Part shown: positions 1 through 30,451 of the stretch, in pieces
How the letters are laid out: the number at the start of each line of letters is the position of its first letter
How positions within the stretch are numbered: position 1 is the first letter of the stretch
From: a virus
Strand: one strand, 5' to 3'
DNA length: 30,451 bases
Virus record (IMG/VR): IMGVR_UViG_3300032084_001227
Coordinates: 1 to 30,451 of that record
Program-made: the position numbers and the translations under genes
Notes under the pieces: generated by a model
Told to the model about the DNA's origin: nothing
The model's database searches: none
Seen by the model: the letters and a program-made list of their open reading frames with translations, nothing else

Positions 1-112
1 CACTACCAAGGATCTCATTCACTTCTATCCCTGGCTCAGGAATAGTTAGAAGATCATCCTCTTCTCCTACGACTAAAGGTCTTCCTTGGTATGTTATGAA
101 CTGTCTGTGCAT
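1..112 (-). CDS. Partial phage gene, N-terminus only
   Basis: The first 37 residues of a minus-strand gene that runs off the left edge. It begins MHRQFITYQGRPLVVGEEDD and contains an acidic, proline-containing stretch (LLTIPEPGIEVNEILGS). Its ATG (112-110) overlaps the TGA stop of the upstream fibre gene as TGATG, so it is translationally coupled to the virion operon. It is probably another structural or assembly protein by position. No family is recognised from this fragment. Confidence 0.7.
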   Translation of the reverse strand, partial: MHRQFITYQGRPLVVGEEDDLLTIPEPGIEVNEILGS

Positions 113-1806
113 CAGGCTAACCTCTTAACTATCATAGTGCTTCCTGCTTCATGACTGGTGCTAACTACTACAGCAGCATCTCTAAATGTAGCTGTTATAT
201 ACGAACCTGCATCTATCTTTCCTACCCATCTACCACTATACTCACTAGGAGAGTTAGCAGACACATAATCGTGTGTGGTGGTATTCTTCCCAGTTCCGTC
301 AACCTTCACTATAACCTCTGCTGTGAAGTCGCTACCACCATCAATCATGAACATCACATCAACCTCATACACTCCTGTAGAGCTTACATACAAGCGGCTG
401 TTGGCTGAATCCCAGTTGAAGTGATCATCACATACTACCTCAGTTTCTGTAGCTGCACTGCCCCAATCGTAGCTTCTAGAAGCTGTTGCATCCGCTGTTG
501 TTTGTCCATACCAGAATGGTTGTGGATGGGGACATAGCTCAACTCCTGTAACAGAAACTCCTCCTTCTGTCATTGTTGGGGTTGCTATTCCTGAAGTAGC
601 GTATCGAGTTTGGTTATCAATATCATTAGCACGACCGATACCTGTAACCTTGATAGCACCATTAGACGGATGGGATCTCATGATGATACCGATGTTCTGA
701 ATCAGATGATTGACATCAGTTGGCTTGGTTTCGGTTATAGTTCCTGGAGTGGTTGGACTGACATAAGCAGTTGCACCCTCTGTCAGACCTGAGGTATTAA
801 GACCGTTTGCTTTACCAAAGGTGATTGCAATACCTTCTGCACCAACAGCTAGATCGTCCTTGAGAATACCAAGAGCAGGCATAGCTGATGTCTGAGATGC
901 GTCTGCCAAAATGACATTCACAAGGTTCTGGTTGTGAGCACTCTCAATTGCAATTGCATCACCTCTGCTCATTGGAGATGCAGTTCCATTCCGAACACGC
1001 ATCTCAGTTCTATCATTATCAGCATTGACCCAGTTTGTTCCATCCCAATTCAAATGCTGATCCGCAGACAGATCCGTAAATGACACATCTCCAAGACCTG
1101 ATAGATGTATGGATGAGACAAGAGAACTTAACTGAACTGATACACTACTGACCTCAATACCAACAGCAGAGATGTCGATTGATATAGCACTCAGTTCTGT
1201 AGATATTGCACTGAGTTCTACTGATAGATCACTCGCATCTAGTGTATTCTCTAGGGCTGAAGTGTTAACATTCACCTGACTGCTAACATCTACAAAGGCA
1301 GAGGTTGGATAGTAATAGCCTTTAGTTCCATCCCAAAGAAGGATGTCACCATCGTTACTGGCAGAGGATACCTGTAATACTGCTAGTTGAGTCGTAGAAG
1401 CGTCTGTCTGAACCTGTATGGTGCTTGCAGTTCCGTCCCAGGCTATCTCACCTTCCTGTAGTGAAAGCTTTCCTAGGTTCGTTAGAAAGCTTATACTAGA
1501 TATATCGTATGGAGCACCTGAATAATCTCTAAATTCCAAGTGAGGGATATGCTCAGGGACCCAGTGGGCACCATCCCAAGTTAATACATCTCCATCCCCA
1601 GGATAAATAAAATCCCCTGCGATCCTTACATCAGGAAGACCTGATGATAACGCGAGATCAGTAATCCCAACTAAAGACTTTAAATCAAGTAAGCTAGAAA
1701 CACCAGTTCCACCATGAACTAAACCCAGAGTGTCACCAGATTGGAACTCTCCAATACTTACGGTTCCACCGATATTTACTAGTCTTAAAGGTACTCTATC
1801 TGCCAT
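112..1806 (-). CDS. Tail/virion fibre protein with C1q-like C-terminal domain
   Basis: 564 residues. Three WDG motifs (LTWDGAHWV near residue 75, LLWDGTKGYYY near 157, LNWDGTNWV near 252) are the short repeat often seen in phage fibre and appendage proteins. Residues about 172-235 are a regular SAISxELSAIS-type repeat that would suit a trimeric stalk. Residues about 268-395 form a Gly/Ala-rich beta domain. The last ~140 residues (from ELCPHPQPFWYGQ) have the alternating strands, FNWDSANSRLYVSSTGVYEV core and hydrophobic end of a C1q/TNF-like jelly roll, a common trimeric tip. It is likely an exposed receptor-binding or decoration fibre. The gene follows the 2270-aa gene with a 24-bp gap containing TATATAAT five bases before the ATG, and no clear Shine-Dalgarno. 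The fibre role is inferred from architecture; the target is unknown. Confidence 0.75.
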   Translation of the reverse strand: MADRVPLRLVNIGGTVSIGEFQSGDTLGLVHGGTGVSSLLDLKSLVGITDLALSSGLPDVRIAGDFIYPGDGDVLTWDGAHWVPEHIPHLEFRDYSGAPYDISSISFLTNLGKLSLQEGEIAWDGTASTIQVQTDASTTQLAVLQVSSASNDGDILLWDGTKGYYYPTSAFVDVSSQVNVNTSALENTLDASDLSVELSAISTELSAISIDISAVGIEVSSVSVQLSSLVSSIHLSGLGDVSFTDLSADQHLNWDGTNWVNADNDRTEMRVRNGTASPMSRGDAIAIESAHNQNLVNVILADASQTSAMPALGILKDDLAVGAEGIAITFGKANGLNTSGLTEGATAYVSPTTPGTITETKPTDVNHLIQNIGIIMRSHPSNGAIKVTGIGRANDIDNQTRYATSGIATPTMTEGGVSVTGVELCPHPQPFWYGQTTADATASRSYDWGSAATETEVVCDDHFNWDSANSRLYVSSTGVYEVDVMFMIDGGSDFTAEVIVKVDGTGKNTTTHDYVSANSPSEYSGRWVGKIDAGSYITATFRDAAVVVSTSHEAGSTMIVKRLA

Positions 1807-1830
1807 AACATATTATATACTATTCGCAGA

Positions 1831-4800
1831 TTAAGGGTTGTAATCTACAGAACTGGTGGTAAGACTTCCAGTTAGTCCTAGGAAGGGTTGTCCAAATAAC
1901 CCATAACAAACACCACTTACATCATTTGCCCGTTCAGCATAATATGGTTTTATATAGACCCTATCGCCTTCAAAAGTGTTTGCTTCTACAGACATGGAAG
2001 ACACAGCAAACTTGCAGTTATACCAACCATCTCCAAGATACTCTTTGGAAGTCATCATCCTATCGCTAAGGGAAGTTGCATCTTCTACTACACCACCATT
2101 AAACTTAAAGGTAGCAACCTCAGAATTATAAGGAGCATCGTAATCAAATATGAAGTTTTTAAGTTCAGCAGCACACTGATGCTCAGGAATTGAAGTTACT
2201 CCAAGCTCTGCTGATTCTGAATACGAGGTAGGAACATCCTTAAATGGTTTAGTATTTGGTATTCTTTCTAGCATAGGATTGAAGAAATCCACAGTTCCAT
2301 CATATACTCCAATCCTGTATACCATCTCGTCTAAAGCAGAGACACCTGCAAGAGAGTTTATAAAAGCAGAACTATCTATGTTTGCCCATACTCTCATAGC
2401 TACACCTGACATGTCGTTTGGATATCCTAAACCAGGGGCATAATCTACTCCACTTAGGATCTCATACCCTCCAGTAATACCTGTTCCTAGGCTCTGAACA
2501 CTTCGAACAGTGCTTGCGTCTGTTAAATTAATAAATACAGCAGCGTCAGCAAACCCATTAGCAGGGACATTTCTATCCCATAATCCTATGTATATTTTGT
2601 CAGGACAGTCTGATTCATGTGGCTTTATATAAACACTAGCTACATAGTTTTCATCGTCCTTTCCTAAATATACAGAAGTTATAAGATTATCTCTTATGTC
2701 CGCAGAATTGGCTATCTTAGGAGCAATTTGAATTGATGCAGGGCCTCCACTAACTGTCATATACCCTCTGTAAGTAGGCCAGTCGTTTCCTCCCTTTTGT
2801 TGAATTGCAAGCACAGCACCATCATTGGGACCTGCCGCTGCACCTTGACTCCAATGGTTTGCATCAAAGTATTTCCTTGTAGTATCTACAGGCAACCAGT
2901 TCTCTCTTCTTGAGTTTGGATGGAATCCAACATTCTCAACATAAGGAGATGGTAGAGTCTGTTGGTAGTTGGGGTTAGTCCAAAGATTACCGCTTGCTAG
3001 AAGCTCAGAAATACTTGGCTCTGTTCCGTCTACCTTTTCTACTCTTGGAGACCATAGGTTAATTGCGTCTGTTCCATCATCGTCATCTGGAGGATTTGCG
3101 GTGCTGGCCCAACCAAACCCTCTTATGCCTTGCTGAGTTGTTGTAGAATCCCACATGAAATCGTCTATAGTATAGTTGGAAAGCTTAGTCCCATCTAGAC
3201 TATAAATACCTGTGTCTGCGTGATTCGATGATCCAGGAGCAGTTCCAGAAGGTTGAATATGCCCAACAAATAGAACCCAATCATTTCCTATAACATTCTC
3301 AACAAATTGACCAAAGTAAGGGTTAGTATTAGCATTACCTGTTGAAATATCTCTAACCCTATATGTTGTATTTGCTGTTGATTTTGGTCCAATAAGAGTT
3401 GATCTAGTCCCAGAAGGTTCAGGATACAACTTAAAGAACATTGAATACCTATAAGTAGAATTTGGATCTACTAAAACATTTGGACTCGATGCAAATCCTC
3501 CGTCTTTTACATCACCAAAGGAAGTATCTGTTCCAACAACACAAAGACTACTTAATCCAAAAGGATCTTCTCTTAGATCTACTGTGCTTTCATGTTCTAA
3601 GGTCCAGTTACCCATGTTCCCATATCCTGAAACTCCTGTGTACCAATCCAAAGAAGGTTTGAGTAGGTTGGTGTCGCTTGCCTCATGTGTTTCTATTTGA
3701 GGATCAGCTATTATAAACTCATTACCTTCTGTTCTATCGTATGTTTGGATTTCAAAGTTAAAGGAGTCTGAGTTTCTACAGCTAGGGAATTGTTCCATAA
3801 ACTCTTTATAGCGAGTAGCAATTGAAAGTCTATACCAATTATCTCCATAATCTTCTACATGTCCATATGAGTGTTGCTGGCTATTTTGACCTGCATAAGG
3901 TGGTTGTGAAGGATCATACCAATAAAACCACATTCCTGGGCCGGAAGTATTTGGTCTATCCGATTCTCCTAGTCTAATAAGTATGTTCTCTGGTGTCTTA
4001 GATGGGTCATCAGGTCTTCTGATGAAAACACTCATAACCACAACTAAATTTTCATCAGCAGGATGTATAGGGTTATCGTTATAAATAGAGTTACTAACTA
4101 CAACAAGTCCCTGAGAACCCCAAGGCCCGTCAGGTCCAGGAGAAACAGTGACCTGAGCAGGAGTTCCGTAAGGAGAGGTATATACACTAGATGATGTTGC
4201 ATATTGGTTAGTCCACCATGTGCTAGTGTTATCCATAGTTCTACTGTATGGAAGTTGGTTGTAGTTCCAGAGAGATTTAACTGGGAGTTGAGCTACGATA
4301 GTATCGTAGTCAGAAGCCCTACATAAACCAGCAGGGATTGTATCTAAGAAGATCTCATCTCGACCTCTAAACCCGTTTCCACCATCATTTACATGCATTA
4401 AATAGGCACTCGTATCTCCTGGAGCATTATGATCAATAGAACTTAGCCCTACTATATTTGCTCCAAGAAGAAGACTTCCAAAGTAATCACTTAGAGGAGA
4501 AGGTAATAAGTTCTTTTCAGGAGTGTTAGTTCCAACAGAATAGTTAACCTTACTACTCTTCTCAGATCCAGTGTTAGCAAGGATAGGACCAGAGATTAGA
4601 GTCTTGCTTCTTGGGTTAGAAGAGGCAGCATATGAGAAGGTCATGGATGCAGTATCACCTGTATTGATAGTTCCATCACCTAGACCTCTAATACCAGTTC
4701 CAAACTTGTGCCAACCATCTTGTAACTGAGTAATCTCTACATCCTGGTTAGCTATTCTAGGACCATAGTTGTAAAGCTTACCACCATCCCAATATGCCTT

Positions 4801-7800
4801 AGCTGTGTAGCTGCTACCCGTAGTATCATCCTTGATTGAAAGCTCAACTTCCTTTGCTACCTGATGGTAAGGGATTGCTGATACACTAGGCCATGTGTTG
4901 TCAGATACTTCTTGATATGCTGTTGGTGGATTAGATACTACTTGATCAATACCTAGTCTCTCCACCATGGGTTTCATTATTAGTGTTGATCTGAAATCAT
5001 TGTTTATGGTTGCGGACACATCGGCAAAAGGTTGAGCGGCATCTCCGAAGTATAGGTAGTAATAAAGATCATCACCTTCTACAGTGTTAGAAACCGAGTC
5101 TAGACCCTCTTTATATGCCCATGCCCTATACCATCCATCTCCTACTTCTTCAACTCCAAACCCATCAAGTTCACCGCCAATTATGTATTTTGGGTAAACT
5201 GCTCCACTCGCATCTACACCAAATGCAGCCCTGTGAATCTTTGTAGGAGCACTGAAGTCTAATAGGTTGATGGTTAGCCCAGGTTGAAGCCTTAGAAGTT
5301 CTTCGATACTAGGCTCAGTTCCGTCTACGATATCAATTCTTGGTTGCCAGAAATATGCCTTATTAAGATCATCAGTTACATCACCGTAGAAGAATGCTCT
5401 AAAGCCTTGTTCTGTGGTGGTAGAGCTTGTCATTAAATCTATATCAGTGGTATATTCAAGAAGCTTAGTCCCATCCATCAACCAAACGCCAGTATCAGGA
5501 TCCTTCGCAGTTCCAACAGCAGTAGTGTGAGGCCAAATATGACCAACCAGTAATACCCACTCCGATGTTCCAAAATCTCTATTATTAATGAAATAAGGAT
5601 TGTTGTTGTGAGTACCGTTATCCAATCTTCTAACTGCAATGGATGGATCAGAGCCGTTTGAAGGACCTAGATAAATACCTCCTTCGTTAGTAGCTTTTTT
5701 AGCAAATATAGAGTATCTATACTTTTTAGTATTATCTATAGGAAGGAAGAAAGTGCCGTGTGTGCTAATACCTCCTTCGTAAGCTCCATCAGGAGAAGGC
5801 TCATTATTTGCTACAACCACTACTTCTTCAGTATTGAAAGGTGTTTTTAGAGAGGAAGTAGTAGTGGTAGCATTCGCTGTATCAACGGCATTCCACCCAC
5901 TTGTATTCCAAAAGTCTGTAAGACCCTCATCAAGCCATGGAATCTCAGCAAAGGCAGGGAAGTTTACAGCAGGTTGCTTGGCCTTAACTGAATCTAGAAG
6001 TCTTTCAATACTTGGCTCGTTGCCGTCTATAGCATCAACTCTTGGATGCCAGAAATCAACTGTGTCTGGATTAGCGGAGCGGTTGTAATATGACAACCCT
6101 CTAATCATTGTTTCAGTAGTGGTTGAACTGAAAACAAAATCTCTAAAGGAAGCACTGTTATCAACCAGATTACCACTCATGTCATAAAGACCAGTCTCAG
6201 CATCTTTAATAGGAGTTGATGTTCCTTCTGGATGAATGTGGGCTACCATTAAATACCATTCATCAGAAGAAGGGAGTCCGTAACCTGTTGCGAAGTAGTG
6301 GAAGTTCTCAGCAGGAAGTCCGTCATCACCTTTTATTACTCGTCTATTGGTAGGGTCTACGCTTTGTGAGTCTGTTTGTCCGAGGTAAATAGAGGTATCA
6401 TTATGAGTGCTAGTTCTTACAAATTGAGAGAATCTGTATTTTTTTGTTCTATCTATGTTAAAGTGTGTTGATCTATAACCTCCCTCACCATCATTTTGTG
6501 TTCCATCTAGGTTTGTTGCTCTCCATACAACATCCAACCCACCAAAGGGAGTGTCTAAATAAAGTCGTTCGTTTTCGTCTAGGTCTGGGACCTCAATCCA
6601 ATCCGAAGAGGGATCATCACCTGTTCCCACTCTCCATTTATCAAACCCACTTAGATTAGAGTTAATTGCAGGCATGAATGTTGGGTTTTTATCATGGCTC
6701 TTAATATAAACACTAGCTACTTTGGTCTCATCTGCATTGAATGATATACCATCACCAGAAGTGTAGATAATAGGCCAGTTTCCAATAGGATCGTCAGGAA
6801 CTACTTCATATGCAGTTTCACCGCTATACACAGAAGTTCCTATAGTTGATGGCTGTAAATCAACTCTAGTGAAATTCCAATTAGAGCTTGTGGCTAAATC
6901 ATTAGTATAGTTCAACCAGTTATGTCTATGCACATTCGCAGGAATAGCATCGTTTCCTACATATGGAGTTGCTTTGGTTACTGGTGGGTAGTTAGGGTTG
7001 TCTACTGGGTTCAGAAGATCTGAGATGCTTGGTTCGTTTCCGTCAACTGCATCCATCCTAAGTCCCCAATATTCAATCTCCTGTCCTGTGTTATTTGGGT
7101 TGTTGTATACTCTAACCTCAATACCAGTCGTTAGAGTAGCAGAGGTCATTCCCCAATCAGGAAGTGAGTAAGGCAATCCTAAGAAGTTACCTTCTAGGTC
7201 ATAAAGACCTGTCCCCGCAGTATATGACGGGTTAGCAGTTCCCTCTGGCTTTAAGTAATAGACAACAAGATACCATTCACTTGGATTATAAGGACTTCCA
7301 TCAAAATGAGTTCCATTTAATGCAATAGCATATTGATTGTTTGATGTTGGAGTGGAAGGACTTTCCGTTAGCCTAATAAGAACCGCATCAGGATCATAAC
7401 CGTTTCCATATCCTAAATTGATTTGAGCAACACCTAGATCAGGTGAGTTTACTTTCATGAAGAAAGAAGCTCTGTATTCTTTAGAAGTATCGACAGAGAA
7501 CTTCGCTGTTCGTATACCACCATCATGAGCGTCCTGATCAGAAGCAGGGTCATCGTCTGCAACCCATACTACACTCTGCTTACCAAAGGGGTCTGTTCTA
7601 TACTCTCTTTTGTTATCATCGACTGATCCTACTTGACCCCAATCAGGTAATTGAGACCCACTACCTTCAACCCATTCGTCATATCCTGAGAACTGGTTAT
7701 GAGACCAGCTTGGTTTGTTTAGTGGATGCTTTTCAATCTGTGGGGCTGAAATCCATGCCTTCTTGCCTATACCATCAGTGTGTAGATATGCAAAAATATA

Positions 7801-8643
7801 TAACTTGTCACCATTAAAAGTAAGTCCTTCATTGTAGCCTGTTAATTGAGCTTTGTAGCTTACCCTATACCAACCATTCCCTGCATCCTCGGATGAATAA
7901 GCCCAATTTCCTGAACTTAAATCAGAAGGAGAAATATTAAAACCTGAGTGCCGTTGAGGTTGAGTCGCATCTGCAACCCTAACCTCTATAAAAGAAGGGA
8001 GATTATCAGGATCAGGGAACTTTACATAAAGACTGAATATTATATTGTAATTATCCCAATCCCAAGTAGCCTCAATCTCATCGCTTCTTATCATGAAACA
8101 TCCACCAGGATTGGCTACCTTGGATTTTATTTCCCAAGCAGTAGCACCTTCTACAGGATTTTCATCTATCTCAAAAGACTCTACATTAGAATTATTAAAA
8201 GGAAAGACTGAGGGACCAGGATTGCTAGAAAAAACTAGGTTATGATTCCACAGAGACTTAGTAAAGATACCTGCACCTACACTATCATCAGGATCGAAGG
8301 TAGGTTTTGGATAGTCAGAAGATGACACATTGGGCTTGAAGGTTAGATACTGATCATCTATACTACTAGCACCAATGATATCATACGCTGAGAAGGATCT
8401 AAGACCCGTTACTTGGCTTTGATTGATAGACTCAAAACCTGCTCCCTTAGTGTAACTTCCTGTAACACCAGTTACAGTAGGCAAAGCTTCTGTATAGAAC
8501 AGACTGTTCTTAGAAAACCTCTTATAACCACTTCTAAATCGTGATCCTACTTTTTCTAGGACTCTTTTTGCTACTCGATACAGGTTTCCCGCCTGATCGA
8601 ACAGCGTCCGAACAGTTTTAAGAGATTTGAAGGATTTGAACAT
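1831..8643 (-). CDS. Giant modular virion protein (2270 aa) with internal repeats
   Basis: The largest gene in the window. The N-terminus is basic and helical (MFKSFKSLKTVRTLFDQAGN), resembling an anchor. Two repeat types follow. A ~200-aa beta module occurs four times; each copy contains a KYRxSxF strand, a GLYDLxG-type hairpin and an end motif VDGxEPSIxxLL near residues 534, 876, 1112 and 1876. A shorter module with a (D/N)GWY(R) core and DxLYxYxY strand, resembling carbohydrate-binding beta-sandwiches, lies near residues 259, 1169, 1312, 1602 and 2205. Such tandem beta modules suit a long fibre or adhesin that contacts surface polysaccharide. Its ATG overlaps the stop of the preceding 139-aa gene by one base (TAATG). 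Fibre or capsid-decoration function is inferred; the exact virion location cannot be told. Confidence 0.75.
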   Translation of the reverse strand: MFKSFKSLKTVRTLFDQAGNLYRVAKRVLEKVGSRFRSGYKRFSKNSLFYTEALPTVTGVTGSYTKGAGFESINQSQVTGLRSFSAYDIIGASSIDDQYLTFKPNVSSSDYPKPTFDPDDSVGAGIFTKSLWNHNLVFSSNPGPSVFPFNNSNVESFEIDENPVEGATAWEIKSKVANPGGCFMIRSDEIEATWDWDNYNIIFSLYVKFPDPDNLPSFIEVRVADATQPQRHSGFNISPSDLSSGNWAYSSEDAGNGWYRVSYKAQLTGYNEGLTFNGDKLYIFAYLHTDGIGKKAWISAPQIEKHPLNKPSWSHNQFSGYDEWVEGSGSQLPDWGQVGSVDDNKREYRTDPFGKQSVVWVADDDPASDQDAHDGGIRTAKFSVDTSKEYRASFFMKVNSPDLGVAQINLGYGNGYDPDAVLIRLTESPSTPTSNNQYAIALNGTHFDGSPYNPSEWYLVVYYLKPEGTANPSYTAGTGLYDLEGNFLGLPYSLPDWGMTSATLTTGIEVRVYNNPNNTGQEIEYWGLRMDAVDGNEPSISDLLNPVDNPNYPPVTKATPYVGNDAIPANVHRHNWLNYTNDLATSSNWNFTRVDLQPSTIGTSVYSGETAYEVVPDDPIGNWPIIYTSGDGISFNADETKVASVYIKSHDKNPTFMPAINSNLSGFDKWRVGTGDDPSSDWIEVPDLDENERLYLDTPFGGLDVVWRATNLDGTQNDGEGGYRSTHFNIDRTKKYRFSQFVRTSTHNDTSIYLGQTDSQSVDPTNRRVIKGDDGLPAENFHYFATGYGLPSSDEWYLMVAHIHPEGTSTPIKDAETGLYDMSGNLVDNSASFRDFVFSSTTTETMIRGLSYYNRSANPDTVDFWHPRVDAIDGNEPSIERLLDSVKAKQPAVNFPAFAEIPWLDEGLTDFWNTSGWNAVDTANATTTTSSLKTPFNTEEVVVVANNEPSPDGAYEGGISTHGTFFLPIDNTKKYRYSIFAKKATNEGGIYLGPSNGSDPSIAVRRLDNGTHNNNPYFINNRDFGTSEWVLLVGHIWPHTTAVGTAKDPDTGVWLMDGTKLLEYTTDIDLMTSSTTTEQGFRAFFYGDVTDDLNKAYFWQPRIDIVDGTEPSIEELLRLQPGLTINLLDFSAPTKIHRAAFGVDASGAVYPKYIIGGELDGFGVEEVGDGWYRAWAYKEGLDSVSNTVEGDDLYYYLYFGDAAQPFADVSATINNDFRSTLIMKPMVERLGIDQVVSNPPTAYQEVSDNTWPSVSAIPYHQVAKEVELSIKDDTTGSSYTAKAYWDGGKLYNYGPRIANQDVEITQLQDGWHKFGTGIRGLGDGTINTGDTASMTFSYAASSNPRSKTLISGPILANTGSEKSSKVNYSVGTNTPEKNLLPSPLSDYFGSLLLGANIVGLSSIDHNAPGDTSAYLMHVNDGGNGFRGRDEIFLDTIPAGLCRASDYDTIVAQLPVKSLWNYNQLPYSRTMDNTSTWWTNQYATSSSVYTSPYGTPAQVTVSPGPDGPWGSQGLVVVSNSIYNDNPIHPADENLVVVMSVFIRRPDDPSKTPENILIRLGESDRPNTSGPGMWFYWYDPSQPPYAGQNSQQHSYGHVEDYGDNWYRLSIATRYKEFMEQFPSCRNSDSFNFEIQTYDRTEGNEFIIADPQIETHEASDTNLLKPSLDWYTGVSGYGNMGNWTLEHESTVDLREDPFGLSSLCVVGTDTSFGDVKDGGFASSPNVLVDPNSTYRYSMFFKLYPEPSGTRSTLIGPKSTANTTYRVRDISTGNANTNPYFGQFVENVIGNDWVLFVGHIQPSGTAPGSSNHADTGIYSLDGTKLSNYTIDDFMWDSTTTQQGIRGFGWASTANPPDDDDGTDAINLWSPRVEKVDGTEPSISELLASGNLWTNPNYQQTLPSPYVENVGFHPNSRRENWLPVDTTRKYFDANHWSQGAAAGPNDGAVLAIQQKGGNDWPTYRGYMTVSGGPASIQIAPKIANSADIRDNLITSVYLGKDDENYVASVYIKPHESDCPDKIYIGLWDRNVPANGFADAAVFINLTDASTVRSVQSLGTGITGGYEILSGVDYAPGLGYPNDMSGVAMRVWANIDSSAFINSLAGVSALDEMVYRIGVYDGTVDFFNPMLERIPNTKPFKDVPTSYSESAELGVTSIPEHQCAAELKNFIFDYDAPYNSEVATFKFNGGVVEDATSLSDRMMTSKEYLGDGWYNCKFAVSSMSVEANTFEGDRVYIKPYYAERANDVSGVCYGLFGQPFLGLTGSLTTSSVDYNP

Positions 8644-9062
8644 TAGTTTCCTCTTGGAAGTGTATTGTCTGCTAGGGTATTAGATAGCTTCACATTACCG
8701 TAAGTTACAGCGTAAAGTGTTACTACAGTATCTCTTTGAGATAGTTTTACTTTAGAAGTCTTGTCTGAAGAGGGGAGAGATAAAACTGCAACACCCGTTT
8801 CTCTATTGCAAAGCTGACCTAATTGTCCTGAGGTTTCATTTGAACCTATAGCATTAGCAGACTTCATATTGGCGTAACCTTTAGCAGAGGTAACCTCAGG
8901 AGTAACGAAGAAGAAGCCGTCAACACCACCACTTACAGCAGCAACTTGAACATAATTACATTCTATTACTGATCCAGAGCTATCGTGAAGAATAACTTCG
9001 ACAGGGGTGCTGTTACTTAAAGTTACTAATTTTGTATATGGAATATAGGCTTCTCTCATCAT
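8643..9062 (-). CDS. Small predicted virion protein, unrecognised
   Basis: 139 residues, beta-rich and lacking Trp, with many Ser/Thr/Val (VTLSNSTPVEVILHDSSGSV). Not assigned to a family. The start is one of two adjacent ATGs (9062 or 9059); the first overlaps the upstream TGA as ATGA. It ends one base into the giant repeat protein gene. Lying between the acidic helical protein and the giant fibre, it could be a decoration, neck or fibre-attachment protein. That is only positional inference. Confidence 0.65.
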   Translation of the reverse strand: MMREAYIPYTKLVTLSNSTPVEVILHDSSGSVIECNYVQVAAVSGGVDGFFFVTPEVTSAKGYANMKSANAIGSNETSGQLGQLCNRETGVAVLSLPSSDKTSKVKLSQRDTVVTLYAVTYGNVKLSNTLADNTLPRGN

Positions 9063-10633
9063 TCATCTCCTAGATCAGTGGGCTGATCAATTAGTTCCTC
9101 TAGATCCGATAAGGTCTTCATAAGGTCAGCAGTGGTCATGGTGCTAACAGCATCATCCTCTTCCATAACCTTTTCGGCAGCTTCTTCCTTCTCATCCTTA
9201 TCTTCATCTTCAGAATCTTTCTTAGCGCCTTTCTTTTTACGGTCACGAAGCTTCTTAAGATCCTTTGCGTCAATGTCGCCATCACCGCCCTTAGGCTCAA
9301 CATCAAGCTTCTTCTGACCGCCTACAAGCTTCTCCATGATAAGAGCTACGAAAGAATCAACATCATCAGTCATAGCCTCGTTTAAGGAGAATGTAGAAGC
9401 AAGTTCACCTTCTTCGTACAGATCCCCGTAACCCGCTTCCTCAAAGATAAAGCGGATAGCGTTGTTTACATCAATTGCTTGAACGCCGTTCTTGGACTTG
9501 AGCATAGAAGCTAGATCTGCCATAGACTCTTTGATAATGCTGTTCCTGGGGGAGAGCTTTGATAAGCACTCAAAGATCAGTACCTGAGTGTTAAGGAGAG
9601 TCTTAAAGGTAGGTGTTTCTTTGATGTTGTTGATGTTGACACCATACTTCTCCTGAAGTAAGTTTGATACTAGCTCCTTTAAAGGCTTCTTCATCTCAAA
9701 CAGTCTACCAACAAAGTCCTTCAACTCGTTCTTGGTGTAGGTGCTGTTTTCGTGAAGAGTGTTAAGGCAGTTACTAATCGTGTTTGATAGCTTCTTCTTA
9801 GAAACTAGGGAGAGGTAAGGAATTTCAATAACTGCCTCAATAAGAGCCTTAGCAACCTCTTTCTCGTCTTCCTCAAAAATCTTAACAGCTAGGTTAGAGA
9901 TAGAAGGCTCACTTACCCAAACGGTATCAAAGGATTTCTTAGACTCAAGAATCTCCTTCTTAACAAGCTCTTGCTGACAGATCATCTCGTAGATGTCCTT
10001 ATTATCACCCTTAGGGATGCTGAAGGACTTGGACTCCTGAAGATCCTCTAAGGAGGTTCTAGGAATGTTAAAAGCGTTAGCTACGGTGTTGGAAAGCTTA
10101 ACAGCGTTGACGATCTCTGGTATTTCAGAAATACTCTCACGGTTCTCAGCTAAGAACCCTGAAATCTTGTCTGCTACTTCAAAGAAACGCTCGAACTCCT
10201 TACTCTCAACAATGTTGAAGGTGTTGTTGAAGGATTCTGATTTTTCTTGCAGTCTGCTGACAGTTTTGTTAAACTTGATTCTCTCTCCCCAACTATCAAG
10301 GAGGTTTTCAAAGATGCTACCAGCCTGAACAATATCATCAGAGAACACGCTCTCTACAAACAAAGAAATTTGATTCTTTGCAGCAGAATCAAATTTCTCT
10401 TCGTTTGTGAAAACCTCACCAGCCTCAACTGTGATATTATCGAGAATCATCTCATCTCCAAAGTAATAATTACCTTGAATTACATTACCACTCTCAGTAA
10501 CGAAGGTAACAATTGAGTTAAAGTCATCAATGGAGAATAATGACACATTTTCTCGTAATGAGTGGCCTAGGCTATCAGCCATTAAGTTTAAATCAGCCAC
10601 TTTCTTATTTCTGTTTTTGAAGAATTTATCCAT
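9059..10633 (-). CDS. Acidic helical protein next to portal, candidate prohead/scaffold component
   Basis: 524 residues, almost entirely predicted helical. It ends in a charged tail: a Lys/Arg stretch (KKLRDRKKKGAKK near residue 455) followed by an acidic run (DSEDEDKDEKEEAAEKVMEE) and a short hydrophobic end. It directly follows the portal gene, where T4-like phages carry prohead assembly genes, and its composition suits a core or scaffold protein. No protease motif or MCP-like fold is seen, so an assembly role is a guess. No Shine-Dalgarno precedes the ATG. The 56-bp gap upstream is AT-rich (CCTATATATTTAG on the minus strand) and may hold a late promoter. Confidence 0.7.
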   Translation of the reverse strand: MDKFFKNRNKKVADLNLMADSLGHSLRENVSLFSIDDFNSIVTFVTESGNVIQGNYYFGDEMILDNITVEAGEVFTNEEKFDSAAKNQISLFVESVFSDDIVQAGSIFENLLDSWGERIKFNKTVSRLQEKSESFNNTFNIVESKEFERFFEVADKISGFLAENRESISEIPEIVNAVKLSNTVANAFNIPRTSLEDLQESKSFSIPKGDNKDIYEMICQQELVKKEILESKKSFDTVWVSEPSISNLAVKIFEEDEKEVAKALIEAVIEIPYLSLVSKKKLSNTISNCLNTLHENSTYTKNELKDFVGRLFEMKKPLKELVSNLLQEKYGVNINNIKETPTFKTLLNTQVLIFECLSKLSPRNSIIKESMADLASMLKSKNGVQAIDVNNAIRFIFEEAGYGDLYEEGELASTFSLNEAMTDDVDSFVALIMEKLVGGQKKLDVEPKGGDGDIDAKDLKKLRDRKKKGAKKDSEDEDKDEKEEAAEKVMEEDDAVSTMTTADLMKTLSDLEELIDQPTDLGDE

Positions 10634-10689
10634 AGCTATTTTTTAGTCTAATTCTCTAAATATATAGGCGCTAAAGCTATATACTTTTC

Positions 10690-12504
10690 TTACTTATCCT
10701 TATTTTTAAGTATTCTAGCGATTGCCTTGTATTTTTGGGAGTCTACTCCCTCCTCAAGCAGGAATTTATGCTTGAGTTGCACTAAGTAATCAACATCCTC
10801 CTTCTTAGGAGTTGGCTTTTGTGATTTATTGATCGTAGCATCGTTTTTAGCTTGATTATCGGACACAGCCATGTCCATAGCAGCCTGATTTTGAGCTACT
10901 GCCATGTCGGTTTCACCTTGAGCCTGTGTTTGCTGTACTTGACCAGCCGATTGGGCTTGTTGTTGCTGCATCATCTGCTGATTTTCTTGAGCAGATTGCT
11001 CTTCTTGCTCTTTTTCAAGGTCTCTTTTGATGATTTCGATCTCAGTATCGGTGAGATTGTAGAATTCCTTGTAAATATGAGTTGTTGGGAACAATCCAGT
11101 GCCTACAACAGCCTGTACAACCCTTGCTTTGGCCTCATCAATCTCTAATTTACGCTTGATGAACACATCTGATGCGTCTGGAAGCTCGATTTTTAGCTTT
11201 CTGATCACACCAGAGGGGTATCCAATCATCTCAAGGTGCTTTCTAGCTATGGCTTCAAAGCCTTGGACCACACAATCTTGAACTCTCTTGATAACGCGGG
11301 CAAATTTAACATCAAGTTGGCTTAGGTTAGCCTTTCTCTCAGGTGATTTGTCGTACTCAACGATGTAATCCTTAGGAATCTTAAGTGTTGCAAGCAACTT
11401 GTCACGGAAATACTTGACATCATCGACCTCACCGAGGTTTTGAGCGCCAGGAAGGGTCTCGATTTTGGTTCCTTGGTTACCTCTGATGGGTACAAAGAAG
11501 TCCTCATCAACTGCAAGTGGGTTATAACGGCCATCAACCTTGCCTTGATTGTGGAACTTCTCCTTCTTGAAGCGAGTTTTCATCGTCTCAAGGAAAGCTT
11601 CAGCCTTGGAAGCAGGTAAGTTACCTACATCAACATAGAAAATGCGTCTTTCAGGTGCGCGTGATAGCCTGTAAACAAGCATTGCGTCTTCCATAAGCTT
11701 CAATGAGCGGTAGACGCGGATAGCACCAGCAAGAATAGACTTACCATAAGGGTAATACTTAGGATCTGAGGTGTGCATTCTAAAATGCACGATCTGATTC
11801 TTGTCTAGCTCGACATATGTTGATGCGCTTTCATGCCAAGAACCTGCATTACCGGAACTATGAGGTATCTCCTGAAGGAATGTTTTGAGATATCCAAACT
11901 TATCCTCGACTCTAAGAATGTAATAAGGGTTCAGGAGCTTTATCTTACGAACACCACTATCCATGTTAGCAGCGTTTGCGATAATTTCTACAAAGAAATC
12001 ACCATACTTACAAGCTCCTCTTACAATATCCCAGTAGTACCTGTCAAGCTTGATGTTCTCAAATAGCTTCTCAATCTCTTCAATAGCGTCAATACTGTCT
12101 GATCTAACAATCCAACGCTTGTTTCTTATGTCCTTCTGTGTAGCGTCATCAGCGTAGATATCGAGGGCGGCTGTGATCTCTGGATAATCATCCATCTTCT
12201 CATACTCATCGTACCGACGCTTACGATTAAGCTCTGATTCAGTTACAAATGGAAGACCTCTAGTGTAACCCCAAACAGGACTAGTGATATTATCTGGGGC
12301 GTTCTTGTTTACGATAACATCGCCCTCTATAGCTCTAGGATCACCACCAGCGGTAGCTAGTTTCATCTGAGCCTGTGTGCCAAAGAACTTAGCAAAGATC
12401 TTAGACATGTAACCAGTAGAGTACATACTGGTTACGCCACCATCACCCATAGGTGTCCATGTAGTAGCTCCAGGACCAGAGTTTTCGTTTATCTTATTAA
12501 CCAT
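10690..12504 (-). CDS. Portal vertex protein, T4 gp20-like
   Basis: 604 residues. It matches the gp20-type portal of T4-like phages, including the RGACKYGDFFVEII region (about residue 165), the LPGAQNLGEVDDVKYFRDKL segment, and the IPKDYIVEYDKSPERKANLS stretch that precedes the helical stem. Twelve copies would form the DNA channel at one capsid vertex and dock the terminase. The C-terminus carries an unusual Gln-rich stretch (EEQSAQENQQMMQQQQAQSA) followed by Ala/Met/Gln repeats and a Lys-rich end, longer than a minimal portal needs. The start overlaps the terminase 3' end by 16 bases, so the two packaging genes are co-translated. Confidence 0.9.
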   Translation of the reverse strand: MVNKINENSGPGATTWTPMGDGGVTSMYSTGYMSKIFAKFFGTQAQMKLATAGGDPRAIEGDVIVNKNAPDNITSPVWGYTRGLPFVTESELNRKRRYDEYEKMDDYPEITAALDIYADDATQKDIRNKRWIVRSDSIDAIEEIEKLFENIKLDRYYWDIVRGACKYGDFFVEIIANAANMDSGVRKIKLLNPYYILRVEDKFGYLKTFLQEIPHSSGNAGSWHESASTYVELDKNQIVHFRMHTSDPKYYPYGKSILAGAIRVYRSLKLMEDAMLVYRLSRAPERRIFYVDVGNLPASKAEAFLETMKTRFKKEKFHNQGKVDGRYNPLAVDEDFFVPIRGNQGTKIETLPGAQNLGEVDDVKYFRDKLLATLKIPKDYIVEYDKSPERKANLSQLDVKFARVIKRVQDCVVQGFEAIARKHLEMIGYPSGVIRKLKIELPDASDVFIKRKLEIDEAKARVVQAVVGTGLFPTTHIYKEFYNLTDTEIEIIKRDLEKEQEEQSAQENQQMMQQQQAQSAGQVQQTQAQGETDMAVAQNQAAMDMAVSDNQAKNDATINKSQKPTPKKEDVDYLVQLKHKFLLEEGVDSQKYKAIARILKNKDK

Positions 12505-14039
12505 GTTATGTCTTCTTCAGAGTTTCCAGTGGAGGTCAACAGCTTGTGAGATTTTAAAGGCATCGGAGGCTTGCGTTCCTTAGCAGGATTAAATTTAACT
12601 ATCTCAGGATTCTCCTCTCGGTATCTTCTTCCACCATAAATAGATAGTGCTAAACTCATAACAAGGTCATCATTTTGTCCAGTATCTGCCTTGACCTTAC
12701 CATTATCAGCGATAATAAAGGTATTAAGCTCCATGACAGTTCTCTTAGAGTTAATTTTAACCTCATTCATGCGGATAGCCTCTTCCATCTCTACAAGTAT
12801 GGTGTCTCGGTTTTTAGCTGTAATCTGTAGTCCCATCTGTCGCTTCTCGTCAAACCATACATTCTCATACTCTAGCTGATCAAAAAGGTAATCAAGTAAA
12901 TTGTTACCAATCGTGTTTCTCTCAACTAGGATGGGACATAAATTATAATAGGTGCCTTCGTCAAAACAAATTCTAGCAAACTCGTTTATAGGTGTGGTGT
13001 TAGAGTAAAACTCAGCAACCTGCTCACCTGAATAAAGATCAATAATTTGGAAAGCAGAATAATCGCGTCCACGACCAAGCGCCACATCGACCGCCATGAA
13101 GTATGTCGAGTTAGGGTCTGGATCTTTCCACACATACATTCGGTTATTGTATTTACGATAGAAATCATCACTTATGTTCTCTGTTAGAGACTGTAGGATC
13201 ATACCTTCAATAAAAGTATCACCTGTACCTAGGAACTCACACTCATATTCCTGTAACCACTTCTTGTGGCTGATGTTAGCGCGTGTGGTAGGTTCCCACT
13301 CATCAATAAGCATGGGAGGGTCACGCTTCTCCATTTCTTCGTAGAGCCACTCAAAGCCCTCCACACGCGCATACTCAGGATGGTCCTGCCATCCTATCTG
13401 AATTGGGTTAAATGCGTTAGCGCCCTCCTCAGCGCGTGTCCAAGTATCGTAATACCAATTACCAATACCATTAACAGTAGACAGAACAAACGCACGACCA
13501 CCAGTAGAGATAATAGGATACACAGCAGCCCAGATTGTATCAATGTGTTCAATGAACGCAGCCTCATCAATAATAAGTAGTGAACCTGAAAGACCACGAC
13601 CCGACTGCTTACCTGATGGACGAGACTTGATATGAGAGTTATTCTCTAGCTTGAGGTTGTGTGCATTAATCGTTGTAGACTTAGGCTTGATCCAGTCTGG
13701 AAGCTCGTCATACATAATCTTGATACGATCAAGAACCTCAGTAGATTCGGTATCACCTACAGACAAGATAACAATCGTCTGGTGAGATCTGAAGCAACAG
13801 AGCCATAAAGAGTATGCAGCAGCGATAGTGGTGCAACCAGCCTGTCTGAACTTGCGAAGTATGTTGAACCTGTTTCCTTCCAGAGCATTGATGATGGTTT
13901 TCTGGAAGGGGTACAAAGAAAATGGAACTAGTCCTCGAACTGGGTGGACAACCTTGATATAATTACTTATAAAATATATTGGGTCTTCTTTACACCTTTT
14001 ATATTCATTCTTGTAATCTTCTTTAGTCTGTAACTTCAT
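12489..14039 (-). CDS. terL: Terminase large subunit, T4 gp17-like
   Basis: 516 residues: ATPase plus nuclease that pumps DNA into the prohead and cuts it. The N-terminal ATPase has the variant Walker A LRKFRQAGCTT (residues ~61-71) and Walker B LLIIDEAAF (~153-161). The C-terminal RNase H-like nuclease begins with FMAVDVALGRGRDYS (~310-324, first metal-binding Asp). It continues with ILVERNTIGNNLLDYL and ends with the acidic GQNDDLVMSLAL motif. The length suits the family core, somewhat shorter than T4 gp17. The ATG at 14039-14037 lies in the same CATG as the start of the plus-strand glycosyltransferase. No Shine-Dalgarno is present; TATAAAAG lies eight bases before the ATG on the minus strand and could be a late promoter. 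Confidence 0.93.
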   Translation of the reverse strand: MKLQTKEDYKNEYKRCKEDPIYFISNYIKVVHPVRGLVPFSLYPFQKTIINALEGNRFNILRKFRQAGCTTIAAAYSLWLCCFRSHQTIVILSVGDTESTEVLDRIKIMYDELPDWIKPKSTTINAHNLKLENNSHIKSRPSGKQSGRGLSGSLLIIDEAAFIEHIDTIWAAVYPIISTGGRAFVLSTVNGIGNWYYDTWTRAEEGANAFNPIQIGWQDHPEYARVEGFEWLYEEMEKRDPPMLIDEWEPTTRANISHKKWLQEYECEFLGTGDTFIEGMILQSLTENISDDFYRKYNNRMYVWKDPDPNSTYFMAVDVALGRGRDYSAFQIIDLYSGEQVAEFYSNTTPINEFARICFDEGTYYNLCPILVERNTIGNNLLDYLFDQLEYENVWFDEKRQMGLQITAKNRDTILVEMEEAIRMNEVKINSKRTVMELNTFIIADNGKVKADTGQNDDLVMSLALSIYGGRRYREENPEIVKFNPAKERKPPMPLKSHKLLTSTGNSEEDITWLIR

Positions 14040-14718
14040 GATTTACGCTTTTATATGTACACGCAGTAAGAACTTTAGTGATACTACAAAGAAATTATCT
14101 TCTTACTTATCTAGGGCTGGTGTAAGTACCAAGTTCCTAGTAGGTCAGAAGTCTATCTTCAGTGGTTATTCAAATGCGTTCAAAAAATTCAACATCCAGG
14201 ACGATGATATCGTAATCATGTGTCATGATGATATCGAGATCTTAACAGACCCAGATGTCTTCAAAAATATTATAGTTAAAACCTGCTTACAACATGAGAC
14301 AGGCTTTATAGGTGTCGCTGGCACGACACACTTGTCACAGGATGCAGTATGGTGGAATCACCAACTATGGCAGCAAGGAAAGCATCGAGGACATGTTTAT
14401 CACGGCTCAGATATACTCAAAGCAGATTCAACCTACTACGGTAAACCCGATAGAGTAGTTTGTATGGACGGACTGTTCCTTGCAGCAAGGGGACAAGTTA
14501 TTCGAGATGTAGGCTTAGAGAAGCCTGGATACTTTGAAGGTGATTGGGACTTCTACGACATCCACTACACAACCACAGCACACAAGAAGAAATACCTAAA
14601 TAAAGTAGTTCCAATATCTGTTCTACACAACTCTCACGGAGAGCTTGCAGGGAGAGATAGCTGGCACAAAAATAGACAGGCGTTCATAGAACAATCCAAC
14701 CTGCCTATAATCATCTAA
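14038..14718 (+). CDS. GT-A type glycosyltransferase
   Basis: 226 residues. It resembles the small phage and bacterial Glyco_tranf_2_5-like family: an N-terminal strand MIYAFICTRS, an acidic nucleotide-sugar/metal motif after a hydrophobic strand (DDDIVIMCHDDIEIL, residues ~58-72), and a later acceptor-side segment FEGDWDFYDIHYT. It may glycosylate a virion protein or modify host surface sugars. The start is supported because the first beta strand begins at once after the ATG. That ATG (14038-14040) overlaps the terminase ATG on the other strand, leaving no intergenic DNA. No Shine-Dalgarno is visible upstream. Confidence 0.75.
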   Translation: MIYAFICTRSKNFSDTTKKLSSYLSRAGVSTKFLVGQKSIFSGYSNAFKKFNIQDDDIVIMCHDDIEILTDPDVFKNIIVKTCLQHETGFIGVAGTTHLSQDAVWWNHQLWQQGKHRGHVYHGSDILKADSTYYGKPDRVVCMDGLFLAARGQVIRDVGLEKPGYFEGDWDFYDIHYTTTAHKKKYLNKVVPISVLHNSHGELAGRDSWHKNRQAFIEQSNLPIII

Positions 14719-14803
14719 GAAGAGTTGACATCAAGCGTTTAGCAGCAGGACCACCATGCTTGATTGCTTTCAAACACCTCTTCTGTAATTTGGTTCTTAA
14801 CAT
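14711..14803 (-). CDS. Possible 30-aa basic peptide
   Basis: Minus-strand ORF MLRTKLQKRCLKAIKHGGPA, continuing AKRLMSTLLR. It fills the otherwise empty gap between the glycosyltransferase and the zinc protein and overlaps the glycosyltransferase stop by a few bases. The composition is strongly basic and helical and could suit nucleic-acid binding. It diverges from the plus-strand gene at 14817, with TATA-rich DNA between the two ATGs. Unsupported by any known family, and short enough to be chance. Confidence 0.3.
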   Translation of the reverse strand: MLRTKLQKRCLKAIKHGGPAAKRLMSTLLR

Positions 14804-14810
14804 ATAAATA
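14803..14810 (+). promoter_or_regulatory. T4-type late promoter TATAAATA
   Basis: Exact match to the T4 late promoter consensus TATAAATA, read by a gp55-type sigma. Six bases (TATACT) separate it from the ATG at 14817, so the transcript would start at or very near the start codon. This is the cleanest late-promoter match seen in the window. Confidence 0.5.
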
Positions 14811-14816
14811 TATACT

Positions 14817-15239
14817 ATGGAATCTGAAGAAACAAGAGATCCTCAGGAGATTATCAAAGATCAACAAAAGCTTATCGACATGCTTTCTCAAAAGCTACTC
14901 GATCAAAGAAGGCTATACGCAGAGCTTATGCAAAAGTCCTTATCCTTCAAGCTTAAAAGAGCATCAGATAGATTCTGGTCCGTCCTAGCTGTGTTTCTAG
15001 AAAACTCAGATGAAGGCACCTCACTAGGCCAAAAGATTAAGATGTTCTTTCAAACCATGTGGGCGTGGGCTCGAAGCGGATTCAAACTCTCCTCTGAACA
15101 AGTATACACTCAAAGACTAGAGATCTGTAAGGCTTGTCCACAGCTTATTAAACCAGACATGCAATGCAAGATGTGTGGATGCATGATGAAAGCTAAGACA
15201 AGGGTTGAGGCGGCTTCTTGCCCCTTGAAGAAATGGTAG
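14817..15239 (+). CDS. Small zinc-binding protein with C-terminal CxxC...CxxCGC...CP motif
   Basis: 140 residues. The N-terminal half is helical and charged, with coiled-coil character (EIIKDQQKLIDMLSQKLLDQ). The C-terminal ~40 residues hold EICKACPQL, then MQCKMCGCMM, then SCPLKKW, a compact zinc-knuckle module common in T4-like cyanophage and other marine phage proteins of unknown job. The ATG lies six bases after TATAAATA, so late expression is likely. The last 47 bases overlap a possible minus-strand ORF. Confidence 0.75.
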   Translation: MESEETRDPQEIIKDQQKLIDMLSQKLLDQRRLYAELMQKSLSFKLKRASDRFWSVLAVFLENSDEGTSLGQKIKMFFQTMWAWARSGFKLSSEQVYTQRLEICKACPQLIKPDMQCKMCGCMMKAKTRVEAASCPLKKW

Positions 15240-15339
15240 TCACCCACTTCTTACTCTTCTTCAAGTTCTCCCAATAAACTCTAACCTTGTGTACCTTGGC
15301 CTTACGCCAATAGTTCGAGTCTTTGTTTCTATAACTCAT
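15193..15339 (-). CDS. Small basic ORF, 48 aa
   Basis: Reads MSYRNKDSNYWRKAKVHKVR, continuing to a Lys-rich middle and ending PPQPLS. Its ATG overlaps the TGA of the interrupted ORF upstream (ATGA), the same coupling used elsewhere in this genome. The 3' end overlaps the zinc-protein gene on the opposite strand by 47 bases. The rich Tyr/Trp/Lys content looks coding. No Shine-Dalgarno and no known family. Confidence 0.35.
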   Translation of the reverse strand: MSYRNKDSNYWRKAKVHKVRVYWENLKKSKKWVTTISSRGKKPPQPLS

Positions 15340-15434
15340 CGAGGTCTTGGTCTCGGCCTGGGTCTTGGAATGTTTACTGGGCGACCGCCTTTAGTTCCAC
15401 ATCCTCACCCATAAGCCCTTGGAACATTTCTCAT
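15336..15434 (-). pseudogene. Short ORF interrupted by one in-frame TGA
   Basis: Reads MRNVPRAYG, then TGA (15407-15405), then GCGTKGGRPVNIPRPRPRPR and a stop that overlaps the ATG of the next ORF. Both halves share one frame. The Gly/Pro/Arg composition looks protein-like, and a Ser codon TCA would differ from this TGA by one base. TATATAAG lies five bases before the ATG. It could be a broken gene, a sequencing error, a readthrough site or chance. Confidence 0.3.
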
Positions 15435-15644
15435 CTGTTCTTATATAGCTCGGAATTATTTAGGAGTCCCTGATTTTTTATAATTGTAGGAGTCCCTAAG
15501 TTTTTTAGGAGTCCCTTCTTGTAAGACACATGATTCCATATATGCGGGCAGCCCGTGGAACAGGAGTCCCTTTTTCGCGCTTTTTTCCGCTCCTTTTTTG
15601 GATTTTGGGCTTGCATCCCCTCGACCCTAGGTTATAATGGGGGC
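15435..15644. promoter_or_regulatory. Divergent control region with four AGGAGTCCCT repeats
   Basis: No convincing gene. The ten-base word AGGAGTCCCT occurs at 15462-15471, 15488-15497, 15507-15516 and 15562-15571, all in the same orientation. It has weak dyad symmetry (AGG....CCT), as a repressor or activator site might. The array sits between minus-strand ORFs ending upstream at 15434 and the plus-strand leaderless promoter at 15611-15638. T-runs lie between the copies. Confidence 0.5.
15611..15638 (+). promoter_or_regulatory. Sigma70-type leaderless promoter
   Basis: TTGCAT, 16 bp, TATAAT (15633-15638), then GGGGGC and the ATG at 15645. The predicted start of transcription coincides with the ATG. 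It opens the GC-rich plus-strand block. Confidence 0.65.
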
Positions 15645-15752
15645 ATGAAGCAAGCGACCAAGGACGAACTCATCCTCGCCACCATGGCCTCCTCCCCCAT
15701 CTTCGCCATCCTTGGCTTCCTCATCTGCTACAACCTGCCCTCCTGGGTTTGA
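15645..15752 (+). CDS. Small single-pass membrane protein, 35 aa
   Basis: MKQATKDELILATMASSPIF, continuing AILGFLICYNLPSWV. One hydrophobic helix follows a short charged head, so it is likely inserted in the inner membrane. The start is set by the promoter ending six bases upstream. Its TGA stop (15750-15752) is embedded in the -35 box TTGATA of the next gene. It could be a membrane-active early protein; nothing more can be said. Confidence 0.6.
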   Translation: MKQATKDELILATMASSPIFAILGFLICYNLPSWV

Positions 15753-15777
15753 TAGCAGGCGCACCACAGACTACTAT
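15749..15777 (+). promoter_or_regulatory. Sigma70-type leaderless promoter
   Basis: TTGATA (15749-15754), 17 bp, TACTAT (15772-15777), then ACACAC and the ATG at 15784. The -35 box contains the stop codon of the preceding gene. Confidence 0.75.
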
Positions 15778-15783
15778 ACACAC

Positions 15784-15948
15784 ATGGATAACACCTACGA
15801 TTGCACCTCTGACCTACCCGATAACTTCGACCCTGCGTGGGAGGAGGACATCGAGTGTGAGGAGTTCTACGATGGAGAGTATGCCCAGGATAGCGCATGG
15901 TGGGAGAGTGCATATGGTCCTGCTGATGATGGGGGCTGGGCCTTCTGA
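15784..15948 (+). CDS. Acidic small protein, 54 aa
   Basis: MDNTYDCTSDLPDNFDPAWE and on to a Gly/Trp-rich end (ADDGGWAF). Very acidic, with about one third Asp/Glu, and several Trp. Such acidic phage early proteins sometimes mimic DNA or bind host enzymes, but no family is recognised. The ATG was chosen because the promoter places transcription initiation exactly there; an upstream in-frame extension would lie inside the promoter. It is followed by repeat element A. Confidence 0.6.
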   Translation: MDNTYDCTSDLPDNFDPAWEEDIECEEFYDGEYAQDSAWWESAYGPADDGGWAF

Positions 15949-15998
15949 TACATAGGGGTGGGGGCGCGTGGTGAACTAGATTGATCCACAACCGCCCA

Positions 15999-16076
15999 CC
16001 CCTGCCATTATGGCAGGGGGCTGCCGCCCCCGCCATAAGTCCTTATATAGCAAGGGGTTACGATCACAAGTTTTCT
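15999..16076 (+). repeat. Intergenic repeat element, copy A
   Basis: Begins with a perfect 9-bp hairpin CCCCTGCCA-TTA-TGGCAGGGG. A GC-rich run and the box CATAAGTCCTTATATAGCAA follow. The element ends just before the next -35 box. The second half is more diverged than in copies B, C and E. Confidence 0.75.
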
Positions 16077-16087
16077 GCCCCTAGCTA

Positions 16088-16115
16088 TTGACCCACGGCT
16101 AGATTGTGCTACTAT
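16088..16115 (+). promoter_or_regulatory. Sigma70-type leaderless promoter
   Basis: TTGACC, 16 bp, TACTAT (16110-16115), ACACAC, ATG at 16122. It heads a run of tightly spaced genes up to 17026. Confidence 0.75.
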
Positions 16116-16121
16116 ACACAC

Positions 16122-16250
16122 ATGGATAAGAACCTCACCAACGCAGAGAAGGACAAGCAGTTCGACCGCTGGGCCCAGGCCCTTGAGGATAAGAAGGCCA
16201 TCGAGGATATGATCCTCTCCATCTTCGGTAAGTACCAGCAGGGTAAGTGA
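16122..16250 (+). CDS. Small charged helical protein, 42 aa
   Basis: MDKNLTNAEKDKQFDRWAQA, then LEDKKAIEDMILSIFGKYQQ. Predicted helical and amphipathic. First gene of the unit, leaderless by promoter position. Its TGA overlaps the next ATG (TGATG). No known family. Confidence 0.55.
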   Translation: MDKNLTNAEKDKQFDRWAQALEDKKAIEDMILSIFGKYQQGK

Positions 16251-16345
16251 TGGATCTCGAAGAGTACGAAGAAGAAATGAACGAGCAAGAGGGCGAGGAA
16301 GCTCTCTTCTTCTCTGGCTATCAGGATTGGGAGCTTTGGCGGTGA
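16250..16345 (+). CDS. Very acidic 31-aa peptide
   Basis: MDLEEYEEEMNEQEGEEALF, then FSGYQDWELWR. Coupled at both ends: its ATG shares a base with the upstream TGA, and its TGA (16343-16345) overlaps the GTG start of the lysozyme-like gene. It may serve mainly to couple translation of the next gene, or be a real acidic peptide. Confidence 0.45.
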   Translation: MDLEEYEEEMNEQEGEEALFFSGYQDWELWR

Positions 16346-16776
16346 GGTTTCTTCTTGCGCTCATTCTTTGCACTCCTGTCCTTGCGGATGGATACTCTGC
16401 TATTAGAGATAAAGATGGCAGGGCTAATGCGGACCTTTATCAGGATGCTATCGAAGTAAACATTCGCCCTGAGTGTAGAACTAAACTTGCTCCGATTGTT
16501 GCAGCTATTAGGTATGCTGAGAATGGTAAGAAGTACCAGTACGGTATCATCCACAAGAAGTGTAAGCCTGGATATCGTAACCAAGCTGGGTGGTGTGCTG
16601 CTACTGTTCAAAAGAACTATGATCGCTGGGTCAAAGCGGGTAGTAAGGGCGACTTTATTACTTTCCTTGGCAAGCGTTATTGTCCCGTTGGCGCTGATAA
16701 CGACCCGACTGGACTCAATAAACACTGGATCAAGAATGTAAAGTTTTACACGGCCAAGTTTCGGTCTACTATATAG
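16342..16776 (+). CDS. Secreted lysozyme-like protein (putative lysis/peptidoglycan hydrolase)
   Basis: 144 residues from a GTG start. A signal peptide MRFLLALILCTPVLA precedes the mature DGY. The core AIRYAENGKKYQYGI (about residues 55-69) has the Glu-Asn-Gly arrangement of lysozyme or transglycosylase folds, with Glu60 the likely catalytic residue. QAGWCAATVQKNYDRW, LGKRYCPVG and a W..NV-like end follow. Four Cys in the mature part could form disulfides in the periplasm. Export by a signal peptide would give a holin-independent endolysin or a wall-modifying enzyme. The GTG is preferred over upstream TTG codons because it opens the signal peptide, overlaps the previous stop as GTGA, and has GGGAG upstream. 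The lysozyme assignment is by motif, not by a named family. Confidence 0.6.
   Translation: MRFLLALILCTPVLADGYSAIRDKDGRANADLYQDAIEVNIRPECRTKLAPIVAAIRYAENGKKYQYGIIHKKCKPGYRNQAGWCAATVQKNYDRWVKAGSKGDFITFLGKRYCPVGADNDPTGLNKHWIKNVKFYTAKFRSTI
16745..16772 (+). promoter_or_regulatory. Possible internal sigma70-type promoter
   Basis: TTTACA (16745-16750), 16 bp, TACTAT (16767-16772), eight bases, ATG at 16781. It lies inside the end of the lysozyme-like gene. Transcription would start about two bases before the ATG. Confidence 0.5.
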
Positions 16777-16780
16777 GACC

Positions 16781-16921
16781 ATGGACACTCACAGTAAGAA
16801 CCTTGCCAAGCGTAGGAATCACCTTCGCAATATGGAGTTCGCCCGTCGAGCCCATAAGATCACCAGTAAGCGTAGAGAGGCTAATAGGAAAGCCTGTAGA
16901 GGTTGGAAGTACGATGGATAA
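16781..16921 (+). CDS. Basic small protein, 46 aa
   Basis: MDTHSKNLAKRRNHLRNMEF, then ARRAHKITSKRREANRKACR and GWKYDG. About a third of residues are Arg/Lys, so it may bind nucleic acid. It follows the lysozyme-like gene by four bases, behind the possible internal promoter. No family recognised. Confidence 0.55.
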   Translation: MDTHSKNLAKRRNHLRNMEFARRAHKITSKRREANRKACRGWKYDG

Positions 16922-16936
16922 CGAGGAGGTCATGCC

Positions 16937-17026
16937 TTGAAGATTATCTTTTGCCTGTTCATGTTATTTACTTATTCTCTGTGTATTGCTGCTGGGCAGG
17001 CTGATAGAGCAGCAGGCAGACCATAA
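16937..17026 (+). CDS. 29-aa hydrophobic/exported peptide from a TTG start
   Basis: Reads MKIIFCLFMLFTYSLCIAAG, then QADRAAGRP. A strong Shine-Dalgarno AGGAGGT (16924-16930) sits at ideal spacing from TTG at 16937. The competing ATG at 16932 gives only two residues. The sequence is a signal-peptide or single-TM stretch with a short polar tail. Lying near a lysozyme-like gene, it could be a small lysis protein, but the Cys is not in a canonical lipobox. Repeat element B begins at once after the stop. Confidence 0.5.
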   Translation: MKIIFCLFMLFTYSLCIAAGQADRAAGRP

Positions 17027-17094
17027 CCTGTCATTTTGGCAGGGGGCTGCCGCCGCCGCCGTAAGTCCTTATCCTGCAACGACTTAGGACGATT
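17027..17094 (+). repeat. Intergenic repeat element, copy B
   Basis: Hairpin CCTGTCA-TTT-TGGCAGG (one U.G pair), then a GC-rich stretch of CCG repeats, then GTAAGTCCTTATCCTGCAAC and GACTTAGGAC. GTCCT and AGGAC can pair. The element starts one base after the upstream stop codon and ends 19 bp before the next -35. Confidence 0.8.
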
Positions 17095-17113
17095 GGATTT
17101 TAGAGGTTTATGC

Positions 17114-17141
17114 TTGCAGGCGCGCCACATTGTGCTACTAT
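17114..17141 (+). promoter_or_regulatory. Sigma70-type leaderless promoter
   Basis: TTGCAG, 16 bp, TACTAT (17136-17141), ACACAC, ATG at 17148. Confidence 0.7.
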
Positions 17142-17147
17142 ACACAC

Positions 17148-17312
17148 ATGGAAGACATCACCATCGCGTGTGACCTCTGCGGGGATCAGTTTCCCTACCA
17201 CGCTCTCAGCAACTTCGGATGGGGCAACTGCCTCATGTGCGAAGACTGCGCCCAGGCTCAGGCTGATGAGTGGGACAGTTATGCAGAGCAGAAACACTCG
17301 ATGGACGCTTGA
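17148..17312 (+). CDS. Two-CxxC zinc-finger-like protein, 54 aa
   Basis: MEDITIACDLCGDQFPYHAL, then NFGWGNCLMCEDCAQAQADE. Two Cys pairs, CDLC and CEDC, about 20 residues apart suggest a zinc ribbon. A further Cys precedes the second pair. The acidic helical tail ends HSMDA. It may bind a host protein or nucleic acid as an early takeover factor; this is inferred. The start is fixed by the promoter; a longer in-frame reading would include promoter DNA. The stop TGA lies within the next -35 box. Confidence 0.65.
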   Translation: MEDITIACDLCGDQFPYHALSNFGWGNCLMCEDCAQAQADEWDSYAEQKHSMDA

Positions 17313-17337
17313 CAGACTAACACCTAGACACTACTAT
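17309..17337 (+). promoter_or_regulatory. Consensus sigma70-type leaderless promoter
   Basis: Perfect TTGACA (17309-17314), 17 bp, TACTAT (17332-17337), ACAGAC, ATG at 17344. The -35 contains the TGA that ends the preceding gene. Confidence 0.8.
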
Positions 17338-17343
17338 ACAGAC

Positions 17344-17577
17344 ATGAAGATCAACTCTCGCTACACCAACGGTCGTACCACCTTCGTCCCCGTCAACGGG
17401 TACTGCAACTCCAACTACTGCATGGTCCGCACTCAGCGTGCCGGAATCACCACCTACTCCATTGTGAACCAGCGGACTGGTGAGTTCCTCAACTCTGGTG
17501 TGACCCGTGACCACGCGGTCAAGGTCTGGAACCGCACGGGTATCTACGGCCTGCCTCCGATGCAACAATCTGCCTGA
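17344..17577 (+). CDS. Small protein, 77 aa, unrecognised
   Basis: MKINSRYTNGRTTFVPVNGY, with CNSNYCMVR, a beta-rich middle and NSGVTRDHAVKVWNRTGIYG near the end. Two Cys five residues apart. No family recognised. Codons end mostly in C or G, like its neighbours and unlike the structural block. It is followed by a structured segment and an intrinsic terminator, so it forms a one-gene unit. Confidence 0.6.
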   Translation: MKINSRYTNGRTTFVPVNGYCNSNYCMVRTQRAGITTYSIVNQRTGEFLNSGVTRDHAVKVWNRTGIYGLPPMQQSA

Positions 17578-17582
17578 CGAGG

Positions 17583-17644
17583 TGCTCGGGAGGGTAGCTA
17601 ACCAACCGAGTCTAAAGAAAGCGAGTGCCCATCGGGAACTGGGC
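17583..17644 (+). ncRNA. Structured 3' segment, possible small RNA
   Basis: Two hairpins in a row: CTCGG (17585-17589) with CCGAG (17606-17610), enclosing GGT/ACC, and GCCCA (17627-17631) with TGGGC (17640-17644). They lead straight into the terminator. They may be a structured 3' UTR or a stable released RNA. Confidence 0.3.
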
Positions 17645-17678
17645 AACCCTCGGGGGGTGCATCCCTCGGGGGTTTTTT
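17645..17678 (+). terminator. Intrinsic terminator
   Basis: AACCC (17645-17649) and GGGTT (17670-17674) close a GC-rich stem with an inner GGG/CCC pairing, followed by a run of T (six in all). It ends the 17344-17577 unit. Confidence 0.7.
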
Positions 17679-17692
17679 CTTACCCCCATATT

Positions 17693-17757
17693 CCCTGCCA
17701 TTTTGGCAGGGGCGGCCCGCCCTGCCCTAAGTCCTTATCCTGCAACGACTTACGACA
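17693..17757 (+). repeat. Intergenic repeat element, copy C
   Basis: Perfect 8-bp hairpin CCCTGCCA-TTT-TGGCAGGG, then a GC-rich run and CTAAGTCCTTATCCTGCAAC, then GACTTACGAC. TAAGTC/GACTTA is a perfect inverted pair here. It lies between a true terminator and the next promoter, so termination is not its only possible role. Confidence 0.8.
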
Positions 17758-17778
17758 GCATTTTTCCTCAAGAAAGGG

Positions 17779-17807
17779 TTGACGGGTGGTCGATAATAGA
17801 CTATCAT
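17779..17807 (+). promoter_or_regulatory. Sigma70-type near-leaderless promoter
   Basis: TTGACG, 17 bp, TATCAT (17802-17807), seven bases, ATG at 17815. An earlier in-frame ATG at 17806 overlaps the -10 and is unlikely to be used. Confidence 0.65.
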
Positions 17808-17814
17808 GATTCAC

Positions 17815-18306
17815 ATGAGCAACAGCATCACCGACTTCATCCCTGCCGCCAACAAGTACGCCAACCTGTACGGTGAGAAGCCTCACATCTCTGCCCACTA
17901 TGATCGGGACGATCTGGTGTCCGAGGCTTTCATCGCCCTGCACCGTGGCGAGCAAGCGTATGATCCCAACGCAGGCATGAAGTTCACCACCTACATGATC
18001 CAGCGCATCAAGTGGCGCATGATGGAGATTGACCGTGAGTGTGCCAAGAAGGCACTCAAGGGTGATGGTCTTCAGTTCTCTCTTGATTCTCTCAAGGAGG
18101 ACGATAACTCCGACGCTTGGCACCCTTCCTATGTTCAGGACCTCGACACTCTTTCTATCCTTGATTCTCTCTCTGAGCGTGACCGGGATATTGTTACTCG
18201 TCACACTCTGGATGGCGAATCTTATGCTTCTATCGCTGAAGACTACAATGTTTCTGGAATGACCATTTGCAACTGGCACAAGGCTGCTATCGAAAAGATG
18301 GCCTGA
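17815..18306 (+). CDS. Phage-encoded sigma factor (sigma70-type regions 2 and 4)
   Basis: 163 residues. The region 2-like part DRDDLVSEAFIALHRGEQAY (30-49) leads into DPNAGMKFTTYMIQRIKWRM (50-69), matching the core-binding and -10-recognition helices of small sigma factors. The C-terminal ~48 residues (LSERDRDIVTRHTLDGESYA onward, with MTICNWHKAAIEKM) match region 4, the -35-binding helix-turn-helix. Region 1.1 and a full region 3 are absent, as in group 4 and phage sigmas. It likely directs host RNA polymerase to a set of phage promoters. Which ones (the TATAAATA-type late sites or the leaderless set) cannot be told. It is a single-gene unit with repeat elements on both sides. Confidence 0.8.
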   Translation: MSNSITDFIPAANKYANLYGEKPHISAHYDRDDLVSEAFIALHRGEQAYDPNAGMKFTTYMIQRIKWRMMEIDRECAKKALKGDGLQFSLDSLKEDDNSDAWHPSYVQDLDTLSILDSLSERDRDIVTRHTLDGESYASIAEDYNVSGMTICNWHKAAIEKMA

Positions 18307-18325
18307 GGTTATTTCAATAAACTGA

Positions 18326-18391
18326 CCCTGCCAAAATGGCGGGGGCCGCCCGCCCCGCCGTAAGTCCTTATCCTGCAAGGGTTTAGGACGC
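18326..18391 (+). repeat. Intergenic repeat element, copy D
   Basis: CCCTGCCA-AAA-TGGCGGGG hairpin (the T.G pair and inverted loop, AAA instead of TTT, keep the pairing), then GC-rich DNA, then GTAAGTCCTTATCCTGCAAG and GGTTTAGGAC. GTCCT/AGGAC pairing is kept. Confidence 0.8.
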
Positions 18392-18411
18392 TAACTTTCC
18401 TCCCTTTTTTC

Positions 18412-18439
18412 TTGCCTCCTATCCTTCGCGTGCTATTAT
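18412..18439 (+). promoter_or_regulatory. Sigma70-type leaderless promoter
   Basis: TTGCCT, 16 bp, TATTAT (18434-18439), ACACCC, ATG at 18446. Confidence 0.7.
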
Positions 18440-18445
18440 ACACCC

Positions 18446-19234
18446 ATGGTTACCTTCATGGACAACAGCGAGATTGCGAAGCTCGCTCCTTCCGTCTTCG
18501 CTTCCAAGCCTTGCGACCGCATGTCGGATCGTTACAGCTTCGTCCCCTCCTCCAGCATTGTCGAGCAGTTCGATGCTCTCGGCTGGGGTGTTACTCGCGC
18601 TCTTCAGCCCAGGAGCTACAAGCGTTCGGCTGATAACAAGAAGCACACGCTGGGATTCCAGCGCAAGGATCTCAGCCTTCGCATCGCTGATCCTCGCAAC
18701 CCTTCGGAGGATATCTTCCCTGAGATCCTCGTCACCAACAGCAGCGATGGCTCGTCCTCGCTCAAGCTTGCTGCTGGCCTGTTTGCTCTGGTCTGCTCCA
18801 ATGGTCTGGTGATCCAGTCTCTCGACCTTGGCAGCTTCACTCAGCGCCACATGAACCTCTCCATGGATAGCGTGTCCGACGCGATCCAGTCCATGTCCGA
18901 TCTTGTTCCGAACATCTCGGACAACATCGAGCAGATGTCCAACCTTCGCCTGGACGAGGATGCCCAGCACGCTATGGCTCACGCTGGCAAGGTTGCTCGC
19001 TGGGGTGCTGCCTCTGAGATTGATAGCCGTATGCTGCTCACGGCTCGCCGTCAGGAGGATATCGGTTCCGACCTGTGGACCGTGTTCAACCGTGTGCAGG
19101 AGAACACCATCCGTGGTGGATTCAAGGGTGAGGGCCAGAAGCGTCAGGCTCGGGAACTCACCAACATCGACGCCCTCAGTCGCGTCAACCTCAACCTTTG
19201 GAACGCTGCCGAAGAGATCCTGGCAGCAGCCTGA
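18446..19234 (+). CDS. DUF932 family protein
   Basis: 262 residues. Matches the DUF932 family found in phages and plasmids: MSDRYSFVPSSSIVEQFDAL (about 30-49), then a segment on GWGVTRALQPRSYKR and HTLGFQRKDLSLRIAD, then LKLAAGLFALVCSNGLVI (~110-127). The C-terminal half is helical. The biochemical role of the family is not established; members are often near recombination or antirestriction genes. The start is set by the promoter six bases upstream. A GC-rich composition gives a long open frame on the other strand that is not a gene. Confidence 0.8.
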   Translation: MVTFMDNSEIAKLAPSVFASKPCDRMSDRYSFVPSSSIVEQFDALGWGVTRALQPRSYKRSADNKKHTLGFQRKDLSLRIADPRNPSEDIFPEILVTNSSDGSSSLKLAAGLFALVCSNGLVIQSLDLGSFTQRHMNLSMDSVSDAIQSMSDLVPNISDNIEQMSNLRLDEDAQHAMAHAGKVARWGAASEIDSRMLLTARRQEDIGSDLWTVFNRVQENTIRGGFKGEGQKRQARELTNIDALSRVNLNLWNAAEEILAAA

Positions 19235-19246
19235 GTCAAGGGTAAA

Positions 19247-19292
19247 GTCGGGAAACCGACAGCCGCAAGTCCTGGCCCCGCAAGGGGTTAGG
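19247..19292 (+). repeat. Two GNRA-loop hairpins and a partial repeat-element copy (E')
   Basis: GTCGG-GAAA-CCGAC (19247-19260), then CCCC-GCAA-GGGG (19276-19287) within CCGCAAGTCCTGGCCCCGCA and AGGGGTTAGGGC. The second part aligns with the right half of the intergenic element, directly upstream of full copy E, and keeps outer GTCCT/AGGGC pairing. It looks like a tandem half copy. Confidence 0.5.
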
Positions 19293-19293
19293 G

Positions 19294-19360
19294 CCTGCCA
19301 TTTTGGCGGGGGCCGCCCGCCCCGCCGTAAGTCCTTATCCCCCAACGACTTAGGACGATA
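19294..19360 (+). repeat. Intergenic repeat element, copy E
   Basis: CCTGCCA-TTT-TGGCGGG hairpin, GC-rich run, GTAAGTCCTTATCCCCCAAC and GACTTAGGAC. It ends eight bases before the next -35. Confidence 0.8.
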
Positions 19361-19368
19361 GGTTTCCC

Positions 19369-19396
19369 TTGATATTTTGGCAGATCGTGCTATTAT
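19369..19396 (+). promoter_or_regulatory. Sigma70-type leaderless promoter
   Basis: TTGATA, 16 bp, TATTAT (19391-19396), ACTTCC, ATG at 19403. Confidence 0.7.
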
Positions 19397-19402
19397 ACTT
19401 CC

Positions 19403-20059
19403 ATGCTAGTCTCTACTCGCTACCAGAAGTCGATCAAGCCCGTACCGTCTGACCATGTGTTTATGCTCAAGTCTGGCGGTAACAATAAAAAGCTCGGTCG
19501 TCGCATCAAAAAAACTGCGTGGGCTGGTGCCCCTATCTTTTCTCTCACTCTAACCGAACGGGATACTTGTCCTCGTTCCTGCCACCATTGGGAAGATTGC
19601 TATGGAAACAATATGCCTTTCGCTGCTCGCTATTCTGTCGCTGAGTATCGCAAGTTTATTTCTCGACTGGAATACGAGATCGACACGCTGATTGAAAAGC
19701 ATGGCAAGATTGCTATTCGTTTGCATGTTCTCGGTGATTTCTTCTCCGTGGAATATGTTACTTTCTGGGATGAGATGCTGTGCAAGCATCCTGGGCTCTT
19801 GGTCTGGGGTTATACTGCTCGCTCTGGCTGTGAGATTGACGCTCGCATTGTGCGTCTGAATAAGTCTTATCCTGAGCGTTGTGTTATCCGTTGGAGTCGC
19901 AATAACGATTCGTGCGTCGATCATATTCGCTATGCTGCGGACGAGTCTTTCAATGGCACTAGCTTCACTTGTCCTGAGCAGACTGGAAAAACTGATAGTT
20001 GTGGCACTTGTGGTGCCTGTTGGCAGTCTACTATGACTGTGAAGTTCCTGTCCCACTGA
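19403..20059 (+). CDS. Gp88-like Cys-rich phage protein
   Basis: 218 residues. Resembles the phage Gp88-like group: FSLTLTERDTCPRSCHHWED then CYGNN (about residues 47-70), RLHVLGDFFSVEYVTFWDEM (~106-125), GYTARSG, and a C-terminal Cys cluster (TCPEQTGKTDSCGTCGACW). The many Cys and the HVLGDFF core suggest a metal-binding or Fe-S fold, but the activity is unknown. Codons here use more T at third positions than the DUF932 gene. The start is fixed by the promoter. A 60-aa gene follows after two bases. Confidence 0.6.
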   Translation: MLVSTRYQKSIKPVPSDHVFMLKSGGNNKKLGRRIKKTAWAGAPIFSLTLTERDTCPRSCHHWEDCYGNNMPFAARYSVAEYRKFISRLEYEIDTLIEKHGKIAIRLHVLGDFFSVEYVTFWDEMLCKHPGLLVWGYTARSGCEIDARIVRLNKSYPERCVIRWSRNNDSCVDHIRYAADESFNGTSFTCPEQTGKTDSCGTCGACWQSTMTVKFLSH

Positions 20060-20061
20060 TT

Positions 20062-20244
20062 ATGAAAGTTCAAGTCTACTGGTCTGAGATTACTCATTAC
20101 ACTGGCGAACTAGAGATTCCTTATGATGATCTAGAATCATGTGAGGCACAAGAATATATTGAAAAGAATCTGCCCTATGATATTGCCAAAGATGTAGGGT
20201 CCGAGATTGAATATAACTCCATTGATTCCTTCGAGATAGACTAG
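20062..20244 (+). CDS. Small acidic protein, 60 aa
   Basis: MKVQVYWSEITHYTGELEIP, then an acidic helical part ending SIDSFEID. It begins two bases after the Gp88-like stop, so it is likely in the same transcript. No clear Shine-Dalgarno, so it probably depends on reinitiation. Element F begins at its stop codon. Family unknown. Confidence 0.55.
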   Translation: MKVQVYWSEITHYTGELEIPYDDLESCEAQEYIEKNLPYDIAKDVGSEIEYNSIDSFEID

Positions 20245-20310
20245 CCTGCCATTTTGGCAGGGGCCGCCCCGACCGCCGTAAACCCTTGTCAGACCTAGAC
20301 TTACGACCGC
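20245..20310 (+). repeat. Intergenic repeat element, copy F (diverged)
   Basis: Hairpin CCTGCCA-TTT-TGGCAGG is exact, but the second half (GTAAACCCTTGTCAGACCTA, GACTTACGAC) has drifted. It starts directly after the TAG stop and ends 19 bp before the next -35. Confidence 0.75.
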
Positions 20311-20329
20311 CACTTTCCTTGGATTCCCC

Positions 20330-20358
20330 TTGAAAGATAAGGCCTAGCATCCTACTAT
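20330..20358 (+). promoter_or_regulatory. Sigma70-type leaderless promoter
   Basis: TTGAAA (20330-20335), 17 bp, TACTAT (20353-20358), AATAGC, ATG at 20365. Confidence 0.7.
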
Positions 20359-20364
20359 AATAGC

Positions 20365-20616
20365 ATGACCGACAGGAAGAACTACTTCTCTCTCCTCTCC
20401 CATCTTGAGGACCAATATGCTGATAACGCATGGTGGCTCCAAGTTTACACTATCGACGAGGATGAGGAGCATGATTATCATATGTTGGAGTTTGCTAACT
20501 ATGATTCGATGTTGCGCTTCAAGCGTATGATCAACAATGTCCAAACTCCTAACACTGCACAAGATACTATCTTTGTTGGGGCTTATGGTCCTATCCTTGA
20601 AGTGGAGGAAAACTAA
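20365..20616 (+). CDS. Small protein, 83 aa, unrecognised
   Basis: MTDRKNYFSLLSHLEDQYAD, then NAWWLQVYTIDEDEEHDYHM, a mixed alpha/beta, acidic protein with a regular soluble-domain look. Leaderless by promoter position. Its TAA overlaps the next ATG (TAATG). No family recognised. Confidence 0.6.
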   Translation: MTDRKNYFSLLSHLEDQYADNAWWLQVYTIDEDEEHDYHMLEFANYDSMLRFKRMINNVQTPNTAQDTIFVGAYGPILEVEEN

Positions 20617-20843
20617 TGTTCACTGAACCTAGTCCCCTTAGCCCTGCCCTACTAACTTTGTGGGCATCCAATCATGGTACGCTTAGGCGCGTGAATAAAG
20701 TTAGAGGTGGTCTAAGTGGTTGGCAACTAGATGAGCATATGAATGCTCTAAACCAGTGGCGAAGAGTTCGCTGGAAACTACAACTAGGTGGTACTAAGCC
20801 CCTAGTTCTATGGCAACTTTGGATGGAGCACTGGTGGAGATGA
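20616..20843 (+). CDS. Trp-rich small basic protein, 75 aa
   Basis: MFTEPSPLSPALLTLWASNH, then RVNKVRGGLSGWQLDEHMNA and a Trp/Arg-rich end (LWQLWMEHWWR). Coupled to the upstream gene by TAATG, with GGAGG about nine bases before the ATG. Eight Trp in 75 residues is unusual. The last gene of the plus-strand block; an intrinsic terminator follows about 100 bp downstream. Function unknown. Confidence 0.55.
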   Translation: MFTEPSPLSPALLTLWASNHGTLRRVNKVRGGLSGWQLDEHMNALNQWRRVRWKLQLGGTKPLVLWQLWMEHWWR

Positions 20844-20856
20844 TATCAGAATATCA

Positions 20857-20900
20857 GAAAAAAGAGGAGAGGAATACTATCTTTGGTGCTACTCTCCTCT
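20857..20900 (-). terminator. Intrinsic terminator for the minus-strand block
   Basis: On the minus strand AGAGGAGAG (20900-20892) and CTCTCCTCT (20871-20863) form a perfect 9-bp stem with a 20-base loop, followed directly by a run of six T. It would stop transcripts that come from 21374 or from the promoter at 21366-21393. Confidence 0.75.
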
Positions 20901-20942
20901 GTATAACTTTACTTTTATTCTTCTCAGTAGCGCACTAATATA

Positions 20943-20981
20943 GGTCTGACCACTATATCATGTGGTTGGACCTTGTTTTTT
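20943..20981 (+). terminator. Intrinsic terminator for the plus-strand block
   Basis: GGTCTGACCAC (20943-20953) pairs with GTGGTTGGACC (20962-20972) over 11 positions including two G.U pairs, with an 8-base loop, followed by TTGTTTTTT. Confidence 0.75.
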
Positions 20982-21146
20982 ATATATATTAGAACATGCG
21001 ATCTGTTCACATCTGTCGCTCAAAACTCAAGAACTATTAAGAATTGGCTATATTGTAGGCCACCACAATATATTGTATGAAGGTTGGAGTAGTTTAGAGT
21101 TTGTATTAAACATCCTCTAAACTTTTCTCCCCGACCAACCCACCCC

Positions 21147-21340
21147 ATTTGACTTTCTTAAAGCTTGTTTCAAAGCTTGCTCTAAGTTTGGTCGGATGGG
21201 GTGTGTAAGTTTAGTTTTGAGTCAAGCAAATAACAAACACTTGAATTTGACTTTTCTTATATACGGGTCAAATCACTTGTTATATTTGACTTTTCTTCCC
21301 TTGTTTATAATGAGCCAGCAGGAGGGGGTCTGAATTTGAC
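21147..21340. repeat. ATTTGAC repeat cluster
   Basis: ATTTGAC at 21147-21153, 21245-21251, 21284-21290 and 21334-21340, and its complement GTCAAAT at 21267-21273. Three copies extend to ATTTGACTTTTCTT. A related ATTTGACTTTTAT occurs at about 29919. Candidate iterons or operator sites. Confidence 0.5.
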
Positions 21341-21365
21341 TTTTCTTATCCCTTCCTACACCTGT

Positions 21366-21393
21366 ATAGTAGATCACCAAATGGGGTCTTCAA
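21366..21393 (-). promoter_or_regulatory. Sigma70-type promoter without a following ORF
   Basis: Minus strand: TTGAAG (21393-21388), 16 bp, TACTAT (21371-21366). It overlaps the last codons of the HNH gene. The predicted start is a purine at 21359 preceded by T. Confidence 0.5.
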
Positions 21394-21943
21394 AGTTGTG
21401 TTTGTATATTTCCCCCACTTCACTATCTAACAGGTACACTTTCATCCACTTAGAGAAGGTATTGAGTAGAGGTTTTGTTTTGGTTTTGTTTTTGGTTGCT
21501 TGATACTCGGCTACTTTCTTGCATACTTTAATGAAGTGTTGGAAGGAGTATTCTTGTTTCATGTAATTGCAATCGGAGCAGCATGAGACTACATTATCAA
21601 TGGTGTATCCTATATCGTTGTATACTCTATCGAGTCCATTGTAATCATTTTCTTTTGCTTTTCTACCGCAGTATACGCATGGTGACTGAACTCTAATTGC
21701 GAACTCGTCGAAGGTTATGTCGAAGACTCTCTTTGTGGGGTTGTCTTCAACTTTTGACTTATACTTGGTATTTCTTTTGTACTTACTGTATCTTCCTTCT
21801 AGTGTTTTGTTCCATTCTTTTGTGGCTGCTCTTTTGCAGGGTTTGCATTGGTTTGTGCTTGATCTATTATGATCATCAATACCTACCCCACAGTCTTTAC
21901 AGAACTTATCATAATAATCGAAGGGTAGGTCTTCCTGCATCAT
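21374..21943 (-). CDS. HNH endonuclease with N-terminal zinc ribbon
   Basis: 189 residues. An N-terminal two-Cys-pair zinc ribbon (FCKDCGVG and QCKPCKR, residues ~14-40) precedes a Lys-rich linker. The HNH nuclease core follows: SPCVYCGRKA (~87-96), GLDRVYNDIGYTIDNVVSCC (~104-123), SDCNYMKQEYSFQHFI. Homing-type or free-standing HNH nucleases of this form are common in phages and cut DNA to favour their own inheritance; no intron flanks are seen here. It starts at the double ATG that overlaps the SNase stop (ATGATG), so it is co-translated with it. Its 3' end carries a promoter facing away. Confidence 0.8.
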   Translation of the reverse strand: MMQEDLPFDYYDKFCKDCGVGIDDHNRSSTNQCKPCKRAATKEWNKTLEGRYSKYKRNTKYKSKVEDNPTKRVFDITFDEFAIRVQSPCVYCGRKAKENDYNGLDRVYNDIGYTIDNVVSCCSDCNYMKQEYSFQHFIKVCKKVAEYQATKNKTKTKPLLNTFSKWMKVYLLDSEVGEIYKHNFEDPIW

Positions 21944-22320
21944 CTTTTGCCTCCGAAGTATGGTTCTGCATGACCTTCTTCTACTAGCATCTGGTTTACA
22001 TCTGTTCTAGTATCATGGTCAGGTCTACAGTCCTCTATGATCAGGATACCAAGGTAGCGGCCAAACTTTCCTTTTTCCTTTGTTTGTAGGATCAGGTGAT
22101 GGCCCATATGTACTGCTTTGTTAATGATCTCGTTCAGCCTTGCCTTGGCTGCTAGACCACGCTCCTTTTCTTCTAGGTCCTTGGTGCGTGTTTCAGGGGT
22201 GTTGATGCCATACAGACGCACTCTGGTCTTGTAGAGGACATCGAACCCTAGATCAATAGTAGCATCAACTGTATCACCATCAACTATCCTGTCTATTTGT
22301 TTTATCTTATACTCATACAT
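21940..22320 (-). CDS. Staphylococcal-nuclease-like protein (SNase/thermonuclease fold)
   Basis: 126 residues, no signal peptide, so it probably acts in the cytoplasm. It shows IVDGDTVDATIDLGF (~11-25, metal site), RVRLYGINTPE (~32-42, Arg and Glu catalytic pair) and KGKFGRYLG (~82-90, second Arg). The family's usual Asp in GIDTPE is Asn here, a common variant in phage members. It could degrade host DNA or RNA or process phage DNA. The Shine-Dalgarno AAGGAGA is eight bases before the ATG. It overlaps the thioesterase 3' end upstream and the HNH start downstream. Confidence 0.85.
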   Translation of the reverse strand: MYEYKIKQIDRIVDGDTVDATIDLGFDVLYKTRVRLYGINTPETRTKDLEEKERGLAAKARLNEIINKAVHMGHHLILQTKEKGKFGRYLGILIIEDCRPDHDTRTDVNQMLVEEGHAEPYFGGKR

Positions 22321-22723
22321 TGTCCCAGTCTCCTTTTCTTTCTACTACCCAGTTCCTCTTCTCTTCATTCAGAGGCTTAGGCTTCCCATCCTTATCCACA
22401 GCTACCATTGTTACATATGCCTCTGTGCAGAAGAGATCCCCTCCTGTGTCTTCTTCAATGTAAATCTTAACCATGATCTCCATACTGGTGTTGCCTGTCT
22501 TTTGTAGATAAGCAATCGTCTTCATGGTTGATCCCTGTGGAATAGGGCGGCTAAAGTTAATCTCACTAACCTTTGCTGTAACAATAGGTCCGTGAGCTAT
22601 CTTTTTTGCTAATACTGCTGCTGCAATATCAATCCTACCCATGACCCAACCACCGAACGCATTTCTATAATGGTTACAGTCATTGGGCATGACCAAATCT
22701 ATTAGTTCTACTCTTGTAATCAT
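22313..22723 (-). CDS. Hotdog-fold acyl-CoA thioesterase
   Basis: 136 residues matching the YciA/BACH-type acyl-CoA hydrolases. It has VMPNDCNHYRNAFGGWVMGR (~11-30), IDIAAAVLAKKIAHG (conserved acidic residue at the helix start), SEINFSRPIPQGS (~53-65), and AYVTMVAVDKDGKPKPLNEE near the end. It would hydrolyse acyl-CoA to free fatty acid and CoA, an unusual metabolic gene for a phage. It might tune host lipid or CoA pools, or have been adapted to another acyl-thioester. The start overlaps the upstream stop as ATGA. Fold assignment is strong; substrate unknown. Confidence 0.85.
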   Translation of the reverse strand: MITRVELIDLVMPNDCNHYRNAFGGWVMGRIDIAAAVLAKKIAHGPIVTAKVSEINFSRPIPQGSTMKTIAYLQKTGNTSMEIMVKIYIEEDTGGDLFCTEAYVTMVAVDKDGKPKPLNEEKRNWVVERKGDWDNV

Positions 22724-22899
22724 GCTGTTACCTTCTTACCTATCATAGTAGGCCATCCAATCTGATTGAGGAATAGAACAGCAGTCATCGGGTCATGATC
22801 CCACGCCCACTTTTGTTCTTTGATGAACTCCTTGGCTTCCTCGTACTCTTTTTTCGTGAACTCCCATTCCAGGGAAACTTGAACTTTAATGTTTTCCAT
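22720..22899 (-). CDS. Small protein, 59 aa
   Basis: MENIKVQVSLEWEFTKKEYE, then AKEFIKEQKWAWDHDPMTAV and LNQIGWPTMIGKKVTA. A compact soluble alpha/beta domain by appearance. GAGGA lies about 11 bases before the ATG, and the stop overlaps the thioesterase ATG (ATGA). It shares 115 bases, in another frame, with the 65-aa gene below; this frame gives the more natural protein there. No known family. Confidence 0.6.
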   Translation of the reverse strand: MENIKVQVSLEWEFTKKEYEEAKEFIKEQKWAWDHDPMTAVLFLNQIGWPTMIGKKVTA

Positions 22900-22982
22900 A
22901 GTGATTTATCCTCAGGGTAGATCATTAGCCAAGAGATAATAACTCCTGCCTCTAACACATATACTAGTTCCCAGATAGTCAT
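22785..22982 (-). CDS. Small membrane protein, 65 aa
   Basis: MTIWELVYVLEAGVIISWLM, then IYPEDKSLWKTL. One membrane helix at the N-terminus and a Lys/Arg/Ser-rich tail. Coupled to the lipoprotein stop upstream (ATGA). The tail after about residue 30 overlaps the 59-aa gene and may be only the shadow of that frame, or the two genes may truly overlap. Paired with the lipoprotein just upstream, like the 41-aa membrane protein with the other lipoprotein. Confidence 0.5.
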   Translation of the reverse strand: MTIWELVYVLEAGVIISWLMIYPEDKSLWKTLKFKFPWNGSSRKKSTRKPRSSSKNKSGRGIMTR

Positions 22983-23488
22983 GGTTCAATCCTCACATAG
23001 TAGTCGTTGAAGTTGCTGGTCTGTAGTGCCTTCACTATGATAGTCATGTAGGCGTTATTCTCTGTGGGCTCGATATAATAGCTCCTTGTCTCCTGCCCAT
23101 CAACCTCAAACTGGTCAAGGATTGTGAAACTGTTATCTTTTAGTGCATTGGGTAGATCCTCAGGCCATTCTACAATTGTTATTTGAGTGACCGTGTACCC
23201 ATAAGTTGCAGTCTCAAGATTGAGCGTGAATGGCGTTGGAAGATAACTAACACTTAGCCAATCCTGATCCGAACCAGCTTCACCGCAAAGATGATATGCC
23301 TCGTTGGCAGGGAAGTCTCCAACATAACCAAAGCTGTCTAGCGTACTATCATGGACGGTACACAGGTCGCTCAGATTGGCGTTCGTAGAGCCCTCTCCCC
23401 ACGATGATCCTCCTCCTGTCAGGTCATCATGGATGATCTCAAGAGGTTCACAGGACGCTAGGAGGAGCAGAGGGAGCAGATACTTCAA
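22979..23488 (-). CDS. Lipoprotein B, PPC-like beta domain
   Basis: 169 residues from a TTG start. The signal MKYLLPLLLLASC ends in a lipobox (LLASC), so the mature protein is likely lipid-anchored at Cys13. A Gly/Ser linker follows, then a beta domain with GYVGDFPANEAYHLCG, an acidic segment and DDYYVRI-type ending (DYYVRIEP), resembling pre-peptidase C-terminal domains. It looks paralogous to lipoprotein A at 23607-24095. Lipoproteins in phages often block superinfection or act in lysis; neither is shown. TTG overlaps the previous stop as TTGA. Confidence 0.65.
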   Translation of the reverse strand: MKYLLPLLLLASCEPLEIIHDDLTGGGSSWGEGSTNANLSDLCTVHDSTLDSFGYVGDFPANEAYHLCGEAGSDQDWLSVSYLPTPFTLNLETATYGYTVTQITIVEWPEDLPNALKDNSFTILDQFEVDGQETRSYYIEPTENNAYMTIIVKALQTSNFNDYYVRIEP

Positions 23489-23610
23489 TGGCCTCGTCCG
23501 TTGCTTTTCTTGTAGGGGAAATACATCTCCTTACCTAATGCTCCAATCGTACAGACCACAGCAACCAGCAGGAAACATTCGTACCATTCTAGTTCAGCAA
23601 ACCACTTCAT
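23485..23610 (-). CDS. Small membrane protein, 41 aa
   Basis: MKWFAELEWYECFLLVAVVC, then TIGALGKEMYFPYKKSNGRG. One membrane helix and a short basic tail. It overlaps lipoprotein A upstream (ATGA) and lipoprotein B downstream (TTGA), so the three are coupled. Its partner relation resembles that of the 65-aa protein with lipoprotein B. Confidence 0.6.
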   Translation of the reverse strand: MKWFAELEWYECFLLVAVVCTIGALGKEMYFPYKKSNGRGH

Positions 23611-24095
23611 CTTGCACCTATTGTTATCTTGTAGGGTTGGGGTTCTGGTGTGTCTAGTATACAGGGGACCACAGCGATCACTAGACGATCATAACCATCC
23701 ACAGGGTAGATGGTCAGTTGTGTGCTGTGGCTCTGGCCCATAATAGTCTCTTCCTTAGGCCAACTCCAAATAATCTCCCCGTTTGTTTTCTTTCCCATCT
23801 CTCTTATAACTAAATGTGCCTCAGAGTTTTCTGGTCCCTCGTACTGTATCTCCACATTTATGGGAGCAAGGTTAGGATAGGTGATGTGGTAGTAATCATC
23901 CTCCAATAGATCCATGTCACCACAAATAACAACAGGATAGAAAGGTGCAACTCCAAGATAGGCGTAGTTACCTTCTGATAACTCTTCCTCAGATACACAG
24001 CCAGCATAACGATCTTGTGGGCTGTTATACTTACCCCAATCCTTATAAGGAATACAGCAAGTAAGTAAGATAAGCGGAACATACTTTAACTTCAT
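23607..24095 (-). CDS. Lipoprotein A, PPC-like beta domain
   Basis: 162 residues. The signal MKLKYVPLILLTC ends in a lipobox (ILLTC), with lipid anchoring at Cys13 or the next Cys. The mature part contains NYAYLGVAPFYPVVICG and an acidic DMDLLEDDYYHITYP stretch, then beta strands ending YKITIGAR. Shared landmarks with lipoprotein B (Y-[LV]-G, [IL]CG, acidic Asp pairs, Y-x-[IV]-x-I end) suggest an old duplication. No Shine-Dalgarno; a 7-bp GC hairpin lies just upstream. Confidence 0.65.
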   Translation of the reverse strand: MKLKYVPLILLTCCIPYKDWGKYNSPQDRYAGCVSEEELSEGNYAYLGVAPFYPVVICGDMDLLEDDYYHITYPNLAPINVEIQYEGPENSEAHLVIREMGKKTNGEIIWSWPKEETIMGQSHSTQLTIYPVDGYDRLVIAVVPCILDTPEPQPYKITIGAR

Positions 24096-24108
24096 ACCAT
24101 ATGATAGT

Positions 24109-24136
24109 GGGGCTGACCCCGTGAAGAGCCAGCCCC
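24109..24136 (-). terminator. GC hairpin between units, weak terminator
   Basis: GGGGCTG and CAGCCCC form a perfect 7-bp stem with a 14-base loop. No T-run follows on either strand, so it may be an attenuating or stabilising hairpin rather than a complete terminator. It lies just before the lipoprotein A start on the minus strand. Confidence 0.35.
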
Positions 24137-24144
24137 GAAGGAGA

Positions 24145-24198
24145 TTAGTGCATTTTCCAGATCACATGGATCGTGAATGCTACGATGAGGTAGATCAA
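24145..24198 (-). CDS. Possible 17-aa hydrophobic peptide
   Basis: TTG start overlapping the preceding TGA as TTGA, the same junction as at 23485-23488. Reads MIYLIVAFTIHVIWKMH, one membrane-spanning length. The GC hairpin follows. Very short; could be chance. Confidence 0.25.
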   Translation of the reverse strand: MIYLIVAFTIHVIWKMH

Positions 24199-24485
24199 AG
24201 CCCTGCTGCTCCCTTGCCGTAGTCAGAGTAGACAGCGATAGCCCCGTACTTGATGGCCTCATGAGCATCATCGTGACCCACATGCTTGCCGTTGGCCTTC
24301 TCAGGAAGCTCACGGCGAAGAGTCAGGTAGAGGTCGAGGAGATCCTTCACCTCCTCCTCCCAATGAGGGTTGAGATCAGAGAGAGTCTTGATAGCAGCAC
24401 CAACCAGCATGGATGCCTCATGGATCTTGAGGTCAGCGATGTCGTTGATGCCCTGAGGGAGTTTGTTGTAGTTGTTGATCTTCAT
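24195..24485 (-). CDS. Helical protein, 96 aa, unrecognised
   Basis: MKINNYNKLPQGINDIADLK, with ASMLVGAAIKTLSDL and WEEEVKDLLDLYLTLRRELP, then a His/Asp-rich GKHVGHDDAHEAIKYG. Predicted helical. Leaderless: the promoter ends six bases before the ATG. The -35 box lies inside the end of the preceding gene. Family unknown. Confidence 0.6.
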   Translation of the reverse strand: MKINNYNKLPQGINDIADLKIHEASMLVGAAIKTLSDLNPHWEEEVKDLLDLYLTLRRELPEKANGKHVGHDDAHEAIKYGAIAVYSDYGKGAAGL

Positions 24486-24491
24486 GTCGTT

Positions 24492-24520
24492 ATAGTAGTT
24501 CAGTTGAGGTCAGATGTCAA
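24492..24520 (-). promoter_or_regulatory. Consensus sigma70-type leaderless promoter
   Basis: Minus strand TTGACA (24520-24515), 17 bp, TACTAT (24497-24492), AACGAC, ATG at 24485. It overlaps the last codons of the 58-aa gene. The promoter is nearly identical over its full length to the one at 25128-25156. Confidence 0.8.
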
Positions 24521-24676
24521 GATGTTTCCAATAAGGTTTGCGGCTTTGTCCAGAAGATAAAGGTTCACATCTTCCTGATAGTGTGAAGGCATGTTGCCAC
24601 TCTCTTTGATCTCAATGTCAGAGGAGTTATACTCTTGCTCAAAAGCAACCAGTCGTTCTCGTAGATCGTCATTCAT
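24500..24676 (-). CDS. Small acidic protein, 58 aa (paralogue of the 70-aa protein)
   Basis: MNDDLRERLVAFEQEYNSSD, a Met-Pro turn, then DVNLYLLDKAANLIGNI. Aligns with the 70-aa protein at 24909-25121: both have DL/EL-x-ERL-x-A[FW], Y, S, MP, then D-[VI]-N-x-YL-x-D-x-A. The start is the ATG one base after the upstream TGA (TGATATG) rather than an upstream in-frame ATG. No known family. Confidence 0.6.
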   Translation of the reverse strand: MNDDLRERLVAFEQEYNSSDIEIKESGNMPSHYQEDVNLYLLDKAANLIGNILTSDLN

Positions 24677-24677
24677 A

Positions 24678-24824
24678 TCAGTTGTATTCTGCTTTGAATT
24701 CGTAAAGGTAAATGTCGTGTAGAAGGTTGAGCGCACGCTCAAGTTTCTCTTCGTCGTCCATGTCAGTCATGGCAAGATCCTTGTGGAACTGGGTAAGTTC
24801 CTTCCAGAGGTCGCGTCCTACCAT
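24678..24824 (-). CDS. Small acidic helical protein, 48 aa
   Basis: MVGRDLWKELTQFHKDLAMT, then MDDEEKLERALNLLHDIYLY and EFKAEYN. ATG overlaps the upstream TGA (TGATG) and follows GAGGAG. Amphipathic helices. It ends Asn-TGA like its three neighbours. Missed by length cut-offs but well supported by spacing and overlaps. Confidence 0.55.
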   Translation of the reverse strand: MVGRDLWKELTQFHKDLAMTDMDDEEKLERALNLLHDIYLYEFKAEYN

Positions 24825-24907
24825 CAGTTCTCCTCGTCAAAGTAGATCCACTCTTTAGTCACAGGATCTTGCTCTGCGATCAAGGTAATAGTTTCGGTAA
24901 AGCTCAT
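24824..24907 (-). CDS. 27-aa acidic peptide
   Basis: MSFTETITLIAEQDPVTKEW, then IYFDEEN. It lies exactly between two neighbours: its start follows the upstream TGA by one base and its stop overlaps the next ATG. Coding-like composition. Function unknown. Confidence 0.45.
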   Translation of the reverse strand: MSFTETITLIAEQDPVTKEWIYFDEEN

Positions 24908-24908
24908 A

Positions 24909-25121
24909 TCAGTTCCAGTATTCTTGTCCATCACGCATAAGTTGTTCTTCTTCACTCATCTCTTTGGCAAGCTCCTCAAGATGAATATCATACATGATAT
25001 CGAAAGCACAATCCATAAGATAAGAGTTAATGTCCTCTGCTGGCATGGTTTCTTCAAGCAAACTACTATCCTCGTAATCAGCCATCCATGCAGTCAGTCG
25101 CTCGTAGAGTTCTTTCTTCAT
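24909..25121 (-). CDS. Small acidic protein, 70 aa (paralogue of the 58-aa protein)
   Basis: MKKELYERLTAWMADYEDSS, then MPAEDINSYLMDCAFDIMYD and an acidic end (EMSEEEQLMRDGQEYWN). First gene of a four-gene run; leaderless by promoter position. Similar in order and motifs to the 58-aa protein two genes downstream, suggesting tandem duplication. Function unknown. Confidence 0.65.
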   Translation of the reverse strand: MKKELYERLTAWMADYEDSSLLEETMPAEDINSYLMDCAFDIMYDIHLEELAKEMSEEEQLMRDGQEYWN

Positions 25122-25127
25122 GCCTGT

Positions 25128-25156
25128 ATAGTAGGTCAGTCAGGGTCAGATGTCAA
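25128..25156 (-). promoter_or_regulatory. Consensus sigma70-type leaderless promoter
   Basis: Minus strand TTGACA (25156-25151), 17 bp, TACTAT (25133-25128), ACAGGC, ATG at 25121. The -35 box contains the TGA that ends the upstream 161-aa gene. Confidence 0.8.
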
Positions 25157-25638
25157 GTGTCGTGTCGGCCAGTCTTGTAGTGATCGAGCATAAGTCCAAC
25201 CCAAGAAGCATTGAAACCTTTGCTGTAGAAGTGACGCTGAACCTCATGCCTAAACATGGACCAGAAAGCGAGCCATTCAAGAATAGTTCCAGTCTTCTGG
25301 TCGCTATAATCATCATTAGGCCAACGATGTCCTAGCACATCGAACAGAGCAGTAGCACCACCATAGGGATCAATGTTTCCATCGTAATCTTGCTCGTTGC
25401 GATCCGCCACAAGGTTATAAAGGTCTTCGCAAGCATTCATAACTTTGAGTTGAATCTTCTCGGTCTTCATCAGATTGACCATACGATACAGAAACTCATC
25501 GTGGAGATCTGCCCTGGCAGAGTGATAAAGATTGTTCTCATCATGCCAGAAGTGAGCAGGTTCAACCTTCTGAGTGTGCATAGGTTCCATAGGAGTGTTG
25601 TTACGGGCGTCCTCTTCTTGTTGTTGCATACTAACCAT
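25153..25638 (-). CDS. Acidic protein, 161 aa, unrecognised
   Basis: Starts MVSMQQQEEDARNNTPMEPM, followed by a helical domain with ARADLHDEFLYRMVNLMKTE, VMNACEDLYNLVADR and a Trp-rich part ending HEVQRHFYSKGF and LDHYKTGRHDT. The start at 25638 is chosen because the promoter ends six bases earlier; an upstream in-frame ATG would lie beyond the promoter. The Trp/His/Asp content suits a folded cytoplasmic protein. No family recognised. Confidence 0.6.
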   Translation of the reverse strand: MVSMQQQEEDARNNTPMEPMHTQKVEPAHFWHDENNLYHSARADLHDEFLYRMVNLMKTEKIQLKVMNACEDLYNLVADRNEQDYDGNIDPYGGATALFDVLGHRWPNDDYSDQKTGTILEWLAFWSMFRHEVQRHFYSKGFNASWVGLMLDHYKTGRHDT

Positions 25639-25644
25639 GTGTGT

Positions 25645-25673
25645 ATAGTAGCAGAAGACCCAGCCTGTGTCAA
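25645..25673 (-). promoter_or_regulatory. Consensus sigma70-type leaderless promoter inside an inverted repeat
   Basis: Minus strand TTGACA (25673-25668), 17 bp, TACTAT (25650-25645), ACACAC, ATG at 25638. The -35 box sits in the loop of a perfect 13-bp inverted repeat. Confidence 0.8.
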
Positions 25674-25686
25674 GCTGGGTCTTCTG
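25652..25686. repeat. Perfect 13-bp inverted repeat around a -35 box
   Basis: CAGAAGACCCAGC (25652-25664) and GCTGGGTCTTCTG (25674-25686) with a 9-base centre that holds the minus-strand TTGACA. No T-run follows, so it may be an operator or cruciform as well as, or instead of, a terminator of the 34-aa gene upstream. Confidence 0.7.
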
Positions 25687-25691
25687 AAATT

Positions 25692-25796
25692 TCATGGCTT
25701 GTATCCAAACCAAGACTTTACGAAAGATAGGAATCCAAAGTTATTGGTGTACCTAACCAAAGCAAAGAGGTCGCTATTCTTCCTCAGATTCATCAT
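25692..25796 (-). CDS. Small protein, 34 aa
   Basis: MMNLRKNSDLFALVRYTNNF, then GFLSFVKSWFGYKP. Strong Shine-Dalgarno AAGGAGG about six to nine bases before the first of two ATGs, located inside the end of the acidic gene upstream (overlap of 23 bases). Aromatic and basic; possibly membrane-associated. Function unknown. Confidence 0.5.
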   Translation of the reverse strand: MMNLRKNSDLFALVRYTNNFGFLSFVKSWFGYKP

Positions 25797-25902
25797 CCTC
25801 TTCCTCCTTGGGGAGAGTCTTGAAAACTTCGTCTAGAACATCATTGATGAACTTTTCGATGTCGATGTCGTTATTTTTATCTTGGTCTTCGGCCATGTTC
25901 AT
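25774..25902 (-). CDS. Very acidic small protein, 42 aa
   Basis: MNMAEDQDKNNDIDIEKFIN, then DVLDEVFKTLPKEEEDDESE. About half of the residues are Asp/Glu, a DNA-mimic-like composition. Two starts are possible: ATG 25902, six bases after TATTAT (leaderless type), or ATG 25896, with GGAG eight bases upstream. The first is annotated. Function unknown. Confidence 0.55.
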   Translation of the reverse strand: MNMAEDQDKNNDIDIEKFINDVLDEVFKTLPKEEEDDESEEE

Positions 25903-25908
25903 GTCTCC

Positions 25909-25936
25909 ATAATAGTGTATCGGTGGTCCCTATTAA
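25909..25936 (-). promoter_or_regulatory. Possible sigma70-type leaderless promoter
   Basis: Minus strand TTAATA (25936-25931), 16 bp, TATTAT (25914-25909), GGAGAC, ATG at 25902. The -35 is weaker than in the other sites. Confidence 0.45.
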
Positions 25937-26011
25937 ATTTAACTCAGGAACTAACTCTCCTAGTATCGTCAGGAAAAGCTACCTCGCACACACGCAGGCT
26001 TCGAGTTAATT

Positions 26012-26218
26012 TTACTTGGGCTCCATCCTAAAAGGGATGGGATCTCCAAGTTGCATCGCTACCATATAAAGTTCGTCACGAATCTCACGAACCTTTTGGT
26101 AACTATCTCGATACGCACCTTCACTTCCAACACCTTTAGCGAATGCTAGATGTGCGTTCTGTGCGTACTCAAGCCTCTTCTCTAGTTCTTCTCGTTTTTT
26201 CCGTAGTTCAGCGCTCAT
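26012..26218 (-). CDS. Small coiled-coil protein, 68 aa
   Basis: MSAELRKKREELEKRLEYAQ, then helical to the end (YQKVREIRDELYMVAMQLGD). Highly charged helices suit a short coiled coil, perhaps a dimer. Good Shine-Dalgarno GGAGG six bases before the ATG. A gap of about 110 bp follows and contains the promoter of the acidic gene. Function unknown. Confidence 0.65.
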   Translation of the reverse strand: MSAELRKKREELEKRLEYAQNAHLAFAKGVGSEGAYRDSYQKVREIRDELYMVAMQLGDPIPFRMEPK

Positions 26219-26236
26219 GCTTGCCTCCGTTGCTTG

Positions 26237-26446
26237 TTATTTTGTATAAGGGAAATTCTTATCGTCCATCAGATTGAACAATGCGTTCATCTGTGCATGT
26301 AGTTTAGATGCTACATCGAGGTCAGGATGATCCTCAGGAATGTCCCCTATAATAGAGATCAGTCCCTCACAAATCAAATCAACTTCCCATTTCGAGAGGT
26401 TGACATCTCCGTTAACTTCTCCGTTGTGATCATTCCCAATCTTCAT
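26237..26446 (-). CDS. Small protein, 69 aa
   Basis: MKIGNDHNGEVNGDVNLSKW, then EVDLICEGLISIIGDIPEDH and a helical end (AQMNALFNLMDDKNFPYTK). The ATG lies 17 bases inside the upstream gene, after GGAGAC. An upstream in-frame ATG would enlarge that overlap with no ribosome site. Family unknown. Confidence 0.55.
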   Translation of the reverse strand: MKIGNDHNGEVNGDVNLSKWEVDLICEGLISIIGDIPEDHPDLDVASKLHAQMNALFNLMDDKNFPYTK

Positions 26447-26663
26447 TGTCTTCGTCTCCAAATGGATTATAGTCCCAGTTGATATACTTTTCAAACTCTT
26501 TGTCGTTCATTGTCTCGATATACTCATCTAGTATGTCTGGGATGATGAGGTAAACAAATTGTCCATCATCCACTCCCATATGTATTAGATGCTCGTTATC
26601 TCTGTAAAAGTTGAGATACCAGAAACGACTTTCCTTGGCTAAATCATTCAGATAAACTTTCAT
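26430..26663 (-). CDS. Small acidic protein, 77 aa
   Basis: MKVYLNDLAKESRFWYLNFY, then RDNEHLIHMGVDDGQFVYLI and an acidic end (YNPFGDEDNEDWE). Start chosen for its AGGG six bases upstream and the first beta strand. It overlaps the DUF4406 gene upstream by 20 bases. Unknown function. Confidence 0.55.
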   Translation of the reverse strand: MKVYLNDLAKESRFWYLNFYRDNEHLIHMGVDDGQFVYLIIPDILDEYIETMNDKEFEKYINWDYNPFGDEDNEDWE

Positions 26664-26994
26664 GCAGTTCCCTCTCATGATAAACTGTGATGCCAAGTTC
26701 TTCTGCAAGATACTTTTCTAGTCGTGCGCCCTTGCTAATGTGGTAGTTATCCATGAGGACAATAGCATCACACAGAGACAATGCACGCACAGCCTGTTTC
26801 ATATACCATGACCATCGCTCCATCTCGTCCATCTTGACGGGAGGAGCCATAAAGTCTAGTGGGTTATAAATCTGCTGTGGTAGGAACTTGCGTACCTTTG
26901 CTTCTAGATCAACAAATTTGACTTTTGCATCAGTCCAATCTACCTTTGAGATAGGACCAGCAAGGTAAACAATGTGACCATGTAGATTAACCAT
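26644..26994 (-). CDS. DUF4406-like nucleoside deoxyribosyltransferase-fold protein
   Basis: 116 residues. HIVYLAGPISKVDW at the N-terminus, IYNPLDFMAPPV in the middle, a WSWYMKQAVRALSLCDAIVL helix-strand, then NYHISKGARLEKYLAEELGI. This is the order seen in DUF4406 and nucleoside 2-deoxyribosyltransferase-like proteins, where the Glu of GA-x-LE is catalytic in true transferases. It may act in nucleotide salvage or binding. Start at 26994, with GGAG seven bases upstream; a longer in-frame reading lies inside the upstream gene. Confidence 0.7.
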   Translation of the reverse strand: MVNLHGHIVYLAGPISKVDWTDAKVKFVDLEAKVRKFLPQQIYNPLDFMAPPVKMDEMERWSWYMKQAVRALSLCDAIVLMDNYHISKGARLEKYLAEELGITVYHERELHESLSE

Positions 26995-27163
26995 CAATAC
27001 GCTCCACCTTAGGCTTTGATGCAAGGATAGTTAGTTCGTCTACACTCACCGTTTCAATGTGCCAACCTTTACTTTCTAGATCTTCTGTAAGCACAGCAAG
27101 CTGGCGGATATCATCTGCCGTCTTGATTGTCCACATCTTAGTAGTGTCACTTGTCTTCTTCAT
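26987..27163 (-). CDS. Small protein, 58 aa
   Basis: MKKTSDTTKMWTIKTADDIR, then QLAVLTEDLESKGWHIETVS and DELTILASKPKVERIDG. A compact alpha/beta protein. It overlaps the sigma-like gene upstream by 17 bases and the DUF4406 gene downstream by eight, the close packing typical of this block. No clear ribosome site and no known family. Confidence 0.55.
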   Translation of the reverse strand: MKKTSDTTKMWTIKTADDIRQLAVLTEDLESKGWHIETVSVDELTILASKPKVERIDG

Positions 27164-27731
27164 TGAGTTTACTCTGAATGTTGGTCATGCGTGTCTTGAC
27201 AATGTAAAATGATTTACCTGCTGCCCTGCTCAACGCATTGAAGTTGATGGTGCCATTCTCTCTAACACAGGTGGGATTGGCTACCAGTACCGATAGTAGA
27301 TCCCTTTCGTCCTGATTAAATTTATTATGGAAGTAATTAAATACCTCATCGTCACCATCTACAATACTGGTTGTATCATCAATAACCAGATCATCTTTAT
27401 TATCTATCGTGTCAATAGATGTAGGCATGAAGTTTTTGTACTTTGTAGCCTTGTTGCCCTTAAAGTTCTTGGCATTCCATAGCACAGTCTTAGTATACTG
27501 TTTAAACAGAGGACACTCAATCACTTCTTTAACTGCCATATCGGCAGGTGTGATCTTGTTCTTCTTGTAGTATCCGTTGATGCTGTTGATCGCTGCGATA
27601 TAAAGATCCTGTACATTCTCTTCATAATCACAGCACATAGGATCACCAGTAATCCTTTGGGCAATAAAACTAATCAGATCCCCGAACTTGTCTTGATAAA
27701 GTTCCCAGTCATCGTTAGCAATCTCGATCAC
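27147..27731 (-). CDS. Sigma-like regulatory protein (phage family)
   Basis: 194 residues from a GTG start that overlaps the DUF3310 stop (GTGA). DYEENVQDLYIAAINSINGY (~35-54) and YTKTVLWNAKNFKGNKATKY resemble region 2 of diverged phage sigma-like proteins. The C-terminal FNQDERDLLSVLVANPTC and FNALSRAAGKSFYIVKTRMT resemble region 4 with a helix-turn-helix. A similar protein type in marine phages is often labelled RNA polymerase sigma factor. It could be the late sigma that reads TATAAATA sites, the role of gp55 in T4. Homology is weak by eye. Confidence 0.45.
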   Translation of the reverse strand: MIEIANDDWELYQDKFGDLISFIAQRITGDPMCCDYEENVQDLYIAAINSINGYYKKNKITPADMAVKEVIECPLFKQYTKTVLWNAKNFKGNKATKYKNFMPTSIDTIDNKDDLVIDDTTSIVDGDDEVFNYFHNKFNQDERDLLSVLVANPTCVRENGTINFNALSRAAGKSFYIVKTRMTNIQSKLNEEDK

Positions 27732-28072
27732 TTAAAACACTCCACAAGACCATCCAGATAGAACTGTGCCTTCCTAAGATCCTCCTCACGCTTACCTTTG
27801 TAAGGACTTCTCATTAGATACTTCATGACATTCCCCATGAGATATCCTCGATACATCTCATTGGTTGGGCCTCCAAGTTTGGCCTCGATAACAGCAAGTG
27901 CTTCAATCCCTCCTACCATGTAGTGATCAGGATGATTCACCATATCAGGAGGATTGTCCTCGTAATCAGGTTCTCTAAAACCTTCGTGTGATTTAACTTT
28001 GGCAGTCATGTGACTGTAGTTAGCGTTGGCCCTCATGGCCTCATTGTCATAGACATCATAGTAATTGCTCAT
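27728..28072 (-). CDS. DUF3310 family protein
   Basis: 114 residues. The DUF3310 core is clear: DMVNHPDHYMVGGIEALAVI, then YLMGNVMKYLMRSPYKGKRE and EDLRKAQFYLDGLVECFK. Often labelled nucleotide kinase-like in phages, though activity is unproved. It starts at 28072 with GGAG seven bases upstream, inside the end of the dCMP deaminase gene. It lies among nucleotide-metabolism genes. Confidence 0.8.
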   Translation of the reverse strand: MSNYYDVYDNEAMRANANYSHMTAKVKSHEGFREPDYEDNPPDMVNHPDHYMVGGIEALAVIEAKLGGPTNEMYRGYLMGNVMKYLMRSPYKGKREEDLRKAQFYLDGLVECFK

Positions 28073-28457
28073 GGTATACTCCGCAGTTGGATAGTAGACA
28101 AAGACCGTCAATATTTCTATACTGACTTCGATAAATTACACGATTGATCCCTGCCTGCACGATAAGTCTAGCACAGCGAATACAAGGAGAAAGAGTGAGG
28201 TAAAGAGTAGCACCTTTGCAAGATTGGGAGGAGCGAGCGACTTTAAGTATTGCATTCTCTTCTGCATGGACAACTTCATCCTTTGTTTTACCATCTAGAC
28301 ATTCACAAACATTGGGCCTACCATAGCATGTGCCATTGTATCCCTCTGCGATGACGCTGTTATCTTTCACAATAACAGCACCAACCTTATTCCTCTTGCA
28401 ATAGGATCTTTTAGCTACTACCTCAGCTATTTGCAGATAACTCTCGTCGTGCTTCAT
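28056..28457 (-). CDS. dCMP/cytidine deaminase family protein
   Basis: 133 residues. Zinc-site motifs HAEENA (~72-77) and SPCIRCARLI (~97-106), with NKVGAVIVKDNSVIAEGYNG ahead of them, are those of deoxycytidylate deaminase (T4 cd). It would turn dCMP into dUMP to feed dTTP synthesis. Start at 28457 with GAGGAG upstream of the ATG, inside the preceding gene by 35 bases. Further Cys residues (CYGRPNVCEC) could bind a second zinc, as in T4-type enzymes. Confidence 0.9.
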   Translation of the reverse strand: MKHDESYLQIAEVVAKRSYCKRNKVGAVIVKDNSVIAEGYNGTCYGRPNVCECLDGKTKDEVVHAEENAILKVARSSQSCKGATLYLTLSPCIRCARLIVQAGINRVIYRSQYRNIDGLCLLSNCGVYHEQLL

Positions 28458-28944
28458 TGTACTCCTCGTAATCAAACCACATAGGCTTAGTGCTAGGGTT
28501 CCAGTTCCAAGTAGCGAACTTGCGCTTCTCTTGGCAGTAGAACCTACGATACGCCTCTACACAGTCATCACCTTTGAGGTAGTCAGGCATACATTGAGGA
28601 GGGTCCTGCCAGCCTGCAAGAGGGAGAGGAGGAGTGTGACACAGGATGTGACCTAGCTTGGTCCACGATGCGTGGTGCTTGCCTCGACGCTCACGGAACT
28701 GGTTGTTAAGCTCACGCCACAGTTCGTAGAGCCAAGCGTAGTGGTCATAGGATGCACGGGTCCAGATGGTGCTGGGATGATTCTTGTGTGCGATCTTGTA
28801 GCATTGGTCGGCATACGGGCTGTCAGTCACACGATGAGCCGTGGACATGAGTTGAGCGTACTCGATGATCATCTTGCTACAATGTTGATCACAATGCCAC
28901 TCAGCGCAAACACGCGGGTTTTTTGCAAGATAAAAGATGTTCAT
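28423..28944 (-). CDS. Conserved phage protein with HC..KMI...QL motif, function unknown
   Basis: 173 residues. MNIFYLAKNPRVCAEWHCDQ then HCSKMIIEYAQLMSTAHR, NHPSTIWTRASYDHYAWLYE and a later YRRFYCQEKRKFATWNW. These blocks match a widespread but uncharacterised phage protein type. The many His, Cys and Trp suggest a metal site. Leaderless by promoter position; the first gene of the nucleotide-metabolism run. Its promoter's -35 overlaps the start codon of the divergent gene at 28972. Confidence 0.7.
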   Translation of the reverse strand: MNIFYLAKNPRVCAEWHCDQHCSKMIIEYAQLMSTAHRVTDSPYADQCYKIAHKNHPSTIWTRASYDHYAWLYELWRELNNQFRERRGKHHASWTKLGHILCHTPPLPLAGWQDPPQCMPDYLKGDDCVEAYRRFYCQEKRKFATWNWNPSTKPMWFDYEEYNEARRELSANS

Positions 28945-28950
28945 GGGTAT

Positions 28951-28978
28951 ATAGTAGCAGGTGATTTACCAATGTCAA
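28951..28978 (-). promoter_or_regulatory. Consensus sigma70-type leaderless promoter
   Basis: Minus strand TTGACA (28978-28973), 16 bp, TACTAT (28956-28951), ATACCC, ATG at 28944. It shares bases with the plus-strand ATG at 28972. Confidence 0.75.
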
Positions 28979-29343
28979 GGATAGACGAACTAAAATGTTG
29001 GCCTGGGTACAGAAGAGTTAGGGGCAAGGTCCCTGGCTCCAAAGGTTCATGCAAGCGCATGGGCGAGAGCATCTATGATAGAATAGGTAATCTTATCAAA
29101 GAAGACCTACGCAAGTGGGTAAAAGAAAGATGGGTAGACATTGGCGCACCTAAGAAAGGTGGAGGATTTAAGCCCTGTGGTAGATCCAAGGGTGAGAAGC
29201 GTAAAGGATATCCTAAGTGTGTTCCTGCTGCCAAAGCCGCTAGAATGAGTAAGGGTCAGCGTAAATCTGCTGTCAGAAGAAAACGAGCCGCTGGTAACCC
29301 TGGCGGTAAACCTACAATGGTATCAACCTTTAAGAAGAAATGA
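28972..29343 (+). CDS. Basic Cys-containing protein, DUF5872-like
   Basis: 123 residues, strongly basic. MSRIDELKCWPGYRRVRGKV, then WVKERWVDIGAPKKGGGFKP and CGRSKGEKRKGYPKCVPAAK, resembling DUF5872-type proteins of phages and large viruses. The Lys/Arg-rich C-terminus (RKSAVRRKRAAGNPGGKP) suggests DNA or RNA binding or packing in the virion. The start is the ATG after AGGTGA. A long upstream extension in frame runs through the neighbouring gene and is rejected. It overlaps the next gene as ATGA. Confidence 0.75.
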   Translation: MSRIDELKCWPGYRRVRGKVPGSKGSCKRMGESIYDRIGNLIKEDLRKWVKERWVDIGAPKKGGGFKPCGRSKGEKRKGYPKCVPAAKAARMSKGQRKSAVRRKRAAGNPGGKPTMVSTFKKK

Positions 29344-29912
29344 AACGCAGAGATAAAAAAAGTTTGCCATTTGCTGTCTGTACAAAGAATGTAGGCAGAG
29401 AGAACAAAGCTAAATATGAAAGGTGCGTTATGAAAGTAAAAGCAAGTGTTAACGAAGGTAAGTTATGCCCCAAGGGCAAAGCAGCAGCAAAGAGAAAATT
29501 TAGTGTATATCCCTCTGCCTATGCTAACATGTATGCCTCTGCCGTTTGTAGTGGCAAGGTCACTCCTGGCGGTAAGAAGAAAAAGAACGAAGCTTACGAG
29601 CGTCTTGGCTCATTGTTAACTGAGAAGCGTAAAGGTGTTATGCCAAAGATGAAGATGGGAGTTCATAAGTCCCGTGAAGGTGGTCTTACCCAAGCTGGTG
29701 TTGCTGCCTATCGTCGTGCTAACCCTGGCTCCAAGCTTAAAACTGCTGTCACCACCAAGCCCAGCAAGTTAAAGAAAGGTAGCAAGTCTGCCAAGCGTAG
29801 AAAGTCCTTCTGTGCTAGAATGGGTGGCATGAAGAAGAGATTAACCTCCTCTAAGACAGCCAGCGATCCTAACAGCCGCATCAACAAAGCACTTAGAAAG
29901 TGGAATTGTTGA
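29340..29912 (+). CDS. Basic Cys-containing protein, DUF6321-like
   Basis: 190 residues, about 30 percent Lys/Arg. The N-terminal half carries KLCPKGKAAAKRKFSVYPSA and YANMYASAVCSGK. The C-terminal half carries GGLTQAGVAAYRRANPGSKL, then RRKSFCARMGGMKKRL and an end RINKALRKWNC, a module seen in marine phage and large virus proteins (DUF6321-like). A ERLGSLLTEK linker lies between. Probably binds nucleic acid or is a virion core protein. Coupled to the upstream gene by ATGA. Confidence 0.7.
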   Translation: MKRRDKKSLPFAVCTKNVGRENKAKYERCVMKVKASVNEGKLCPKGKAAAKRKFSVYPSAYANMYASAVCSGKVTPGGKKKKNEAYERLGSLLTEKRKGVMPKMKMGVHKSREGGLTQAGVAAYRRANPGSKLKTAVTTKPSKLKKGSKSAKRRKSFCARMGGMKKRLTSSKTASDPNSRINKALRKWNC

Positions 29913-29968
29913 TTTGAAATTTGACTTTTATATTTCTTGGTAGGATATATACTTAAGAGGTGCCTACC

Positions 29969-30352
29969 ATGCCTACTAAAAATGACGAGAAATATATTGA
30001 TGTCGAATCCGCTGTCCGACTTAAGGAAGCAGAGGGAAAAATTGAGATCCAGCGTTACGAGCTTGAGACAGCCGCCAAGTTCCGTGAGCTTGAGATTACA
30101 GAGAGTGCTAAAGAAGTTGCTTCCAAGCACCTTGCCAAGTGGGCTGGACTGTATCTTACTTTCCTCGTTTCTCTTTTTATCTTTTCTATTCAGTTCGTTC
30201 CTAGCGAGAGTTTAGCTGTAGTCGCAGGACTCATTACTCTTGTGGTCACTAACATGTCTACCATTCTCAAGCACATCGTAGAGAATGGTAAGAAGGATAA
30301 AAAAGAAGAGGAGCATGAAGCCCCTCTTCCAAAACCTCCTGTTAAGAAGTGA
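29969..30352 (+). CDS. Coiled-coil membrane protein, 127 aa
   Basis: MPTKNDEKYIDVESAVRLKE, a helical charged region (EIQRYELETAAKFRELEITE), two membrane helices (LYLTFLVSLFIFSIQFVP and LAVVAGLITLVVTNM), and a Lys/Glu/Pro tail. It is in the size and layout range of holins and phage membrane scaffolds; no direct support. AAGAGG lies eight bases before the ATG. A GTG nine bases earlier is also in frame. Upstream TTGACT and AT-rich DNA may hold a promoter. It ends at 30352 against the stop of a convergent gene. Confidence 0.6.
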   Translation: MPTKNDEKYIDVESAVRLKEAEGKIEIQRYELETAAKFRELEITESAKEVASKHLAKWAGLYLTFLVSLFIFSIQFVPSESLAVVAGLITLVVTNMSTILKHIVENGKKDKKEEEHEAPLPKPPVKK

Positions 30353-30451
30353 TCACCATTGAGGCCAGTTGTCCCAAGTATTGATGGGCCAAGGACCTCC
30401 TGTTAGTGGAACTCCATCATCCATCACATTGAAGTTGATTTGGATGGTGGG
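30353..30451 (-). CDS. Partial minus-strand gene, C-terminal 32 residues
   Basis: Enters from the right edge and ends TIQINFNVMDDGVPLTGGPW, then PINTWDNWPQW and TGA. Beta-rich and aromatic, in the style of a virion protein. Its stop and that of the convergent gene together make the palindrome TGATCA. Too short to assign. Confidence 0.65.
   Translation of the reverse strand, partial: PTIQINFNVMDDGVPLTGGPWPINTWDNWPQW

Follow-up and report, generated by a model that had tools for sequence, protein, structure and literature searches.

Does a phage whose promoters abut the start codons of its unit-leading genes express those genes from leaderless mRNAs? This question is raised by a window of 30,451 nucleotides of viral DNA (IMG/VR record IMGVR_UViG_3300032084_001227, positions 1 to 30,451), in which an initial annotation placed about fifteen promoters fused to ATG codons on both strands, between positions 15611 and 28978, and read them as an early programme of leaderless transcripts. 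Leaderless translation is usually regarded as a minor or ancestral route. All 15 hexamer sets and start codons were found at the positions given for them, with C preceding the ATG at 15/15. The -35 boxes are present as well, although site 25902 carries a weak one (TTAATA), and they lie 16-17 nt from the -10 boxes (TTGCAG at 16 nt for site 17148). The sites, with the start codon position in brackets, are as follows.

15611-15647, plus strand: putative leaderless promoter TTGCAT-N16-TATAAT-gggggc-ATG(15645), 35-aa ORF
15749-15786, plus strand: putative leaderless promoter TTGATA-N17-TACTAT-acacac-ATG(15784), 54-aa ORF
16088-16124, plus strand: putative leaderless promoter TTGACC-N16-TACTAT-acacac-ATG(16122), 42-aa ORF
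16767-16783, plus strand: doubtful site TACTAT-N8-ATG(16781), its TACTAT overlapping the end of the upstream ORF
17114-17150, plus strand: putative leaderless promoter TTGCAG-N16-TACTAT-acacac-ATG(17148), 54-aa ORF
17309-17346, plus strand: putative leaderless promoter TTGACA-N17-TACTAT-acagac-ATG(17344), 77-aa ORF
17779-17817, plus strand: putative leaderless promoter TTGACG-N17-TATCAT-gattcac-ATG(17815), sigma-factor gene
18412-18448, plus strand: putative leaderless promoter TTGCCT-N16-TATTAT-acaccc-ATG(18446), DUF932 protein
19369-19405, plus strand: putative leaderless promoter TTGATA-N16-TATTAT-acttcc-ATG(19403), GP88-like protein
20330-20367, plus strand: putative leaderless promoter TTGAAA-N17-TACTAT-aatagc-ATG(20365), 83-aa ORF
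24093-24106, minus strand: extra candidate TATCAT-atggt-ATG(24095), TATCAT-N5-ATG
24483-24520, minus strand: putative leaderless promoter TTGACA-N17-TACTAT-aacgac-ATG(24485), 96-aa ORF
25119-25156, minus strand: putative leaderless promoter TTGACA-N17-TACTAT-acaggc-ATG(25121), 70-aa ORF
25636-25673, minus strand: putative leaderless promoter TTGACA-N17-TACTAT-acacac-ATG(25638), 161-aa ORF
25900-25936, minus strand: putative leaderless promoter with weak -35, TTAATA-N16-TATTAT-ggagac-ATG(25902), 42-aa ORF
28942-28978, minus strand: putative leaderless promoter TTGACA-N16-TACTAT-ataccc-ATG(28944), phrog_624 protein

The gap between the -10 box and the ATG is 6 nt at 13 of the 15 listed sites, 7 nt at 17815 and 8 nt at 16781. 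Fourteen of the fifteen hold as putative promoters. Site 16781 is doubtful because some orthologs (G004/L033/L050) have no -10 box at this place; a -10-like hexamer 8 nt away is kept in L005/L007/L013 and in a 112-kb relative, and the site is probably not a promoter. The strict set is accordingly the 15 listed starts minus 16781, and at all 14 the -10 box ends 6-7 nt before the start codon, a mark of leaderless genes. One likely site was absent from the initial list, 24095 on the minus strand, and the same TATCAT-N5-ATG occurs at G001 position 37718.

The arrangement is far from random. Within 15611-28978, the count of TA[CT]TAT-N6-ATG is 13, compared with 0.31 in dinucleotide-preserving shuffles (maximum 2 in 500 shuffles), that of TAYTAT-N5-CATG is 12 against 0.08 in shuffles of the same kind, and that of TTG-N16/17-TANNAT-N6-ATG is 12 against 0.09 in shuffled sequence (maximum 3), while each of the three is absent from positions 1-15610. 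Across the whole window, an ATG follows TA[CT]TAT 13 times at gap 6 and 0-4 times at each other gap from 0 to 30. A stricter pattern, TTGACA-N17-TATNAT-N5-CATG, gave 0 matches, being too narrow. The count over the genome and its relatives against shuffled sequence, which the initial annotation had proposed as a check, was strongly positive.

These starts also differ from others in their ribosome-binding signals. The 14 putatively leaderless starts have no Shine-Dalgarno site (mean energy +0.5 kcal/mol), whereas 14 internal starts of the same units average -5.9 kcal/mol (Mann-Whitney p = 1e-4), compared with -1.6 at random positions; downstream genes mostly rely on Shine-Dalgarno sites, as the initial annotation had held.

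The layout is conserved. Orthologs about 32-94% identical keep TTG-N16/17-TANNAT-N5/6-C-ATG with diverged spacers. On the plus strand, the promoter is kept for 15784 (L003, L004, L005, L009, L018 and the 112-kb relative), 17148 (G001, L005, L031, G004), 17344 (G001, L005, L031, G007), 17815 (at 41-94% protein identity), 18446 (G001, G004, G007) and 19403 (G001, G004, G007, G013), and the L148 counterpart of the 18446 gene, at 35% identity, has the leaderless layout too. Orthologs of 15645 in L004/L005 carry TACAAT-N7-ATG. The 17344 ortholog in G004/G005 reads TACTATacactcATAAGGAAACTTCCC-ATG, and where a 17344 ortholog has lost the ATG, the next one is preceded by AAGGA. On the minus strand, G001 keeps the promoters of 24485, 25902 (31% identity) and 28944 (89% identity; also kept in G002 at 32%), as well as TACTAT-N6-ATG of 25638 at 36% identity; its gene similar to 25121 lies inside a unit, with no promoter. 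Moreover, independent arrays of the same layout are found in four more divergent metagenomic phages (G002, G007, G013 and L148), and the layout is missing from the majority of phages that carry a related DUF932 gene.

Taken together, these data make it highly probable that sigma70-type promoters in this region start transcription at the A of the ATG and yield leaderless mRNAs from probably early units. With 6 and in some cases 7 nt separating the -10 box from the start codon, RNA polymerase would begin at that A (C-1/A+1), the very first base of the gene, and the mRNA would therefore offer the ribosome no leader. Every such promoter would head a short transcription unit, whose first gene would be translated from the 5'-terminal AUG and whose later genes would rely on Shine-Dalgarno sites or overlaps. 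The units, which host RNA polymerase would transcribe, are probably early, judging from the sigma70-like -35 and -10 boxes, the gene content and the position. The start at the A of the ATG, proposed in the initial annotation, is supported at the level of sequence by the fixed gap, C(-1)A(+1), the lack of Shine-Dalgarno sites at these starts only, the conserved distance and the movement of promoter and ATG together.

Alternatively, the polymerase might start 1-5 nt upstream of the ATG, leaving a few untranslated bases and still no Shine-Dalgarno site. A pattern search of phage loci yielded 72 distinct site sequences, in which a 7-nt gap at 10/72 and purines at -2, -4 and -6 would suit such ultra-short leaders, as would gaps of 5-8 nt in a promoter class that lacks a -35 box (see below). 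However, the gap is 6 nt at 62/72 and C stands at -1 in 64/72, which fits a +1 position at the A of the ATG, and we regard this alternative as improbable overall. For the acacacATG sites in particular, a start at A(-2), and hence a 2-nt leader, is possible.

The ATG beside the -10 box could also be a feature of the promoter, with translation starting downstream. Several of the ORFs are short (35-54 aa), and no ortholog was found for the ORFs at 16122 and 20365, the near-identical copy of the 16122 promoter in G001 being fused to the next gene. Nevertheless, most protein alignments start with the residue encoded by the promoter-adjacent ATG, and changes by codon position after it run 12/11/70 for 18446 and 5/4/23 for 17344; this third-position excess dominates in several pairs, and the frames after several of these ATGs are therefore coding. 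In addition, where sigma-factor orthologs are extended by 2 or 4 codons at the N-terminus, promoter and ATG have shifted together, which leaves a downstream start very unlikely. Chance, or duplication of one promoter-plus-ATG repeat with -10 box and ATG functionally uncoupled, can hardly account for the data: several copies do have TACTATACACACATG in common and neighbouring modules share an upstream repeat, but the gap is maintained between TACTAT and TATAAT arrays and down to 32-41% protein identity, in spite of divergence in the spacers, in the form of the -10 box and in the six bases that follow it.

One of the units with a predicted leaderless head encodes a sigma factor.

17815-18306, plus strand: phage-encoded sigma-70 family factor, 163 aa (Sigma70_r2, Sigma70_r4, phrog_351, TIGR02937)

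A tblastn search with this protein against named phages gave no match. The 112-kb relative has, outside this region, a second promoter class, TATAAT with no -35 box, 5-8 nt from the ATG, and the phage sigma factor may serve such promoters elsewhere in the genome. The initial description of a whole early programme is fair for 15611-28978, with this second class near ATG codons lying elsewhere in the relative.

Upstream of several plus-strand promoters lies a 25-nt dyad.

16036-16060, plus strand: dyad upstream of promoter 16122, its end lying 49 nt from the -10 box
17062-17086, plus strand: dyad upstream of promoter 17148, 49 nt to -10
17728-17752, plus strand: dyad upstream of promoter 17815, 49 nt to -10
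18361-18385, plus strand: dyad upstream of promoter 18446, 48 nt to -10
19328-19352, plus strand: dyad upstream of promoter 19403, 38 nt to -10
20278-20302, plus strand: degenerate copy, repeat family D1, upstream of promoter 20365, about 50 nt to -10

Dyad-to-promoter distances within a genome are 38, 48-50 and 59 nt, or 41-42 and 63 nt, corresponding to steps of about one or two helical turns. The upstream repeat common to neighbouring modules is 74 nt long. A role of the dyad as an intrinsic terminator is not favoured, an A-run following the G013 copies and irregular T-runs occurring elsewhere. An Rfam search of the window gave no match. In genome contigs, an exact 18-mer dyad search returned 10 matches against an estimated 7.5 or so expected by chance; at the match in the Phycisphaerae MAG L083, identity to the phage copies continues over about 32 nt. 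Dyad-like palindromes were found in 8/120 Phycisphaerae genomes (query genome included) versus 1/100 Pseudomonadota. The dyad gives a weak, suggestive lead to Phycisphaerae as the host, and no clear -10/ATG peak was seen in about 385 kb of sequence taken from five genomes of this class.

The phage family is uncultured and T4-like. The window encodes a portal and a terminase of T4 type (Portal_T4, 6.7e-74; Terminase_6N, 3.8e-12), and the 112-kb relative encodes gp32, sheath and T4_baseplate proteins; in portal, terminase, gp32 and baseplate they resemble T4 (NC_000866). Megablast against named phages gave no match, and the terminase of the window is at most about 36% identical to any of the records listed, indicating no close cultured relative by this test. 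In T4 positions 1-50000, -10 boxes are not enriched at gap 6.

Leaderless phage mRNAs are already known, from scattered genes and from phiYS40; what appears to be new here is a conserved, probably leaderless programme of ordinary bacterial-type promoters. The lambda cI mRNA, cited in the initial annotation, is leaderless and begins at AUG, but it comes from one promoter, whereas here a series heads most units of the region. The Thermus phage phiYS40 is a stronger precedent: as described in PMC3594737 (citing Sevostyanova et al. 2007), its middle and late mRNAs are leaderless and lack Shine-Dalgarno sites, and IF2 is raised and IF3 lowered. On that description, phiYS40 resembles these phages in having a large class of mRNAs with neither leader nor Shine-Dalgarno site (predicted in our case), but in phiYS40, which infects Thermus, the class is middle/late, while ours has sigma70-type -35 and -10 boxes and probably early units. 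In cells, a -10 motif lies 6-7 bp ahead of the ORF in leaderless genes of Deinococcus-Thermus (PMC12340547), and leaderless genes also occur in Actinobacteria and others (PMC3160421). These share the geometry of -10 box and start codon seen here, but often have a bare TANNNT, whereas the phage sites mostly have a good TTGNNN -35 box and cluster within a single region of the genome. A literature search for leaderless transcripts from phage early promoters found no paper, most subscription papers lying outside its coverage.

For annotation, these results mean that a -10 box can fix the start codons of short phage genes, and that gene finders expecting Shine-Dalgarno sites may overlook such genes. 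More tentatively, leaderlessness may be the rule for most unit heads in the clade, at both sigma70-type and -35-less TATAAT promoters, so that the phage may need, or itself bring about, a state of host translation favouring the 5'-terminal AUG, and the 25-nt dyad could be a regulator site. The phage proteins scanned (G001) include no initiation factor or ribosomal protein. If the leaderless reading is true, the clade would be a natural system for learning when leaderless mRNAs beat leadered ones, and would let one ask whether phages alter the ribosome to favour leaderless mRNAs.

ATG codons follow a promoter-like hexamer at a fixed distance in the region 15611-28978. When ATGs after TA[CT]TAT were counted over gaps of 0 to 30 bases between the -10 box and the ATG, 13 were found at gap 6 and 0-4 at each other gap. 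In this region, TAYTAT-N6-ATG occurred 13 times versus 0.31 (maximum 2) in 500 dinucleotide shuffles, and the form with TTG at the -35 position occurred 12 times versus 0.09; neither form was found in 1-15610. The initial annotation had proposed about fifteen leaderless promoters fused to start codons; 14 of the 15 sites it listed hold up. The remaining site is doubtful, and one further candidate was found:

16781, plus strand: doubtful site with a gap of 8, overlapping the upstream gene, its -10 box absent from some orthologs
24095, minus strand: candidate TATCAT-N5-ATG, also present in the near relative G001

Several tests agree that the promoter-adjacent ATGs are probably the true starts. 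The 14 leaderless-type starts lack anti-Shine-Dalgarno (anti-SD) complementarity, averaging +0.5 kcal/mol against -1.6 at random positions; for 14 starts internal to the units the mean is -5.9 kcal/mol (p = 1e-4), in line with the proposal that genes further along the units use SD sites. Downstream of the ATG in four genes, most differences between the window and G001 are at third codon positions (positions 1/2/3: 12/11/70 for 18446, 5/4/23 for 17344, 3/2/25 for 24485 and 20/12/52 for 17815), and these frames are therefore coding; gene pairs differing in length were compared ungapped and are thus uninformative in this respect. Most protein alignments of orthologs start from residue 1. In sigma-factor orthologs that are 2 or 4 residues longer at the N-terminus, the promoter has shifted along with the ATG, keeping a gap of 6-7. 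For the 17344 orthologs in phage genomes G004 and G005, the promoter is TACTATacactcATAAGGAAACTTCCC-ATG, ATA replaces the leaderless ATG and AAGGA precedes the next ATG. The promoter matching that of 16122 is fused in G001 to the gene standing second in the window's unit.

The left part of this 30,451-base IMG/VR virus record encodes a T4-type portal (Portal_T4, 6.7e-74) and a terminase, and the right part carries many short ORFs and genes for a sigma-70 family protein, a DUF932 protein, nucleases and a 4HBT thioesterase. The search for a close cultured relative found none. G001 (IMGVR_UViG_3300025093_000013, 112,473 bases), with a terminase 92% identical to that of the window, encodes a PolA-type DNA polymerase split over two ORFs, ThyX, ribonucleotide reductase, gp32, RecA, sheath and T4 baseplate proteins. 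The terminase gene (minus strand, starting at 14039) diverges from a glycosyltransferase-like gene (plus strand, starting at 14038), and their start codons overlap (14037-14040), as also seen in G001 (49649/49650).

Sigma-factor orthologs (41-94% identity) keep the -10 box adjoining the ATG, as do those of the DUF932 protein (57-94%) and the GP88-like protein (55-85%) and the phrog_624 protein orthologs of G001 (89%) and phage genome G002 (32%); the phrog_624 ortholog (67%) of phage genome G013 (IMGVR_UViG_3300005613_000105, 48 kb) has no such box. Gap 6 between TATAAT and ATG occurs 14 times in G013 versus 0-3 at other gaps, and 6 times in G002 versus 0-2; locus L148 shows several further cases. 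A pattern search of phage loci gave 72 distinct sequences, a few of them likely chance matches, with gap 6 in 62, gap 7 in 10 and C at -1 in 64. No gap-6 peak was found in T4 positions 1-50000. In 5 of 78 environmental-phage DUF932 genes, an ATG follows a -10-like box at 5-8 nt: the window's clade accounts for three and L148 for one, and the fifth is AT-rich and probably a chance match. The layout is therefore a property of the clade, not of the gene family.

Six plus-strand promoters are preceded by copies of a 74-nt intergenic repeat, composed of a CTGCCATTTTGGCAG hairpin, a GC-rich stretch and a 25-nt imperfect dyad, TAAGTCCTTATCCTGCAACGACTTA, as its core:

16002-16075, upstream of a plus-strand promoter: 74-nt repeat
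17028-17101, likewise
17694-17767, likewise
18327-18400, likewise
19294-19367, likewise
20245-20318, likewise

The dyad also occurs in G001, G013, G002, G004 and phage genome G006. Its end lies 49, 49, 49, 48 and 38 nt from the -10 box in the window, 49-50 or 59 nt in G013, 41-42 or 63 nt in G002 and 62 nt in G006. The shifts inside one genome approximate one or two helical turns, so that a protein-binding site would fit the dyad better than a terminator, but there are few cases and they share descent. In G004 (L069, about 14497-14620), the dyad and a promoter TTGCAT..TATAAT lie between the 17344 and sigma-factor orthologs with the ATG missing at the expected place; this promoter possibly drives a small RNA. 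An intergenic stretch of a Phycisphaerae MAG contig (L083, 1402-1425, minus) shares about 32 identical nt with the dyad element, a weak lead towards a planctomycete host.

Between window 17148-20365 and G001 45149-41966, the promoter-gene modules stand in different order, with the GP88-like unit relocated and the sigma and DUF932 units swapped; promoter and gene therefore appear to travel together as one module. Just before the plus-strand cluster lie four copies of AGGAGTCCCT (15462-15471, 15488-15497, 15507-15516 and 15562-15571), possibly an origin or operator array, which is also found in G001 (L001, around 6465-6520) and the G013 phage (L073).

Outside its leaderless-promoter region, G001 has TATAAT 5-8 nt from an ATG 10 times versus 0.37 expected, heading for example 955-aa and 738-aa ORFs. 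These second-class promoters, with no evident -35, would likewise give little or no leader, and may be targets of the phage sigma factor:

G001 11102, 30094, 55381, 60651, 64478, 107792 and 111484: TATAAT 5-8 nt before ATG, no evident -35

Given the layout, its statistics, its conservation and the absence of SD sites, the most likely model is that a sigma70-type holoenzyme, probably the host's, would bind TTGNNN-N16/17-TAYTAT or TATAAT and begin transcription at the A of the ATG. The ribosome would then bind the 5'-terminal AUG without an SD, unit-internal genes using SD sites; the timing of these units would probably be early, as the initial annotation had predicted. The sigma factor encoded by one unit may serve the -35-less TATAAT promoters of G001.

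Leaderless genes and phage mRNAs are already known. In the Thermus phage phiYS40, most middle and late mRNAs are leaderless and IF2/IF3 are altered (PMC3594737), a -10 motif lies 6-7 bp upstream of about a third of Deinococcus radiodurans ORFs (PMC12340547), and Actinobacteria and Deinococcus-Thermus commonly have leaderless genes (PMC3160421). What appears new is that promoters of sigma70 type, probably leaderless, form a programme conserved among phages; no report of this was found in literature lying mostly outside subscription journals. How surprising such a programme is biologically hinges on the nature of the host.
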